Shown here piece after piece: positions 1-64,000 of a stretch of DNA of 64,000 nucleotides (the stretch's first letter is position 1; every line of letters starts with the position of its first letter). The stretch is from Burkholderia sp. GAS332 (GTDB lineage Bacteria; Pseudomonadota; Gammaproteobacteria; Burkholderiales; Burkholderiaceae). The stretch is from NCBI GenBank assembly GCA_900142905.1, contig FSRV01000003.1, positions 434,001 through 498,000 of the forward strand, in the 5' to 3' direction. The notes beneath the pieces were generated by a model that had not been told where the DNA came from, did no database searches, and was given only the letters and a program-made list of their open reading frames with translations. Made by a program: the position numbers and the translations under genes.

Positions 1-157
1 CATCGTTGGCCGGATCCTGACCCAAGTGAAACAGGAGATGCCGGAACTGGCCCGGCAGGTTTTGATGAATAAAAAGTATTTTCAACGCGATGTTGCCATG
101 TATGTTGAATGCATGCTGACGCAGCCGGCAAGCCGCATCAAGCGGCCAGCCGGCTGA
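1..157 (+). CDS. C-terminal end of an unidentified protein (cut by window edge)
   Basis: An open frame enters from the left edge (first full codon at position 2) and ends at TGA 155-157. The 51 visible residues are charged and helix-like, with an ELARQVL stretch followed by KKYFQRDVAMYVECML, and end in a basic tail. The amino-acid composition looks genuinely coding. No family is recognisable from so short a piece. It converges on the giant RTX gene, whose stop lies about 60 bp away; I see no clear terminator between them. Confidence 0.5.
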   Translation, partial: IVGRILTQVKQEMPELARQVLMNKKYFQRDVAMYVECMLTQPASRIKRPAG

Positions 158-219
158 ACTGCGCTTTCAATCCGCTATCGCTCTTTTTCATGCGCGACAG
201 GTTGTTCTCCGCCACGGAT

Positions 220-3200
220 CTAGTGATGCCACGCTGTGTTCACCGCGGCGAGCACCGTTGGATCCGGAATGACCGGGTTGGACGACGACGTAGGATCGAA
301 CCCGGTGTTATTGGCGCTGAAGGTCGCCATGGCCTGAACCAGTCCGTTGATCTGTGTGTCGAGCGTCAGGTTCCCCGCTGTGCCTCCGCTGACGGTTAGT
401 TCGCTGAGTTGGCTCGCCGTATAGGTGAACCAGTTCTGGATCGTCGCTTCGGTCTTGGACCCCATAATGTCGACTTGCAGGTCGTTGCCGACGCGCTGCA
501 ACCAGAGCTCGTCGGGATTCACGCCCGCGACGGCCAGATCGCCCGCTGCCGCACCGCTGTAAACACCGTTGACGATCGTCTGCGTGCCATAACCGGCCTG
601 CATGACGTAAGTATCGTCACCGCCTTTACCGTATTCGACGTCGTTACCGCCCTTGCCGTCGAAAACGTCCGTGCCAGACGTGCCGTACAGCGTGTCGTTT
701 CCAGTGGTCCCAGTCGTTTCCATCTGAAAGAGTTGCGCGATCGAGAGCGTCGTGCCATCGGCGAAGGTAACCTGCTCGATCCCGTAGACAGAAGGAGCCA
801 GCAACATATCGTCGATCGTGATCTGGTCGCCGCTCACGCCATCCGAGAGGACCAGTCCATACCCGTCGGACGTGGCCTTGACCTGCAGTGACGACTTGCT
901 GATGCCGTCGCCTAACTGAAGCACGTTGGTCGCACCGTGCGATTCCTCTTCCAATATCTCGAGTTGCCCATAGCCGGGGTTGAACACGAACGTGTCTCCA
1001 CCACCGCCGCCGTACTCGAAGTCGTTGCCGCCCTTGCCGTCAATCAGGTCGGCGCCGCTTCCGCCAAACAGCGCGTCGCTGCCGGTGGTGGCAACGTTCA
1101 CCTTCTGAAGGATTTGATTCAGCGACCACGTCGTGCCATCCGCGAACTGCACCTGCTCCACGCCCGCGTTGATGATGCCGTACAGGTTGCCCAGCACGCC
1201 GTCGTCCACGGTGATCTGGTCGCCCGCGATGCCGTCGGTGATGACCAACGCGCCTTGTCGCGTTGCCGTCAAGGTGATGGACGATTCGCTGATCCCTGCG
1301 CCGAGCTGCAACGTGTTGACTGCGTTCGTCGTATCGCCCTCCTCGATCTCCAGTTGGCCATAACCCGGATTGAAGATAAAGGTATCGCCGCCGCCCTGAC
1401 CGATTTCGAGGTCGTTACCGCCCTTGCCGTCGAACACCTCTGCACTCGGCGTGCCGGTCAGCGTGTCGTTGCCAGACGTTCCGTATATGACCGTTCCCGC
1501 CGCCACCGGCGGAATTTTCTGGAGTAGTTGCTGGGCTGTCCAGACGGTGCCATCCGCAAACTGAACCTCCTGCACGCCGTCGCTGCTATTCGTCAGCATC
1601 GCGTCGAGCGTGATCTGATCGCCGCTGACGCCATCGGTCACGACCACGTTGTTGCCCACGGACGCGACCGTCACCGACGACTCGCTGATACCGGCGCCCA
1701 GTTGCAACACGTTAGCCGCCGTGCTGCTGTCGTCGGTCTCGTTGATTTCGAGCTCGCCGTACCCGGCGTTGAACACGAACGTATCGTTGCCGCCGTCGCC
1801 GATCTCGACATCGTTACCGCCCTTGCCATCGAACAGATCTGCGCCGGCTGTTCCGTACAGGGTATCGTTGCCAGTGGTGCCAGTAGTTTCCATCTGGATC
1901 AATTGCTGCCGGGACCAGGCGGTGCCGTCAGCGAATTGCACCAACTCCACGCCATCGCTGGCATTCGACAGCATCGAATCGAGTGTGATCTGGTCGCCGC
2001 TCACGCCGTCCGTCAGCACCAGCCCGGTGCCATCGGCAGTCGCGCTCACCCGCACCGACGACTCGACGATCCCGGCGCCCAGTTGCAGCGCGCTATCGAC
2101 ATAACTGTCCGCGTAAGTCTCCTCGACTTCGAGGTGACCGTAGCCGGCGTTGAACACAAATGTGTCGCTGCCACCTCGTCCGATTTCGACGTCGTTGCCG
2201 CCCTTGCCGTCGAGACGATCAGCACCCGACGTGCCGTAAAGCGTGTCGTTGCCCGTGGTACCCGTGAGCGCCATCTGGGCCAGTTGTGCTGCCGACCACG
2301 TAGTGCCGTCGGCAAACTGCACCTCGCTGACGCCGCCTCCATTAGCCGGGAGCATGCCGTCGAGCGTGATTTGATCCCCGGCAATGCCGTCCGTCACCAC
2401 GAGACCGTTGGCGCTGTTACCTCTCACGGTCAGATCGGATTCCGAGATTCCGGCCCCAAACTCCAGCACCGGCAACGCGGAGCCGAAGTAATACTCGTTG
2501 ATCTCAAGCTGGCCATAGCCGGCGTTGAATATAAAGGTATCACTCCCGCCGCCGCCCGACTCGTAATCGTTGCCGCCCTTGCCGTCGAACAGATCCGCGT
2601 TTTGCGTGCCGTAGAGCGAGTCGTTGCCGGTCGTACCCGTCGTCTCCATCTGAATCAACTGGGCCGCCGTCCACGTTGTGCCGTCGGCGAACTGCACCTG
2701 CTCAACGCCGTACTTCACCCCGCTCGCCGTTCGGTCGAGCATGTTCTGGAGCGTGATCTGGTCTCCCGTGATGCCGTCCGTCAAGACAATGCCGCCGCCG
2801 TCAGCACTCGCCTTCACCTGCATCGACGCCTCGCTGATGCCCTTGCCGAGTTCGAGCACCGGTATCGACGAACTCCAGCTGTAGTTCTCATTGATCGTCA
2901 GTTGTCCGTAGCCCGCATCGAACACGAACGTATCGTTGCCGCCGCCCCCGATCTCGACATCGTTGCCGCCTTTGCCGTCGAACAGATTGACTTGCACATC
3001 CGCGCCATACAGCGTGTCGTTGCCCGTCGTGCCAGTCGTCTCCATGCGCGTCAGTTGCGCGGCGCTCAGACTCGTGCCGTCCGCGAACTTCACGGTCTGG
3101 AGTCCGTCCATATTCATCGACAGCATGTCGTCGAGCGTAATCTGATCGCCCGCGATGCCATCGGTCAGCACCAGCCCCGTGCCATCGGCGGTGGCCTTGA

Positions 3201-6200
3201 CCTGGAGCGACGATTCGTTAATGCCCGGTCCGAGCAGCAGCACCGGACTCGCCGGGTCCTCGGCGAATGTTATGCCTATCTCCAGATCGCCATATCCGGC
3301 GTCGAACACGAACGTATCGTTGCCGCCATTGCCGCTTTCAAAATCGTTGCCTCCCTTGCCGTCGAAATAGTCGGCCCCGGGTGTTCCGTATAAGGAGTCG
3401 TTGCCCGTGGTGCCGGTGGTTTCCAACTGGATCAATTGCTGACCGGACCAGGTGGTGCCGTCGGCGAACTGCACCTCCTCCACGCCCGAGCCGTTGAGCC
3501 ACAGCACGTTATCGAGCGTGATCTGGTCGCCCGCGACGCCGTCGGTCAGCACAAGGCCCGTGCCATTGGAGGTCGCCTTGACCTGCACCGACGCCTCGTT
3601 GATCCCCGCGCCCAGTTGCAACACGTTAGCCGCCGTGCTGCTGTCGTCAACCTCGTTGATTTCGAGGGCGCCGTACCCCGCGTTGAACACGAACGTATCG
3701 TTGCCGCCTTTGCCTACTTCAAGATCGTTGCCGCCCTTGCCATCGAAGAGATTGGCCCCGCCCGTGCCATAAAGCGTGTCGTTGCCGGTCGTGCCGGTGG
3801 TCTCCAGTAGGACCAGTTGCGCCGCCGACCATGTAGTGCCGTCGGCGAACTGCACCTCCTCCACGCCTGCCCCGTTGAGCCACAACATGTCATCGAGCGT
3901 GATCTGGTCGCCCGCCACGCCGTCGGTCAGCACCAGGCCCAAACCGTCGGCGGTGGCGCGCGCCTGCAGCGACGACTCACTAATCCCTGCGCCCAGTTCA
4001 AGTACGTTCTGCGGTGTTCGGCCAGGGTCGCTTTCATTGATCTCGAGCTTGCCGTAACCCGCATTGAACACGAACGTGTCGTTGCCGCCCTGGCCGATCT
4101 CGAGATCGTTGCCACCTTTTCCATCGAACAGCTCCGCCCCCGGCGTGCCGTAGAGCGTGTCGTTGCCGGTCGTGCCGGTGGTCTCCATCTGGATCAACTG
4201 GGCCGCCGTCAACGTCGTGCCGTCGGCCAACTGCACTTGCCTGACGCCGGAACCCACGCTTTCCAGCATGCCGTCGAGAGTGATCTGGTCGCCGGTCACG
4301 CCGTCGGCAACCACGAGCCCCGTGCCGTTGGCGGTGGCCCGGACCTGGAGCGACGCTTCGCTGATGCCCTCGCCCAGCTCCAGCACAGGGGTTGCCCAGC
4401 CATAGGAGGGCTCGTCGATTTCGAGATGCCCATAACCGGCATTGAAGATGAACGTGTCGCTGCCGCCATTGCCGATTTCAACGTCATTACCGCCTTTGCC
4501 GTCGAACAGGTCAGCGCTGACCGACCCCGTCAGCGTATCGTTTCCGGTCGTTCCCGAGATCGCGCTGGCCATCTGCGAAAGCTGGCTCGCGCTCAGCGAC
4601 GTGCCGTCCGCGAACACCACTTCCTGCACACCGTCGTACGCGCTGGAGAGCATGTCGTCGATCGTGATCTGATCGCCGGCGATACCGTCGGTCAGCACAA
4701 GCCCGGTGCCATCCGATGTGGCGTGCGCGGACAGCGACGTTGCGCTGATCCCGGCACCCAGTTGCAGCACATTGTTTCTGTTGCCGTTGAAATCGAACTC
4801 GCTGATTTCGAGGTTGCCGTACCCGGCGTTGAACACAAACGTATCGTTGCCGCCGCCGCCGGTTTCGAAATCGTCGCCCCCTTTCCCGTCGATCAGGTCG
4901 GAGCCCGACGTGCCGTAAATCGAGTCGCTGCCGCTCGTCCCGGTCATCTCAGCCTGGATGATCTGCTGGCGGGTCCAGACCGTGCCGTCGGCAAACTCGA
5001 TCTGCTGCACGCCGTTCCCGCTGCTGGAGAACATCCCGTCCAGCTGGATGGTGTCCCCTGTCGTTCCGTCGGTCAGAACGATGTCGCCCATGCTGGTCGC
5101 CCGCACATTGATCGACGACGGGCTGATACCCGCGCCCAGAACGAGGGTGTTGGTGTTGCCAGCAGTCTCGAACTCGTTGATCTCGAGACTGCCGTAGCCC
5201 TTGTCGAAGACGAATGTATCGCCGCCGCCTCCACCTACTTCAAGGTCGTTGCCACCTTTGCCATCGAAGTATTCCGCCGAACTGCTGCCGTAAAGCACGT
5301 CGGCGCCTGTCGTGGCCGTTGCCAGCTCCGCCGCGAGGAGTTCCTGCTTGGTCCAGACCGTGCCGTCCGCGAACACGACTTCCTGCACACCATCGGCCGT
5401 GTTGCTGAACATTCCGTCGATCGTGATCTGGTCGCCGTTCGAGCCGACGGTCAGGATGGCATCTCCCGCCCGATCCGACACCACTGACACCTCGCTTGCC
5501 GTGATGCCACTTCCGAATTGAAGAATATTCGAGTCGCTTGCCGACGCGGCCACCTCATTGATCTCGAGTTTGCCGTATCCCTGATCGAAAACGAAGGTGT
5601 CGTTGCCGCCGTTGCCGACGACGTAGACGTTGCCGACCCCACCGTCGAGCAGATCCGCCCCCGACGTTCCCTGCAGATAATCGTAGCGGGTGGCGCCCGC
5701 GGCCTGCCCCACCTGCGCCAGAATCTGGCTACGCGACCAGATCGTGCCGTCCGCGAACGTGATGAACTGGACGCCCATAATGATCGAGTCGTCCATCTGA
5801 TAGAGATTGATCTTGCTGCCGTCCGTCAACGACAGCACGACATTGTCACCGCTCAGCGACACGGTGACATCCGCAGCCGTGATTCCCGCACCGAACTGCA
5901 GCGTATTCGTCGGATTGAGGGAGAGCGTATCGCCTTCGTCGATATCGACGGAGCCGTCGCCTTTGTTATAAACAAACGTGTCGTGCTGAGTCGAGGGATC
6001 GTCGAAGGTCTCTCCCCCGCCATTGCCGATCAACTCCGTGATGCCTTGCCCCGCATAAAAGGTGTCGTTCAATGGCGTGCCGGCTTCCACGATGCCCCCA
6101 TCGATGATGGCGACCTGTAGGTTCGACGCGATAACATTCGCGAGTGATCCGATCGTGTCGTTGGTGAACAGGGACACGAAGGCTTCGTAACCTGTGAGAC

Positions 6201-7866
6201 TCAGGCCAGCTTGCAGCCGATAGGCGTCCGCGACCGTGAGAACGAGTTCCCATTGACTGACGTTGCTGGCCGTCACATCGCCGAGTCGGGTGTAAGCCGA
6301 TTGCAGCGAAGCAAGGCTCTGGTCGGCGGTAATGGCGCCGTTTTCGTACTGGAATTCCGGTACGAGCGAGGCTAGCGCCGGAGATTGCAGCACCAACTGG
6401 CTGAAGACCGATGTATAGAGATCGTTCCAAGCCGCGTCGACATCGGGATACGCGTGGTATAGCGGATTGCTGCCGTAAATCGAACTGAACTGCTCGCCAA
6501 GAAATGACTCGACGAACTCAAGCTGACGAGCGTCAACATCCTTTCCGCGGGATGCAGGGTCTACGCCCGCAACGCCGGCCCATTCATACATGATCGCTTC
6601 GACATCGCTGGTAATCGTCGCGAGACTGGTGGAGGCCGGCAGATCGGCAAAATTCTCGACGAGTGTCGCCAAGGTAGCATCGAGCGTCATCGCGGACTGC
6701 AGATCGCGCACCGTCCCCGCGCCGGCCACCTGCGGCAATGACGCAATACTGGCGGGCACAACCACAGCCGTGTCGGGAATGGTGGCGGTCGTATTCTGAT
6801 CGAGCGAAACCGCTGCGATCTCGTGCGAGGAGCCGTCCGACAGCGTGAAACTGCTGACGTAATTCACCGCATTTCCGTCGATCGACTGATTCGAGACGAT
6901 GGCCGCGAGATTGATCGAGACGATGCCCAGTTGCGCCAGTGTATAGAGGCTCCCCTCGCCGGCGGTATTGCCGGTGGCCGAGTCCGCGACCCAGACCCTC
7001 AGCTCGCTGAACAGCGGATTGGACGCGTCGATGACTTGCGCGCCGCCGCTCAACTGCTGCAATTGCGCGAAGGATTCAATCAACTGCCCGCTGCTGGTAA
7101 TTGCCGCGCCATTCGGGTCCAGACACAGTATGCCGGTACCTGCGCCAACCCATGAGGTTTGTTGCGCGAACCCCGTGTTGGCGAAATCGAAATACGTCGG
7201 CGATCCAGCCAGCGACGTCAGGTTGATGCCATTGCCACTGAGGTCCAGTACGACTGGATCAATTTCCCTGCCCCCGTCGCCGAATAAGTTCTTTGCGTCA
7301 TCATCGGCACCGGTTGAAGCGCCGCCAGGCGGCGGTCCGCCGCTGTTGAAAAACTGCGCGATCAGGCCAGCTATCTGGCTGATGTCGTAGGGATCGTGCA
7401 CCTCGTTGTAATCGAGCATCAGCCCCCAGACCTGGAGCAGGATGCCGAAATAGGGTTGATCGGCAGCCACAAAAACGATCCCTGCCGAGATGAGGACCTG
7501 AGCATCCGCCCGGACAAGAGCTGTCTGATCCGCATGAATTTGCGCGGCATACGCTTCAGGATCAGTGTATTGGGTTGGCGCCGCCGAGTCGTACTGCAAG
7601 TTCTGCGCGGCTTGATTCGCCGATTTGATGGCGCCGGCGCCACGGGCCAGCGCCGCGGTAACCGGAGCCCCGGTACCGCCAGAAGATCCGTTGCCGAAAT
7701 CGCCCGCGAGCGAGTTGAGATCGCCGGCGATCATGCCCCCATCCGTCGCCGCCGTACCCGCATCGCTATTGCCATTAGACGCATCCGTGGCGGCCCCCGT
7801 GGTGTCATGGAGTAACGTCGTTGAATCCGTCATCGCTTGTCCAACCCAACCACCAGGAACAGGCAT
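220..7866 (-). CDS. Giant RTX (haemolysin-type calcium-binding) repeat protein, FrpC-like
   Basis: A 2548-residue protein, probably secreted by the type I system encoded at 9436-14463. The first ~190 residues are low-complexity and Ala/Gly/Asp-rich with no Sec signal peptide. Around residues 200-270 lies an LDLSGNGI...FDFANTGFAQ...GWVG-like block typical of FrpC-type RTX proteins. From about residue 620 to 2430 the protein is a tandem array of ~127-aa units, each holding RTX nonapeptides (GNDTLYGT, DGKGGND, GGNDTFVF) followed by an NAGYGxLEI segment, a LxLGxGI beta segment and VxFADGTxW, resembling the haemolysin-type calcium-binding-related domain. The final ~110 residues lack repeats and would hold the C-terminal secretion signal. 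The start is supported by GGAG nine bases upstream. The function could be adhesin, toxin or surface-layer; no enzymatic domain is visible. Confidence 0.9.
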   Translation of the reverse strand: MPVPGGWVGQAMTDSTTLLHDTTGAATDASNGNSDAGTAATDGGMIAGDLNSLAGDFGNGSSGGTGAPVTAALARGAGAIKSANQAAQNLQYDSAAPTQYTDPEAYAAQIHADQTALVRADAQVLISAGIVFVAADQPYFGILLQVWGLMLDYNEVHDPYDISQIAGLIAQFFNSGGPPPGGASTGADDDAKNLFGDGGREIDPVVLDLSGNGINLTSLAGSPTYFDFANTGFAQQTSWVGAGTGILCLDPNGAAITSSGQLIESFAQLQQLSGGAQVIDASNPLFSELRVWVADSATGNTAGEGSLYTLAQLGIVSINLAAIVSNQSIDGNAVNYVSSFTLSDGSSHEIAAVSLDQNTTATIPDTAVVVPASIASLPQVAGAGTVRDLQSAMTLDATLATLVENFADLPASTSLATITSDVEAIMYEWAGVAGVDPASRGKDVDARQLEFVESFLGEQFSSIYGSNPLYHAYPDVDAAWNDLYTSVFSQLVLQSPALASLVPEFQYENGAITADQSLASLQSAYTRLGDVTASNVSQWELVLTVADAYRLQAGLSLTGYEAFVSLFTNDTIGSLANVIASNLQVAIIDGGIVEAGTPLNDTFYAGQGITELIGNGGGETFDDPSTQHDTFVYNKGDGSVDIDEGDTLSLNPTNTLQFGAGITAADVTVSLSGDNVVLSLTDGSKINLYQMDDSIIMGVQFITFADGTIWSRSQILAQVGQAAGATRYDYLQGTSGADLLDGGVGNVYVVGNGGNDTFVFDQGYGKLEINEVAASASDSNILQFGSGITASEVSVVSDRAGDAILTVGSNGDQITIDGMFSNTADGVQEVVFADGTVWTKQELLAAELATATTGADVLYGSSSAEYFDGKGGNDLEVGGGGGDTFVFDKGYGSLEINEFETAGNTNTLVLGAGISPSSINVRATSMGDIVLTDGTTGDTIQLDGMFSSSGNGVQQIEFADGTVWTRQQIIQAEMTGTSGSDSIYGTSGSDLIDGKGGDDFETGGGGNDTFVFNAGYGNLEISEFDFNGNRNNVLQLGAGISATSLSAHATSDGTGLVLTDGIAGDQITIDDMLSSAYDGVQEVVFADGTSLSASQLSQMASAISGTTGNDTLTGSVSADLFDGKGGNDVEIGNGGSDTFIFNAGYGHLEIDEPSYGWATPVLELGEGISEASLQVRATANGTGLVVADGVTGDQITLDGMLESVGSGVRQVQLADGTTLTAAQLIQMETTGTTGNDTLYGTPGAELFDGKGGNDLEIGQGGNDTFVFNAGYGKLEINESDPGRTPQNVLELGAGISESSLQARATADGLGLVLTDGVAGDQITLDDMLWLNGAGVEEVQFADGTTWSAAQLVLLETTGTTGNDTLYGTGGANLFDGKGGNDLEVGKGGNDTFVFNAGYGALEINEVDDSSTAANVLQLGAGINEASVQVKATSNGTGLVLTDGVAGDQITLDNVLWLNGSGVEEVQFADGTTWSGQQLIQLETTGTTGNDSLYGTPGADYFDGKGGNDFESGNGGNDTFVFDAGYGDLEIGITFAEDPASPVLLLGPGINESSLQVKATADGTGLVLTDGIAGDQITLDDMLSMNMDGLQTVKFADGTSLSAAQLTRMETTGTTGNDTLYGADVQVNLFDGKGGNDVEIGGGGNDTFVFDAGYGQLTINENYSWSSSIPVLELGKGISEASMQVKASADGGGIVLTDGITGDQITLQNMLDRTASGVKYGVEQVQFADGTTWTAAQLIQMETTGTTGNDSLYGTQNADLFDGKGGNDYESGGGGSDTFIFNAGYGQLEINEYYFGSALPVLEFGAGISESDLTVRGNSANGLVVTDGIAGDQITLDGMLPANGGGVSEVQFADGTTWSAAQLAQMALTGTTGNDTLYGTSGADRLDGKGGNDVEIGRGGSDTFVFNAGYGHLEVEETYADSYVDSALQLGAGIVESSVRVSATADGTGLVLTDGVSGDQITLDSMLSNASDGVELVQFADGTAWSRQQLIQMETTGTTGNDTLYGTAGADLFDGKGGNDVEIGDGGNDTFVFNAGYGELEINETDDSSTAANVLQLGAGISESSVTVASVGNNVVVTDGVSGDQITLDAMLTNSSDGVQEVQFADGTVWTAQQLLQKIPPVAAGTVIYGTSGNDTLTGTPSAEVFDGKGGNDLEIGQGGGDTFIFNPGYGQLEIEEGDTTNAVNTLQLGAGISESSITLTATRQGALVITDGIAGDQITVDDGVLGNLYGIINAGVEQVQFADGTTWSLNQILQKVNVATTGSDALFGGSGADLIDGKGGNDFEYGGGGGDTFVFNPGYGQLEILEEESHGATNVLQLGDGISKSSLQVKATSDGYGLVLSDGVSGDQITIDDMLLAPSVYGIEQVTFADGTTLSIAQLFQMETTGTTGNDTLYGTSGTDVFDGKGGNDVEYGKGGDDTYVMQAGYGTQTIVNGVYSGAAAGDLAVAGVNPDELWLQRVGNDLQVDIMGSKTEATIQNWFTYTASQLSELTVSGGTAGNLTLDTQINGLVQAMATFSANNTGFDPTSSSNPVIPDPTVLAAVNTAWHH
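590..6010 (-). repeat. Coding tandem repeat array, ~380 bp period, about 14 good copies
   Basis: The codons for the D-T-F-[VI]-F core recur roughly every 375-390 bp. Copies near 5590, 5210, 4835, 4450, 4068, 3687, 3305, 2922, 2530, 2150, 1773, 1373 and 987 are well conserved. Degenerate end copies lie near 5985 (HDTFVY) and 600 (DDTYVM). Middle copies are the most alike, and end copies have drifted, the usual signature of expansion by unequal recombination. The array should be prone to copy-number change and to assembly collapse. Confidence 0.9.
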
Positions 7867-7925
7867 GGCTTCTCCGGAAATTAAGAATGAATATTAATTA
7901 GTGTGGTCATTCAACTTAAAGCCAA

Positions 7926-8726
7926 TCAACCGGCCTCACCATAAATTCTGCGCGAATCTCGTTCAGGCGAAATCAAGACTTTATTGGCAAACTTCAGATA
8001 AATCCACGCGAGCGCGGAAACACCGAGAAGATTGAGGATAAATTTAATACCGGCCTGCGCTGGAAACACAAGAGAAAAATCCATTCTTGCGCTCGATATA
8101 TATTGAATAATAGTATTTTCAACGATGTAAGAGGGAAGCGTCGAGGCGGCGCCATATATAAAGGCAATGGCGATAAAATTCCCGTGGGTATCCCGCCATG
8201 CAGCCCGCCACTCAATCTTTCCGCCTGACGCAATGTGTGGAAAGAGAAGTGCGCTTCGCGCCGTGACATAGGCGAGCAAAATTCTGAGAAGCGGGGTTAC
8301 CGTCTGGATAAATGCGGCTTCAACGCTTCCGTCCATTCCGGCGCCCCTGCCGATCGCGGAAGCAAGCGGAATGACTGCTAGCAGCGTGTAGCCGAATAAA
8401 AGCATGAGAACCCACAGAACAAAATAGCGGAGATAATCTTCGGCAGTCGATCCTGGCAGGGCTGGAAATTTGGCTCTCAAAATCCGCCGCATTGTCGGGA
8501 TGGCGATGACGAGGGCGGGAATGCTGCTCAAACGCTCGATCACCGAGTTCAGAATCCGTGGCCCAACAATGCCGACTGGAACCGCGAGTCGCAGCTTGTA
8601 TTCGACGAACATCGCTGCCCACATCAGGACAAACGTCGCGGAGGAAAGGAGCGGCATTTCCGCTATCACGCGAAACGTGTCCCGCCAGGCCCCCACAATG
8701 CACTGCCATACAGTGACCGATCGCAT
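7926..8726 (-). CDS. Polytopic membrane protein, unknown function
   Basis: A 266-aa protein with about five or six hydrophobic segments (roughly residues 20-45, 65-80, 105-130, 145-165, 185-205 and 230-250) and short basic loops, so very probably an inner-membrane protein. I recognise no motif. It is read in the same direction as the RTX gene, whose start lies 60 bp downstream, so the two may be co-transcribed. No Shine-Dalgarno is visible before its ATG. A small open frame ends five bases upstream and might provide translational coupling. Confidence 0.6.
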   Translation of the reverse strand: MRSVTVWQCIVGAWRDTFRVIAEMPLLSSATFVLMWAAMFVEYKLRLAVPVGIVGPRILNSVIERLSSIPALVIAIPTMRRILRAKFPALPGSTAEDYLRYFVLWVLMLLFGYTLLAVIPLASAIGRGAGMDGSVEAAFIQTVTPLLRILLAYVTARSALLFPHIASGGKIEWRAAWRDTHGNFIAIAFIYGAASTLPSYIVENTIIQYISSARMDFSLVFPAQAGIKFILNLLGVSALAWIYLKFANKVLISPERDSRRIYGEAG

Positions 8727-8730
8727 AATT

Positions 8731-8997
8731 TTAAAGAATTGAGTTTTCTTCTAATCGAAGGTATGCCCGACCGAATTCATTGTCGATTCGATACAGCTCA
8801 GTTTCAACGTCCGAATGTTTGTTCCAGCGGCAATCTGGATAAGCCTGTTGTGGCGTAAAGCGCGCGACGCGGGACTGAATGCTTCGGACGTCTGGCCGTT
8901 GCCAGGGTCGGCAGGGTGCCCAGTAGCCACGACGAAGCGAAAGGACAGACGACGATATGCACAGACGCCCCCGGCTCTCAATGTGTGCAGCCTTCAA
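8731..8997 (-). CDS. Possible small hypothetical protein (88 aa), translationally coupled
   Basis: An 88-residue open frame ends with TAA five bases before the ATG of the membrane protein. The C-terminal half, with an FTPQQAYPDCRWNKHSDVE-type stretch followed by ELYRIDNEFGRAYLRLEE, looks like real protein; the N-terminal half does not. An overlapping frame in the same region reads as noise. Coding status is uncertain, and a shorter start within the frame is possible. Confidence 0.25.
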   Translation of the reverse strand: MKAAHIESRGRLCISSSVLSLRRGYWAPCRPWQRPDVRSIQSRVARFTPQQAYPDCRWNKHSDVETELYRIDNEFGRAYLRLEENSIL

Positions 8998-9393
8998 TAT
9001 TGATACGGCTTATTTTCTGACAAATCTAACCGCGCCTGAATAGCGTTGTCAATGCATTTCTTTCAATTAATTTAGAATGCTTTTTGTAAAATACAGAATG
9101 CAAATTGAAAGATTGCTTTATATGACTGGAAAATTATTTATTCCGCATAGCGTGCTGCGAAAATACTCGGTGTCATAGCTTCATTTCATATCAAGTTTGC
9201 TTCGTCATGGGGCGATTATGCTGCGTGCATTGCCACCTCGCGAGAACCCGTGCTTTACGGCCGCGATTATTAGCTAGATGGCTTCTGTGTCAGCAAATCT
9301 TCGCTTAAGATAGGCGCTAAGTGCGCCGTATCGCGATGGCAGTGTATCAACGCAACGAACGGGAAAAATCTAAAAAAAACAAATGACACTATT
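8998..9393. other. AT-rich intergenic region upstream of the secretion operon
   Basis: About 400 bp with no convincing open frame. It is markedly more AT-rich than the surroundings (for example 9050-9180), as expected for a promoter region or an H-NS-type silencer target between the RTX-side genes and the divergent secretion operon. I could not single out a confident -35/-10 pair. Confidence 0.5.
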
Positions 9394-9420
9394 CTTCTGA
9401 GATGCCTCTCATCTCAGAAG
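9394..9420. promoter_or_regulatory. Perfect 11-bp hairpin in the leader of the type I secretion operon
   Basis: The arms CTTCTGAGATG (9394-9404) and CATCTCAGAAG (9410-9420) are exact reverse complements around a 5-nt loop, ending 15 bases before the start of the ABC transporter gene. There is no U-run after it, so it is more likely an operator or a translation-control hairpin than a terminator. Confidence 0.6.
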
Positions 9421-9435
9421 TTGTAACTGCGCACG

Positions 9436-11613
9436 ATGCGAGACGCAATCGATCGACAATCAATATTTGCGACTATAACAATGGGCATTGAAGAACAACC
9501 GGGGCAGCTGGAAGACGCGGGACTTGCAGCACTGGTGCTCATCGCACGCTTTCATGGTATTGCCACTGACGCGTCGCAGCTAACGCACGCGGCAGCACTG
9601 AATAGCGACTCGTTTTCCGAAGCGGACCTTGTTCTCTCTGCACGCCATATCGGACTCAAGGCTCGTGCGGTTCCGCTTGTGCCTGAGCGGCTTGGAAAGA
9701 CACCGTTTCCCGCACTGGCGCTGGATCGAACAGGGCGGCATTTCATTCTGGCGGGGTCCGACGGCAAGACGGCGCTGGTGCTCGAACCCGGCATGCAGGC
9801 GCCGACCATGAAACCACTGAGCGAAGTGGCGGAGCGTTGTAGCGGTCGCATACTGCTGTTTACGTCCCGCGCGTCGTTGGCCGGCGAGCTCGCAAAGTTC
9901 GACTTCTCCTGGTTCATTCCGGCTATCGTCAAATACCGACGGCTGCTGCTCGAGGTGCTGAGCGTATCGCTCGTCCTCCAACTCTTCGGCCTCGTCTCGC
10001 CGCTGATGTTTCAGGTGGTAATGGACAAGGTGCTGGTCAACCGCACCTACAGCACCCTGAACGTTGTCTGCATTGCCTTGCTGGTGAGTTCGGTATTCGA
10101 GGTCCTGCTCACGGGGCTACGCAATTATGTGTTCGCACATACGACGAACCGTATCGACGTCGAGTTGGGCGCGCGGCTTTTCCGTCACCTGGTCGCACTT
10201 CCGCTCAGCTACTTCGGTGCCCGCCGTGTCGGCGATACGGTTGCACGCGTGCGCGAGCTCGAGAACATCCGCAACTTTCTCACCGGCCAGGCGCTGACCG
10301 CGCTGATCGATTTGACGTTCTCGTTCGTCTTCCTCGCTGTCATGTGTGTGTACAGCGTCTGGCTGACATTGATCGTCGCGCTATCCCTACCGGTCTACGT
10401 GACGATTTCGGCAGCACTGGTGCCGGTGCTGCGCACGCGTCTGAACGAAAAATTCGCGCGCGGAGCGGACAACCAGTCGTTCCTCGTGGAAGCAGTGTCC
10501 GGCGTCGAGACGGTCAAGGCGATGGCAGTAGAGCCGCAGTTCATCAAACGCTGGGAGACCCAACTGGCGGCGTACGTTGCCGCCGGCTTTCGCGTCAGTG
10601 CACTGGGCAATCTCGGTCAGCAGCTGATCCAGTTGGTGGGCAAGCTGGTGACGCTGGGTACGCTGTTCTTTGGCGCGAAATTGGTGATCGACGGCAAGCT
10701 GACCGTCGGGGAACTGATCGCCTTCAACATGATGTCGCAACGGGTAAGCGCACCTGTGCTGCGGCTGGCTCAACTCTGGCAGGATTTCCAGCAGGTTGGC
10801 ATTTCGATGAGCCGTCTCGGCGACATCCTGAATTCGCGCACCGAACTGCCGCAAAGCCGACAGGCGTTGCCGGCACTCAAGGGAGATGTGAGCTTCGAGA
10901 GCATACGCTTTCGCTATCGCCCGGATGGGCCGCCGATTCTCGACGGCGTTGCCCTGAATATCAAGGCCGGGCAGATCATTGGCATCGTGGGCCGCTCGGG
11001 TTCGGGCAAGAGCACGCTTACGAAGCTGTTGCAGCGTCTGTACACCCCCGAACAGGGAACAGTGCGTATCGACGGCATCGATCTGGCGATGGCGGATCCC
11101 GCCTGGCTACGTCGCCAAATCGGCGTGGTGCTGCAGGAAAACCTGCTCTTCAACCGCTCCATTCGCGACAACATTGCGCTGACTGATACCGGTGCACCGC
11201 TCGCCGCGGTGATCCACGCGGCGAAGCTGGCGGGCGCGCACGAGTTCATCTGCGAACTGCCAGAAGCCTACGACACAATGGTCGGCGAACACGGCTCAAA
11301 CCTGTCCGGCGGCCAACGACAGCGCCTCGCGATTGCCCGCGCGCTGCTGACCAATCCCCGTATTCTTGTGTTTGACGAAGCCACCAGTGCGCTGGATTTC
11401 GAAACCGAGCGCGTGATCCATAACAACATGAAGGCAATGTGCGCGGGGCGCACGGTGATCATCATCGCGCACCGGCTGACGGCGGTTCGCCACGCCGACC
11501 AGATCATCGCAATGGACAGGGGCCGGATTGTCGAGCGGGGTACTCACAGTTCGTTGCTGGAGCTCGGCGGCTACTACTCGCACCTGGTTTCGCTGCAGGA
11601 TGGTGGATCATGA
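9436..11613 (+). CDS. Type I secretion ABC transporter (HlyB/LapB-like) with degenerate C39 domain
   Basis: A 725-aa inner-membrane ATPase that would power export of the RTX protein. Residues ~15-135 form a C39-peptidase-like domain, but the usual catalytic cysteine position reads Asp-Ala before GLAAL, so it is a C39-like docking domain rather than a protease. Membrane segments follow at ~155-430. The nucleotide-binding domain shows Walker A GRSGSGKST, signature LSGGQRQR, Walker B ILVFDEATSALD and the H-loop IIAHRLT. The stop overlaps the adaptor start by 4 bp (ATGA). The upstream ribosome site is weak, and ATG 9481 is an alternative start. Confidence 0.93.
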   Translation: MRDAIDRQSIFATITMGIEEQPGQLEDAGLAALVLIARFHGIATDASQLTHAAALNSDSFSEADLVLSARHIGLKARAVPLVPERLGKTPFPALALDRTGRHFILAGSDGKTALVLEPGMQAPTMKPLSEVAERCSGRILLFTSRASLAGELAKFDFSWFIPAIVKYRRLLLEVLSVSLVLQLFGLVSPLMFQVVMDKVLVNRTYSTLNVVCIALLVSSVFEVLLTGLRNYVFAHTTNRIDVELGARLFRHLVALPLSYFGARRVGDTVARVRELENIRNFLTGQALTALIDLTFSFVFLAVMCVYSVWLTLIVALSLPVYVTISAALVPVLRTRLNEKFARGADNQSFLVEAVSGVETVKAMAVEPQFIKRWETQLAAYVAAGFRVSALGNLGQQLIQLVGKLVTLGTLFFGAKLVIDGKLTVGELIAFNMMSQRVSAPVLRLAQLWQDFQQVGISMSRLGDILNSRTELPQSRQALPALKGDVSFESIRFRYRPDGPPILDGVALNIKAGQIIGIVGRSGSGKSTLTKLLQRLYTPEQGTVRIDGIDLAMADPAWLRRQIGVVLQENLLFNRSIRDNIALTDTGAPLAAVIHAAKLAGAHEFICELPEAYDTMVGEHGSNLSGGQRQRLAIARALLTNPRILVFDEATSALDFETERVIHNNMKAMCAGRTVIIIAHRLTAVRHADQIIAMDRGRIVERGTHSSLLELGGYYSHLVSLQDGGS

Positions 11614-13031
11614 AATCTTTGCGATTGCAGGCGCTGGGCGACCTGTTCGCCCGCTACGCCGCCGTGTTCCACAGTGCGTGGGACATCCGTCACCAGTTCG
11701 AATCTCCCGAGCGGACATCTCACGAACTCGCGTTTCTGCCGGCCCAGCTCGAACTGGTCGAGACGCCGGTGCATCCTGCGCCGCGCTGGGTGATGCGCAT
11801 CATCGTCCTGCTCGCGGTACTGATCCTGCTAATCGGCATCTTCGGCAGACTGGACATCGTGGTATCAGCGAAGGGGAAGTTTGTCCCTAACGAGCGAGTC
11901 AAGGTGATCCAGCCTGCGATAACGGGCGTGGTCCGTGAGATTCTCGTGCGTGACGGCCAGCAGGTTGCAGCCGGACAGTTGCTGGTGAAGCTCGACACCA
12001 CCCAGGCTGCAGCAGATGCGCACAAGGCCGTATCGTCGAAACTCGATGCCGAACTCGGCGCGGCCCGTGCGACTGCATTGCTCGCCGCGCAGCATGAGAA
12101 TCACCCCCCCGTGGTCGCGCGCGTTGACGGAGCGCCGGAAAACCGGATGCAGGAAGCGCAGCGCTTCGCCGAAGGCGCATATCGCGAGTATCAGGACAAG
12201 ATCGATAGCGCGCAGGCTGAACTGCGCAAGCAGGAGGCCGCGCTAGATTCGACTCGGCAGGAGGTCGCGAAGCTCCAGGCCACGGCGCCGCTTGCACGTC
12301 AGCAGGCCGATTCCTACAGGTCGCTAGCAGGCGACAAGTACGTTGCGCAGAGCGACTATCTCGACAAGGAGCAAACCGCACTTGGCCAGGAGCATGAGCT
12401 GGCCGCACAGCTGAGCCACGCCCGTGAACTCGCCGCGGGTATTACAGAACAACGCGCGGAGATCGAATCGGCGATGTCCAAATTCAGGCATGACCAGCTT
12501 GATGAGCTGGAGAAGGATACCCAACAGGCCACTCAAAGCCGGGATGATGAGACCAAGGCGCAAACCCGTCAGGGACTGTTGAGCCTGAGCGCCCCGGTTT
12601 CGGGTACCGTCCAGCAACTGGCCACACATACTCTGGGTGGCGTGGTGACGACGGCCCAGTCGCTGATGGAGGTCGTGCCCGACGATACGCTGGAAGTAGA
12701 GGCGCAACTGGAGAACAAGGATATCGGCTTTGTCGATGTGGGCCAGACGGTCGCGGTTAAGGTTGAAGCCTTTCCGTACACCCGCTACGGATTCATTACA
12801 GGGACCGTTGTGTCTGTTTCGAACGATGCGGTACAGGACAAAAAACTCGGATTGACCTTTCCGGTGCGCATCCGCCTGTCAACCAACCGGATTCACGTGG
12901 AAAACAAGTGGATCACGCTGACGCCCGGGATGGAAGTGACGGCGGACATCAGGACGGGCAAGCGCAGCGTCGCAGGGTACTTCCTCGGTCCATTGATGGA
13001 GAGCGCGCAGGAGAGCATGCGTGAGCGCTAG
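11610..13031 (+). CDS. HlyD-family periplasmic adaptor of type I secretion
   Basis: A 473-aa membrane-fusion protein linking the ABC transporter to the outer-membrane channel. It has a cytoplasmic N-terminus, one transmembrane helix near residues 60-82, a lipoyl/beta-barrel half (VVSAKGKFVPNERVKVIQP), a long Ala/Gln/Glu-rich coiled coil at ~130-310, then the second lipoyl half (LSAPVSGTVQQL) and the HlyD C-terminal block (VKVEAFPYTRYG). The start was chosen because ATG 11610 overlaps the transporter stop in an ATGA; upstream extension would only re-read the transporter gene in another frame. Confidence 0.93.
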   Translation: MKSLRLQALGDLFARYAAVFHSAWDIRHQFESPERTSHELAFLPAQLELVETPVHPAPRWVMRIIVLLAVLILLIGIFGRLDIVVSAKGKFVPNERVKVIQPAITGVVREILVRDGQQVAAGQLLVKLDTTQAAADAHKAVSSKLDAELGAARATALLAAQHENHPPVVARVDGAPENRMQEAQRFAEGAYREYQDKIDSAQAELRKQEAALDSTRQEVAKLQATAPLARQQADSYRSLAGDKYVAQSDYLDKEQTALGQEHELAAQLSHARELAAGITEQRAEIESAMSKFRHDQLDELEKDTQQATQSRDDETKAQTRQGLLSLSAPVSGTVQQLATHTLGGVVTTAQSLMEVVPDDTLEVEAQLENKDIGFVDVGQTVAVKVEAFPYTRYGFITGTVVSVSNDAVQDKKLGLTFPVRIRLSTNRIHVENKWITLTPGMEVTADIRTGKRSVAGYFLGPLMESAQESMRER

Positions 13032-14463
13032 GCAGATTGTATTGGCTGGCTGTGCGGCAATGAACCTGATCTCACCGTCGGTGCACGCCTTCGACCCGCT
13101 CCGCACAGCGGGCGGGATTTCAGCGACGCCTGCCGGCGTGATCGTACCCGACGCTGCCGGATGTGACTTTGGCCCACCCGCCAGGCCGCTCCCTCTGGGT
13201 GAAGCCGTTGAACGGGCGTTATGCAGCAATCCGAAAACACGCGAGGCGTGGGTCGACGTCAAGGCGCAGGCAGCGGGCGTGGGGGTTGCCCGGGCAGCGT
13301 ATCTGCCGACGATCTCCGGAAATGGACAGATCGTGCGCGACAACTCCGTGACCGATGTCACGGGCCATCCAAACCTGAGCTCCTCAACTCTTGCGACTGT
13401 TCGTTCAGAGAGCGTGTCGCTAAACTGGACGCTTTATGACTTCGGCGCCCGCGGGGCGGCACTAAGGAATGCGTCCGCACTCCTGGCTGCGGCGCAGTCG
13501 ACGCAAACTGCCACGCTCCAGAGTCTGTTCGTGCTGGTGGCTAAAGACTATTACGCAGCGCAGGCCGCCGCAGGCGCGCTTGCGGCCGCGACCGACGTCG
13601 AGCGAATGGCGAACGACAGCGCGAAAGCTGCCTTAGCGCGCGTCGACAGGGGAATTGCGCCGATCTCCGATGCGCTGCAGTCACAGACTGCCTACGCGCA
13701 GGCGGTGCTGAACCGGATCAAGGCTCAGGGCACGTGGCGCGCGAGCGAAGGAACCCTGGCATCGGATCTCGATCTGTCGCCGGACATGCCGCTGGAACTG
13801 CCGACGGTCACGGATGGCGTCCAGCCCGATGCCGCCTTTGCCCAATCGGTTGGCGAGCTGATTGACGAAGCGAGGCACGCTCATCCGGCCGTGATGGCGG
13901 CCCAAGCCCAGGTGGATGCGGCGGCGGCGAAAGTCGACCAAACGCGTGCGGAAGGTCTGCCGAACCTCAGTCTTGTGTCGAAGTACAGCCGGAACAACCA
14001 GCCAGCCACGTTAGGACTGGGGATTCCGGAATTTCCAGCCACGGGTCGGGAGTGGTACGTCGGGGTGCAGTTAACGATTCCGTTCTTCGAAGGCTTCAGC
14101 CGCACGTATCAGGTCCGTCAGACGCAGGCGCAGCTCGAAAAGCAGCAGGACGCGCTGGACGACGCGCGCCAGCAGGTTGGGCTCGAAGTCTGGAACAGCT
14201 ATCAGGCCGTTCAGACCTCGACCGATACGGTAAAGGACAGCGAAGCGCTGATGGATATTGCGAACCGATCGTTTACCGCCGCCCGGCACCGCTACCAGGC
14301 CGGTGTCGGCAACATCCTCGAACTGCTCAATGCGCAGACCGCGCTAGCCAACGCGCAACAGCAACGCGTGCAGGCACTCGCAGACTGGCGGGCCGCGCGG
14401 CTGCGACTGGCAGGCAGTCTCGGGCGGCTCGGTCCCGCGGATATGCAGCCACCGATTCCCTAG
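13021..14463 (+). CDS. TolC-family outer-membrane channel protein
   Basis: A 480-aa protein, the outer-membrane exit duct of the type I system. The GTG start at 13021 overlaps the adaptor gene by 11 bp and follows an AGGAGA site. A signal peptide covers about residues 1-23 (cleavage after SVHA). The two halves show the alternating Ala/Gln-rich helices of TolC (for example LFDFGARG-type and FFEGFSRTYQVRQTQAQL segments) and a final YQAGVGNILELLNAQTAL motif. Gene order ABC-adaptor-TolC in one coupled operon, beside the RTX gene, supports a dedicated exporter. Confidence 0.93.
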   Translation: MSARQIVLAGCAAMNLISPSVHAFDPLRTAGGISATPAGVIVPDAAGCDFGPPARPLPLGEAVERALCSNPKTREAWVDVKAQAAGVGVARAAYLPTISGNGQIVRDNSVTDVTGHPNLSSSTLATVRSESVSLNWTLYDFGARGAALRNASALLAAAQSTQTATLQSLFVLVAKDYYAAQAAAGALAAATDVERMANDSAKAALARVDRGIAPISDALQSQTAYAQAVLNRIKAQGTWRASEGTLASDLDLSPDMPLELPTVTDGVQPDAAFAQSVGELIDEARHAHPAVMAAQAQVDAAAAKVDQTRAEGLPNLSLVSKYSRNNQPATLGLGIPEFPATGREWYVGVQLTIPFFEGFSRTYQVRQTQAQLEKQQDALDDARQQVGLEVWNSYQAVQTSTDTVKDSEALMDIANRSFTAARHRYQAGVGNILELLNAQTALANAQQQRVQALADWRAARLRLAGSLGRLGPADMQPPIP

Positions 14464-14485
14464 ACCGAAAATCGTAAAAACAACC

Positions 14486-14500
14486 TGTTGCCCTGCAACA
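14486..14500. terminator. Weak hairpin after the secretion operon
   Basis: TGTTGC-CCT-GCAACA forms a 6-bp stem with a 3-nt loop, 23 bases after the TolC-family stop, followed by TTCT. It is short, so only a tentative terminator. The rest of 14464-14682 holds nothing I can name. Confidence 0.35.
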
Positions 14501-14682
14501 TTCTAGACCCGCTTCGACGGTAATTCCATAGTAGTCCTTATTGCATGCACAGTCATTGCGATGACTGACCATGAGGTGAATCAGGTGTGTTTCCAAAAGA
14601 AAATGAACGACGCACACACAGGTGTCGGAGTCAGGCGCGTTCTCATAGGCGCCAGTTTGGCACAGGAATCGAGCTATTGTGA

Positions 14683-14869
14683 TAATGCAGAGCGTTTTTT
14701 CGTTAGCGATCGCGGCTACAGACGCATGACTAGGCCGATTGAGATCAGTCCGCGGTCGGTAACTAAAAAACCGTTTAATGCAGAGCGTTTTTTCGTTAGC
14801 GATCGCGGCTACAGACGCATGACTAGGCCGATTGAGATCAGTCCGCGGTCGGTAACTAAAAAACCGTTT
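14683..14869. repeat. 93-bp direct tandem duplication at the 3' end of IS91-like element A
   Basis: Two head-to-tail copies, 14683-14775 and 14776-14868/9, appear identical. Each starts TAATGCAGAGCG and ends ACTAAAAAACCGTTT. A single inverted copy ends the second element at 25594-25686. The unit includes GCGATCGC and GTTAGC motifs. It is probably the origin end of the element, duplicated once. Confidence 0.9.
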
Positions 14870-15137
14870 GCGCTAAACCGCTCCGCAGACGGTGACCGCT
14901 ATGGGCATTGAATGACTGCCGCGGTAATTTGCGAGGCTCGTGGTGGGTTATCGCACCTGTGCTCGACACAATCGCGTGACGCCTGTGTGGCGAGAGACGC
15001 ACGAGTGTAGTGACCCGCGGGGCAAAGGCTTTAACGTTTTGTGCCATTCGGGTGCTGCGACGAATCGAAGGTACGAGTGCAGCCGCGCTTGCCTCGGCGG
15101 GATAGGCAAACGTGTCCAGAAACAGGTGCATTGGCAA

Positions 15138-16343
15138 CTAGTGCGCATGAACGGAACCTGGCGGGGCTCGTGGGAGGCTACCGGGCATACTTTCAATGCG
15201 GAGCATGTGGCCCGTGCCGCACACGGGGCAGTCGCGCAGCGACCTACCGGTCAGTCGCTGGTAGCGGTCACGGTAGTCTTCGCTGGGCTCGGCTGACGCA
15301 GCGGCGGGAGCCTCGACGCCGAGCAGTTGCCGGCAGGTAGCGAGCCTGTCAGACCGGTGGCAGTTGGCCATCCATCCGTAGCTGCGGATGCGCTTGAAGC
15401 CCCCGGGCAGCACATGCAGCAGGAAGCGGCGAATGAACTCTTCGGCCGCGAGCGTCATGGTCCTTTGCCTGGCCTCGTGCCGGTAGTCCTTCCAGCGGAA
15501 CTGCACGGTGCGCTCGTCGAAGGCAAGCAGCCGGTTATTGGAGATGGCGACGCGATGGGTGTAGCGGCCCAGGTAGTCGAGCACGTGTTCGGCGCCACCA
15601 AACGGTGGTTTCGCGTAGACGACCCAATCCGCGTGACCCGCGGGCGCGAGCCAGGCGGCGAACGCTCGCGGGTCACGCAACGGCTCAAGCTGGCCATGGA
15701 AGCGCAGCGCGCCGGCGTCAAACGCGCGGCGCAGCTGTTCGAGAAACAATCGGCGAAAGAGCCGTGAGAGCACCCGCACGGGCAGGAAGAAGCCAGGACG
15801 GCAGGCGATCCAGCGCTCGCCGTCCGGGGCGATGCCACCGCCTGGCACAACGCAATGCACATGGGGATGATGCAGCAGATTCTGCCCCCACGTATGCAGG
15901 ATTGTGATGAAGCCGATCTCGGCACCCAGGTGCTTCGGATCGGCGGCGATCGTGTGCAGCGTCTCGGCGCTGGCGCGAAACAGCAGATCGTAGAGCGTCT
16001 TCCTGTTCTGCAAGGCGAGCGCGGCGATGGGTTCGGGAAGCGTGAAGACGACATGGAAGTACTCGACCGATGAGAGGAGTTCCGCGCGCCGACGTTCGAG
16101 CCATTGCGCACGGGCGAGCGACTGGCACTTCGGGCAGGCGCGATGCCGGCACGAGTTGTAGGTGATGCGCTGATGTGAGCACGTATTGCACTGCTCGAGA
16201 TGGGCGCCGAGCGCGGCGGTACGACACAGTTCGATGGCGCTCATCACGCGACGCTGGGCACGACTGAGCCCCTCGGCATGGGTGTGCCGGTACTGAGGTC
16301 CGCAGCGGCGGAAGATGTCCGCCACTTCGATCGCCGGCCGCAT
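15138..16343 (-). CDS. IS91-family HUH transposase (complete copy)
   Basis: A 401-aa rolling-circle transposase. The N-terminal zinc-binding region has cysteines in CNTCSHQR and CRHRACPKC. The HUH motif is HPHVHCVVPGG near residue 175, and the catalytic tyrosine lies in YLGRYTHRVAISN. A C-terminal CPVC zinc knuckle precedes the basic tail. The chosen ATG at 16343 lies 8 bases after the recombinase stop; an upstream extension is possible but overlaps that gene. The part from the zinc finger to the stop is duplicated in inverted orientation at 24311-25324 with no difference that I can see in the translated protein. Confidence 0.9.
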   Translation of the reverse strand: MRPAIEVADIFRRCGPQYRHTHAEGLSRAQRRVMSAIELCRTAALGAHLEQCNTCSHQRITYNSCRHRACPKCQSLARAQWLERRRAELLSSVEYFHVVFTLPEPIAALALQNRKTLYDLLFRASAETLHTIAADPKHLGAEIGFITILHTWGQNLLHHPHVHCVVPGGGIAPDGERWIACRPGFFLPVRVLSRLFRRLFLEQLRRAFDAGALRFHGQLEPLRDPRAFAAWLAPAGHADWVVYAKPPFGGAEHVLDYLGRYTHRVAISNNRLLAFDERTVQFRWKDYRHEARQRTMTLAAEEFIRRFLLHVLPGGFKRIRSYGWMANCHRSDRLATCRQLLGVEAPAAASAEPSEDYRDRYQRLTGRSLRDCPVCGTGHMLRIESMPGSLPRAPPGSVHAH

Positions 16344-16351
16344 GACTGCGT

Positions 16352-17230
16352 TCAGACGTCCTCTGGCACAGCGGGCGCAGACGGAATGGGTGCGGGGTGC
16401 GGAAGCAGGTCGAAGGGGCTGGTGGTGGAGCACACGGTGCTCGTGGCCACCGTCAGGTACCGCGAAGTGGTGGCAAGGGACCTATGGCCCATGAGCAGTT
16501 GGATCTTGCGCACATCAGTACCGGCTTCGAGCAGATGAGTGGCGAACGCGTGCCTCAACACATGCGGCGTAATCGGTTTCTGGATGCCGCTGCGCTGCCG
16601 TGCCCTGTTGCATGCCTGCCAGATCGCGGCAGTGGTAATCGGGTGTCCGGGGATGTCGCCGGGAAAAAGCCAGTCGCGAGGGTGAGCATTGAGCCAGTAT
16701 GTTCGCAGGATCTCGAGCAGCCGTGGTGAGAGCATCACGAAGCGATCCCTGCGGTTCTTCCCCTGGTTCACGCGGATGACCATGCGCTGGCTGTCGATAT
16801 CGGTGGTCTTCAGGTGCGCCACTTCTGAAATTCGAAGACCGGCGGCATATGCGGTCATCAGAATGGCACGGTACTTCAGGCTGGGAATAGCGTCGAAAAA
16901 GGTTGTTACCTCATCAAGGCTCAGGATGACGGGGAGTCTCAGCGGCTTCTTCGGCAATGGAAAGTCCTCGTCGCTCCAGTCGCGCTTAAGCGTCACGCGG
17001 TAGAGGAAGCGCAGTGCACCGATCGTTGGGTGGAGACTGGCGGGCGCTAGCTTGCGCTCTTCCCGAAGATAGATGAGCCAGGCCCGTATCTCCTCGGGAC
17101 CCAGTAACTCGGGCGAACGGCGGAAGTGCCGGGCGAAGCTTGAAACCTGAAGAAGATAGGATCGCTGAGTATTATCGGCGAGATTACGGATCTGCATGTC
17201 GTGCAACATACGTTGACGCAGTGGCGTCAT
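16352..17230 (-). CDS. Tyrosine recombinase associated with IS91-like element A
   Basis: A 292-aa phage-integrase-type recombinase. The SAM-like N-terminal domain (residues ~1-90) opens with MTPLRQRMLHDMQIRNL. The catalytic domain shows Arg in AAGLRISEVAHL, Lys/Arg in NQGKNRRDRF, HVLRHAFATHLLEAG, LLMGHRSLATTSRYL with the nucleophile Tyr. ATG 17230 follows AGGAGG at ideal spacing. This recombinase type regularly accompanies IS91-like transposases; I infer that it acts in resolution or integration of the element. Confidence 0.9.
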   Translation of the reverse strand: MTPLRQRMLHDMQIRNLADNTQRSYLLQVSSFARHFRRSPELLGPEEIRAWLIYLREERKLAPASLHPTIGALRFLYRVTLKRDWSDEDFPLPKKPLRLPVILSLDEVTTFFDAIPSLKYRAILMTAYAAGLRISEVAHLKTTDIDSQRMVIRVNQGKNRRDRFVMLSPRLLEILRTYWLNAHPRDWLFPGDIPGHPITTAAIWQACNRARQRSGIQKPITPHVLRHAFATHLLEAGTDVRKIQLLMGHRSLATTSRYLTVATSTVCSTTSPFDLLPHPAPIPSAPAVPEDV

Positions 17231-17400
17231 GGCGCACCTCCTGGAAACAATGATGAAGCCCGGCTGGGCATCCATATATTGCTCCTGGAAGCATCCGCTT
17301 CTCCTCGCTGATGATCCAGCGCCTGACTACCACCTCTGATGAACGTCAGTTATAGGCGCTCGCTCTCCACCCCTACCGCGTCAGCGGTTTAGTGCAAGAA

Positions 17401-17759
17401 TACTTATCTTAATAGACCAATCTGTGGTGACGTTATTCTTTGAGTATCACCTTGAACATCCGGTGTGCGGTGATACAAGCAGCTGCTCGTCTTGAGAGTT
17501 GTTCGACGTCTGCCCTCGTCCGCGCAACCGTGAGCACGCTGTGGAGCGTGCGGGTGGACATCGAACAAGGTTCAAGAGAAGGCGCCGCCCGGGGCCCCTG
17601 CAAATTGGGCTTGCAGTCAGACCGACGCTCCTCCTTCGCCGCTCCGGACCGTCTTGGCGAGCTTTGCCGTGATAACGGGTGTTATCGCGACTGGCATCGC
17701 CGCAGGACAACCTGAGGTCATGATTAACCCCAACTACGGGCATCACGGCTTCGACATCC
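17401..17759. other. Non-genic stretch with a possible protein remnant
   Basis: There is no intact gene. On the plus strand, 17618-17800 reads as a protein-like fragment (VLASFAVITGVIATGIAAG then INPNYGHHGFDIL, stop at 17798) with a hydrophobic signal-like segment but no ribosome site and no good start except GTG 17669. It may be the tail of a gene broken by element A. TTATCTTAATAGACC at 17404-17418 recurs with one change beside the second element (25684-25698). Confidence 0.3.
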
Positions 17760-18047
17760 TTAGCAAAGTTTTGTGCTCGTCACCCAAGACATATTCTTAA
17801 ATCGCGCTACGATTGAATCCAACGACTCTGGTCGTGTTTGAACGAGTGCAATCGTGACTTCCTCAAAACCGCAGTCTGGAAACGTCGTAATGTCTACATT
17901 CTCGACGTTGTGGGAAAACGGCAGCAACACCTGCCAGATAGCCGCTATGCGCATACCTTGAACCCGCGCACGCACCACAAGCCGATGGCGGACCGTAGCA
18001 TGGGTTGCCGGTAATTGAAACTCTGTTTCCAAGTGTCCGCCATTCAT
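17760..18047 (-). CDS. Small ACT-like hypothetical protein
   Basis: A 95-aa soluble protein. ATG 18047 is preceded by GAGGA at good spacing, which decides the start over longer frames. The pattern of two basic beta strands (RHRLVVRARVQG), a helix (IAAIWQVLLPF), NVENVDI, then VTIALVQTRP and a second helix ending in WVTSTKL resembles the beta-alpha-beta-beta-alpha-beta order of small ACT domains, but this is structural impression only. It sits 50 bp downstream of the 18097-18354 gene and is probably co-transcribed with it. Confidence 0.5.
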   Translation of the reverse strand: MNGGHLETEFQLPATHATVRHRLVVRARVQGMRIAAIWQVLLPFSHNVENVDITTFPDCGFEEVTIALVQTRPESLDSIVARFKNMSWVTSTKLC

Positions 18048-18096
18048 GCCGATCCTCTTATGTTTGCTGATCCGCGTCATCGCAATGCCCAGATCA

Positions 18097-18354
18097 TCAA
18101 TCCGTCCGTTGGCTTTCCGACGGGACTCCGACAATTCCGTGCAGTCTTTCCAGTAACACCTGCGCATGTTCCCGATCAACCCGCAAGATATCGCTTCGGC
18201 CAAGCAGCGTCTCAATGCGCTGGCGCCAATAGCCTGGCTCGTTGATCAAGGACGTAGAAGCAAACGAGTCACCACTTCTTGTTATTCGTTCGAGCCTAAC
18301 GACCACCGCTTCAATGTGAAGCAGATCACTTTTATATGACGCGTCAATCCCCAT
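18097..18354 (-). CDS. Small hypothetical protein (85 aa)
   Basis: Starts MGIDASYKSDL after GGGAG. Its second half is helical and charged (GYWRQRIETLLGRSDI, then AQVLLERLHGIVG). No family is recognised. The ribosome site, codon use and close downstream partner make it a likely gene. It belongs to the short non-transposon segment enclosed by the two IS91-like elements. Confidence 0.5.
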   Translation of the reverse strand: MGIDASYKSDLLHIEAVVVRLERITRSGDSFASTSLINEPGYWRQRIETLLGRSDILRVDREHAQVLLERLHGIVGVPSESQRTD

Positions 18355-18398
18355 TACACTCCCGTCTTACCCGTCTTTTTAAATCGTTCTTGTCGCAC

Positions 18399-18557
18399 CT
18401 ATTTCGGTCCGCGCGTGCGATACCACCAGTCGACATGATCGAGGTTTCGAAGAAGCTGACCGCGACGGTGCTCCCGACGATAATGGCCTATTACTAGGGG
18501 TATCGCGATCAGCAGTGCGGCGGCACCGATCGCCAATCCCGTCCATTTTTCGCTCAT
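18399..18557 (-). CDS. 52-aa single-pass membrane protein
   Basis: A short gene reading MSEKWTGLAIGAAALLIAIP, then VIGHYRREHRRGQ and DHVDWWYRTRGPK. One transmembrane helix (residues ~6-24) is followed by a strongly basic cytoplasmic tail. GAGG lies 6-7 bases before ATG 18557. The composition (hydrophobic core then Arg/His-rich stop-transfer) is convincing despite the small size. The function is unknown; it lies upstream of and co-directional with the two small genes at 17760-18354. Confidence 0.6.
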   Translation of the reverse strand: MSEKWTGLAIGAAALLIAIPLVIGHYRREHRRGQLLRNLDHVDWWYRTRGPK

Positions 18558-18801
18558 TGCGACCTCGTCTGAAAAGAAAGTGGCACTATCCAGCGCCTCT
18601 GTCCGCTAACGACTCGCGATAACACGCTCGCCACCACAGGCGTTGGGCGCATGCCCCATCAATGGGAGAAGTGCTCGCACTCATACCGTCCTTCAATTAG
18701 CTCTGCGACCAAACCGACAAGCAATGTGGCACCGAGCCAAGGCCGGATCTAGTGATCCGTCCTGCTTCTTTGAAAAAATTGAATGGTCCGGCAGCGCCCA
18801 G

Positions 18802-19353
18802 CTAGTCTTCACTGGCATTGTCGCGGGGCTTTGCAAAACCCGACGCTGTCGCCTTGGTCAAGGCTTGTTTCCCCTGCGCCTTTGCGATCGCGTGCGCGGC
18901 CTTAAGCACCGTGTCATACGCAATGCCGGCACTGGAAACCGTCGACCTCAACGCCGTAACGGCAGCCTCAGAACCCGCAGGAGCATTTCTCGCAACACCG
19001 TCGACAAACGCTTGCAGTTTGATGTTGTGATGCTCGAATCGAGTCTCGATTAATTTCAGAAACTCGGCTTGTGTATCAGTCGCAATGCCACGTAGTTGAC
19101 GGTGATACGAAAGCGCTTTCTCCGCGATCGGACGCGCGGCATTGGCTTGATGAACCCATAGTTCGACTGGCGTCTTGCCAGACGTCGCCGCCTGCCAGGC
19201 CTGTTCGCTCTCGGTGAGAGTCGCCTTGATTACTTGCTGATTCAACTCGACGAGTTTTTCAAACCCATGGAATGCTTGCTGCGCCAACGAAAACGCGTCG
19301 GAAACGCTGTCACTTTGCATCCAGCCAAGATGTTCCATCGTCGAAAAGTACAC
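18802..19353 (-). CDS. Phasin-family protein (polyhydroxyalkanoate granule-associated)
   Basis: A 183-aa amphipathic, mostly helical protein with the phasin pattern: FSLAQQAFHGFEKLVELNQQ, WQAATSGKTPVELW, YHRQLRGIATDTQAEFLKLIE, then an Ala/Lys-rich tail. Phasins coat PHA granules and influence granule size and number. The start is GTG 19353, six bases after AAGGAG. It is the only clearly identifiable host-type gene between the two IS91-like elements and could be passenger DNA. Confidence 0.85.
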   Translation of the reverse strand: MYFSTMEHLGWMQSDSVSDAFSLAQQAFHGFEKLVELNQQVIKATLTESEQAWQAATSGKTPVELWVHQANAARPIAEKALSYHRQLRGIATDTQAEFLKLIETRFEHHNIKLQAFVDGVARNAPAGSEAAVTALRSTVSSAGIAYDTVLKAAHAIAKAQGKQALTKATASGFAKPRDNASED

Positions 19354-19819
19354 TGCCCACTCCTTTAGTCATACGTATCAATTCGCTCAAGGCGATGGGC
19401 AGGAAACCTGCCTGCGCCTCAAGCTCGTGGCTGCTCGGGCACTCGCGATATGCGGACCATTGCTTCCGCGATGCAGCATTAGATGAAACATTCTAACTTT
19501 GTTAAATCAGTGGCTGGCGCACTCTTTTCTAAGTAATTACCCTAGTGATGAAGACGGGTTATGCCGGCTTCATTTGTCGGATTCAAGCAGACCACTGACG
19601 GATCAGACGCGAACTCGCGCTGGTGGCGACCGTCTCCTATAGATAGGGATCGCGGCCATACGAACCGAGTCTTCGAAAGACTCTTGATGGCCGACGAACG
19701 AAACCGCTCGCGCGGTAGGGGGCTCCGGCCAGCGCGTGCGGTTCATGGGAGGTCCGCTGCGCGGTTCCGTATGTTGGCGAATGAGGCAACCCGCCTCGTT
19801 CTCCAGCAGGAGCCCAATC
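19354..19819. other. Intergenic region upstream of element B recombinase
   Basis: There is no supported gene. A hairpin of perfect 7-bp arms (GAGTCTT-CGA-AAGACTC, 19667-19683) lies in it. The left boundary of element B must fall here, but I cannot place it: no copy of the element A end sequences is visible. Confidence 0.4.
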
Positions 19820-20695
19820 ATGACCTCCCCACAGGCAAACGCCAGTCCACTGCGCCAGCGCATGATCGACGACATGCACATGCGCCAGTTGTCGCCGAAG
19901 ACACAGGACATCTATCTGCGCATCGTGCGCGAATTCGCCCGGTTTCTCGGGCGCTCACCTGACACGGCCACCGTCGAGGACCTGCGGCGCTACCAGCTGC
20001 ATCTCGTCGATCACGGCACATCGCCCGTGTCGCTCAATCATGCCATCACCGGCCTGAAGTTCTTCTTCGGGGTCACGCTCGACCGGCCTGACCTGATGGT
20101 CAGGATGCACCCCGTGCGCGTGCCCCGCACACTGCCCGTCGTGCTCAGTCCCGATGAAGTGCGCCGCCTCATCGAGGCGGCCGGCAACCTCAAGCACCAG
20201 ACCGCCCTGTCAGTCGCCTACGGCGCAGGACTGCGCGCAAGCGAAGTGGTGGCCCTGAAGGTCGGCGACATCGACAGTCAACGTATGACGCTGCGCATCG
20301 AGCAGGGCAAGGGTCGTCGGGACCGCTACGCCATGCTCTCGCCGGTGCTGCTCGAGCGCCTGCGCGTCTGGTGGCACGTAGCCCGGGCCCAGGGCAGGAT
20401 GCTGGATGGTGGGTGGCTCTTTCCCGGGCTCGATCCCGTGGACGCGCTCAGCACGCGACAGTTGAACCGCGCCATCCATGCCGCCGCGGAGGCCGCACAC
20501 ATCGACAAGCGCGTATCCATGCATACCTTGAGGCACAGTTTTGCGACACATCTGCTCGAACAGAAGGTGGACATCCGCGTGATCCAGGTACTGCTCGGCC
20601 ACGCGAAGCTCGAGAACACCGCGCTCTACGTCCAGGTGGCCACCGACCTGCTGCACGAGGTCACCAGTCCGCTGGACCGCCTGCCCTCCGAGTAA
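19820..20695 (+). CDS. Tyrosine recombinase of IS91-like element B
   Basis: A 291-aa phage-integrase-type recombinase, clearly diverged from that of element A. The start MTSPQANASPLRQRM at 19820 follows AGGAG. Catalytic residues are visible in GAGLRASEVVALKVG (Arg), HTLRHSFATHLLEQ (His-x-x-Arg), LLGHAKLENTALYV (His and Tyr). It precedes a transposase start by 20 bp, the same arrangement as in element A. Confidence 0.9.
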   Translation: MTSPQANASPLRQRMIDDMHMRQLSPKTQDIYLRIVREFARFLGRSPDTATVEDLRRYQLHLVDHGTSPVSLNHAITGLKFFFGVTLDRPDLMVRMHPVRVPRTLPVVLSPDEVRRLIEAAGNLKHQTALSVAYGAGLRASEVVALKVGDIDSQRMTLRIEQGKGRRDRYAMLSPVLLERLRVWWHVARAQGRMLDGGWLFPGLDPVDALSTRQLNRAIHAAAEAAHIDKRVSMHTLRHSFATHLLEQKVDIRVIQVLLGHAKLENTALYVQVATDLLHEVTSPLDRLPSE

Positions 20696-20715
20696 GCTGC
20701 GCGCTGTAGCGCCTC

Positions 20716-20900
20716 ATGCTGGAGGTTGCGGATATCTTCCGCAGCCACGGGCCAGCGTGGCGGGCAACCGCACACCTGAGCCTGGGGCAGCTGAAGGTCA
20801 TGTCGGCCATCGAACAGTGCCGCACCGCGGCGCTGGGCGGGCACGTGCTGCGCTGTTCGGGGTGCGACCACATCGAGGTCGAGTACAACTCCTGCCTTAT
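20716..20900 (+). pseudogene. N-terminal fragment of an IS91-family transposase, interrupted by a RIT element
   Basis: About 60 residues of the zinc-binding start of an IS91 transposase (MLEVADIFRSHGPAW, AIEQCRTAALGGH, LRCSGCD, then YNSC) read from ATG 20716 into the left end of the RIT element, where the frame ends at an unrelated stop (20914-20916). It aligns with residues ~5-62 of the element A transposase but is clearly divergent from it, whereas the C-terminal part on the other side of the RIT (24311-25324) matches element A. The broken gene is therefore chimeric. Confidence 0.85.
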
Positions 20901-20907
20901 GGGAAGT
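20891..20907. repeat. Left inverted end of the RIT element
   Basis: CCTGCCTTATGGGAAGT, an exact reverse complement of 24272-24288. It begins immediately after the Tyr-Asn-Ser codons of the interrupted transposase. Confidence 0.85.
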
Positions 20908-21064
20908 TCTGCCTAACGCGGAGTTGCAGATCAGGTTCGGCGCGAATCCGGCTGGCCGTGTCGGTTTGATGTCTGGCAAGTTGCCATTCAACTCCCCATA
21001 AAATCGCGGCCTGTCCTTGCTATGGTGGTCTTGCTTTCCCTGGCAACCATCATAGGAGGATGTG

Positions 21065-22312
21065 ATGCTAGACACATACCTGGTGGCACCCAAAACCTTG
21101 AAACGCCTGCGCTCCGGGCCCAGCGGAGCCTTCATTGATGACTTTGCTGATGCGCTCGACCGGGACGGATACTCCGCGGCCAGCGCCGTACGTTATCTGC
21201 GAGCCGCCGACCATCTGGGCCGCTTCATGCTGGCGCACGGCGGTACCCTGGCCGATGCGGGTCCACAAACTCCAGAAATCTTCTATCGTCATCTGCCTAC
21301 CTGCACCTGTCCGGAAGCAAAAGGAGGTAAAGCCAACCACCATCTGTATTTCGGTGCCAAGCGCTTTCGCGAATACCTGATTGAGATCGGCGTCTGCCAG
21401 GACAACAAGCCCTCGATTGCCGAGATTCGAGAGCCTGAGATCGTGAGCGGTTTCCGGCGATGGTTGCACACGCACCGAGGCGCGAAAGCGTCAACCATTC
21501 GACTCTACTGTCGTGATGCCGCAGTGATGGTGGAGGTGCTTGGTAGTGACGCGACCCGGTGGGACGCAAAGCACGTGCGCACGTTCCTGTTGAACAGTGC
21601 CTGCAACTGTGGCATCGGTACCGCAGAAAAGCTGGTCACCAGCGCGCGAGCCTTCCTGCGTTATCTCGGTGTTCAGGGTTTATGTCGAGCCGGACTCGAT
21701 CAAGCGGTTCCGGCGTTGGCGCACTGGCGCCTGGCGACACTGCCACGGTGTCTGAGCGCTGACGAAGTTGAGCGTCTGATTGCCGCATGCGATGGCAATT
21801 CACGCGGACGCCTTCGCGATCGCGCGATTGTCCTGTTGCTGGTGCGACTCGGGGTTCGCGCTGGTGACCTGGCGAACCTTCGCATGAGCGATATCGAGTG
21901 GGAAACCGGGACGCTGCGCGTCTCGGGAAAGGGACGCTATGAAGTTCGTCTCCCGCTGCCGCAGGATGCTGGTGAGGCACTTCTGCGGTACATCGAGTCG
22001 CGACCTCGAGTTGCCTGCAGCGACCACGTCTTTGTTCGAAACATCGCCCCCTTCAAGCCGTTTATCTCAGGCGATTGCATATCGTCGGTAGTGAAGCGTG
22101 CACTAAAACGGGCCGGGGTGAGTTCGCCCGCCAAAGGCGCACATCTGCTGCGCCACACAGCGGCGACCGAGATGTTGCGTCATGGGCTTCCCCTCGACCA
22201 GATTGGCCAGGTCCTGAGGCATCGCGGCATCGATACCACGGCCTATTACGCCAAGGTCGACGTCGCGCTGCTCAGGCAAATCGCGCAGCCATGGCCGGAG
22301 GTGATGAAATGA
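21065..22312 (+). CDS. RIT tyrosine recombinase A (first of trio)
   Basis: A 415-aa recombinase, read from ATG 21065 five bases after a perfect AGGAGG; GTG 21062 is an alternative. The long N-terminal arm-binding half contains a CTCPEAKGG cysteine patch, and the core-binding domain lies at ~115-215. The catalytic half shows Arg in LGVRAGDLANL, GKGRYEVRLPL, HLLRHTAATEMLRHG and LRHRGIDTTAYYAKVD with the Tyr nucleophile. The stop overlaps the next start (ATGA). It is expected to act together with the other two recombinases in element mobility. Confidence 0.9.
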   Translation: MLDTYLVAPKTLKRLRSGPSGAFIDDFADALDRDGYSAASAVRYLRAADHLGRFMLAHGGTLADAGPQTPEIFYRHLPTCTCPEAKGGKANHHLYFGAKRFREYLIEIGVCQDNKPSIAEIREPEIVSGFRRWLHTHRGAKASTIRLYCRDAAVMVEVLGSDATRWDAKHVRTFLLNSACNCGIGTAEKLVTSARAFLRYLGVQGLCRAGLDQAVPALAHWRLATLPRCLSADEVERLIAACDGNSRGRLRDRAIVLLLVRLGVRAGDLANLRMSDIEWETGTLRVSGKGRYEVRLPLPQDAGEALLRYIESRPRVACSDHVFVRNIAPFKPFISGDCISSVVKRALKRAGVSSPAKGAHLLRHTAATEMLRHGLPLDQIGQVLRHRGIDTTAYYAKVDVALLRQIAQPWPEVMK

Positions 22313-23217
22313 TGCCGGCCGTGGAGTCCTATCTTGCCGCGCGGCGTGCCGCCGGCTTCAAATTACTGAACGCAGACTATCTGTTGCGCAGCTTCGCGTG
22401 CTTTGCCGTCAAGCGCGGTGAAGCGCACGTTCGCGCGCAAACCGCAATCGACTGGGCCGCCGAGGCTGCGTCGGTGGCCCAGCGTGACGCGAGGCTAAAG
22501 ACCGTGTGTCGGTTCGCCCGGTATCTGCGTACCGAAGATCAAACCCATGAGCTGCCGCCCGCCCGGTACTTTGGCTACCGAAAGACACGCCGTGTCCCGT
22601 TCATCTACTCGCGCGCCGACATCGAGCGCCTGGTCAACGCAGCCTTGCAATCGGGTCCTCGCGATACGTTGCAACCACAGACGTATGCGACATTAATCGC
22701 CCTGCTGTCCGCCACCGGCATGCGGATCTCTGAGGCCCTGAACCTGCGGCGTGCCGACATTACCCCCGAAGGATTACTCATACGAAAGAGCAAATTCCAG
22801 AAGAGCCGTCTGGTTCCACTGCACGAGACGGCGGCGGAGGGTTTGCAGAGGTACTTGACCCTGCGGCGGCGGGCCCGTCCGGGTGACGACCATGTGTTCG
22901 TTGATGACGATGGGCGCCCGCTCAGATATACGGTCGCTTATTGGATGTTCCAGAAGCTGCTGAAGATCGCCGGCATCGGCACCACCCACAACGGTCACCG
23001 TCCCCGCCTACATGAGCTCAGGCACACGTTCGCCGTCAGGGCACTGGAGGTGAGCCCGGAAGGGCGGGACCGTGTTGGGCGGCACATGCTGGCCCTTGCG
23101 ACCTACATGGGTCACGTCAACATCAACGCCACCTATTGGTATCTGGAGGCAACTCCCGAGCTTCTGCATGACATTGCTGTTGCCGCAGAAGGGTTTCTCA
23201 CTGGAGAACAGAAATGA
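22309..23217 (+). CDS. RIT tyrosine recombinase B (second of trio)
   Basis: A 302-aa recombinase starting MMPAVESYLAARRAAGFK at the ATGA junction with recombinase A. The catalytic set is Arg in ATGMRISEALNL, Lys in RKSKFQKSRLVPL, HELRHTFAVRAL and YMGHVNINATYWYLE. It is shorter than A because it lacks the cysteine-bearing N-terminal extension. The ATGA overlap with recombinase C suggests coupled translation at fixed ratio. Confidence 0.9.
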   Translation: MMPAVESYLAARRAAGFKLLNADYLLRSFACFAVKRGEAHVRAQTAIDWAAEAASVAQRDARLKTVCRFARYLRTEDQTHELPPARYFGYRKTRRVPFIYSRADIERLVNAALQSGPRDTLQPQTYATLIALLSATGMRISEALNLRRADITPEGLLIRKSKFQKSRLVPLHETAAEGLQRYLTLRRRARPGDDHVFVDDDGRPLRYTVAYWMFQKLLKIAGIGTTHNGHRPRLHELRHTFAVRALEVSPEGRDRVGRHMLALATYMGHVNINATYWYLEATPELLHDIAVAAEGFLTGEQK

Positions 23218-24203
23218 TCCCGATCGCGCCGCACATTGTGGCATTTCTTCGTCAAAACCTTGCTCATGAGAGAGGCGCTAGCCAACACACCTGCGACTCC
23301 TATGCTTGCACCTTCCAGCTCCTGTTCGAGTTTGCCGCCGGGAGACTCAGGATGACGCCGTCGTCGCTAGCGCTGGAGCAGCTCGATGCGAGACTGATCA
23401 GCGACTTCCTGGAATATCTGGAAGATACGCGCCAGAACTCGCCCGGGACTCGCAATGTCCGGTTGGCTGCAATCAGGTCCTTCTTCCACTTCCTTGAGTA
23501 TCGCGAGCCCGCGATACTCGAACAGGCGCGACGAATCCTGGGCATTCCCTACAAGAAAACTGATTCACGGTTAGTGCCGTATCTGGGCGAGGAAGAGGTT
23601 CAGGCCCTGCTCGATGCGCCCGATCCGTCAACGCGCGAGGGGATCCGGGACCGGGCGATGCTGCATCTGGCCATCTGCGCTGGACTGCGTGTATCGGAAC
23701 TGACGGGTTTGCAAGCCGCCGACGTTGTGTTCCCGTCGATGAGCATCCGTGTTCACGGCAAGGGTCGGCGGGAGCGCGCATTGCCCCTGTGGAAAACGAC
23801 TGCTAATGCATTGCGTGCCTGGATAGCGGTACGGGGAGCTGTTGCAGTACCGGAATTGTTCGTCAATGCTCGCGGTGAAGCAATGAGTCGCTGGGGTTTC
23901 GCGTATATCCTTAAATGCCATGCTGAGACAGCTCGTCATACGTGTCCCTCGCTATCGAAGAAGCAGGTATCACCACATGTATTGAGGCATACCTGCGCAA
24001 TGATAGTACTACGAAGCACTCAGGATATCCGGAAAGTGTCCTTATGGCTCGGGCATAGCGATCTGGCGACCACTGAAATCTACACTCGCGCTGACCCAAC
24101 TGAGAAGCTCGAAGCCCTCAATGCGATCGTCCCACCACATTTGCGCAGGGGTTCGTTTCGGCCGTCCGACAAGGTAATCGCCATGCTCAGGGCCAAGCTT
24201 TAA
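23214..24203 (+). CDS. RIT tyrosine recombinase C (third of trio)
   Basis: A 329-aa recombinase starting MIPIAPHIVAFLRQNL. Catalytic residues are visible in CAGLRVSELTGL (Arg), VHGKGRRERALPL (Lys), HVLRHTCAMIVLRS (His-x-x-Arg), WLGHSDLATTEIYTRAD (His and Tyr). It ends 68 bp before the right inverted end of the element. All three recombinases keep an intact catalytic set, so the element may still be active. Confidence 0.9.
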   Translation: MIPIAPHIVAFLRQNLAHERGASQHTCDSYACTFQLLFEFAAGRLRMTPSSLALEQLDARLISDFLEYLEDTRQNSPGTRNVRLAAIRSFFHFLEYREPAILEQARRILGIPYKKTDSRLVPYLGEEEVQALLDAPDPSTREGIRDRAMLHLAICAGLRVSELTGLQAADVVFPSMSIRVHGKGRRERALPLWKTTANALRAWIAVRGAVAVPELFVNARGEAMSRWGFAYILKCHAETARHTCPSLSKKQVSPHVLRHTCAMIVLRSTQDIRKVSLWLGHSDLATTEIYTRADPTEKLEALNAIVPPHLRRGSFRPSDKVIAMLRAKL

Positions 24204-24271
24204 TGGAGAGTTAAACGGGCGCGTAGTCCGCTCCGCGCTCGCTCCGAGACATCTTCTCCCCATATGGAACC

Positions 24272-24288
24272 ACTTCCCATAAGGCAGG
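24272..24288. repeat. Right inverted end of the RIT element
   Basis: ACTTCCCATAAGGCAGG, an exact reverse complement of 20891-20907. Its last six bases are also the first six of a 32-bp palindrome that fills the junction with the transposase remnant. Confidence 0.85.
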
Positions 24289-24314
24289 TAACGGAGTGCA
24301 CTCCGTTACCTGCC
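24283..24314. repeat. 32-bp perfect palindrome at the RIT right junction
   Basis: Two exact reverse-complement halves of 16 bp meet at the centre GTGCAC (24296-24301); the half-site is GGCAGGTAACGGAGTG. It is not part of the intact transposase gene of element A, so it was introduced with the RIT insertion or is part of its end structure. It resembles a recombinase core site in symmetry. Confidence 0.9.
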
Positions 24315-25324
24315 GGCATCGCGCCTGCCCGAAGTGCCAGTCGCTCGCCCGTGCGCAATGGCTCGAACGTCGGCGCGCGGAACTCCTCTCATCGGTCGAG
24401 TACTTCCATGTCGTCTTCACGCTTCCCGAACCCATCGCCGCGCTCGCCTTGCAGAACAGGAAGACGCTCTACGATCTGCTGTTTCGCGCCAGCGCCGAGA
24501 CGCTGCACACGATCGCCGCCGATCCGAAGCACCTGGGTGCCGAGATCGGCTTCATCACAATCCTGCATACGTGGGGGCAGAATCTGCTGCATCATCCCCA
24601 TGTGCATTGCGTTGTGCCAGGCGGTGGCATCGCCCCGGACGGCGAGCGCTGGATCGCCTGCCGTCCTGGCTTCTTCCTGCCCGTGCGGGTGCTCTCACGG
24701 CTCTTTCGCCGATTGTTTCTCGAACAGCTGCGCCGCGCGTTTGACGCCGGCGCGCTGCGCTTCCATGGCCAGCTTGAGCCGTTGCGTGACCCGCGAGCGT
24801 TCGCCGCCTGGCTCGCGCCCGCGGGTCACGCGGATTGGGTCGTCTACGCGAAACCACCGTTTGGTGGCGCCGAACACGTGCTCGACTACCTGGGCCGCTA
24901 CACCCATCGCGTCGCCATCTCCAATAACCGGCTGCTTGCCTTCGACGAGCGCACCGTGCAGTTCCGCTGGAAGGACTACCGGCACGAGGCCAGGCAAAGG
25001 ACCATGACGCTCGCGGCCGAAGAGTTCATTCGCCGCTTCCTGCTGCATGTGCTGCCCGGGGGCTTCAAGCGCATCCGCAGCTACGGATGGATGGCCAACT
25101 GCCACCGGTCTGACAGGCTCGCTACCTGCCGGCAACTGCTCGGCGTCGAGGCTCCCGCCGCTGCGTCAGCCGAGCCCAGCGAAGACTACCGTGACCGCTA
25201 CCAGCGACTGACCGGTAGGTCGCTGCGCGACTGCCCCGTGTGCGGCACGGGCCACATGCTCCGCATTGAAAGTATGCCCGGTAGCCTCCCACGAGCCCCG
25301 CCAGGTTCCGTTCATGCGCACTAG
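24311..25324 (+). pseudogene. C-terminal part of an IS91-family transposase (element A type)
   Basis: From the CRHRACPKC zinc-finger codons to the stop, this segment translates identically to the element A transposase (inverted). The HUH motif HVH and catalytic Tyr region are intact, but the N-terminal ~60 residues are missing because of the RIT element upstream. An accidental ATG in the palindrome (24296) would give a 342-aa product without the first zinc-finger cysteines, probably inactive. Confidence 0.9.
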
Positions 25325-25686
25325 TTGCCAATGCACCTGTTTCTGGACACGTTTGCCTATCCCGCCGAGGCAAGCGCGGCTGCACTCGTACCTTCGATTC
25401 GTCGCAGCACCCGAATGGCACAAAACGTTAAAGCCTTTGCCCCGCGGGTCACTACACTCGTGCGTCTCTCGCCACACAGGCGTCACGCGATTGTGTCGAG
25501 CACAGGTGCGATAACCCACCACGAGCCTCGCAAATTACCGCGGCAGTCATTCAATGCCCATAGCGGTCACCGTCTGCGGAGCGGTTTAGCGCAAACGGTT
25601 TTTTAGTTACCGACCGCGGACTGATCTCAATCGGCCTAGTCATGCGTCTGTAGCCGCGATCGCTAACGAAAAAACGCTCTGCATTA
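24311..25686 (+). repeat. 1376-bp inverted copy of 14776-16151
   Basis: Matches the reverse complement of 14776-16151, covering the transposase C-terminal part, its 3' non-coding DNA and one 93-bp end unit. Matching stops exactly at 24310/16152 on one side and about 25688 on the other. Homologous recombination between the two copies would invert the ~8.2 kb between them. Confidence 0.85.
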
Positions 25687-25922
25687 TCTTAATGGACCGG
25701 CCAGCAAGCGCATTTGTAACCCGGACCTCACCTCCTATGAACTCATCGCCGGGTTCGTGAACGGCCGCTGTCGGGATGGTGCGACCGCCTCGTGTCGACC
25801 CCACAACCGCCCTTCAGTCTGATACCCACGAACGGCCGTAGCTCAGCCTTCTCGGGACGCTCCGTTCTATTCGCAATTGCAGCCGCACGGCGATTTCCGG
25901 CGCTACAAGAACGGTGGGGAAA

Positions 25923-26411
25923 TCAAACTACATCTCGTTCGAAACTGCCAAAGGCTGCTCGCTCAAGCGGATCCCATTTGAAGGTCTGTCCTACAGTGAT
26001 GCGTTTTCCGTTCGAGAGGGTTGATAGAAACAATCCATACCCCGCGCACACGAACTCATCAGCGAGACTCATGATCGGGTCCGAGTAGTGAAACTGGTGC
26101 ACGTTCCATTTCACTTGCTCGCGGGAAAAATCTGTTTTGTGCAGCGCACACAAGTGTGCAAGGAGCAACTTGTGATGACCAAATTCCATGTGTTCAAACA
26201 GGAGGCCGCTCTTTTTGTGATACAAAAATGGACCGGCTGCACCCGACTGCACATCGTCCAATGCGTCCGAAAGCTGCTCCGCATATCCAAAGCGGGCGTG
26301 CCTCCAGAGATAGCGGTGCAAACCTTCCGCTACGGCCGGTTGCGGCACTTCCGTAAAGACTGACAGAAGCAGACGCGTAAGCTCCGGGGCGTCGCCAACC
26401 TGGTATCGCAT
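25923..26411 (-). CDS. Hypothetical protein (162 aa)
   Basis: A soluble protein with no recognised family, starting MRYQVGDAPELTRLLLS after AAGAAGA. Aromatic and histidine-rich segments (HRYLWRHARFGYAEQL, EHMEFGHHKLLLAHL, WNVHQFHYSD) suggest a folded domain. It lies between the right edge of element B (236 bp of unassigned DNA) and the chemotaxis receptor. The first 50 residues read as a helical stretch; the C-terminus is GQTFKWDPLERAAFGSF. Confidence 0.5.
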   Translation of the reverse strand: MRYQVGDAPELTRLLLSVFTEVPQPAVAEGLHRYLWRHARFGYAEQLSDALDDVQSGAAGPFLYHKKSGLLFEHMEFGHHKLLLAHLCALHKTDFSREQVKWNVHQFHYSDPIMSLADEFVCAGYGLFLSTLSNGKRITVGQTFKWDPLERAAFGSFERDVV

Positions 26412-26626
26412 GTGATCTTCTTGGACGGTTGCGTCTAGCCCTCAGTCTAGGCTAGGAAGACGATTCCTGTTCAAAACGCGCTAAGCGTCATGCAGCTCAC
26501 CCGATGCATGCGCAATCAGTTGCGGCAGTCGACAGGAGCAACTTCAAGGCGGTCATCGTTTGCGCCGATGGTGCAGTGCCGCTAGCGGCTCCTCGTGCGA
26601 GCGGCCCGGCAAACACGACGCCCTTA

Positions 26627-28192
26627 CTATTGCTCTGCCACAGCGCAAACACGAAATGCCGCGACTGCATTCTCAAGCTTGCACGCCTGTTCTTCAAGCG
26701 ACGCGGCTGCCGCGGCCGCCTGCTCGACGAGCGCCGCGTTCTGCTGCGTCACCTTATCCATCTGGGCAATTGCTTGATTGATTTGCCCAATACCCATTGA
26801 TTGCTGATCCGACGCCACGCTAATTTCGTTCACGATCTCGGTCACATGCCTCACGGCCCGCACAACGTCGCTCATCGTGCCACCGGCTCGGGCGACAAGT
26901 TCGCTGCCGCTTTTCACACTGCCCACCGCATCGCCGATCAGCGCCTTGATCTCGCGCGCGGCCGTCGCGGAGCGCTGCGCGAGACTTCTCACCCCGCCTG
27001 CGACGACCGCAAATCCCCGTCCTCCGTCGCCCGCCCGCGCGGCTTCCACCGCAGCGTTCAACGCGAGGAGGTTAGTCTGAAATGCAATGCTCTCTATCAC
27101 GGCAATGATGTCGACGATCTGCTCGGAGATTGCGGCAATGCCCCCCATCATCTCGACCACCTGATTCACCACCAGCCCACCATGTCCTGCAATATTGGAC
27201 GCCTGAACTGCGAATGCGTTTGCCTGTCGCGCGTTCTCGGCGTTCTGTCTAACTGTCGCAGTCAACTGCTCCATGCTGGCGGCCGTCTGTTCAAGCGAAG
27301 CGGCCTGTTGTTCGGTGCGTGCGGACAGATCATTGTTGCCATCCGCGATTTCGCGGATGCCACGGCTGATCGCGTCGGTGCTGCCACGTACCTGCCCAAC
27401 GGTGTTGACGAGACCGCCCTGCATGCTGCGCAGCGCGGTGGCCAGCCGCCCCATCTCATTGCGGCTACCGGTCGCGATCCGGCTGGTCAGGTCGCCCGAT
27501 GCAATCTTCTCGAAATGCTGGATGGTGATGTCGACCGGCCGCACGATCGCCGAAGCGAGCGCGACACGCGCGAACAGGCCGAGCAGCACAACGCCGCCGC
27601 CGAGCATGACAAATACCCACAGCCCAACCTCGAATCGCCTGGCAGACACTTCGTACCGCTGGCTTTCACGCTCGGCGTGAAACGTCTCGAGTGCAGCACT
27701 GGCATTTCGATAGTCCGCGTACCGGGCGTCTGCTGTTTGCTCCTGAATCAGGTGATAGGTCGGAAAATCGCGCTGCTCAAGCGCAGCAATCTGCCGCACG
27801 ATGACGTCGGTCACGAGCGCTTCATGCTTTCGCCTCAATGCATCGGACAGCGTCCGCTCGGCGCCTGCTGTCGGTTGTCGTGCCAAAACCGTCGTCACCA
27901 GCAGCCGGCTATCCTCGAGCAGCTTGCCAGCGTTCGCGATTGCAGGCGCGGGATTGTCGCCGAGGCGCCCAAGCGTTTCCGCCTGGCTGAGTGCAAGCCG
28001 TGCCTGCAGCAAGCACTCGACGCTGGCTTTGAGGTCGATCAGTACGACCGTGTCCTTGCTGTACATCTCTTCGAGATCGGCGTCGCGGCGATGGACGCCG
28101 ACCACGGCAGCCAGAATCGCGATAAGCAGCGCCAGCGTGTAGCTCGCGATCGTGACGCTCAGCCCAGTGCGGATAGTGATGTTCTTGAACAT
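26627..28192 (-). CDS. Methyl-accepting chemotaxis protein
   Basis: A 521-aa receptor. [18 protein letters not shown] begins the first transmembrane helix (~8-32). A periplasmic four-helix-type sensor follows (~33-185), then a second helix ([20 protein letters not shown]), HAMP (~210-265), and the signalling domain with [14 protein letters not shown] and the tip [20 protein letters not shown]. The canonical VVASEVR at the tip reads VVAGGVR. There is no CheR-binding pentapeptide at the C-terminus. The start at 28192 is chosen by the typical N-terminus; the ribosome site is weak. It may sense a substrate of the neighbouring porin and catabolic cluster (inference). Confidence 0.9.
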
Positions 28193-28377
28193 GGTATCGA
28201 GTGGCGCGGGGCATCGTCGGCGAGACGCTCCAACATGCCCCGTCTTTTTTAAGTCAATTCTTGAAGGTCTGACCGGTTGCCACCCCGCACAGCCGGTGGT
28301 CGACCCAACGTTAATGTGGCACCGCCCTGCAAACGGATCGTGAACGTTGGCGGCAAGCCGATGCCACGCGCTTGAAC

Positions 28378-28515
28378 TCAATGATCAGTAAGATCCCTTA
28401 CAGCAGTGAACGTGGCGGGAAGGGAAATGTCTCGACTCTGCGCAAATGCATCGACGCAAAGCCAGATTGCCAGGGCGACAACGCTGAACGCGCCGAGCGT
28501 AATCACGAACTTCAT
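28378..28515 (-). CDS. 45-aa small secreted or membrane peptide
   Basis: A short frame reading [20 protein letters not shown], then [19 protein letters not shown] and a polar end. It has a signal-peptide/transmembrane helix (residues 3-25) with an AFA-Q cleavage-like site. The ATG at 28515 follows GCAGG. It sits between porin and chemoreceptor genes on the same strand. The function is unknown. Confidence 0.45.
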
Positions 28516-28636
28516 CTCATGACCTGCCTGTATGGATTATTTGCGATGGTTAAATCGTGCGCTGGCGAGATACCGGCATCCGCCGCAATGGGACCGGCGC
28601 GCATACGAAGGGTGTGCAAGCCGGTCCCGGGTTCGA

Positions 28637-29761
28637 TCAGAAAGAGTGACGCACACCGATGTTGACCGCAGTGGTGCCCATGCCTGGCGCCACGGGCGAG
28701 CCATAGGTGATGGTCGTGGTCGCATCGCCTTTGTTTTTCACGTAGCCGACCTGCGCATAAACCAGCGTGGCTTTGGAAAGGCTGTATTCGGCTCCCGCGG
28801 CGATCTCAGTCGACTTGTTGGCAGAATTATTCTTGTCTTTCAGGTAATACAGCCCGCTCGTGATTTGGAATGCTGGCGTAAAGCGATAGCCGAGCCCGAC
28901 TGAATACAGGTCCAGGTCGACCAGATTCGAGTGCGCGGGATTCTTGCCGTTACTGTACGACGCCGAGACCGAGAAGCTCTTGATGGTGTACAGCGCGCCC
29001 AGGTACCACATGCGATTGTTGTCCAACCCGGTTGGGACCGTCGTTGGCCCGGGGTTGGTGTCATGACCGTTGTAATACACCGCCGACAGCTTCAGCCCGT
29101 AGTTCGAATACTTCAGCACCGCCGACTCGCGCGTCCCCCCCTGGAAGCTTCCCGCGACGCCGCCTGGCGCGTATTCGAGCGCGCCGCTCACGCCGCCGAA
29201 GCTCGGCGACTGGTAGACGATCGCATTGCTGTCGTACAGCGCGCCGATCGGTCCGTTGGTACTGGTTCCCGGCCAGCCCGCCGCCGTGTTCATGCCGAGC
29301 CACGCGGTCAGGATACTGCCGAAGTACTGGCCCGCGCGAACGTCGGTCTCCGCCATCGCGTAGGCCATCGGCACGATCTGGCGGCCCAGGTTGACCGAAC
29401 CGAACGGACCGGAGAGGCCGACGGACGCGACCTGATTGAACTGCGCCGCAACGCCCGGCGTATCGGAGAGGCCGAACTTGCCAGTGCCGCTGTCGAACAC
29501 GCCCTGCAGCTTGAAGTTGACGTAGTAGCCGCCGCCGATATCCTCGGTGCCTTTCATGCCCCAGAAGCTCGAATAGATACCGCCGTCCTTGTAGCGATAG
29601 ACCTTCCCGAGGTTCTTCGCGGTCGGGCTGAAAGAGGCAGCCGAGGTGCTCTGATACAGCAGACCCGAATCAATGGCGCCATACAGCGTCACCGACGACT
29701 GCGCGTACGCCGAAGTTCCGATTGCGGCCAACGCGGCCACAGCGATTCCTTTCAACTTCAT
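28637..29761 (-). CDS. Gram-negative porin (Burkholderia/Neisseria type)
   Basis: A 374-aa outer-membrane trimeric porin. The signal peptide MKLKGIAVAALAAIGTSAYA is followed by QSSVTLYGAIDSGLLYQ, the standard first strand of this family, and it ends in VNIGVRHSF with the terminal Phe required for outer-membrane assembly. Loop 3-like and alternating beta strands run throughout. It lies downstream of, and on the same strand as, the leftward arm of the biotin-carboxylase cluster, so it may admit that cluster's substrate, though 212 bp separate them. Confidence 0.92.
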   Translation of the reverse strand: MKLKGIAVAALAAIGTSAYAQSSVTLYGAIDSGLLYQSTSAASFSPTAKNLGKVYRYKDGGIYSSFWGMKGTEDIGGGYYVNFKLQGVFDSGTGKFGLSDTPGVAAQFNQVASVGLSGPFGSVNLGRQIVPMAYAMAETDVRAGQYFGSILTAWLGMNTAAGWPGTSTNGPIGALYDSNAIVYQSPSFGGVSGALEYAPGGVAGSFQGGTRESAVLKYSNYGLKLSAVYYNGHDTNPGPTTVPTGLDNNRMWYLGALYTIKSFSVSASYSNGKNPAHSNLVDLDLYSVGLGYRFTPAFQITSGLYYLKDKNNSANKSTEIAAGAEYSLSKATLVYAQVGYVKNKGDATTTITYGSPVAPGMGTTAVNIGVRHSF

Positions 29762-29973
29762 TCTGTATCCTAATTAATTTATGTGCTCAACCCGTAACTG
29801 CCAGATCTACATTCCCAATACGATCCGTCGCTGCCATCAGGCGACGGCGACGGATAGTCCTCAGACTGCCCTCACAGGCAGTTTTTCAACACCTTGCCAG
29901 TAGCACGACGAAACACCGCATCGGCAGACACGACGGCGTTTGGTGTGCGCCATCGGTACCGCGAACAGCATGT

Positions 29974-31143
29974 TCAGTCGGCGCCCAAGACCATCACCAT
30001 GTATGCCGACATGACGATGCCGCCGGCCTGAACCAGACACGATCGCGCATCCTTCACCTGGCGCTCCCCGGCCTCGCCGCGCATCTGCCGGACCGCCTCG
30101 ATCATCAGTTGCATGCCGAATTGTCCGGAGTGGTTGAACGACAGCCCGCCCCCCGACGTATTGAGTGGGAATGCGCCGCCCGGTGCGATCCGGCCGTCGC
30201 GCACGAACGCGCCTGCCTCACCCGGCGCGCAGAAGCCCAAGGCCTCCAGCCCGTGCAAGACGTTGATCGTGAACGCATCGTAGATCTGCACGAGGTCGAG
30301 ATCGCTGCGGCTCGTCTGCGCCATCGCAAGTGCGTTGGCGCCGCACGTCGCGAGAACGCCGTCGTCGAGCCAGTCGTTGCTGCGTAGCGGCGTCGTATGG
30401 TGCAGATACGCATCGTCGAAGCCTCGTACGACAACCGGACACTTCCTCAGGTCGCGCGCACGGTCTGCGCGCGTCACGATCATCGCTCCGGCACCGTCGG
30501 TCACCTGGCAGATGTCGTACTTGCGCAGCGGGTCGGACACCATCGGCGCAGCCAGGTATGCCTCCATCGTCAGGTCCTCACGCGCCGCCGCGTTCGGATT
30601 CAGCTGTGCCCACTTGCGAGCGGCCAGCGCGACTTCGCCAAAGTCCTCCGGCTTCGTGCCGTAGCGGTGCATGTGCAGTTGCGCCTGCATCGCATAGAAA
30701 CCGATTGGACTCAGCATCCCATAGGGCTGGATGAACTGTCCGTTGGGCGAGCGTGGGTCGGCAGCATGGCCGCCACTCCGCCGGCTGCGGTCCAGCCGCT
30801 GCGTGCTGCCGTAGGTGATCAGCGCCACGTTGCACAGACCGGCCTCGATGGCGCCGATCGCGTGGACGAGGTTCGTGATGTTCGACTGGCCGCCCACCAG
30901 GGTGCTGTCAACGTAGCGTGGCTTCAGGCCGAGGTATTCGGTAACCAGCAGCCCGGCCGCGCGGTCGTCCCAGTAGGCGAACACGCCATCGATGTCGTGT
31001 GGCGCGAGGCCGGCATCGAGCATCGCGCCGCGCGCGGAGCGGCATTGCAGGCTGAGCGCAGTGTCTCCGGGGCCGGCCTTGCCGAGCCCGGCCTCGTCGA
31101 TGCCGACGATCGCATATTGGTGAGCGAGTGCATGCTTCTTCAT
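29974..31143 (-). CDS. Thiolase-fold protein (Ltp/SCP2-thiolase type) lacking the nucleophile cysteine
   Basis: A 389-aa thiolase-superfamily protein. The position that carries the acyl-accepting Cys in true thiolases reads VGGQSNITN, without cysteine. The C-terminal catalytic region has GGGLSFNHSGQFGMQ. It has the IYDAFTINVLHGLEALGFC block of lipid-transfer/SCP-x type proteins. Such proteins often pair with a DUF35 partner and act as (retro)aldolases on acyl-CoA rather than thiolases; a DUF35 gene lies two genes upstream. It is the last gene of the leftward operon, 6 bp after the CoA ligase. Confidence 0.85.
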   Translation of the reverse strand: MKKHALAHQYAIVGIDEAGLGKAGPGDTALSLQCRSARGAMLDAGLAPHDIDGVFAYWDDRAAGLLVTEYLGLKPRYVDSTLVGGQSNITNLVHAIGAIEAGLCNVALITYGSTQRLDRSRRSGGHAADPRSPNGQFIQPYGMLSPIGFYAMQAQLHMHRYGTKPEDFGEVALAARKWAQLNPNAAAREDLTMEAYLAAPMVSDPLRKYDICQVTDGAGAMIVTRADRARDLRKCPVVVRGFDDAYLHHTTPLRSNDWLDDGVLATCGANALAMAQTSRSDLDLVQIYDAFTINVLHGLEALGFCAPGEAGAFVRDGRIAPGGAFPLNTSGGGLSFNHSGQFGMQLMIEAVRQMRGEAGERQVKDARSCLVQAGGIVMSAYMVMVLGAD

Positions 31144-31149
31144 CGCCGC

Positions 31150-32685
31150 CTACCTCTTCGCGCCGAACTGCGAGCGGATGTCCTTCTTGAGCACCTTGCC
31201 GACCGTACTGCGCGGCAACGCGTCCCAGAACACCACATCCTTAGGCGCCTTGGTGCTGCCCAGGCGCTGCCTGCACATCGCGATCAGTTCGTCGGCGCTG
31301 ACCGACTGGCCGGGCTTGAGCTCGACCACCGCGGTGACGCGCTCCCCCCAATCCTCGTCGGGTATGCCGACCACGGCACAGTCCTGTACGGCCGGGTGAC
31401 CCCAGATCACCTGTTCGATCTCGCCGGGATAGATGTTGAACCCGCCGGAGATGATCATGTCCTTCTTGCGGTCGACGATGTACAGGTAACCGTCGGCGTC
31501 GAACTCCCCGATATCGCCGGTGTGATGCCAGCCGAACTGATGCGCATCGGCATTGGCCTGCGGGTTGTTGAAGTACCCCGGCGACACCAGTTCGCCCTTG
31601 GCCACGATCTCGCCGCGCTCGCCCACGCCGACGATGCGCCCGTCGTCGTCCATCAGCGCCACTTCGCAGGCGCCGGTGGGCCGGCCCGCCGAACTCAAGC
31701 GCTTCAGGTGCTTCGGATCGTCGCCGACGTCATGGTCAGAGCGCGACAGGCAGGTGATCACGCCCGGTACTTCTGCCTGTCCGTAGGCCTGGAAGAACAC
31801 CGGCCCCCACAAGGCCAGCGCCTCGCGTAACTTCTCGACCGACATCGGCGCGGCGCCGTACATCACGCACTCGAGCGACGAAGCATCGCGACGGCTGGCG
31901 TCCGGATGCGCGAGCAACCGGTAGATCATGGTCGGCGTAAGGAACAGGTGCGTGACCTTCTCGCGCTCGATCGCCTCGAGGATGCCGCCGGCGTCCGGCG
32001 ACGGCGTGAGCACGTTGCGTGCGCCGAAGATCGCCATCGCCATCGTCGTCGCGCCGGCGGCATGCGTAAGCGGCGCAACCACGAGATGCACGGGGTCCTT
32101 CTCGGGCACGGCAAACTGGTTCTGGATGCGATATGCCGTCAGCAGCGAGCGATGGGTCTGCATGATGGCCTTGGCCCGTCCGGTGGTGCCGCCGGACGAC
32201 TTGATCTGCGCCACGGCGTCGAGCGGCTTGCGCACCGCGACGCGGCGGCCCGCGTGGGCGCGGCCCCAGCCGGCGATGCACGGCCCGCCTTCCTCAACTG
32301 GCTCCTCGAGGCCGATCACGACCTTCAGCGTCGGTACGCCTTCGCGAATGCGCGCCAGGTGCGGTGTGAACTGCGCGTGGCACACAAGCGCACTCACCTC
32401 GGTGAAATGCATGAACCAGATCAGGTCGTCGATGGCGTCGCGGCCGTTCAGCGGCACGTAAGTGGCGCCGGAGCGAAGGATGCCGAGCATCGCGACGAAG
32501 CCGATCAGATTATTCGGCGTCAGGATACCGACATGGGCGTCGCCGAGGCCGAGTTCGCCGAGAGCGAAGGCGACCGCATGCGAATCGCTCTCCACCTCCC
32601 GGTAGGTGAGCCGGGTGTTCGAATCCTGGAGGCAGACGCGGTCGGGAAACTTCACCGCGCCGGCATCGAACGAGTCTGTAATCAT
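31150..32685 (-). CDS. Acyl-CoA synthetase (AMP-forming), leftward operon
   Basis: A 511-aa ANL-superfamily ligase activating a carboxylic acid to its CoA thioester. The P-loop is SSGGTTGRAKAIMQ (a slightly unusual SSGGTTG). Also visible are YGQAEVPG, the hinge block HTGDIGEFDADGYLYIVDRKKD and the C-terminal Lys motif STVGKVLKKD. The start ATG overlaps the stop of the DUF35 gene by 4 bp. It is distinct from the second ligase at 42423-44012, so the pathway may need two activation steps or two substrates. Confidence 0.92.
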   Translation of the reverse strand: MITDSFDAGAVKFPDRVCLQDSNTRLTYREVESDSHAVAFALGELGLGDAHVGILTPNNLIGFVAMLGILRSGATYVPLNGRDAIDDLIWFMHFTEVSALVCHAQFTPHLARIREGVPTLKVVIGLEEPVEEGGPCIAGWGRAHAGRRVAVRKPLDAVAQIKSSGGTTGRAKAIMQTHRSLLTAYRIQNQFAVPEKDPVHLVVAPLTHAAGATTMAMAIFGARNVLTPSPDAGGILEAIEREKVTHLFLTPTMIYRLLAHPDASRRDASSLECVMYGAAPMSVEKLREALALWGPVFFQAYGQAEVPGVITCLSRSDHDVGDDPKHLKRLSSAGRPTGACEVALMDDDGRIVGVGERGEIVAKGELVSPGYFNNPQANADAHQFGWHHTGDIGEFDADGYLYIVDRKKDMIISGGFNIYPGEIEQVIWGHPAVQDCAVVGIPDEDWGERVTAVVELKPGQSVSADELIAMCRQRLGSTKAPKDVVFWDALPRSTVGKVLKKDIRSQFGAKR

Positions 32686-33089
32686 GAAGCCACCGAAAGT
32701 TTGAATTGAGGAAGTGTGATGTCGTCGCTGACCGACTCGAACACCACTTCGACCGGCGCGCCGACACGGAGCTGATCCAGGTCGGAATCGACGATCTGGG
32801 TGAGCATGCGAACCCCCTCTTCCAGGTCGATCATCGCGATCGCGTAAGGCACCTTGTCGACCATCGCCGGGTTGGCGGCAATGCGGCAGATCGTGTAGGT
32901 GTAGATTCGTCCCCGGCCACAGGCATCAATCCATTCCATGTCGCCGCACAGGCAGGCGGTGCAGAACGCTCGGGGGTAGAACTGATGCCGTGCACAGGCG
33001 GTGCAGCGCTGTATCGCGAGCCTGCCCGCCCTGGCTGCATCCCAGAACGGCGCCGTCTCCGTGGTCGGTTGGGGCAGCGGCCGGCTCAT
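32682..33089 (-). CDS. DUF35 / OB-fold zinc-ribbon acyl-CoA-associated protein
   Basis: A 135-aa protein. A helix at residues 10-30 is followed by a zinc ribbon, CTACARHQFYPRAFCTAC, then an OB-fold (IYTYTICRIA, YAIAMIDLEEGVRMLTQI). DUF35 proteins are obligate partners of thiolase-fold enzymes, where the OB domain binds the CoA substrate. It overlaps both neighbours by 4 bp, so its production is coupled to the HMGL-like protein upstream and the CoA ligase downstream. The likely partner is the thiolase-fold protein at 29974. Confidence 0.9.
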   Translation of the reverse strand: MSRPLPQPTTETAPFWDAARAGRLAIQRCTACARHQFYPRAFCTACLCGDMEWIDACGRGRIYTYTICRIAANPAMVDKVPYAIAMIDLEEGVRMLTQIVDSDLDQLRVGAPVEVVFESVSDDITLPQFKLSVAS

Positions 33090-34576
33090 GTGCGGGCTCC
33101 AAAGGCCGCGCCAGTGACCTGGACGCGTCGTCGAATCCGTGCGAGGCCAGCGACCAGATCGGCGAGCGGATTGCGCACGCTGAACTCGTCGCCGTTACCC
33201 GTGGGTGCCAGACCGTCGATCTTCTCGTCGCCGTACATATAGCGCAGCAGCAGGGCGTCGTCGTCCAGTTTCGGGTAGCGCTTGCGAAGGCCCGGCACCA
33301 CCGGCTCGAGCGGCGGCGGCGTGAGCGCGACATCGCGCGAGCCGTTCTGGAGGATGCGATCCTTGACGTCGGGGTCCACGGGCAAGGGCAACTCGCCGAA
33401 ATAGCCGCAGACGTATTTCTTCACTTCGTCAGGCACCACCTTGTAGCGCTCGTTGTTGAGGACGTTCATCACCGCCTGAGCCGCAACGATTGCGGGATAA
33501 GGCGTAACCATAATCGGCGAGCCGAGTTCGACGCGCACGCGGCCAATCTCTTCGAGCACCGCAGGCAGCTTGTCGGCGATCCCGGCCTGCCTGAGCTGCG
33601 ATTCCAGATTGCTCATTGCGCCGCCCGCGTACTGGGTGACGTAGTGACTGGGTTCGTACTCGGCAGGCACCCCGACCGGTTGCTGCTCCCGTTGCGCCAC
33701 TGCACCGAGGTAGTCCCCGACCTCGTCGAGCAAGCCGTCGTTGACCACGACATCAAAGCCGATCTCGCGCAGATTGCGCGCAATCATCTGGCTGGCCGGC
33801 AGCGAGTTGCCGTTGGCGAGCGGATCGACCGCCGTCAGGATGCTGTCCGCGCCATGCACCGCGGCCTCGATCGCGAGCCATGGCCCGAGCCCGGTCAGGC
33901 AGTGAGTGTTGAATTCGAGCCGCTTCTCGCCGATCGCCTGCTTCAACGCTGGCACGAGCGTGCGGACCCGGTCGATCGTGAGGATGCCAGCCGCATCGGC
34001 GAGCGCCACGGTGTGCACACCGAAACGCTCCACAGCTTCGCGCGCCTTGCTCGCGTACAACGCATCGTCATAACCCGGCGCGATGTTGTAGCCAAGTCCG
34101 AGCGTCACATTGGCGCCGAGCCGATGCGCGGTACCGATACTCGAGGCGAGATTGTCCGAGCACAGCAAGGCATCGAAAACTGCAATTTCGCGGATGCCGT
34201 TGGCGATCTGCCGTTCGACAAAGAGGTCGGTGATGTCGTCAGCCACCGGAAAGAAACCGCGCATCAGGTTGCTACGAACGGCGCCACGCATCGGCGTGCG
34301 GGTGATCCGCTCACGCAGCAGGCGGATGCGCTCGAACGGGTCCTGGTTCAGGAACAGCACGCTCGCATCGAACTGGACCAGCGCGATCGTCTGCATCGAG
34401 ACGAAGCCGGCCTGGTCCATGCGTTCGGCGATGGGCAGCATGTGCTCAGTGCGCATGCGGGTGGCCCACAGGCATTGCTGGGCATCGCGCAGCGTGTCGT
34501 CTGTCAGGTGGATGGTGCGGCGCTTGCCAGTGCGCGCGGTCTGAGCCTCGACGAGACTCTTCAGGTGTTCGAACAT
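33086..34576 (-). CDS. HMGL/pyruvate-carboxylase-type carboxyltransferase-fold protein 1
   Basis: A 496-aa TIM-barrel protein like the alpha subunit of oxaloacetate decarboxylase, 5S transcarboxylase and the CT domain of pyruvate carboxylase, with the PYC/OADA helical region at ~300-480. The motif LTDDTLRDAQQCLWATRM is well kept. Two other metal-site motifs are altered: the usual IKDMAG reads ALADAAG (carbamylated Lys lost), and the usual HxH reads NTHC (first His lost). The start was chosen at ATG 34576, 8 bases after AAGGAG that lies in the last codons of the upstream gene. It has no biotinyl domain of its own. Confidence 0.85.
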   Translation of the reverse strand: MFEHLKSLVEAQTARTGKRRTIHLTDDTLRDAQQCLWATRMRTEHMLPIAERMDQAGFVSMQTIALVQFDASVLFLNQDPFERIRLLRERITRTPMRGAVRSNLMRGFFPVADDITDLFVERQIANGIREIAVFDALLCSDNLASSIGTAHRLGANVTLGLGYNIAPGYDDALYASKAREAVERFGVHTVALADAAGILTIDRVRTLVPALKQAIGEKRLEFNTHCLTGLGPWLAIEAAVHGADSILTAVDPLANGNSLPASQMIARNLREIGFDVVVNDGLLDEVGDYLGAVAQREQQPVGVPAEYEPSHYVTQYAGGAMSNLESQLRQAGIADKLPAVLEEIGRVRVELGSPIMVTPYPAIVAAQAVMNVLNNERYKVVPDEVKKYVCGYFGELPLPVDPDVKDRILQNGSRDVALTPPPLEPVVPGLRKRYPKLDDDALLLRYMYGDEKIDGLAPTGNGDEFSVRNPLADLVAGLARIRRRVQVTGAAFGART

Positions 34577-34581
34577 TGAGG

Positions 34582-36030
34582 CTACTCCTTGCACTGGTAA
34601 AGGCGGATATCGACGCCGGGGCCCGTCACGCTCAGGAATGCGTAACGCTGCGAGCGCTGGAACAGCCCAAGCGCCAGGCGGTCCCAGGGTGAGGCCGGCC
34701 GATAAGTCAGTTCGGCGGCGCTCGACGCACGGGGCAGTGACGACGGGGATGCCGCAAAGGCATGCGCCAGCAGGCGCGACGCATCGTCAAGCAGAGGCAT
34801 CGCGCGGCGGATGTCCTCGAGGCTCTTGCATTGAACCTTCTCCAGCGCTCCGACGCGTTGCTGCAGTCCGCGATCCAATGCGCCATCGACCGGCCCGTAG
34901 GCGCCAAGCAGGATTCGGCGCAGGCCGGGCTGAAGCTCGGCATAGCGCGCCATGCCGCTGAAGTGCTGCCACGCCTGGGCCGCGATGGGTCCGGCGAACG
35001 GCGCGACCATCGGTGGGTTCCCGACCTCGGCGCGCACGCGAGCGCATTCCTCGGCGAATGCATGCAGTTCGGCAAGCCGACCGGACTCGGTCAACGCGTC
35101 CATTGCCTGTGCCGCAATTTCTCCCGGCAACTGGTGGACATAGGGCGCCACGTCGAACACCCAGCGTGCACCCGCCGGCAAGCCCTCAGCGTCCGCAATC
35201 CGCGCCAGCTCCGCGTCGGCTTCGGCAACACCGGCCATGTCCGGCACATCTGCGTCGACGCCGAGCAGTGCGAGCGAGCGAACCAGTCTCGTCAGCGACG
35301 GCACCGACGCGCCGTTGGCCACGCACGGCAGTGCCGTGTCGATGCCCGCCACGCCCAGGCGCACCGCTTCGATGACGACCTGCGGTGCGAGCGCCGTCTG
35401 GCAACGCGTATGCAATTGCAATGGCGTTGCCCGCAGCGTCTCGAGCAGCAAGGGGATCAACGTCGCGATGCGGTCCACCGTCAGCACGCCAGCCTCGTCG
35501 CGCAGCATCACGCGCTCGGCGCCGTCGGCCACAAGATGCGCGGCCTGCGTGCAGTACCACGCGTCCGTGCGCCGCTCGGCGGCGTCATACGGCAGCACAC
35601 CGACGGCACTGACACCGGCCCGGCGCGCCGCGAGGAACATCGGGCGCAACCGGTCGCGTTGCAACAGCGGATCGACGATGACCACCTGCGCGATGCCACG
35701 CGCAGCGAGCTCGGCGATCCAGGCCGAGCCAACCTCGGGCGACAGCACGTCGGCACCGCGGCCACCGTGTTCGGTCAGGAGGTCCAGACGTGCGCGCAGT
35801 ACCAGCAGCCCGGCGGCCCTCCGCAGCGCCGTGACGCGCTGCCAGGGATCCTCGTCGCGAGCAAGGCACTCTTGAAATGTAGTGGTGCTGATGACCTCGA
35901 CCTCAGCGAGGCCTGTTCCCGCCATTCGCGCGAGCGGAAGCCGCGCCATCGCGGTGGTCAGCGCGCCCGACCAGGTGACGGTCTGCCCGTCGGTCAAGCT
36001 CACATCGGAGAACTGAACGCGCGCGATCAT
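34582..36030 (-). CDS. HMGL/pyruvate-carboxylase-type fold protein 2 (strongly diverged)
   Basis: A 482-aa paralogue of the next gene with the same domain order (barrel at ~1-270, PYC/OADA-like helices at ~280-440). The entry motif is reduced to SLTDGQTVTW, IKDMAG reads MLRDEAG (Lys to Arg) and HxH reads HTRC (second His lost). It shares YVHQLPGEIAAQA with the family and a PYVHQ-type helix. Together the two tandem paralogues keep one histidine each, hinting at a hetero-oligomer or a non-metal function. Its start overlaps the biotin carboxylase stop (ATGA). Confidence 0.8.
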   Translation of the reverse strand: MIARVQFSDVSLTDGQTVTWSGALTTAMARLPLARMAGTGLAEVEVISTTTFQECLARDEDPWQRVTALRRAAGLLVLRARLDLLTEHGGRGADVLSPEVGSAWIAELAARGIAQVVIVDPLLQRDRLRPMFLAARRAGVSAVGVLPYDAAERRTDAWYCTQAAHLVADGAERVMLRDEAGVLTVDRIATLIPLLLETLRATPLQLHTRCQTALAPQVVIEAVRLGVAGIDTALPCVANGASVPSLTRLVRSLALLGVDADVPDMAGVAEADAELARIADAEGLPAGARWVFDVAPYVHQLPGEIAAQAMDALTESGRLAELHAFAEECARVRAEVGNPPMVAPFAGPIAAQAWQHFSGMARYAELQPGLRRILLGAYGPVDGALDRGLQQRVGALEKVQCKSLEDIRRAMPLLDDASRLLAHAFAASPSSLPRASSAAELTYRPASPWDRLALGLFQRSQRYAFLSVTGPGVDIRLYQCKE

Positions 36031-37439
36031 GATTGCACCTCCACGGCCTTGGCCGCCTTCAGCGCCGCCTTGCGGGCCGGAATAAAAGTGTCTTCGACCC
36101 AGCGGGTCGTGACCTGGCCTTTCGCAAAATCGTCATGCTCGAGGACTGCCTCGTGGAACGCGATCGTCGTAGCCGGACCGTCGATGTGGAAGTCGGCCAG
36201 CGCCCGGCTCATTCGCGCGATCGCCTCGGCGCGCGTCGGCGCGTGAACGATCAGCTTGGCGATCAGCGAGTCGTAGTACGGCGGCACCGTGTAGCCCTCA
36301 TGGCAATGCGTGTCGAGCCGCACGCCAACACCCGACGGTGGCTGCCACCGATCAATTCGTCCGGGCCGCGGCAGGAAGTTTTTGTCCGGGTCCTCGGCAT
36401 TGATGCGGCATTCGATCGCGTGACCGTCGAGCGCAATGTCTTGCTGACTGAACGACAGCGGCAGTCCACAGGCGACGCGAATCTGCTCGGCCACCAGGTC
36501 GCGCCCCGTCACCTCTTCGGTGACCGGGTGCTCGACCTGGATGCGGGTGTTCATCTCGAGGAAATAGAACTTGCCGTCCCTGTCGTCGACCACGAACTCG
36601 ATGGTGCCGGCCCCGAAGTACCCGACGTTACGCGCCAGTCCCACCGCTGCTTCGCCCATCTGCACGCGCATGTCATTCGACAGGAACGGCGAGGGTGCCT
36701 CTTCAATAAGCTTCTGGTGCCTGCGCTGGGTCGAGCATTCGCGCTCGCCGAGATGCACGACGTTGCCGTGCTGGTCGCCCATCACCTGGATCTCGATGTG
36801 CCGCGCCTTCTCGATGAACTTCTCGACGTAGAGCGTCGCATCGCCAAAGGCCGATTGTGCTTCCGACGATGCCGACTTGAACGCCGCTTCGACCTCGTCG
36901 TCGGAGCGCACGACGCGCATGCCGCGTCCGCCGCCGCCCGCGGTCGCCTTCATCAGCACCGGGTAACCGATGTCCGCGGCAATCCGGCGCGCGGCTTCAG
37001 GGTCGGCCAACGCGCCGGAGCCCGGCACGCGCGGCACGCCGGCCTTGGCGGCGAGGCCCACGGCGGTAATCTTGTCGCCCATCGCGTCGATCGCTTCGGG
37101 CGACGGGCCGATGAAGATGAGCCCCGCTTCAGCGCAGGCGCGGGCAAACGCCGGGCGTTCAGAAAGGAAGCCGTAACCGGGGTGCACCGCATCGCAGCCC
37201 GATTCTTTCGCAGCGCGCACCAGATTGGCGATCTTGAGATAGCTCTCTGAAGCCGGGGGCGGCCCGAGTACGACGTGCTGGTCGGCGAGGCGCGCGGCCT
37301 GGCTTTCGACGTCGGCCTCGGAGAGCCCAGCGACCGTCTCGATGCCGAGGCTGCGGCAGGCGCGAATGATACGCACGGCGATCTCGCCGCGATTGGCGAC
37401 GAAGACGCGCCGGATGTCGTGCTTGACGACTGGAACCAT
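36027..37439 (-). CDS. Biotin carboxylase subunit (AccC-like)
   Basis: A 470-aa ATP-grasp enzyme carboxylating biotin on a carrier protein. The N-terminus VFVANRGEIAVRIIRACR is typical. ATP-grasp motifs follow: MKATAGGGGRGMRVV, KARHIEIQVMGDQHGNVVHLGERECSTQRRHQK-type residues around 225-265, EMNTRIQVEHPVTE, and a C-terminal domain with GVRLDTH. Length is normal for free-standing AccC-like subunits. It follows the BCCP gene by 21 bp in the leftward operon. Confidence 0.95.
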   Translation of the reverse strand: MVPVVKHDIRRVFVANRGEIAVRIIRACRSLGIETVAGLSEADVESQAARLADQHVVLGPPPASESYLKIANLVRAAKESGCDAVHPGYGFLSERPAFARACAEAGLIFIGPSPEAIDAMGDKITAVGLAAKAGVPRVPGSGALADPEAARRIAADIGYPVLMKATAGGGGRGMRVVRSDDEVEAAFKSASSEAQSAFGDATLYVEKFIEKARHIEIQVMGDQHGNVVHLGERECSTQRRHQKLIEEAPSPFLSNDMRVQMGEAAVGLARNVGYFGAGTIEFVVDDRDGKFYFLEMNTRIQVEHPVTEEVTGRDLVAEQIRVACGLPLSFSQQDIALDGHAIECRINAEDPDKNFLPRPGRIDRWQPPSGVGVRLDTHCHEGYTVPPYYDSLIAKLIVHAPTRAEAIARMSRALADFHIDGPATTIAFHEAVLEHDDFAKGQVTTRWVEDTFIPARKAALKAAKAVEVQS

Positions 37440-37460
37440 GAGTGACTCTCCTCGTTTCGG

Positions 37461-37943
37461 TCAGGCGGGAAGCGGCGCGATCAGCATGAGCACCTGGTTG
37501 TGCTGCACCAGTTCGCCGTTACGGACCAGAATCTTGTGAACGATGCCGCGCGTGGTGCTCTCCACCGAATTGAACATTTTCATGACCTCGACCAGGCAAA
37601 CGGTCGTGTCAGCCTCGACGACCCCGCCCTCTTCGACGAACAGCGGCTCGCCCGGGCGCGGGCTGCTATAGAAGGTACCGACCATCGGGGAACGGATTGC
37701 GACCATGCCTTCCGGGATCTGCACGGCGGTTTCCGCGGCCGGCGCAGCGTTCGGCGTCACTTGCGTGGCTGCCGGCGAAGCCGGCGCAGCGGGCCGAAAC
37801 ACCGCCGCGCTGTCCGGGGCGACCGCACCGTGCTTGCTTGCCTGAACGACGAAGGCGCCCAGCTTGACCTCCAGCGAATCCAGTTCGACGGCTCGATCGA
37901 GCAGCTCGAGGATCCGGGTGACGTCTGTGTGTGTCAGTGACAT
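37461..37943 (-). CDS. Biotin carboxyl carrier protein, AccB-like
   Basis: A 160-aa carrier: an N-terminal helical domain (TRILELLDRAVELDSLEVKLG), an Ala/Pro-rich linker at ~45-80, then a biotinyl domain with IRSPMVGTFYSSPRPGEP and biotin site EVMKMFNSVE. The SSPRPGEP thumb region is that of AccB. It lies immediately upstream of the biotin carboxylase, the normal accB-accC order. A second, minimal carrier is encoded on the rightward arm (39793-40017). Confidence 0.95.
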   Translation of the reverse strand: MSLTHTDVTRILELLDRAVELDSLEVKLGAFVVQASKHGAVAPDSAAVFRPAAPASPAATQVTPNAAPAAETAVQIPEGMVAIRSPMVGTFYSSPRPGEPLFVEEGGVVEADTTVCLVEVMKMFNSVESTTRGIVHKILVRNGELVQHNQVLMLIAPLPA

Positions 37944-37946
37944 CTC

Positions 37947-38087
37947 TCAAATCTCCATGGCGCGAACAATCAGTCGCGAAGGGGTTCCGTCGTGAACGAA
38001 GCCGGCCGCCTCGAAGCCGAGCGCCCCGGACTCTGTCAGAGCGTCGCCAATGAAGTCGGCCGCACCCGTGACCAGAACGCGTTTCAT
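37947..38087 (-). CDS. Possible 46-aa leader ORF with dinucleotide-fold-like start
   Basis: MKRVLVTGAADFIGDALTES opens like an SDR or epimerase Rossmann fold (VTGAAGFIG), then changes abruptly and ends TPSRLIVRAMEI, with the stop three bases before the carrier-protein ATG. It lacks a clear ribosome site. It may be a decayed gene or a short leader translated ahead of the operon. Confidence 0.3.
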   Translation of the reverse strand: MKRVLVTGAADFIGDALTESGALGFEAAGFVHDGTPSRLIVRAMEI

Positions 38088-38229
38088 TACGGTGTTCGTC
38101 TCAATATTCATTTCAGTGTCGTGTCCGTGGCTACCCTTGACTCAATGATATTTGCAGATTGTGTCATTGTCAACAATAAGACTTGCTGTTATTGTAGCCA
38201 CAATCGCGACACCTCTTTCGGAGCCCCCT
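38088..38229. promoter_or_regulatory. Divergent control region with two ATTGT...ACAAT dyads
   Basis: Lies between the leftward carrier/carboxylase operon and the rightward carboxyltransferase operon. ATTGTCAACAAT (38166-38177) and ATTGTAGCCACAAT (38191-38204) are perfect dyads with 2-nt and 4-nt centres. The same pattern is found upstream of the GntR gene and of the second ligase, so they are candidate operators for the GntR regulator at 41647. Confidence 0.6.
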
Positions 38230-39774
38230 GTGACCACAGCTACGTATTCAGAACAGTCTGAACAATTCGACGCCCGCCTGCGCCATGCCCTGGCGATGGG
38301 GGGCAGCGCCAAGCTCGAGCAGCGACGCGCGACCGGCGCGCTGAACGCCCGGGAACGCGTCGAACGTCTGCTCGACGAAGGTTCGTTCAAGGAAATCGGC
38401 ATGCTTGCCACGTCGGCCGTAGCCGCGGATCGCGAGTCGACGCCGGCTGACGGCAAGATCACCGGCCTCGGCCGGATCGACGAGCGTCGCGTCGCCGTGG
38501 TCTCGAATGACATGACCGTGAAGGGGGCGTCCTCGTCGAGCACCAACATGCGCAAGATCGCGTGGATCAAGGAGACCGCAACGCGCAACGGCGTACCGCT
38601 GATTTTCCTGGGCGAGTCGTCGGGGTCACGCGTGCCCGATTCGCTCGGCGCGCAAGCGATGGCGCAAGCCGGCCTCGACCCTCAGCAATATTGCCGCCGC
38701 CGCGAGATCCCTTGGGTGAGCGCCGTGCTCGGCCCGTGCCTCGGGTCGTCGACGTGGTACACCTGCCTGTCGGACTTCGTCGTCATGCGCAAGGGCGCGT
38801 TTCTCGCCGTGTCGAGCGCGCGCGTGACGTCCGCGGCCATTGGCGAAGCGATCGATCCGGAAGAGCTCGGCGGCTGGCGGCTGCATGCGGAACAAACCGG
38901 TCTGGTGGACATGGTGGTGGCAACCGATGAGGAGGCGCTGGACGCAATCCGCCGCTTCCTGTCGTACCTGCCTTCACATGCGGGCGAGGCCGCACCCAGC
39001 CGCACCGCTGGCGCCGACGTCGAGCCCACCACCGAGCCGCTCACCGAACTGGTACCCGCCGCGCGCGCAAAGACCTACGACATGCGCAAAGTTATCCCCG
39101 CCATCGTCGACCGCGACAGCTTCTTCCCGCTGAAGGATCGGTTCGGGCGCGCCGCGGTCACCGGCCTCGCGCGCCTGAACGGTGAGAGCATCGGCATCGT
39201 GGCCTCGAACCCGATGTTCAAGGCCGGCGCGATGGACCCCGACGCGTGCCGCAAGGTCACCTCGTTTCTGGTGCTCTGCGATTCATTCAATATCCCCGTG
39301 CTGTTCCTCGTCGACACGCCGGGGTTCCTGGTCGGCCTGGAGGGCGAGCGTAAGGCCGCACCGGCGCACATCATGAACATGATTCACGCGGTTCAACTGT
39401 GTTCCGTACCCAAGGTTTCGGTCATCCTGCGAAAGAGTTTCGGGCAGGCCTACATCAACATGGGCGGCGGCCGCAACAGTGACGAAGTGGCCGCGTGGCC
39501 CGGCGCCGATGTGAGCTTCATGGATCCCGAGGTCGCAGTCGGTGTGCTGCACGGCGTCAGTCGCAGCGACGACGCGCAGCGGTTCGAAGCCTTAAAGGCT
39601 GAGCTGGTGCGAGACACCTCGGCCTATGCGCTGGCCGGTGCGTTCGGCGTGCAGACCGTCATCAAACCCGAGCAAACGCGCTCGTTCCTGATTGAGGCCT
39701 TCCGCACTCATCGCCGCTCGAGAAGCGCCGGCGTGGGACTGCATGAAATGCGCGCGTGGCCGACCTACTTCTGA
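38230..39774 (+). CDS. Acyl-CoA carboxylase carboxyltransferase subunit (PccB/MmdA-like)
   Basis: A 514-aa crotonase-fold carboxyltransferase that would transfer CO2 from carboxybiotin to an acyl-CoA. The N-terminal half has ARERVERLLDEGSF, FLGESSGSRVPDS and the C-terminal half has SNPMFKAGAMDPDACRK, DTPGFLVGLEGERKAA, SFGQAYINMGGG. The usual GG(A/S)xTH segment reads GGWRLHAEQTGLVD, a diverged acyl-CoA pocket. GTG 38230 after CGGAG is the most likely start, placing both candidate operators upstream. It probably works with the carrier/biotin carboxylase of the divergent operon. Confidence 0.88.
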   Translation: MTTATYSEQSEQFDARLRHALAMGGSAKLEQRRATGALNARERVERLLDEGSFKEIGMLATSAVAADRESTPADGKITGLGRIDERRVAVVSNDMTVKGASSSSTNMRKIAWIKETATRNGVPLIFLGESSGSRVPDSLGAQAMAQAGLDPQQYCRRREIPWVSAVLGPCLGSSTWYTCLSDFVVMRKGAFLAVSSARVTSAAIGEAIDPEELGGWRLHAEQTGLVDMVVATDEEALDAIRRFLSYLPSHAGEAAPSRTAGADVEPTTEPLTELVPAARAKTYDMRKVIPAIVDRDSFFPLKDRFGRAAVTGLARLNGESIGIVASNPMFKAGAMDPDACRKVTSFLVLCDSFNIPVLFLVDTPGFLVGLEGERKAAPAHIMNMIHAVQLCSVPKVSVILRKSFGQAYINMGGGRNSDEVAAWPGADVSFMDPEVAVGVLHGVSRSDDAQRFEALKAELVRDTSAYALAGAFGVQTVIKPEQTRSFLIEAFRTHRRSRSAGVGLHEMRAWPTYF

Positions 39775-39792
39775 CTTTTACCGAGAACGAAT

Positions 39793-40017
39793 ATGACCCA
39801 ACGAGCACTCAAATCGGAAATCACCGGCACGGTCTGGAAGATCGACGCGCAACCCGGCGACAACATGGATGAAGATCAGGTTGTTCTGACACTGGAATCG
39901 ATGAAGATGGAAATTCCAGTGATAGCGCCCGAAACCTGCCGCCTGATCTCCGTACTCGTCAAGGAAGGCGAAGCGGTGCGTGAGGGCCAGGACCTCGCGG
40001 TAATCGAACACGATTGA
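39793..40017 (+). CDS. Minimal biotinyl-domain carrier protein (74 aa)
   Basis: A single lipoyl/biotinyl domain: SEITGTVWKIDAQPGDNM, biotin site LESMKMEIPV, then VLVKEGEAVREGQDLAVIE. The glutamate-flanked ESMKMEI site is like stand-alone carriers of decarboxylases and acetyl-CoA-type carboxylases. It lies 18 bp downstream of the carboxyltransferase gene. Two carriers of different architecture in one cluster suggest two carboxyl-transfer partners or a back-up. Confidence 0.93.
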   Translation: MTQRALKSEITGTVWKIDAQPGDNMDEDQVVLTLESMKMEIPVIAPETCRLISVLVKEGEAVREGQDLAVIEHD

Positions 40018-40103
40018 GGACGCACGGCTCCACTAAGATATTTGGGAGCCAATGTGTCGACAATCATACAAATTCGGCCAATGTCGCCGAAAAGGAGACA
40101 CGC

Positions 40104-41381
40104 ATGAACTGGAAGAACAGGCCGGGCGCCGTGCTCGCCACACTATTGACGATTCACCTTCTGGGTCAAATCGATCGCAACATGCTGCTTGGCTTCTCGC
40201 CGCAGATCACGCGGGACCTGGCGCTCAGCAACGCGCAGTACGGCTTCCTGGTCGGCGCGGTGTGGGTTTTGAGTTACGGCGTGATGTCGGTGCTCATGGG
40301 AACACTCGCCGACCGCTTCAGCCGCCCCCGCCTGATCGCCGTCGGCCTCGTCATCTGGAGCGTATGCACCGCGGCTTCCGGCACGGCACATACGTTCGGG
40401 CAGATGGTAGCGGCACGCTTTCTCGTCGCCAGTGGCGAGGCCGCGTTGATCCCGGCCGCCGTGGCGCTGCTGTATGAAGTCTTCGCCCCTCAGCGGCGAA
40501 GCGCGGCGATTGGCTTGTTCTTCATGGGCATTCCGGTTGGCATCGGCTGCAGCTTCCTGCTCGCCGGCTCGTTTGGCGCCGAGCATGGCTGGCGCACGAC
40601 TTTTTTCGCACTGGGCGCAATCGGGATGGCTATCGCGATACCGCTATCGCTGCTGCGCGAGCGCCGCGGCGAACAGCCGCAAGACGCGCGCGGCGAACCT
40701 TTCGTCGCGCAGGTGGGCGCCGTCGCTGCCCTGATGCGAGGGAACCCGGCCATCGTGCTGACGATCGTTGGTTTCGTGCTGGTCCACATGGTCGTGGCCG
40801 GGCTTTCGTTCGCGCAACTATGGCTGGTGCGTGAGCGGGGCTTCGATGGCGCCAGCATCGCCAGGACGATGGGCCTGCTGCAGATCGTCTTCGGCACGCT
40901 GGGTTCTCTGGCCGGTGGCGCGCTGGGCGACCGCTATGCGCGCCGCCTCCCTGGCGGGCTCGCTACGTTCATGCTGATACTCGTGCTCCTGGCAGCACCG
41001 CTGATGATCGCTTACCGCCTGGCGCCGGCCGGCTCCCCGCTGTTCTACGCGGGGATGTGCGCGGGTTTCTTCCTCCCGTTGGCCCTGTATGGACCGGCCA
41101 TCACCGTCATCCAGAGCCTGACCCCGCCGCAGATGCGTTCGACCATTACCGGTTGCTGCATGTTGCTGATCAACATCTTCGCCGCCGCCATCGGCAGCTT
41201 TGCCATTGGCTCGGTGAGCGACGCGCTGGCGCGCGCCGGCGTAAGCGCGCCGCTCACGAAGGTACTGCTGGGGGCGGATATCGTGGCCATCGCGTCGGCG
41301 CTGTTCTTCCTGATGGCGGCGCGGCGCCTGTGTAGCAAGGCCCCGACGCCCCAGGGTACCAGCGAGGCCGTGCTCCCATGA
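40104..41381 (+). CDS. MFS transporter
   Basis: A 425-aa inner-membrane protein with about 12 transmembrane helices. The start MNWKNRPGAVLATLLTIH follows AAGGAGA at ideal spacing. Loop 2-3 carries GTLADRFSRPRL, the MFS signature. It is the third gene of the rightward operon and probably takes up (or exports) the acid handled by the pathway; the substrate cannot be read from sequence. Confidence 0.88.
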   Translation: MNWKNRPGAVLATLLTIHLLGQIDRNMLLGFSPQITRDLALSNAQYGFLVGAVWVLSYGVMSVLMGTLADRFSRPRLIAVGLVIWSVCTAASGTAHTFGQMVAARFLVASGEAALIPAAVALLYEVFAPQRRSAAIGLFFMGIPVGIGCSFLLAGSFGAEHGWRTTFFALGAIGMAIAIPLSLLRERRGEQPQDARGEPFVAQVGAVAALMRGNPAIVLTIVGFVLVHMVVAGLSFAQLWLVRERGFDGASIARTMGLLQIVFGTLGSLAGGALGDRYARRLPGGLATFMLILVLLAAPLMIAYRLAPAGSPLFYAGMCAGFFLPLALYGPAITVIQSLTPPQMRSTITGCCMLLINIFAAAIGSFAIGSVSDALARAGVSAPLTKVLLGADIVAIASALFFLMAARRLCSKAPTPQGTSEAVLP

Positions 41382-41520
41382 TTTTCATGGTCACGCGTCC
41401 CGGGTTGGCGCCCTGGTCGACGCCAGCGCCGGAATCAGCATGAAGACGCAACTGAAGGAACTTGCGACCGTGAGCTGGAAGCCGATCCTTGCGAGATGGT
41501 GGTCCTTAAGGGATTGATTC

Positions 41521-41586
41521 AGGGGCGGCGGCCCCTCGCGCAGCGGTTAGCTTGACTTCCACGGAATATTGTAATATTGTCAACAC
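41521..41586. promoter_or_regulatory. GntR gene upstream region: GC hairpin and operator-like site
   Basis: AGGGGC-GGCG-GCCCCT (41521-41536) is a short perfect hairpin that could end the transporter operon. ATTGTCAACAC (41576-41586) matches the left part of the cluster dyad ATTGT-NN-ACAAT, preceded by another half site, ATTGTAAT (41568-41575). This would allow autoregulation by the GntR protein. Confidence 0.45.
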
Positions 41587-41646
41587 GAATACGTTATGAT
41601 AGAATGCTTCCGCACTACTACAACCTTACATAGGCTAAACGGAATC

Positions 41647-42360
41647 ATGTCGACCACTGACGACAACATTGCCGATGTTGCGGTCCCCAATGGTGCGCGC
41701 GGAGGACGCGGCAGTCCGCGGCCCCTGACCATGCCGGAACAGATCGCCGAGAGCATCACCGACGCAGTGCTACGAGGCGACTACCAGCCAGGCGATCGCG
41801 TGCGCGAGCAGGAGCTGGCGTCGCAGTTTCAGGTCAGCCGCGGCCCGATCCGGGAAGCGCTGCGGATCCTCGAAAAGAGCGGCGTCGTGCGCATCTTGCC
41901 ACAACGCGGTGCGCACATCACGCAGCTCAGCGCGAAGGAAGTCAACGACCTCTTCGAGGTTCGGCGCTCCCTCATCGGCCTGCTTGCTCGCAAGATATGC
42001 CCTGCGCCGCCGGCACTGATCAGGGCGGTGGATCAGCAAGTTCGCACTTTGGAAGCGCTCGGCGGTCAGGAGAGCGCGACGGAAGAACACGCGAAAATTA
42101 GCCTGTTGCTGAGCCGGCTGATACTCGCCGCTTGCGACAACCATCGGCTGGTGGAGATGCTGGAGTCGCTCGTCAACCAGACAGCGCGATATACGCGGCT
42201 CGGATTGCGCGAACCACAGCGCCGCACACAGTCGGCCGCCAGTTGGCGCAGTTTCGTGATCGCCCTTGAGGCCGGCAACGCCGACCTCGCCGCAGCGGCT
42301 CTCGAAGGCCTCGTCGAGGCGTCGCGCGTCGCAGCCGTGAAGCATCTTCAGCAAGGCTGA
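41647..42360 (+). CDS. GntR-family (FadR/FCD subfamily) transcriptional regulator
   Basis: A 237-aa regulator. The winged helix-turn-helix covers residues ~30-95 (REQELASQFQVSRGPIREALR, GVVRILPQRGAHI), and the all-helical FCD ligand domain follows at ~110-230. ATG 41647 is preferred to an upstream ATG because of position and GGAA. It lies between two transcription units of the cluster, and the FadR-type dyad near its own promoter and its neighbours suggests that it represses them until an acid or acyl-CoA binds. Confidence 0.9.
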   Translation: MSTTDDNIADVAVPNGARGGRGSPRPLTMPEQIAESITDAVLRGDYQPGDRVREQELASQFQVSRGPIREALRILEKSGVVRILPQRGAHITQLSAKEVNDLFEVRRSLIGLLARKICPAPPALIRAVDQQVRTLEALGGQESATEEHAKISLLLSRLILAACDNHRLVEMLESLVNQTARYTRLGLREPQRRTQSAASWRSFVIALEAGNADLAAAALEGLVEASRVAAVKHLQQG

Positions 42361-42397
42361 CATACCGCACCGGTTTTCCGGTGCTTTGCCGTCCATT

Positions 42398-42409
42398 ATT
42401 GTAGACAAT
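42398..42409. promoter_or_regulatory. Operator-like dyad upstream of the second acyl-CoA ligase
   Basis: ATTGTAGACAAT is a perfect ATTGT-NN-ACAAT dyad 13 bases before the ligase ATG; a further half, GGACAATATTAT, follows at once. The position overlaps where RNA polymerase or the ribosome would bind, typical of repression. Confidence 0.6.
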
Positions 42410-42422
42410 CGGACAATATTAT

Positions 42423-44012
42423 ATGAGCACTCAGATTGCTGGCCGCATGATCTCCTGGGCATCGGCCCAGCACGCGAGCCGAACCGCCCTCGTCTTTCAG
42501 GGCCGCAACATTACGTTCATTGAAGTCGAGCGACGCAGCAACTGCCTGGCCAACGCTCTGATCTCGCTCGGGCTGAAGCCCGGCGAGCGCATCGCAGCGC
42601 TGCTTGCCAATTCAGAAGAGACCGTAGATAGCTTCTTCGGAGCGGAGAAGGCCGCGCTGACCTACGTGCCGCTGAATGCCCGCCACACACTGCATGAGCA
42701 GGTGGATATCCTCAACGACTGCGAAGCTGCCGTCGTTATCGTAGGCCCGGAGTTCCGCGACGTCGGCGCGCGGCTCGCAGCCCGCCTGTCGTCAGCCCGG
42801 GTGCCGTCGCTCAGGCACGTCGTCGCGCTCGGATGGTCGGCACCAGGAACGATCGAGTACGAGACACTTGTCCGCACCGCGAGCGAGGCAGCGCCCGCAA
42901 TCGAGGTCGGCTCCGACCATCTGATACGCCTCGCCTATACCTCGGGCACGACCGGCAAGCCCAAGGGCGTGGCCTACTCGCTGGCTCGCTGGCAAGCCCG
43001 CCTCACCAATCACTTCGACGCGATGGAGTATCGGCTCGGTCCGGACGACGCGATGCTGCACGTCGGCCCGTTGACGCACGCTGCCGGAGTCCATCTGCTG
43101 CCCTGCTACCTGTGCGGGGCGCGCAACGTGATCGAAGACAAGTTCGACGTCGATGCGGTGCTCGCACTGATCGAGCAGTACCGCATCACCCAGATCATGC
43201 TCGTGCCCACGATGCTGAACCGCCTGGTCGACGCAGTGGAAAGCGGCGCGAAGGCGGACCTGTCATCGTTGCGGCGCATCCACTACGGTACGGCACCGAC
43301 GCCGCCCGATCTCATCAAGCGTGCGATCGCCGCGTTCGGGCCGATCCTGCGCCAGCAGTACGGCATGACAGAGGCGGCGCAACCGCTGACCGTGCTGTAC
43401 CCAGACGATCATGTGGCCGGTGATGAGGTGCAGGAGCAGCGCTTGCTGTCCTGCGGACGGCCGACGGCCAACGTACACATCGCGATCCGCGACACCAGCG
43501 GCGCTACGCTGGCGCCGGACGAGATCGGTGAAATCACGATCGAATATCGCGGCATCGGTGAGGTGCAATTCTGGCGCCGGCCCCAACTGCTCGCCGAAAC
43601 GGTACGTGACGGCTGGTACTACACGGGCGATCTCGGCTACTTCGACAAGGCCGGCTTCCTGTACATCGTCGGCCGCAACAAGGACATGATCATCTCCGGC
43701 GGTTTCAACGTCTACGCGCGCGAAGTCGAAGATGCTCTTATCAGCCATGGCGCCGTGTCGGAAGCCGCGGTGCTGGGGCTGCCCGACTCCGAGTGGGGCG
43801 AGACGGTCGCGGCCTTCGTGGTCACGCGCACCGGCACGACGACCACGGCCGAAGAACTGCAGCGCCACTGCGCAGAGCGTATCGCCAGCTATAAGAAGCC
43901 GCGCCTGGTGGAGTTTGTCGACGCGCTGCCGCGCAACGGCGCGGGCAAGGTCACGAAGAACACCCTACGAGACACCTACCTGGCATCACGAAAGGAAGCA
44001 AACAATGAATGA
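42423..44012 (+). CDS. Acyl-CoA synthetase (AMP-forming), rightward operon
   Basis: A 529-aa ANL-superfamily ligase. The P-loop YTSGTTGKPKGV is canonical. Also present are YGMTEAAQPL, YTGDLGYFDKAGFLYIVGRNKD and the catalytic-Lys motif NGAGKVTKNTLRD. It heads a four-gene unit (ligase, TauD-type dioxygenase, biotin synthase, P450) with overlapping or near-overlapping junctions. The substrate is unknown; the neighbouring oxygenases could prepare or modify the acid. Confidence 0.92.
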   Translation: MSTQIAGRMISWASAQHASRTALVFQGRNITFIEVERRSNCLANALISLGLKPGERIAALLANSEETVDSFFGAEKAALTYVPLNARHTLHEQVDILNDCEAAVVIVGPEFRDVGARLAARLSSARVPSLRHVVALGWSAPGTIEYETLVRTASEAAPAIEVGSDHLIRLAYTSGTTGKPKGVAYSLARWQARLTNHFDAMEYRLGPDDAMLHVGPLTHAAGVHLLPCYLCGARNVIEDKFDVDAVLALIEQYRITQIMLVPTMLNRLVDAVESGAKADLSSLRRIHYGTAPTPPDLIKRAIAAFGPILRQQYGMTEAAQPLTVLYPDDHVAGDEVQEQRLLSCGRPTANVHIAIRDTSGATLAPDEIGEITIEYRGIGEVQFWRRPQLLAETVRDGWYYTGDLGYFDKAGFLYIVGRNKDMIISGGFNVYAREVEDALISHGAVSEAAVLGLPDSEWGETVAAFVVTRTGTTTTAEELQRHCAERIASYKKPRLVEFVDALPRNGAGKVTKNTLRDTYLASRKEANNE

Positions 44013-44889
44013 CTATGGATTGAGCGCCATCGAGGCGTGGAACAACCGTCCTCGCCGGCACTACGAAACCATCAGCGTCAAGCCGCTGACGCACACGATC
44101 GGCGCGGAAATCAGCGGCGTGGATCTGTCCACCGAGTTGTCGGATCAACAGTTCGACGAGATCCGTCATGCGTGGCTGGAGAATCTCGTCGTCATCTTCC
44201 GCGACCAGCAGATGACGCCCGAGCAGCACAAGCGCCTCGGCCGTCGCTTCGGCGCGTTGCACGTGCACCCGCTCAACGCCGTAAAACCCGGCAAGGACCC
44301 GGAGATCTTCGAGGTCAAGGCTGGCAAGCACTCGAAGACAGTGGCAGGCGAAGGCTGGCACACGGATGTGTCGTGCGATGCCGAACCGCCAATGGGCTCA
44401 ATGCTTTACGTCACGCAGATGCCAGAGGGAGGCATCGGCGGCGACACCATGTTCGCCAACATGTACCTCGCCTACGACATGCTGTCGGATCGACTCAAGA
44501 GTTTGCTCGAGGGCATGACCGCCATTCACGACGGCGCCATTCCTTACGCTGGCCGCTATCGACACAAAGTGCCCGAAGGCGGTTTCCCGACCGCCGAACA
44601 CCCGATCGTGGTGCGGCATCCCGAAACCGGCCGCAAGCTGCTGTTCGTCAACCCGGGCTTTACTTCGCATATCGTTCAGCTCACCGGCTACGAGAGCAAG
44701 TGCTTGCTCGGGATGCTCTACCGAATGATCGAGATAACCCCGTCACTCGTCTGCCGGATCCCCTGGACGCAGAACTCCATGGTGTTCTGGGACAACCGCT
44801 GCACACAACACCACGCGGTCTGGGACTACTACCCACTCAATCGCTATGGGCAGCGCGTCACCATCGCCGGTCAGGCGCCGAGCGCCTGA
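44005..44889 (+). CDS. TauD/TfdA-family 2-oxoglutarate-dependent dioxygenase
   Basis: A 294-aa non-haem Fe(II) enzyme that hydroxylates a substrate while decarboxylating 2-oxoglutarate. The iron ligands are visible as HTD in EGWHTDVSC and the distal His in CTQHHAVWDYYP, with the 2-oxoglutarate Arg in YGQRVTIAG. ATG 44005 overlaps the ligase stop by 8 bp and follows AAAGGAAG. Members act on taurine, alkyl sulfates, phenoxyacetates and related small acids; which applies here is not evident. Confidence 0.92.
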   Translation: MNDYGLSAIEAWNNRPRRHYETISVKPLTHTIGAEISGVDLSTELSDQQFDEIRHAWLENLVVIFRDQQMTPEQHKRLGRRFGALHVHPLNAVKPGKDPEIFEVKAGKHSKTVAGEGWHTDVSCDAEPPMGSMLYVTQMPEGGIGGDTMFANMYLAYDMLSDRLKSLLEGMTAIHDGAIPYAGRYRHKVPEGGFPTAEHPIVVRHPETGRKLLFVNPGFTSHIVQLTGYESKCLLGMLYRMIEITPSLVCRIPWTQNSMVFWDNRCTQHHAVWDYYPLNRYGQRVTIAGQAPSA

Positions 44890-44914
44890 AAAAGCTACGT
44901 AGAACGGAAGAATC

Positions 44915-45958
44915 ATGAAACCGATTGCCATCGTTCCCCTTGCCTCGCTGCGCGCCGAGGCCGCCGCAGTAACCGCCGCCACTGCCGCCGCGCAAGCACG
45001 CGAGTCAGGTACCGTTGCGCGGTGGAGCGTGGAGGCCATCCTGGCGCTCTACGGCCTGCCCTTCATGGTCCTGATGTTTCGTGCCCAGGAGGTGCATCGG
45101 CAGCATTTCGACTCCAATGAGGTGCAGTTGTCGACGCTACTTTCGATCAAGACCGGAGGCTGTGCGGAAGACTGCGGCTATTGCCCTCAATCGGCCCATT
45201 TCGAAACGGGCGTAGAGGCCAGCAAGCTGATGCCGCTTGAAGAGGTCGTTGCCGCCGCCCACGCGGCCAAGGCCCAGGGTGCAACGCGCTTCTGCATGGG
45301 GGCGGCCTGGCGCAGTCCCAAGGAGCGTGACATGGAGCGCGTTTCCGCGATGATCCGCGAGGTGAAGGCGTTGGGCATGGAGACCTGCGTGACGCTCGGC
45401 ATGCTCAACGCGGACCAGGCGAATGGGTTGAAAGAGGCAGGACTGGACTACTACAACCACAACCTCGATACCGCGCCGGAGTTCTATGAGCGCATCATCA
45501 GCACGCGCACTTACCAGGACCGCCTCGACACGCTGATGCACGTGCGCGACGCCGGTATTCACGTGTGTTGTGGCGGCATCGTTGGGCTGGGCGAATCGCG
45601 CGAGCAGCGCGCCGGGCTGATTGCGCAACTCGCCAATCTCGCCCCCTATCCCGAATCGGTACCGATCAACAACCTGGTGCAGGTGGACGGCACACCGCTG
45701 GCCGGCACCGCGCCCATCGACCCGTTCGAGTTTGTGCGGACCATCGCTGTCGCCCGTATCACGATGCCGCAGACCATGGTGCGGCTGTCCGCAGGCAGGG
45801 AGGCGATGGACGAATCAACGCAGACGCTGTGCTTCCTCGCGGGCGCAAACTCCGTCTTCTATGGGGACAAGCTGCTGACCACGGCCAATCCGCAGTCACA
45901 ACAAGACCAGGCCTTGTTCGCCAGGTTGGGGATGCGCATCTCGGGACAGGCCGCATGA
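44915..45958 (+). CDS. bioB: Biotin synthase
   Basis: A 347-aa radical-SAM enzyme inserting sulfur into dethiobiotin. The cluster motif is [11 protein letters not shown], followed by [11 protein letters not shown], the family blocks [18 protein letters not shown] and [14 protein letters not shown], and the second-cluster Arg in MVRLSAGR. A 45-residue Ala-rich N-terminal extension precedes the core. It overlaps the P450 by 4 bp (ATGA). No other biotin genes are nearby, so this copy probably serves the local biotin-dependent carboxylase. Confidence 0.95.
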
Positions 45959-47229
45959 GAGCCGCAGTAGTTGCTGCCCGGAACGATCTCCCGGCTGCCT
46001 GCCGCCCCATTGTCGACGCCGCTTTCCTGAACGATCCCTACCCCGCATATCGTGAACTACGCGAGGCTGGCCCGATTCACTGGAGCGAAGAATTTTTCGG
46101 CGGCGCCTGGCTGCTCACGAGGCACGAGGATGTAGAAAGCGTGCTGCGCGATCCCCTCTACTCCGCGCGCCGCACGGGAGGTTGGGTCATGCGGGGCAGC
46201 GAAGGGGCGCGTCAGGAGCTCTGTCCCTTCCAGCGCCTGTTCAGCCGGGCGATGCTGTTTCTCGATGCGCCAGACCACACGCGGCTGCGACAGGTGCTCA
46301 ACGCGGGCTTCCGCCCGGCAACCCTACGGGCCTCGGCCGCAGCCATCGAGCGCATGGTGGCCGGTTTGATAGACAAGCTTGACGGGGTGGCAGAGTTCGA
46401 TTTTATGGAGGAGTTGGCAAGGCCCCTGCCAGCGAGGGTGATTGCAAGGCTGCTCGACATGGAGGGCGTTGAGCAGCAGGACTTCCTCGCCTGGTCCGAG
46501 GACCTGGCTGCCTTCATCGGCGCACCGGCCCCCGATTCCGGGCTGAAACGGCGAGCCCAGAGCAGCCTGCTCAAGATGTGTGCCGCGTTCGAGAACTTGT
46601 TGGCACGGCGCCGCGCGCAAGCTGCGGATCTGCCGGATTCTGCGGGGGACGACCTGATCGCGCACCTGCTTCACGCCGAGGCCAGCGGCAAGGTCGAATC
46701 GGAAGCAGAAATGCTGGCGCAGTGTGCCATGTTGCTGTTCGCGGGCCACGAAACCACGCGCAACCTGCTTGGCAATGGCTTGCAGGCCCTGTTGAGCCAT
46801 CCGGAGCAGTGGCGCCAGCTGCGGCAGGCTCCTGATCTGCTGCCGAACGCTTTGCGCGAGTTGCTTCGATACGAGAGCCCGGTGCAGTACACGGGGCGAC
46901 GAGTCACAAAGGATCTCGTCCTGCACGGATGCAGGCTCAGGCGTGGAGAACTGGTGGTCCCCTTGATTGGGGCCGCCAATCGGGATCCGGCCCGCTATCG
47001 GGACCCAGACCGCCTGGATATCACCCGGCAAGAGGGATCGCATCTGTCGTTTGGGCACGGACCGCATGTGTGCGTCGGTGCCGCACTGACGTTACTGGAG
47101 GCTGAGATTACCTTCCGCGCGCTGCTGGCACGCTGGCCGGAGCTGGAACTCGTGGATGCGGAGCCCCAGTGGAACGGGAATCCTGTTTACCGCGGGCTCG
47201 CGTGCCTTCAGGTGCATCGAAGCGGGTGA
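45955..47229 (+). CDS. Cytochrome P450 (CYP107/BioI-like), coupled to bioB
   Basis: A 424-aa soluble bacterial P450. The I-helix is [10 protein letters not shown], the ExxR motif ELLRYESP, and the haem-binding loop [13 protein letters not shown] with the axial Cys. It has no fused reductase. The ATGA overlap with bioB recalls Bacillus, where bioB is followed by bioI, a P450 cleaving fatty acyl-ACP to a pimeloyl precursor. Whether this P450 does the same or oxidises the pathway substrate is open. Confidence 0.9.
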
Positions 47230-47315
47230 GCGTCGCCGGCAAAACCCGACACAGTGGAGGCCGGCTGACGGAAGGGGAAACGGGATCGCGTCATGTTCGC
47301 TTGCGCGGAAGTGGA

Positions 47316-47575
47316 ATGCAGATGCCCGAAGGCGGCCAAGCGAATATTCGTCGTGAAGTTGGCACGGTCTTCCAGAGTTTCAACCTGTTCCCGCATCGAT
47401 CGGTGATCGAAAACAGTATGTCGGCACCGGTTAAGGCACGCGGGGTGAGGAAAGCAGAAGCCCACCCGTCAGACAGCGCTCGATTTTTTGAAGAAAGTGC
47501 GCGTTCTCTATCAGGCACAAAGATATCCAGGGCAATTATCGGGCGGTCAGCAACAACGCGTATCCGTGTCATCTG
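47316..47575 (+). pseudogene. Decayed fragment of a polar amino-acid ABC transporter ATPase (GlnQ-like)
   Basis: IRREVGTVFQSFNLFPHRSV, then a VRKAEA-type block, in one frame, followed after a shift by AQRYPGQLSGGQQQR in another. This is the Q-loop to signature stretch of a GlnQ-type ATPase. Walker A and everything after the signature are missing. It ends within ~10-20 bp of where the TnpC-like frame becomes protein-like, so it is the host flank of the transposon remnant. Confidence 0.75.
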
Positions 47576-47915
47576 GGCGAAGTGCCTCCAACGGTTGCAG
47601 CACGTCGCGAATCGCCAGCAGATCAGCAACGTACTGGTCGATCTGGTTGATCACGTCCGAGACCTGATCGACGAATGACTCGTCCTGTGCCTTGACCGAC
47701 AGGCTGGCGCCGTTGATGAGCGTGTGGGCGATGCTGTGCAGGCGCAGCAGGTCGTCCCGCAGGCCTTCCGGGTCATAAAGGCTGATGCGCACCGCATCTA
47801 GGTTGCTCATAGCCGCCAGTATTCGCGTCGTGTCGTAGCTCGATTCCAGTGCTTCCAGTGCGGCGGCGCCAACCTCACCATAGGGCGTCGCGGTCACCGC
47901 GGCTCTTGCGCTCAT
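47547..47915 (-). CDS. tnpC: TnpC-like regulator of a Tn3-family transposon
   Basis: A 122-aa helical protein directly after the transposase (8-bp gap) on the same strand. It has the length, position and helical character (LEALESSYDTTRILAAMSNLD, LLRLHSIAHTLINGASLS, INQIDQYVADLLAIRDVL) of the TnpC proteins known to control transposase level post-transcriptionally in Tn4652-type elements. The last residues (DDTDTRCC) read into the ABC-transporter remnant, so the native C-terminus is probably lost. Assignment rests mainly on context. Confidence 0.55.
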   Translation of the reverse strand: MSARAAVTATPYGEVGAAALEALESSYDTTRILAAMSNLDAVRISLYDPEGLRDDLLRLHSIAHTLINGASLSVKAQDESFVDQVSDVINQIDQYVADLLAIRDVLQPLEALRPDDTDTRCC

Positions 47916-47922
47916 GCAGTCG

Positions 47923-50900
47923 TTACCTCATCTTGTCATCAGGGCGTGCCGCCTGGCCAAACAGCGCATCCCTGATCCAGCTCTCGGGCGTGCGATCGAG
48001 ATGTAGCCTGTAGCGCCCGAACCGGCGGATGTTGTGCGTCGGATACGGGCTCAGGAATTCGATGTCCTCAGGGCGGATTTTGTCGCCTTCGGCCACCATG
48101 TCGCGTAGCGCGCGCATCATGTCCGCTGTGTTCTGCAGGATCACGGCCGATGCGATCAGGTCATTGTAGCGCAGCCGTTTTTGCTGCTCCTCCGGTTCGT
48201 TCTCGGCGATCACGTCGCCGCCGAACGACAGCCATTTCGCGAAGCCGTTGTACGACTCGATCTTGTTGGTGTTCGCGGTCACTTCCTGACGCAGTTCGCG
48301 ACTGCCGATCCAATCGAGCAGATAGACCGTGCGCACGACGTTACCAAGTTCGCGCGCGGCGAGATAGAGCCGGTTCTTGCGGCTTTCCGAACCGAGGCGT
48401 CGCAACAGCAATGGTGACGAAATCGTACCCGCCTGGATCGACAGTGCGACCTGCATCAGTTCCTGCCAGTGGCGCTGGATGAGCTCCCAATCGATAGTGG
48501 CCGTGAAGAGCTTGTCGATGTGCCTGTACTTCGCATCGTCGCCTGGACGATACAGCACGAGATCCTTCCAGTTGCGGATACGCGGCATCAGCCTGATCCC
48601 GAGCAGATGCGTAAAGGCGAACACGGCGGCCGACTGGCCCTGCGTATCGGCATGAACCGTGTCGGCCTTGACCGACAGGCCAGCCTTGCAGCAGACCCTC
48701 GATCACATAGATGGCTTCCCACACGCCGGGCGGGATGAAATGCCGGAACACGGCGATGTAATTATCGGCAACGTGGCGGTATGCGACGGCGCCCATCTTG
48801 CGATAGCGGAAGTGGTAGCCAGCAAGCAGGTTGTTGTCGTAAAAATCGTACTGGGTGCCATCGGCAGCCACCGTCTTGCCATCACCCCAGTGCTTTGGCA
48901 GATCGAGCCGCAGGTACAGTTCGATCAGTTCGCGCTGCGCGGTTTCGAGCTTCTCGAGACTCATGTGCCGTCGGTTGACGAACGACAGCATATGCGCCGT
49001 CACATCGGTGTCGAGATGGCGTGCGGCCTGGGTCGGACCCAGATTGCAACCCATCGCGAAAATCGTCAGCAGGTAGCGCTCGGCCGCCTTGCGGATCTGC
49101 GGGTCGATACCGGAGAGTGGTCCAAAGTGCCGCGTGAAATGCGTCCAGTGTTCGATGTTGGCCAGGATGTCCAGTACGTTGCGGCTCGGCAGCCGTGCGT
49201 TGAGCCGCTCCTGCAAGGCGATCGCGCTGGCCGGAATCTCGCGGGCCACGGTCTTGCGCAGGATCGGCTCGTCGTTCTGACCGATCGTCACGTGTTCGCG
49301 TTTGTGCGGAAAATCGTCGTCCAGCTTGCGTGCCGTCTCGCCCAGCCACTGCCGCAACTGGGCAACGAAGTCCTGTCCATTCTCGGGCAATCCGACCTTC
49401 GCGCAATACTCGGGCAGTCGCTGCTCGCATTCCCGCCACGACAGCAGGTGCGCCCGATAGTCGGCATACGCATCCGAACCGGACACGCACAGGTCGCCGA
49501 CGCGTAATTCCTCGGCCATGTACGAGAACACGCATAGCTCGAGATAGCGCCGGTTGGTTGGCGCGCCATCACCGTGCGAGCGCCGTACAAGCTTGCGCCA
49601 GCGCGGCGCCGCAAAACTCACGTCGACGTCGGCATCGATCCATTCGCGATGCCGTGTTTCGTTCTCCAGCACGACCGCGAGCGCATCGAGCAACGTTCGA
49701 ACCGGGCTGGTCGAGTCCCACTCAAGCGTGCGGGCAAGACGCAGGATGACCGAGCGATGCGCGCGGAAATGTTTCCAGAGCAGAGGCAGGTAATTGCCGC
49801 CGCTGACCGCGCGCACTGCGGCACAGCTCTCGCGCAACGGTTCGAGGTCGCCCTTGGGCGCGAGCCATTTGCGGATCGACTTCGCGATGGTCGTCTCATC
49901 GGATTGATCGGCGAGGATGTCGACCACGCCGTCAAGCAGGACAACGAGGTCTTCCACCTGCGTGCGCTGCCGGCGCTGGATCACCTCCAGTTCTTCGCTC
50001 GCCCGTTTGTGAATCGCCCCCATACGGCGCACGAACATGTCCGCGAGATCGTCACGGGCGCGCACCCGCATCCGGTTGAGCAATGCCACGATCAGCGTGT
50101 AGCGCTTCTCGGGGAGCGTGTCCTTTTTCAGATTGGCGGCGTCCAGGCTCATGGCCTGGGTGGCCAGCGAGCGCAGTTTCGACGCGGGAATGCCGGCGAT
50201 GGCGTTAGTGAAGTCGCCGAGTTCATCGAGCCAGGTGAGCTGGTCGATCAGCAGATCGAGATGCTGGCGCGACGGGCGTTTCGCATGGCGCTTGATGCGG
50301 TTGTAGGCGCTCTGGCGGCTCGCCAGGTCACGCGCCAGGTGGCGATCAAGGGCACGCTTCTGCTCGTCGGTCAGGCGCCGGGCAACACGCCGGAACAGCC
50401 GGGTCTGGGTCTTCGCGTGGATCTGCTCCGTGATGCGATCCAGCGTCGAGAACGCCGGCAACTCGACGTTCTGTGCGATCAGCTCGTCGATCGTGGCGTT
50501 GATGATGTCAACCGGCTGGTCCATCGACTGGGCCGCGGTGTGCGCCGCGCGTGTCGCAATTACGTTGGCATCAGTCCCGTAGTAGGGCTTCACGCCGAGG
50601 TATTCGCGAATTGTCAGGTAATGCCGGAACAGCGTTGGCGACGACTGCGTGTCATAGCCGAACTGAACCGCAGAACCAATGTCAGCCGCAGCCCGCACGT
50701 GCTCAACGACCGCAGTCGGAATGCTGTCGAGCGGCGGGAAATGATGCATCTGCTGGAAAACTTTGAGCAGAACCAGCAGACCCAGCCGCGGGCGTTCACC
50801 TCGCGTCGAACGGCGCGCCCATTCGAGTTCGTCGGGCTGCGGCGTGTAGCAGGTTTGCAGGTCCCTTGTGGCAAGGACCTTGGGAAAACGCGGATAGGCA

Positions 50901-50929
50901 GTGCGCTCGATGGTAGCCATGCGAGTCAT
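47923..50929 (-). pseudogene. tnpA: Tn3-family transposase gene with one frameshift
   Basis: The total coding length is ~1002 codons, the normal size of Tn3 TnpA. From ATG 50929 the protein reads through the typical N-terminal region and the DDE catalytic half (FGPLSGIDPQIRKAAERYLL, TQAARHLDTDV, WGDGKTVAADGTQYDFYDNN) until GLLQ, where the frame is lost. It resumes in the +1 frame as GLSVKADTVHADTQGQS and runs to IRDALFGQAARPDDKMR. An extra base in the CC at 48684-48685 (plus strand) restores the frame if removed. The catalytic C-terminal Glu region is thus separated and the gene is inactive unless the shift is an error. Confidence 0.92.
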
Positions 50930-51653
50930 CCTGATCGCAGAGGGCCGCTTAGATTAGCGCAAGAAAAATCCGAAGTTACCAGGTCATGTCGAAATGGTTC
51001 GACCGGTTTTCATAACCAAAAGTCTTATGATAGAAATTTACGCTTACCACGTTTATACCCTTTGTTCTGTCTATTTCGCTACCGTACGAACCCGCCGAGC
51101 CCCACACCCATCGTAGAAGCCTAAAAACACGAGAATGTTTCCGTTCACGACAAAATGCTTCTCGTTTTCGACATTCCGGGTATGCGGGCAATAGGACCTC
51201 GATTTTCAGTCAAAGATTCGACCTGGCGGCGATCGTGCCGCTGGAGCGCTCGGAGTCACCGCATCCTATGCTTCGAATATCTGCGGAAGCTCCGTGTCGA
51301 TGTCTTCGCGCAGTGCGGCCTTCCGCTTGGCCAGAACGTCCACGGGGCATCCGAGAAGGTGTGCTTCACCTTTTCCCCGTTCTCGATCCGAATCAGATTC
51401 TCCAGTTTCATTCACTCGCTCCTTGGTGAAAAACACCAGTAGGTGTGAGCGAATGGTAGAAGCTCAACGAATCAGAAAATTATCGACTGCGACAAAATAC
51501 TCTCGATTTTCGACACGAAGGGTAAACACTCTCAATTAAATTACGGATCTCTAACTCTGAAAGACAACTCGCAGAAAGCAGAGAGCAAATCGAGTGCGGT
51601 AGCTAATTTCGGCGGAGCGAGCGAACCAGCGAGCCTGGAGCGCAGGCTTATAC
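50930..51653. other. Transposon upstream region with imperfect direct repeats
   Basis: There is no supported gene. CGACAAAATG...CTTCTCGTTTTCGACA (51148-51172) and CGACAAAATACTCTCGATTTTCGACA (51490-51515) are imperfect copies about 340 bp apart. The first lies inside an inverted pair, CGAGAA...TTCTCG. They may be transposon-end or resolution-site sequences; I could not find a clear 38-bp Tn3 terminal repeat. Confidence 0.4.
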
Positions 51654-51683
51654 AGAGGGTCATCCGTCCGGATGGCCCTCTTT
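51654..51683. terminator. Strong rho-independent-type hairpin
   Basis: A 13-bp stem, AGAGGGTCATCCG paired with CGGATGGCCCTCT (one G-U), with a tight loop and TTT after it, about 190 bp beyond the end of the MarR gene. It could stop plus-strand transcription or, read from the other side, the mob operon. Confidence 0.55.
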
Positions 51684-51872
51684 GGCTCACAGCGGTGAAC
51701 ACGCTGTATCGCAGGGTTCGGGTCCAATTAAGGAACCCGACTCACCTCGGACTGGCAAGGCCGTCTAGCGTGTGCGGCTATTCATTCACGAAGACGTTAT
51801 AAGATTTATGACTGACTAACCCGTCGGCTTTTGTGAACTGTCACAACGACATAACCGCGAATAAAAAACGCA

Positions 51873-52313
51873 CTAATCCCCCGGCGGCAACAGTGCCAAA
51901 AGCAGGCGCCGCAACTCCAGACATTCGCGTGACGTCAATCGCGCAGTGAGAATGCGCTCGACCTCCTCGACACGTGGACGCAACGTCGCAAGCTGCTTCT
52001 TACCGGCTGCAGTAAGAAACAGCACATAGCTCCGTTTGTCGACGGGATCGTCCGAGCGTTTGATCAAATTATTGCGGACCATGCGTGCGACCAGATCGGC
52101 GATTGTCGATCGGTCCACGTCGAGTTCATCGCCAAGTTGTCGTTGATTGACGCCGGGCGTTAACTGCAAGATTTCGAGCGCCGCGTACTGAACGCTCGTG
52201 ATCTCGGCGGAGACTTCGCTAAGCCACACCGCTACGTGGCGCTGCTGGGCGCGGCGTACCAGGCTGCCCGTGAATCTGGAAAGCGTTTCGGGGTCGTCGT
52301 GTTTGGTCGGCAA
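51873..52313 (-). CDS. MarR-family regulator (MobR-like)
   Basis: A 146-aa repressor with the MarR winged-helix core NQRQLGDELDVDRSTIADLV, MVRNNLIKRSDDPVDKRSY. It is encoded 3 bp after the hydroxybenzoate hydroxylase. In Comamonas a MarR-type regulator, MobR, controls the homologous hydroxylase gene mobA, so it probably responds to 3-hydroxybenzoate here (inference from context). Confidence 0.85.
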   Translation of the reverse strand: MPTKHDDPETLSRFTGSLVRRAQQRHVAVWLSEVSAEITSVQYAALEILQLTPGVNQRQLGDELDVDRSTIADLVARMVRNNLIKRSDDPVDKRSYVLFLTAAGKKQLATLRPRVEEVERILTARLTSRECLELRRLLLALLPPGD

Positions 52314-52316
52314 TTT

Positions 52317-54230
52317 CTAAGCGTGCAGCGAAGATGTATTCGTTCGGAAAATGGGCCGCAAAAACGTATTCAGTTCGGCGTAGGCGTCCAGCGGAAGTAC
52401 ATGCGCGACGTACTGATCCGGACGGACCACAACGAGCGCCCCCCGTTCCCGCGATATGCCACGCTCGTCGAAGATATCAGTCGCTGCGTCGCTCGTAAAC
52501 ACTTTCTCGTAGTCAATGAGGCCGTAGCGTCCCTTGCGTGGCAGCAACAATGCATGCAGATCTTCGAGCCGTACTTCGCGATGAGGCTGCTGCAACACGG
52601 CGCGAAGATCGAAGACGCTATCTGCATCGGTATTTTCTGGCGTGACGAGACGCAAGGTTGAATCGGGCGACTTGGCGAGATATTCACACAGTGCATTGAG
52701 CGCACTTCCGCTGGCGTCAGAAAAAGCGTACAGGCGCCAGCGACCATCGGCGCGAGCCGCGTGGCCGAGTTGCATCGGCTTCGCATCGGCGAGACGAACG
52801 ACGGGCGAGGAATGAAAGCGCGTGCCGATGGTGAAGCCGCTCGCGAGCGATTGAGATGTCGACGCGCCCGTCAACGCGCCCGGCCGATATCGTGTCGCGA
52901 CCCCCGCCGTATATCGACCCGCACGAACGAAATAGTCCTGCAATTCCGTTGGATCGACACCACCTGCTTCAGGGCGATTGGGATCTTTCGGCGGCGCGCC
53001 CATCATCGCGGACCATTCCTTGTCGAAGTCGATCAACTCTTGCGCGATGGGCTGGCGTTCATCGGAATACGTGCGCAAGAGGTCGATGGGGCTAAGTCCT
53101 TGCAGCACTGCGCCGAGCTTCCAGCCGAGATTGAAGCCGTCCTGCATCGAAACGTTCATCCCCTGACCCGCTTTCGCGCTATGCGTATGACAGGCATCGC
53201 CGGCGATGAACACGCGTGGCTCGCGAGATGTTCCGTCGGCGGCGATTGCATCGTCGAAGCGAGCGGTCAAACGCTGTCCCACTTCATAAACCGAGAACCA
53301 CGCGGCCTCCTTCACGTCGAGCGAATAGGGATGCAGAATCCGTTGCGCGGTCTGAATGATGCGCTCGACCGTGATCTGTTTGATGGTGTCGCGATTCTCA
53401 GGCGTGACTTCGCCAAGATCGACGTAAAAGCGCGCGAGATAGCCGCCTTCGCGCGGAATGATGAGCAGATTGCCCTTGCTCGCAGACTGAATCGCAGCCT
53501 TCAGCCGGATGTCCGGAAAGTCGGTGACGGCGAGCGCATCCATCACGCCCCACGCATGATCGGCAGCATCGCCGCGCAGCGTTTGGCCGATGGCCGTGCG
53601 AACGCGACTGCGCGCGCCGTCGCAACCCACGACATAGCGCGCACGCACGACGACCTTTTCATCGAGTCGCGCGGCGTCCGTGCGGCGCAACGTGATGCGC
53701 ACCGGATACTCGCCCTCGCTATCGCGTTGCACGTCTACGACTTCGAGATCGTAATCCGGCTTGAGCCGTTGCGCCGAACGGCGCATCACATCGAGCAGAT
53801 AGTCCTGCACGCGCGCTTGATTAACGATGACGTGCGGGAACTCCGAGATACCTGCTTCGGTATCCTGAACACGCCCGGTACGCCTGATTGCGCCCCGATC
53901 GTTTGCATCGGGTCGCCAGAAGACTGTCTCGTTGACCCAATAGGCTTCGCGCAACAAGCGGTCGCTCAAGCCGAATGCATTGAACATCTCGACCGTGCGG
54001 CACGCGACGCCATCCGCTTGGCCCATCAGCAGCGGTCCCGGGCGGCGCTCGACGATACGCGTCGTGATTGACGGAAACTGCGACAACTGAGCCGCAAGCA
54101 CGAGCCCGGCCGGACCGCTTCCGACGACGAGCACATCGACCGTATCGGGCATTTCGACGCGAGGCGCGCCGTCGGCGGTTGGCTCGATCATCGGATCCCC
54201 GACGCGGAAACCGTTGAGATGAAATTGCAT
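52317..54230 (-). CDS. mobA: FAD-dependent aromatic hydroxylase, 3-hydroxybenzoate 4-monooxygenase-like
   Basis: A 637-aa flavoprotein of the phenol-hydroxylase-like group. FAD-binding GSGPAGLVLAAQL is near residue 42, with YVVGCDGARSRVR and GDACHTHSAKAGQGMN further on. The thioredoxin-like C-terminal domain (RGALVVVRPDQYVAHVLPLD) completes the length expected for MobA. The N-terminus MQFHLNGFRVGDP and total size fit 3-hydroxybenzoate 4-hydroxylase, giving protocatechuate. Start ATG 54230 lies 7 bases after GGAGGA. Phenol 2-monooxygenase is the alternative. Confidence 0.78.
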   Translation of the reverse strand: MQFHLNGFRVGDPMIEPTADGAPRVEMPDTVDVLVVGSGPAGLVLAAQLSQFPSITTRIVERRPGPLLMGQADGVACRTVEMFNAFGLSDRLLREAYWVNETVFWRPDANDRGAIRRTGRVQDTEAGISEFPHVIVNQARVQDYLLDVMRRSAQRLKPDYDLEVVDVQRDSEGEYPVRITLRRTDAARLDEKVVVRARYVVGCDGARSRVRTAIGQTLRGDAADHAWGVMDALAVTDFPDIRLKAAIQSASKGNLLIIPREGGYLARFYVDLGEVTPENRDTIKQITVERIIQTAQRILHPYSLDVKEAAWFSVYEVGQRLTARFDDAIAADGTSREPRVFIAGDACHTHSAKAGQGMNVSMQDGFNLGWKLGAVLQGLSPIDLLRTYSDERQPIAQELIDFDKEWSAMMGAPPKDPNRPEAGGVDPTELQDYFVRAGRYTAGVATRYRPGALTGASTSQSLASGFTIGTRFHSSPVVRLADAKPMQLGHAARADGRWRLYAFSDASGSALNALCEYLAKSPDSTLRLVTPENTDADSVFDLRAVLQQPHREVRLEDLHALLLPRKGRYGLIDYEKVFTSDAATDIFDERGISRERGALVVVRPDQYVAHVLPLDAYAELNTFLRPIFRTNTSSLHA

Positions 54231-54332
54231 GATGTCTTCCTCCAATCAGTCTTGATCACCTTGGCGGCGAATATACTCCGTACACCAACTATTTAAAAGC
54301 ACTTCATGGCTTCATGGATGTTTACCCTGATC

Positions 54333-55106
54333 TCAGGATGCGCTTTGCGAATCGCCGTCTATCGGGATCATTTGCCCCGAAATGGAACGCCCGGCATGGG
54401 ATGCCAGAAAAACAGCGAGCGCCGCGATGTCCGCCGGATCGACAAAATGCTTGATGGACTGATTGGCGAGCGCAGCCGCCTCTTCCTGCGCGACGGTGCG
54501 GCCGCTGGCTGATGCGCGTCCTGCCAGCACCTGCTGAATACGCGGACCTTCTACGGCGCCCGGCAGGATCGCATTGACTCGTATGCCGAATTCGCCCAGC
54601 TCACGTGACAAGGTCTTTGTGAATCCGATGAGCCCCCATTTGGTCGTTGCGTAGGGACTGCGGTTCGGGTAACCGAAGCGGCCGGCAAGCGACGACATGA
54701 TGAGAATCACGCCCGCACCTGATTGCTTCAGGAAAGGGATGGCCTGTTGTGTGACCATGAATGTGCCTGTGAGGTTCAGACGAAGCACAGCTTCCCACGC
54801 GTCCGGATCCATCTCCGCGACACTCGCGGTCGGTCCCGCAATGCCCGCGTTGTTGATCAGGACGTCCAATCCACCGAGAGCGGACGCGGCGTCCGCGACC
54901 ATGCGCGAAGCCGCCGCGCGATCGGCGATGTCGCACACCGATGTCCTGACGCCCGGCAATTGCGCCTGCATCTGTTGAAGCGCCGCTTCGTCGATGTCGC
55001 AGACAAAGACGCTCGCGCCCGCCGATACGAATGCTTGCGCGATGGCGCGCCCTATCCCGCCTGCACCCGCCGTCACCAGCACGCGCCAGCCTTTTGATGT
55101 GGTCAT
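54333..55106 (-). CDS. Short-chain dehydrogenase/reductase
   Basis: A 257-aa SDR. The NAD(P) motif is VTAGAGGIGRAIAQ, with CDIAD and the structural NNAGIAG. The active site is Ser in IMSSLAG and YATTK. Asp at the end of beta-2 (CDIDEA) suggests NAD preference. ATG 55106 follows AGAGGG. It lies between a thioesterase and the hydroxylase in the same operon; a dehydrogenase oxidising an alicyclic or side-chain hydroxyl before aromatic hydroxylation is plausible. Confidence 0.88.
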   Translation of the reverse strand: MTTSKGWRVLVTAGAGGIGRAIAQAFVSAGASVFVCDIDEAALQQMQAQLPGVRTSVCDIADRAAASRMVADAASALGGLDVLINNAGIAGPTASVAEMDPDAWEAVLRLNLTGTFMVTQQAIPFLKQSGAGVILIMSSLAGRFGYPNRSPYATTKWGLIGFTKTLSRELGEFGIRVNAILPGAVEGPRIQQVLAGRASASGRTVAQEEAAALANQSIKHFVDPADIAALAVFLASHAGRSISGQMIPIDGDSQSAS

Positions 55107-55142
55107 GAAACCCTCTTTTCTGACTTGGCTCACGCCCGCCGC

Positions 55143-55556
55143 TCAGTCGCAGGCGGCACGTATAAACGTGGGCACGGGGACGGCCTTCAGCCGTCCATCG
55201 TCCTGTTTGACACACAACGCGCGTGTCGCGCGACCCTCGCAAATCAGCGTATCGTTGCGGATGATTCGATGGCTTTGGATAAAGACTTTGCCTCGCCATT
55301 CCTCAGTACGGGTATGCACCTCCAGACCTTCGCCGTAGGTCGCCGAGGTGTGAAAGTGAGTGTGGACCTCTAGCAGCGGCGCACCGATGCAATGAGGTAG
55401 CGTTTGCATATCCCGCCATGGTGGCAGACCGCACTGTATAAAATAATCGTGCGAAGCGGCGTCCATCCAGCGCGAGAAGTTCGGGAAAAAGACGATTCCG
55501 GCCGGGTCGCAATCGCCGAATTGCACATCGACACAATAGACAGTTTCTTTACTCAC
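55143..55556 (-). CDS. Acyl-CoA thioesterase, 4-hydroxybenzoyl-CoA thioesterase family
   Basis: A 137-aa hot-dog-fold enzyme. The catalytic motif FGDCDPAGIVFFPNFSRWMD includes the nucleophilic Asp of the 4HBT family. It is the first gene of the leftward operon and would release a (hydroxy)benzoate from its CoA ester for the downstream hydroxylase. The divergent Crp/Fnr gene starts 113 bp away. Confidence 0.88.
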   Translation of the reverse strand: MSKETVYCVDVQFGDCDPAGIVFFPNFSRWMDAASHDYFIQCGLPPWRDMQTLPHCIGAPLLEVHTHFHTSATYGEGLEVHTRTEEWRGKVFIQSHRIIRNDTLICEGRATRALCVKQDDGRLKAVPVPTFIRAACD

Positions 55557-55669
55557 GGGCCCATGCTCCAGTTTCCAGTCCGATCATTGTGCGTGTATTG
55601 CACCCCCAACACTGTCACTGCGGCGACAGTTCGCATTGACCGCGAGGCGAGCGCCGCTGGGAGCTGGGA

Positions 55670-56374
55670 ATGACCAGACAAAAGCGGATGGTCACTGTTT
55701 CGCTTACGCTCGACGAACTGCTCGCACGGTCGCCGTGGTTCGAAAGGCTGGACGAACCCGCGAAGTCTCGCGTGCGCGCTGACGCGTCGGAGCGCGCCGT
55801 CGCCGCAGGTCAGACCCTCGGGCACCACGGCGAACTGCAACATGTGTGGTTCGGCATGCTCGAGGGCCTCATCAAGTGGTCGATCACCGCGCGCGACGGA
55901 CAGACGGTGACTTTAGGCGGACAGTCGGTAGGCAGTTGGTTCGGAGAAGGCACGCTGATTCGCAACGCGCCGCGCGAGTCCGATCTCATCGCGTTGCGCG
56001 ACAGCCGCGTCGCGCAGATTCCACGCACAACGTTCAATTGGCTTCGCGAGCATCAGCCGTCGTTCAACGATTTTCTGCTGTTTCAGGTCAACGAGCGTCT
56101 GCACTGGTTCATGGGCGCCGTCGCCGCGCACGGATTGCTCGATACCGACAGTCTTGTCGCACGGGCGCTGGTGGGCATGGTGCAACCATTGTCCAATCCG
56201 AGCGGCGTGGGGCATCTGCCGATGTCTCAGGAAGAACTCGCCAACCTGGCCGCCGTGTCGCGTCAAACGTGCAATAAGGCGATGACCCGCTTCAAGAATG
56301 CCGGCCTCGTGCGCACCGAATACGGCGGCATCGTCGTGCTGGATTTACCCGGGCTTCACGCCTTGGCACGCTAG
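55670..56374 (+). CDS. Crp/Fnr-family transcriptional regulator
   Basis: A 234-aa regulator with a cyclic-nucleotide-binding-type beta-roll at ~20-130 (GMLEGLIKWSI, GSWFGEGTLI) and a C-terminal winged helix with SQEELANLAAVSRQTCNKAM. There are no FNR-type cysteine cluster ligands near the N-terminus. It is divergent from the thioesterase-hydroxylase operon and probably controls it or the transporter operon downstream. Confidence 0.88.
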   Translation: MTRQKRMVTVSLTLDELLARSPWFERLDEPAKSRVRADASERAVAAGQTLGHHGELQHVWFGMLEGLIKWSITARDGQTVTLGGQSVGSWFGEGTLIRNAPRESDLIALRDSRVAQIPRTTFNWLREHQPSFNDFLLFQVNERLHWFMGAVAAHGLLDTDSLVARALVGMVQPLSNPSGVGHLPMSQEELANLAAVSRQTCNKAMTRFKNAGLVRTEYGGIVVLDLPGLHALAR

Positions 56375-56518
56375 CGCCGCGTATCTTTCTTCGCGAATCG
56401 TTGCCGACGGTGTTCGCGCATTGCCTGGTGTTTACGCTGACTCCAACTGTCGCGCGATCGACAGTCGTGGAAGCGGTCGCTCGAAATAATGCGTGTCATA
56501 CAAGACCAGGAGACACGC

Positions 56519-57886
56519 ATGATGCCCGCTCGTCCGCTGCCCGCCGCAGCCGTGCTCGTCGAGACCCCGACGAACCACATAGTCGAAGACGCCGTCTTTC
56601 GTAAGATCAGTTGGCGCGTCATGCCGCTCGTTTTGATCGCGTATGTCTTCGCGTTCCTCGATCGAATCAATATCGGATACGGCCAGCTGCAGATGAAGCA
56701 AGACCTTGCTTTCTCTGATGCTGTGTATGGACTCGGTGCGGGCATCTTCTTCGTCACCTATCTGCTGTTCGAGGTGCCTAGCAATCTGCTGCTCGAGAAG
56801 ATAGGCGCGCGACTAACCTTCCTGAGGATCATGGTGCTGTGGGGCTTAGCGTCCGCGGCGACCGCTTTCGTCACGGCACCGTGGCAGTTCTATGCCATCC
56901 GGTTGCTGCTGGGCATGTTCGAAGCGGGCTTCTTCCCCGGCATCATTCTGTATCTGACGTACTGGTACCCGAGCCAGCGGCGCGGCCGTGTGACGGGCCT
57001 GTTCCTGTTCGGCATGCCGATCACGGGCGTTCTGGGCGGCCCACTGTCGGGAACGATCATGAGCGCCATGGAGGGCCTTGGCGGCATGCATGGATGGCAG
57101 TGGCTCTTCCTCGTCGAAGGCTTGCCGACCGTTCTGCTGGGGTTCCTGCTGTATCGCATGCTGCCGAACGGGCCGGCCCGCGCGTCCTGGCTGAACGACG
57201 CCGAGAAAGTGCTGGTGCAGTCGGTCCTGAATGCCGACCACCGAGGCGAGGGGAAGGCCGGGCACCATGGCAGGCTCGTCACGGCGCTGGCGGACCCGAA
57301 GACCTACGTGCTTGCCTTCGTCTACTTCTGCTGCGCTTGCGCCGTCTACACGCTCACGTTCTGGCTGCCGACCATGATCAAAGGCCTCGGCATCGCCCCG
57401 ATCGCGACGATCGGCTGGTACACGGCAGTGCCCTATTTCTTCGGTGCGCTTGGCGTTCTCGTCATCAGCCGCAGTTCGGACCGGTTCAAGGAGCGTCGCT
57501 GGCATGTCGGGGGAACCCTGGTCCTCGGCGCGGTGGCTCTGGCCTCGACTTCCTTCCTTGGCACCGCGGTCGTCCCGGTGATGGCCCTGCTGTGTGTTGC
57601 CTCGTTCTTCATCTTTGGCGGCGGCTCACTGTTCTGGTCGATTCCCCCGACCTACCTTGGCCGCGACGCAGCCGCCGCCGGCATCGCGGTGATCAGCTCA
57701 CTGGGCATCCTTGGCGGCTTCGTCAGCCCCACGCTGATCGGCTGGATCAAGGGCGCGACGGGCAGCATCCAGATGGGTCTGCTGGGCTTGATCGCACTTG
57801 TCATTGGCGGCGGCCTGACGATCCTGCTGGGCCTCCCAAAGAGCGCGGTCCGCGTGGGCCCCGGCGATGGCGCGAGCGCGCACTGA
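56519..57886 (+). CDS. MFS transporter, anion:cation symporter (ACS) type
   Basis: A 455-aa, 12-helix permease with FAFLDRINIGYGQLQMKQDL, the start-of-helix signature of the ACS group (phthalate, hexuronate, tartrate, 4-hydroxyphenylacetate carriers), and GMFEAGFFPGIILYLTYWYP. ATG 56519 follows CCAGGAGA. It is the first gene of a three-gene operon with BKACE and a hydroxyacyl dehydrogenase, so an organic-acid or carnitine-like substrate is expected. Confidence 0.88.
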   Translation: MMPARPLPAAAVLVETPTNHIVEDAVFRKISWRVMPLVLIAYVFAFLDRINIGYGQLQMKQDLAFSDAVYGLGAGIFFVTYLLFEVPSNLLLEKIGARLTFLRIMVLWGLASAATAFVTAPWQFYAIRLLLGMFEAGFFPGIILYLTYWYPSQRRGRVTGLFLFGMPITGVLGGPLSGTIMSAMEGLGGMHGWQWLFLVEGLPTVLLGFLLYRMLPNGPARASWLNDAEKVLVQSVLNADHRGEGKAGHHGRLVTALADPKTYVLAFVYFCCACAVYTLTFWLPTMIKGLGIAPIATIGWYTAVPYFFGALGVLVISRSSDRFKERRWHVGGTLVLGAVALASTSFLGTAVVPVMALLCVASFFIFGGGSLFWSIPPTYLGRDAAAAGIAVISSLGILGGFVSPTLIGWIKGATGSIQMGLLGLIALVIGGGLTILLGLPKSAVRVGPGDGASAH

Positions 57887-57945
57887 TCGCGCAGCCATAG
57901 CCAATCCTGTCCTTTAGTTCCATTTCTTCTCTGGAGAAGACCAGC

Positions 57946-58866
57946 ATGAACAAGCCCAAAGTCATTGTGACGGTTGCCCCGACGGGCGGCATGGCCAACA
58001 AGGAAATGAACCCGAATCTGCCGACACAGCCGCAGGAGATCGCCGACGACACCTACCGCTGCTACAACGCCGGTGCCAGTGTCGTGGCAGTGCATGCACG
58101 GCGTTCCGACGACGAGGCCACCTGTGATCCTGCAATCTATAGCCACATCAACCGGCTGATTCGCGACAAGTGCGACATCATTCTGAACAACTCCACCGGC
58201 GGCGGCATCAACGGCGACATGGTTCGCGAACTCGACAACGGCCTGTGGGAAATCCAATGGGAAGAACGCCTGAAAGGCATGCAGGGTGACGGCGTCGAGA
58301 TGTGCACGCTCGATGCACAGACTGTGATCGCAAGTTTCAACGGCAAGGAGATTCTGGTCGCCACGCCGCCCTCGCGAATCCGGCAGATTGCCGAGATGAT
58401 GAGAGAGCGCGGAATCAAGCCGGAATGGGAGGTGTTTTGCCTTGCTGACATCGTTCAGGATGTTCAGCGGGCCATCAACGAGGGCCTCGACGATGCCCCG
58501 CACTTTATCAATATCGTCATCGGTGCCAATGCGTTCCAGGGCGCATTGCCTTACACGCCTCGCCTGTTGCAAACAATGGTCGACCATCTGCCCCGCAACA
58601 CCGTCTTCAACGTCAGCGCCATCGGCGCGGCGCAACTGCCCGCCGCCATGAACTCGTTGTTACTGGGGGGCCACGTGCGCGTCGGGCTCGAAGACAACCT
58701 GTACTACAAGCAAGGCGAGTTGGCCACCAATGTGCAACTGGTCGAGCGGCTCGTTCGCCTGGTACGTGAGATGGGTTACGAGCCGGCCACGCCGGCTGAG
58801 GCACGGGAGATCATCGGACTGCGGCCGTTGCGCCAATCAACCAAAGCTGCCTGCCTGGAGAGTTAG
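57946..58866 (+). CDS. Beta-keto acid cleavage enzyme (BKACE, DUF849)
   Basis: A 306-aa TIM-barrel zinc enzyme using acetyl-CoA to split a beta-keto acid into acetoacetate and a new CoA ester. [27 protein letters not shown] (metal histidine region), ILNNSTGGG and [17 protein letters not shown] are family landmarks. Directly before a carnitine-dehydrogenase-like gene (3-bp gap), it could cleave the 3-keto product of that enzyme, as in carnitine breakdown. Confidence 0.9.
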
Positions 58867-58869
58867 ACC

Positions 58870-59811
58870 ATGACAAAGCGAGCCGTCAACATCGCCATCG
58901 TCGGCACCGGCGTCATTGGCGCAGGCTGGGCGACACACTTCCTGGCTCAGGGCTTCGCAGTCACAGCGACGGATCCCGCCGATGGGGCCGAGTCGCGCCT
59001 GCGCAACTGGATCGACAACAACTGGTCTCTAGTCGAGAGACTCGGACTGGCGAATGGCGCCTCGCGGGAAAATCTGACTTTCACGACTGATGTGAGCGCG
59101 GCGGTGCGCAATACGGACTTCATTCAGGAAAGCGGCCCGGAGCGGCTGGAAGTCAAACACTCGTTAATCGCGAGCATTGAATCTGCCGCAAGGGCAGACG
59201 CCATCATCGCGTCGTCGTCGTCGGGGCTGGCAATCAGCGAGATTCAGGCAGGCGCGAAGCATCCGGAACGGATTGTCCTTGGGCATCCATTCAATCCGTC
59301 CCATATCATCCCGTTGGTAGAGGTCGGCGGCGGCAGCCTCACGTCTCCCGAAAACATAGCGAGAACGATGGCGTTCTATTCGTCAACGGGCAAGAAGGTC
59401 ATCAGGATCAACAAAGAAGTCAAAGGTCATATCGCGAATCGTCTGCAGGTAGCGATATGGCAAGAAGCCATTAGTCTGGTACAGCGCGGGATCGCCTCTG
59501 TGGAGGACATCGACGCGGCGATCTCCTACGGCCCGGGTCTGCGCTGGGCGTTGCTCGGTCCGTTTCTCAACCTTCACGCTTCTGGAGGCCCCGGTGGTAT
59601 CACGCATGTGCTGCAGCATCTAGGTGCGGCCCAACGCGAGTGGGCCAGAGACCTGGGCAGGTATCCGGAGACAGACGACTACATCGAGTCGATCGCGAAA
59701 AGCGTCGATACCGAATTGCAGTCGTACGATTTTCCAGAAATGCTTCGCCAGCGCGACCAATTGCTGATTCAACTGCTGGAGGCGAAGCGAAAACCTTCTC
59801 AGATTCCGTAG
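58870..59811 (+). CDS. 3-hydroxyacyl-CoA dehydrogenase family, L-carnitine dehydrogenase-like
   Basis: A 313-aa NAD enzyme with Rossmann motif IVGTGVIGAGWATHF, catalytic GHPFNPSHIIPLVEVGGG (His) and SSSSGLAIS. The length without a fused thioesterase fits short carnitine 3-dehydrogenases. Together with BKACE it forms an oxidise-then-cleave module for a beta-hydroxy acid. L-carnitine is the best-known case, but another beta-hydroxy acid is equally possible. Confidence 0.8.
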   Translation: MTKRAVNIAIVGTGVIGAGWATHFLAQGFAVTATDPADGAESRLRNWIDNNWSLVERLGLANGASRENLTFTTDVSAAVRNTDFIQESGPERLEVKHSLIASIESAARADAIIASSSSGLAISEIQAGAKHPERIVLGHPFNPSHIIPLVEVGGGSLTSPENIARTMAFYSSTGKKVIRINKEVKGHIANRLQVAIWQEAISLVQRGIASVEDIDAAISYGPGLRWALLGPFLNLHASGGPGGITHVLQHLGAAQREWARDLGRYPETDDYIESIAKSVDTELQSYDFPEMLRQRDQLLIQLLEAKRKPSQIP

Positions 59812-59988
59812 GTAGACGGAACCTGAAGCTGATTAGAGCTTGTGTTGAATGAAGCCGTTAAAAACCCTTGGACAGCAGCATGGAACGGCGTACCTTTATC
59901 GCGCGGGTTTCCCTGGAGCGTAGCGCAAGGGTAAGCCGTCGGGCTCGATGTTGTCATCAGGCAACTAGTTGGTGCCGCGGCGCTTAGC

Positions 59989-60156
59989 TTACAGATTCTT
60001 TAGGAATCTCAAATAGAAGGCTACAACCACCAAGACAATGCCGATGTTCACAAGCAGCCGTTCCCGGATTCGATTCCTAAAGAACAAGAAATCTACGCTA
60101 ACGACAATGGCTATCAAGTCCACAATGTAAAGTACGACAGACGTTTTCCTTGTCAT
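59989..60156 (-). CDS. Possible 55-aa two-helix membrane protein
   Basis: MTRKTSVVLYIVDLIAIVVS, then FFRNRIRERLLVNIGIVLVVV and FYLRFLKNL: two hydrophobic helices split by a basic turn. It lies between a dehydrogenase gene and a sensor-kinase remnant. The ribosome site is weak, and the codon pattern is more AT-rich than the neighbours. No family is recognised. Confidence 0.4.
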   Translation of the reverse strand: MTRKTSVVLYIVDLIAIVVSVDFLFFRNRIRERLLVNIGIVLVVVAFYLRFLKNL

Positions 60157-60231
60157 TCCAATCACCAGATCAGATATCGAGAGCTGCTTCCGAGCGACGC
60201 TCACGAAAAAAGTGGCAGAGATTCGACAGCG

Positions 60232-60615
60232 GTTTGGCTGGACGCTGTCCATCCCGATGACCGGCCCGCAACGATGACGGCGTGGGCAACGTGCGACACG
60301 ATGGGCGAATTCGCCGTGAAGCACCGGATTCGCCGGGCCGCCGACCACATCTACCGCTGGTTCCAGAGCCGCGCCACGCCGGTACGGGCCGACGGCCGGA
60401 TTGTCGGCTGGCGTGGCACGTCTACCGATGTGGAGGATCAGGCACGCGTTCGGGCAGCACTCGAGCGCAGTAGCGAGGAACTCGAGGCGCGTGTGCCGGA
60501 GCGAACCGCAGAGTTGCAGGCGGCGCTCGATGCACCGCCGTCGCGAGAAACGCGCACAAGGGTGTTGCGCAAGCGCATTGATCACTCTGTCAGTCCGGCT
60601 TGCCATTTTGATTAA
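60232..60615 (+). pseudogene. PAS/PAC-domain remnant of a sensor histidine kinase
   Basis: WLDAVHPDDRPATMTAW, RIRRAADHIYRWFQSRA and DGRIVGWRGTSTDVEDQ form an intact PAC motif, followed by the start of a coiled coil (LEARVPERTAELQAAL). No kinase domain follows and no start precedes, so this is an orphan fragment of a PAS sensor kinase; the frame runs out at 60615. Confidence 0.65.
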
Positions 60616-60709
60616 AACACCCGAAAAACTGCGCATCTGCGTTGCTATCGGCTGACGTCGGACTTTGGGAAACTCTTCTCATCGATCAATCCACCGAGGA
60701 GCTATCCCG

Positions 60710-61774
60710 ATGCTGTCCCGCCTACCCCCAACTGTCTATCTGAGCGCCGATGACGTGATTCGCCTTGTGCGGCACATTGGCCTCCCGCACTGCATCGCGG
60801 GCGTGGCTGAGCGTATCGAGCGCGATTTCCTGCGTTGGTCCGAATTTGACAAAAGCGCACGCGTCGCGTGTCATTCCCGCGATGGTGTGATCGAACTGAT
60901 GCCGATCGCCGACGCCCGGGAGTTCGCTTTCAAGTACGTGAATGGCCATCCGAAGAATACGCGCGCCGGCCTGCCGACTGTGATGGCGTTCGGTGTGCTC
61001 GCGGACGTCGATACGGGTGCGCCGCGCTTGCTGTCTGAGCTTACGCTGACGACCGCGATCCGCACCGCCGCGATGTCGGCTGTTGCGGCCCGTACCCTCG
61101 CCCGGCCCGAATGCCGCGTGATGGCGCTTATCGGCAATGGCGCACAGAGCGAATTTCAGGCCATCGCGTTCCGCGACCTGATGGGCATCCACACGGTGCG
61201 TGTCTATGATGTCGATCCCTCGGCCACTGCCAAGCTTGTCGCCAATCTCGTGAATCAGCGTCTCGACGTGGTGGTCTGCAACAGCGCGGCCGAGGCGACG
61301 CAAGGCGCCGATATCGTGACGACGGTCACGGCCGACAAGACCAACGCCACGATCCTGACGCCCGACATGGTTGCGCCAGGCATGCATATCAACGCCGTCG
61401 GCGGCGACTGCCCGGGCAAGACCGAGCTGCATGCGGACATCCTCACGCGCGGCAATGTGTTTGTCGAGTACGAACCGCAGACGCGTATCGAAGGCGACAT
61501 CCAGCAGATGGCGTCCGACTTCCCGGTGACGGAACTGTGGCGGGTGCTGTCGGCGAAGGCGCCCGGACGCAAGGACTCAGCGGACATCACCGTATTCGAT
61601 TCTGTCGGCTTCGCTCTGGAGGACTATTCGGCACTGACATTTATCCGCGACACGGCGGCGAAGCTCGGCATTGGTGATATCTTGCAGTTGATTCCTGAGC
61701 CGGCCGACCCCAAGAACCTGTTCGGCGTGCTGGACATGCAGACCGCGCACGCGAAGCTCGAAGCGTTTGCCTGA
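60710..61774 (+). CDS. Ornithine cyclodeaminase / mu-crystallin family protein
   Basis: A 354-aa NAD-dependent enzyme; the classic activity turns L-ornithine into L-proline and ammonia. The dinucleotide motif ALIGNGAQSEFQ, the family segment INAVGGDCPGKTELH with the catalytic Asp, and YEPQTRIEGDIQQ are clear. ATG 60710 follows GAGGAG. It converges on an Lrp-type regulator, which often responds to amino acids. Confidence 0.9.
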   Translation: MLSRLPPTVYLSADDVIRLVRHIGLPHCIAGVAERIERDFLRWSEFDKSARVACHSRDGVIELMPIADAREFAFKYVNGHPKNTRAGLPTVMAFGVLADVDTGAPRLLSELTLTTAIRTAAMSAVAARTLARPECRVMALIGNGAQSEFQAIAFRDLMGIHTVRVYDVDPSATAKLVANLVNQRLDVVVCNSAAEATQGADIVTTVTADKTNATILTPDMVAPGMHINAVGGDCPGKTELHADILTRGNVFVEYEPQTRIEGDIQQMASDFPVTELWRVLSAKAPGRKDSADITVFDSVGFALEDYSALTFIRDTAAKLGIGDILQLIPEPADPKNLFGVLDMQTAHAKLEAFA

Positions 61775-61786
61775 TGTGCGAGAAGT

Positions 61787-61806
61787 GCGGCCGCCTTTGC
61801 GGCCGC
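61787..61806. terminator. Hairpin between convergent genes
   Basis: GCGGCCGC-CTTT-GCGGCCGC: two 8-bp self-complementary arms with a 4-nt loop in the 35-bp gap between ornithine cyclodeaminase and the Lrp gene. No U-run is visible, so it may act as a bidirectional stop with help from Rho. Confidence 0.5.
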
Positions 61807-61809
61807 TGT

Positions 61810-62238
61810 CTAACGGAAGCTCTTTAGTAGAATGCTTGTTTCGGTGTGCCGGATGCCCTTGATCAGACGCACACGTTCCAGCACCTTCGACAGTTCAGAG
61901 GGTGAGCTCGCTCTCAGTTCGGCCCACAGATCCCAGCGGCCGTTTGTGTCGTGCAGCGCGACGGCAGCAGGTTCGCCGAGAAGGCTCGCGATGACCTCAT
62001 GCGTCTGGTTGCCCTCCACCTGCACACCCATCCACGCGCGGATATGATCAGGCTCTGCCTCCGGCCGCAATTTGATCGTGTAACCCACGATCACCTGCTC
62101 GTCCTCGAGTCGGCGCAGACGGTGGGTCACCGTGCCGCGTGCGACGCCAAGTTTGGCCGCCAGAGTGGCGACGCTCATCCGCGCGTCGGCGCGCATCAGC
62201 GCAATCAGTTTCTTGTCTGTATCGTCCATATTGCTCAT
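61810..62238 (-). CDS. Lrp/AsnC-family transcriptional regulator
   Basis: A 142-aa regulator with an N-terminal HTH (LIALMRADARMSVATLAAKLG, RGTVTHRLRRLEDEQVI) and a C-terminal RAM domain (AWMGVQVEGNQTHEV, WDLWAELRASSPSEL). It is downstream of the M20 amidohydrolase and convergent with ornithine cyclodeaminase. An amino acid or its derivative released by these enzymes is the likely effector. M1 (62238) or M4 (62229) could be the start. Confidence 0.9.
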   Translation of the reverse strand: MSNMDDTDKKLIALMRADARMSVATLAAKLGVARGTVTHRLRRLEDEQVIVGYTIKLRPEAEPDHIRAWMGVQVEGNQTHEVIASLLGEPAAVALHDTNGRWDLWAELRASSPSELSKVLERVRLIKGIRHTETSILLKSFR

Positions 62239-62239
62239 A

Positions 62240-62278
62240 GGACCGGCGGACTGCGTTGGTGACGTCGTCCGCCGGTCC
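62240..62278. promoter_or_regulatory. 12-bp perfect inverted repeat just before the Lrp gene
   Basis: GGACCGGCGGAC (62240-62251) and GTCCGCCGGTCC (62267-62278) pair perfectly across a 15-nt loop, filling the gap between the M20 gene and the Lrp start codon. It could block the Lrp ribosome site or end the upstream transcript. Confidence 0.55.
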
Positions 62279-62283
62279 CGTTC

Positions 62284-63456
62284 TCAGTCCTTCAGATAGC
62301 GCTCAGCGAGCAGAGCCCAGTAGGCGCTGCCGACGACGATGTTGTCGTCGTTGAAGTCGTAGCCCGGGTTGTGTACCACGCAGCCGCCTTCGCCCGCACC
62401 GTTGCCGATCAGCAGATAGCTGCCCGGACATTGTTCAAGCATGACCGCGAAGTCTTCGCTGCCTGTGAGCGCCGCGCCTTGCGGCGTGACGTTATCCACG
62501 CCGACCAGTTCAATCCCCACCTGCCGTGCAAACTCCGTTTCGGTAACGGAATTGACGAGCACTGGATAGTCGCGCTTGTACGTGACTTCCGCGCGCACGC
62601 CGAAGCTTTCGGCTTGCGCATTGACGAGGCTGCGAATTCGCGATTCCAACAGATCGCGCACGTCGCGGTCAAGCGCGCGCACGCTCAGTTCAAGCCGTGC
62701 GCTGTCGGGGATCACATTGTTCGCGCTGCCAGCAACGAGTGCGCCGGCGGTAACCACTGCTGTCTGCTGCGGATCGACGTTACGCGACACGATGGTCTGC
62801 AGCGCCATCACGATGCTTGCGGCTGCGACGATGGGATCCGCGGCGCGATGAGGCATTGCGCCATGGCCACCATGGCCGATGAGGACGATCGTGACGTCGT
62901 CGCTCGACGCCATCGCGGCTCCTGTGCGGAAGATCAGATGACCTTGCGCAATACCCGGCATATTGTGCATCGCGAATACCGCGTCGCATGGGAAGCGCTC
63001 GAACAGACCTTCTTCGATCATGATCTTCGCGCCGCCCGGATGTTCCTCAGCCGGCTGAAATATCAAATGCAGCGTGCCGGATAACTGGCCCTCCGTCGCG
63101 AGGTAGTGCGCGGCGGCCATCAGCATGGCGGTGTGACCATCGTGACCGCATGCGTGCATGACGCCCTCATGCACGCTTTGCCAGGGGCGACCGGTGGCCT
63201 CGTGAATCGGCAACGCGTCGAGATCCGCGCGCAGGCCGAGACGCTTGCGCCCGTTGCCGCGTTTGAGCGTGGCGACGATGCCGGTCTGCGCGATACCGCG
63301 GGTCACCTTGTAGCCGAATGCGGCAAGCTGTTCGGCTATCACGTCGGACGTTCGCGTCTCGGCAAGACCGAGTTCCGGATGTCGATGCAGATCGCGACGC
63401 AGATCGATGAAACGGGAGGCGCGCTCACGTAGCGCCTCCATCAGTGGATGGGTCAT
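62284..63456 (-). CDS. M20-family metallo-amidohydrolase (hippurate hydrolase-like)
   Basis: A 390-aa di-metal enzyme that hydrolyses N-acyl amino acids such as hippurate. DLHRHPELGLAE, HACGHDGHTAML, FQPAEEHPGGA and the lid domain (GHGGHGAMPHRAADP) are all present, with SEDFAVM near the end. It follows an amidase gene on the same strand and precedes the Lrp regulator. Confidence 0.92.
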   Translation of the reverse strand: MTHPLMEALRERASRFIDLRRDLHRHPELGLAETRTSDVIAEQLAAFGYKVTRGIAQTGIVATLKRGNGRKRLGLRADLDALPIHEATGRPWQSVHEGVMHACGHDGHTAMLMAAAHYLATEGQLSGTLHLIFQPAEEHPGGAKIMIEEGLFERFPCDAVFAMHNMPGIAQGHLIFRTGAAMASSDDVTIVLIGHGGHGAMPHRAADPIVAAASIVMALQTIVSRNVDPQQTAVVTAGALVAGSANNVIPDSARLELSVRALDRDVRDLLESRIRSLVNAQAESFGVRAEVTYKRDYPVLVNSVTETEFARQVGIELVGVDNVTPQGAALTGSEDFAVMLEQCPGSYLLIGNGAGEGGCVVHNPGYDFNDDNIVVGSAYWALLAERYLKD

Positions 63457-63481
63457 GTATCCAGTTCCTGTGGAGTCGTAG

Positions 63482-63559
63482 CCCGAGACCGCTTAGGGAG
63501 GTCGCGACGTCCGCGGCGTGCCGGACCGTGGCACGCCGTGGCCCACCTGCGGTCTCGGG
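63482..63559. terminator. Nested inverted repeats between amidase and M20 genes
   Basis: Outer arms CCCGAGACCGC (63482-63492) and GCGGTCTCGGG (63549-63559) pair over 11 bp, and enclose an inner hairpin CGGCGTGCC-GGACCGT-GGCACGCCG (63514-63538) of 9 bp. The structure starts 3 bp after the amidase stop and fills most of the intergenic gap. Confidence 0.55.
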
Positions 63560-63561
63560 GA

Positions 63562-64000
63562 TCAGAATGCGAGCGGCATCCGGGCGCGCAGTTCAATTGC
63601 CTCGCCGGCAGCGAGACATAGGTCCTCGCGGAAAGCGCCCGAGACAAGCTGCACGCCGACCGGCACGCCGTCATGCACGCCCGTCGGCACGCTCAGGCCG
63701 GGGAAATTGAGCGCCGCGACCAGCGTGAGTGGCAACTGAGCGTCGAGAATGCGCGACATCGTTTCCGGTCCCTCCTGATCCATGCCCCAACGCAACGGCA
63801 TTTCAAGCGAGGTCGGCATTAGCACGAGCGGATATTGCTCGAAAAACGCGTTCCACTTACGACGCAGACGGTCGCGTCGGGCAAGGCCCTGGATGTAACC
63901 CTCGAGTGTCACTCCGGTGTCGACGCGAGCGAGCATGCTTTGCAAAGCGTTGCGTGCACCTTGATCGCCGTACCCTTCAACGGTCTGTGCGAAGCCGGTC
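63562..64000 (-). CDS. Amidase-signature-family protein, C-terminal part (cut by window edge)
   Basis: About 146 residues enter from the right edge and end at TGA 63562-63564. The C-terminal region of amidase-signature enzymes is visible: LVLMPTSLEMPLRWG, LVAALNFPGLSVPTG, GVPVGVQLVSGAFRED. The catalytic Ser-Ser-Lys region lies outside the window. It is probably co-transcribed with the M20 amidohydrolase; both cleave amide bonds. Confidence 0.88.
   Translation of the reverse strand, partial: TGFAQTVEGYGDQGARNALQSMLARVDTGVTLEGYIQGLARRDRLRRKWNAFFEQYPLVLMPTSLEMPLRWGMDQEGPETMSRILDAQLPLTLVAALNFPGLSVPTGVHDGVPVGVQLVSGAFREDLCLAAGEAIELRARMPLAF

Follow-up and report, generated by a model that had tools for sequence, protein, structure and literature searches.

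Few pathways are known in which aerobic catabolism makes use of an early carboxylation. The nearest described systems to the locus analysed here are the three-component biotin-dependent ketone carboxylases Xcc, Hpe and Acv, which, in the available text of their descriptions, encode a biotin carboxyl carrier protein (BCCP), a biotin carboxylase (BC) and an HMGL/PYC-type carboxyltransferase together (HpeCBA / XccBCA), carry a CoA ligase, and carboxylate early in catabolism. According to the available text of the 2022 Hpe paper, HpeCBA carboxylates phosphorylated aryl ketones, and its authors knew of no further aerobic aromatic case of early carboxylation. In the literature, just 52 of 836 cases of hpe-like gene sets have kinase and carboxylase clustered.

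The window (the whole 64,000-nucleotide stretch of Burkholderia sp. GAS332 DNA that was analysed) carries the same core with a CoA ligase, for which carboxylation early in catabolism is likewise proposed. An earlier note on this DNA, which knew of no described pathway with this set, therefore went too far. In related loci, genes for a CoA ligase, a CoA transferase or a thiolase accompany the BC/BCCP/HMGL-type carboxyltransferase core. Unlike the known systems, which have one carboxyltransferase subunit, the cluster encodes two paralogs (PycB1 and PycB2), each with the canonical Lys and one His replaced, together with an extra PccB-type carboxyltransferase (CT) and a second carrier; a thiolase-fold/DUF35 pair without the nucleophilic Cys stands in place of HpeF. 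No kinase or phosphatase (two-component PEP-utilising kinase) was found among the 18 cluster ORFs scanned by Pfam, so the logic of Hpe is not directly transferable. The cluster resembles known ketone-degrading pathways, but two of its central subunits lack active-site residues that most relatives keep.

Propionibacterium transcarboxylase is composed of 12S, 5S and 1.3S components, which the cluster resembles in its 12S-like CT, 5S-like PycB proteins and small biotin carrier. It departs from that enzyme in having CoA ligases and an oxygenase besides, in the loss of metal-site residues from the 5S-like proteins, and in the presence of a BC, so that the system is probably ATP-driven. The PccB-type CT, BC and a biotin carrier also make up a predicted PCC-type acyl-CoA carboxylase gene set. 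The cluster probably breaks down a compound after biotin-dependent addition of CO2. Our preferred reading, held with a confidence a little short of even, is a catabolic regulon under GntR control in which two biotin-dependent carboxylases would share one BC, with the route proposed below.

Gene content of the locus

Family calls were made by using Pfam/NCBIfam models on the window ORFs (18 ORFs scanned). Together with the ORF coordinates, they confirmed the family assignments and gene overlaps of the earlier note. The features are as follows.

28637..29761, minus strand: outer-membrane porin (Pfam Porin_4, 7.2e-50)
29974..31143, minus strand: Thl, thiolase-fold protein without nucleophilic Cys (Thiolase_C_1, 1.6e-50)
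31150..32685, minus strand: Acs1, AMP-forming acyl-CoA ligase (PF00501/PF13193)
32682..33089, minus strand: DUF35/OB-fold protein (PF01796/PF12172)
33086..34576, minus strand: PycB1, HMGL/PYC_OADA-type carboxyltransferase subunit (ORF opens at 34594)
34582..36030, minus strand: PycB2, divergent PycB1 paralog of PYC_OADA/HMGL type (family models and solved-structure matches)
36027..37439, minus strand: BC, AccC type (TIGR00514, 663.5 bits, cut-off 626.5)
37461..37943, minus strand: bccp, biotin carboxyl carrier protein, 160 aa (PF00364)
38166..38177, no strand: operator ATTGTCAACAAT, divergent promoter region
38230..39774, plus strand: CT, PccB/MmdA-type carboxyltransferase (PF01039, 3.1e-98)
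39793..40017, plus strand: BCCP2, biotin carrier, 74 aa (PF00364, 3.8e-13)
40014..41381, plus strand: MFS transporter (PF07690, 1.5e-40)
41596..42360, plus strand: GntR/FCD regulator (PF00392, PF07729)
42398..42409, no strand: operator ATTGTAGACAAT, upstream of acs2
42423..44012, plus strand: Acs2, AMP-forming acyl-CoA ligase (PF00501/PF13193)
44005..44889, plus strand: TauD-type 2-oxoglutarate dioxygenase (taurine dioxygenase 1gqw, 3.9e-54)
44915..45958, plus strand: BioB, second genomic copy, accessory (TIGR00433, 413 bits, cut-off 225)
45955..47229, plus strand: P450, putatively BioI-like by gene context, accessory (gene context and solved-structure matches)

The porin gene lies outside the range of the earlier note (29974..47229), yet within the conserved block described below. 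The 160-aa carrier scored 114 bits against TIGR00531, slightly below the cut-off of 115.2, and the best solved relative of CT was PCC beta (1vrg). We read the probable start of CT as the GTG at 38230, 3' of the operator, in an ORF that itself opens at 38152, and that of the P450 as the ATG at 45955, overlapping the bioB stop. The TauD-type gene that had been noted earlier is real and is located at 44005-44889, not in the longer ORF 44037-44918, which had no family match and was rejected as the oxygenase gene.

Conservation and the shared operator

The gene set is conserved and its distribution patchy. A block at ~28.5-46.1 kb is common to three other Burkholderiaceae genomes at 92-97% DNA identity, with its left edge at 28545-28589 in these relatives. 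Synteny of thl, acs1, duf35, pycB1, pycB2, BC, bccp, bccp2, gntR, acs2 and CT extends to genome G261 at 47-84% identity, and recurs, whole or partial, in named Burkholderia, Paraburkholderia and Variovorax loci; the window MFS is only 27-30% identical to the MFS of G261 and Variovorax. The core genes are found again in Variovorax, in some cases split into two modules by 4-13 kb of other genes: module A, bccp-BC-pycB2-pycB1 / bccp2-gntR-acs2-CT2 (bccp2 unmatched in L008), and module B, thl-acs1-duf35 / CT, usually with its own bccp2, MFS and gntR. The intervening DNA measures ~5 kb in G301, ~8 kb in G302, ~12.5 kb in G303 and ~4 kb in G307, and in G304 the modules lie on two contigs, each near a contig end. 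These patterns agree with the earlier proposal of one co-conserved system with a common operator. Of the 13 carrier genomes, 12 have thl and 3 have the cluster bioB. Genus-wide co-occurrence statistics were abandoned for the genus of G261, where the genes are too rare: among 60 genomes, PycB1 (E-value ≤ 1e-180) occurred in 1 and thl (E-value ≤ 1e-140) in 5, of which 4 were 58-59% identical and lacked PycB1.

The shared dyads of the earlier note proved real, as ATTGTNNACAAT has exact copies at 38166 and 42398 and none elsewhere in the window, even with one mismatch allowed. Two matches are insignificant on their own (23 of 100 shuffles reach 2), and support for the operator comes from the regulatory regions of relatives rather than from the window count. 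TTGTnnACAA was found in 19 of 20 regulatory regions, as compared to 67 of 10,000 controls, where the motif was derived from the same 20 regions in which it was counted, all of them taken from related genomes and none of them from L007. Both modules carry the same operator, by which one GntR-type regulon is well supported, and the GntR of the cluster would bind the TTGTnnACAA motif. As a finder of further regulon members the operator was rejected: at its five other exact sites in the genome, tblastn found no cluster genes but distant GntR genes (27-29%) at two.

Active-site substitutions and the proposed route

Metal-dependent carboxyltransferases of the PYC/OAD/5S type hold their metal with a carbamylated Lys and an HxH motif. 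PycB1 and PycB2 are homologous to these enzymes over the barrel and the PYC_OADA domain (PF02436: PycB1, 5.8e-26; PycB2, 22.2 bits, below the 27-bit cut-off, with a match to 5ks8 at 1.5e-30), and neither keeps the ligands whole: PycB1 has Ala for Lys and NxH for HxH, and PycB2 has Arg for Lys and HxR for HxH. All 17 aligned PycB1 rows and all 14 PycB2 rows carry substitutions of the canonical Lys and of one His, a count that omits the fragment L021 and in which L024 and L100 are one strain. Two adjacent PycB paralogs were found in the window and 13 further loci. An HMG-CoA-lyase-type leucine/terpenoid route was discarded, as the best models and listed structures are pyruvate carboxylase, oxaloacetate decarboxylase and 5S, and the Pfam HMGL-like model scored below cut-off against PycB1. 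AlphaFold models of PycB1 and PycB2 (mean pLDDT 53.8 and 58.0, 8-row alignments) were set aside.

Thl carries GGQSN where CAS is expected, together with a YDAF motif, and duf35 lies one gene away. The nucleophilic Cys is absent in all four aligned cluster Thl proteins and kept as CAS in four of five comparators. According to the available text of PMC12329534, the catalytic residues of Ltp2 and Sal are the Tyr of a YDxF/Y motif and a second acid, Tyr344 (Ltp2) or Cys304 (Sal). Thl resembles the steroid side-chain aldolases Ltp2-ChsH2 and Sal-Shy, and differs from SCP2-type thiolases, in combining the SCP2-thiolase fold and a DUF35 partner with the loss of the nucleophilic Cys, and it has the base Tyr as YDAF. 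It has just one of the two known catalytic residues: a Gly aligns with Tyr344 of Ltp2 by our own count, and the third motif residue is Ala, where Ltp2 has His and Sal has Cys. Thl is likely the aldolase-type C-C cleaving subunit, with DUF35 as its partner.

In the proposed route, the substrate would be taken up by the porin and MFS (step 1) and oxidized by the TauD-type enzyme (step 2). BC, the 160-aa carrier and PycB1/PycB2 would then carboxylate a carbonyl-bearing intermediate as in Hpe/Xcc, though with neither a preceding phosphorylation nor the usual metal site (step 3). An Acs ligase would form the CoA thioester (step 4), and Thl/DUF35 would cleave a C-C bond by an aldol-type rather than thiolytic reaction, releasing a short acyl-CoA (step 5). 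CT/BCCP2 with the same BC would carboxylate an acyl-CoA, which may be the propionyl- or acetyl-CoA set free in step 5 (step 6), and BioB and the BioI-like P450, where present, would raise biotin supply. We infer the step order, the sharing of BC and every substrate. In P. madseniana RP11 (L007), CT is largely missing (~91 and ~21 residues match, and the DNA match skips 38480-39840), so either step 6 is nonessential there or the locus is decaying.

From their different conservation, we infer a catalytic role for PycB1 and that of a pseudo-enzyme-like partner for PycB2. A narrower proposal, possible but doubtful, is that they form a heteromeric, metal-free biotin-dependent carboxyltransferase with undescribed chemistry, in which catalytic PycB1 and fast-evolving, structural PycB2 feed the aldol-type cleavage. 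The combination, in one conserved regulon, of paired carboxyltransferase subunits stripped of key residues and a cleaving enzyme without its Cys would predict substrates of another class and, possibly, a reaction that needs no metal.

With no metal site in the carboxyltransferase, ketone carboxylation may not occur at all. PycB1 and PycB2 could have become an aldolase, decarboxylase or scaffold, leaving CT (CT2), BCCP2 and BC as the only carboxylase, acting on acyl-CoA released by a ligase/aldolase route of the kind used on bile-acid side chains. The paired loss of Lys and one His and the likeness of Thl/DUF35 to Ltp2/Sal agree with this, and so does the finding that in L009 and L011 a lone PycB1 gene adjoins tauD where neither BC nor PycB2 was matched (a tauD gene is near some carriers only). 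We nevertheless consider it unlikely, since PycB1, PycB2, BC and the 160-aa carrier remain together even where the modules are split, no protein is better conserved than PycB1 between the window and G261 (83-84%), and RP11 keeps PycB1/PycB2/BC intact without most of CT.

Decidedly unlikely is an ordinary aryl-ketone pathway of the Hpe/Xcc/Acv type, with kinase and phosphatase encoded elsewhere and immaterial substitutions. The BC/BCCP/CT core is indeed the same, the clustering figure given above makes sets without a clustered kinase common, and kinase-linked loci have substitutions of their own (Glu for Lys in L026 and L096, Tyr in L027). On the other side, L028 (Hpe gene order) and L029 (near-Hpe order) retain Lys and HxH, no comparator locus (29 rows) has both members of a pair degenerate, and Thl lacks the Cys that thiolysis needs. 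Against our preferred reading, degenerate sites also turn up outside the system in two relatives (L027 and a second copy in L048), tauD is near some carriers only, and the window MFS diverges from its counterparts.

Biotin genes beside the cluster

That the cluster acts on biotin itself (catabolism or capture), with carboxylases and BioB linked through biotin as substrate, is highly improbable. The window's own bioB and bio-operon-type P450 would suit such a role, as would the avidin gene of L017 and the genes for avidin and BPL_N in G261, but their occurrence is patchy (2 of 13 genomes have avidin, for which the avidin/BPL_N lead was dropped, and cluster bioB is in the 3 noted above), and the larger bio gene sets adjoin other biotin-dependent carboxylases, fitting cofactor demand. 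The same adjacency strengthens the reading of bioB as part of the cluster's own biotin supply, as first suggested, with the qualification that bioB is accessory; the other bioB, on the chromosome, encodes a copy 74% identical to the cluster BioB.

BioI cleaves acyl-ACP to give a pimeloyl unit, and BioI (3ejb) was the second-best solved match of the window P450. The earlier note's assignment of the P450 to a catabolic step is unsupported, and the gene was rejected as the pathway oxygenase: relatives 73-79% identical directly follow bioB on three Cupriavidus plasmids (P-10, pBB1 and EM10), and none of the three close relatives has it intact (broken or almost missing). Two further P450 relatives are not adjacent to bio genes, and neither bioB nor the P450 is conserved with the core genes. 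From its gene context, the P450 probably serves biotin synthesis as a BioI-like gene rather than acting as a catabolic oxygenase.

BioB and the P450 resemble the end of a bio operon of a type found beside carboxylase genes on Cupriavidus plasmids, and this repeated plasmid-borne linkage suggests that cofactor supply can travel with catabolic carboxylases of high demand. Among the plasmid loci read (14 of 15 listed, from 141 records with a match), P-10, pBB1 and EM10 share with the window bioB followed by the P450, close to BC/CT genes. P-10 and pBB1 have bioA-F-D-B, whereas the window retains bioB, alone of the bio genes, before the P450; EM10 has bioA and bioB in pieces.

Composition and distribution of the cluster

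The window (G000:C3:434001-498000) lies within an 805-kb contig of a 10.4-Mb Burkholderiaceae genome. Family scans of the window ORFs bore out nearly all gene families named in the earlier note; its TauD-type gene is present, with the frame corrected to 44005-44889. Two further features were placed as follows:
start 45955, plus strand: P450, overlapping the bioB stop (from DNA reading)
28637-29761, minus strand: porin, inside the same conserved DNA block as the cluster

A Tn3-family transposase was also found at 48341-50929 (minus strand), 1.1 kb past the P450 (NF033527, 509.7 bits, cut-off 500), and is consistent with a mobile region.

Using window 24001-56000 as the query, the cluster block was 92-97% identical in DNA to Burkholderia sp. 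OK233, Paraburkholderia madseniana RP11 and P. solitsugae 1N, starting at 28545-28589 in all 3 relatives and ending, with interruptions, at 46069-46242. The RP11 match jumps across 38480-39840, leaving most of the PccB-type carboxyltransferase (CT) missing (L007:6097-6428); the rest of that cluster is intact. P. solitsugae 1N is missing bioB from the block. G261, a genome from another genus of the same family, keeps the order thl-acs1-duf35-pycB1-pycB2-BC-bccp / bccp2-gntR-acs2-CT2-CT-MFS, with identities to the window of 79% (CT), 75% (Thl, thiolase-fold), 74% (biotin carboxylase, BC), 47% (bccp) and 27% (MFS). CT2, a second PccB-type carboxyltransferase (~32% to CT), adjoins acs2 in the Variovorax loci and in G261 (19869-21380 of joined L004+L005); the window cluster has CT only.

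A single scan using two peptide patterns retrieved 16 loci, two of them short or partial (L020, L021), from Burkholderia/Paraburkholderia, Variovorax, and MAGs of Burkholderiales and Gammaproteobacteria. The distance between modules A (bccp-BC-pycB2-pycB1 side) and B (thl-acs1-duf35 side), filled by other genes, is ~5 kb in G301, 8 kb in G302, 12.5 kb in G303 and 4 kb in G307; in G304 the modules lie on two contigs, near contig ends. Thl is present in 12/13 carrier genomes (E-value ≤ 1e-100), the sole exception being a MAG. The system is rare: PycB2-like matches occur in 2/299 family genomes including G000 (E-value ≤ 1e-60). A survey of the order with a PycB2 alignment passed 9/399 genomes, one of them G000; by tblastn, all 13 places in the other 8 were nearest PycB1 and none nearest PycB2, with 36-49% identity throughout and a second PycB1-like match in two stretches.

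Carboxyltransferase pair and thiolase-fold protein

In 5S carboxyltransferases the canonical Lys is carbamylated, and HxH is likewise a metal ligand. Residues of the paralogs PycB1 and PycB2 were compared with solved relatives and 29 other HMGL-type rows. At the Lys position PycB1 has Ala, Gly or Tyr, and the first His of HxH is replaced by Asn or Ser (17/17 rows each). In PycB2, Arg stands at the Lys position, and the second His is replaced by Arg or Gly (14/14 rows each). Lys is kept in 22 and HxH in 27 of the 29 comparators, and two rows (L027 and the second copy in L048) miss both Lys and one His; L028, with the gene order of the described Hpe pathway, and L029, close to it, keep both. Among loci read, a doubly degenerate pair occurs only in PycB2 carriers. 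The tree neighbours of PycB1 are carboxylases from the same order, from Caballeronia and from two actinobacteria, where canonical residues are mostly kept; PycB2 is a long branch of uncertain origin. Because window and G261 share 83-84% identity in PycB1 vs 49% in PycB2, PycB1 may be a constrained catalyst and PycB2 its relaxed partner.

Two HMGL-type carboxyltransferases also occur in L048 (12524-14104 and 5391-7067; one canonical, one degenerate) and L055 (9047-10576 and 12219-13733; both canonical). Variovorax also has extra stand-alone PycB1 genes (L009:10001-11494 and L011:6295-7785). Genes for a TauD protein, TctC binding proteins and a DLH-type hydrolase adjoin them, and neither stretch gave a match to BC or PycB2.

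Thl has GGQSN at the place of the CAS motif seen in the thiolases of L026, L027, L093 and L096; a fifth comparator, L054, is also without it. The Tyr of the YDxF motif, the base in the steroid side-chain aldolases Ltp2 and Sal (PMC12329534), is present in Thl, whereas their second acid is absent. Since CAS is missing and this Tyr is present, aldol-type cleavage would be likelier than thiolysis. L054, from the same order, has its Cys-less Thl (35%) and a DUF35 protein (38%) adjoining BC, a carrier and a single carboxyltransferase that keeps Lys and HxH, and is a partial look-alike of the window cluster. In L051 a canonical HMGL-type protein is accompanied by a PccB-type CT sharing 50% identity with that of the window.

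Biotin genes and P450

Biotin supply is a recurrent yet optional companion of such biotin-dependent carboxylases. BioB in the window comes on top of a chromosomal copy to which it is 74% identical, and cluster copies occur in 3/13 carrier genomes (G000, G299 and G300). The P450 is intact in the window only; among close-relative loci, only pieces of it remain in L085 and L087, and the DNA match of L086 ends ~0.1 kb into the gene. Cupriavidus plasmids P-10 and pBB1 carry the order bioA-F-D-B-P450, and in EM10 fragmentary bioA and bioB matches surround an annotated bioF, followed by P450; each set lies ≤10 kb from BC/CT genes, and each P450 shares 73-79% identity with that of the window. There are counter-cases: a Polaromonas plasmid has bioF, bioD, bioB and P450, partly broken, with no carboxylase match; a C. 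pinatubonensis P450 (76%) adjoins pyruvate carboxylase without bio genes; and a Massilia relative (55%) has no annotated bio or carboxylase gene nearby. Across 14 plasmid loci read (of 15 listed, out of 141 records with a match), bio genes lie within ~10 kb of an HMGL-type carboxylase in 5, two of which are from one strain, against a background of 244 bioB places in 7.3 billion plasmid bases (E-value ≤ 1e-60). Neither bioB nor bioA was found in the 13 order-survey stretches, several ending at contig ends.

Caballeronia sp. NK8 carries the same stretch, a single-CT carboxylase with bioA/bioB, on pNK82 and pNK84 (L100 and L024). Two genomes have avidin-family genes adjoining the Thl end, and one of them also encodes a BPL_N protein there. 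G305, the source of L014 and L017, gave no bioB match (E-value ≤ 1e-40). The avidin/BPL_N finds beside the Thl end are:
L004:6804-7286, plus strand
L004:7291-8094, minus strand
L017:17095-17520, minus strand

Operator motif and described relatives

TTGTnnACAA occurs in 19/20 regulatory regions taken from both modules, compared with 67/10,000 random segments of the same loci; because the motif was discovered on these same, mutually related regions, the count is a strong description and not an independent test. The sole region without it is upstream of the window gntR. The window holds exactly two sites (38167 and 42399), both within the cluster, a count not significant by itself. We infer that the cluster GntR binds this motif.

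Titles and abstract openings, mostly outside the subscription literature, yielded no description of the window gene set. Substrate and step order of the pathway are inferred. The described Hpe, Xcc and Acv pathways combine a kinase, a three-component carboxylase and a phosphatase, Hpe additionally having a CoA synthetase and a beta-keto hydrolase (PMC9618137, PMC8461187, PMC13101465). The same carboxylase core is accompanied on plasmids by a kinase, ligase and thiolase/OB-fold in Rhodococcus, by a CoA-transferase and thiolase in Cnuibacter, and by an acetoacetate-CoA ligase in Rhizobium and Pseudomonas.
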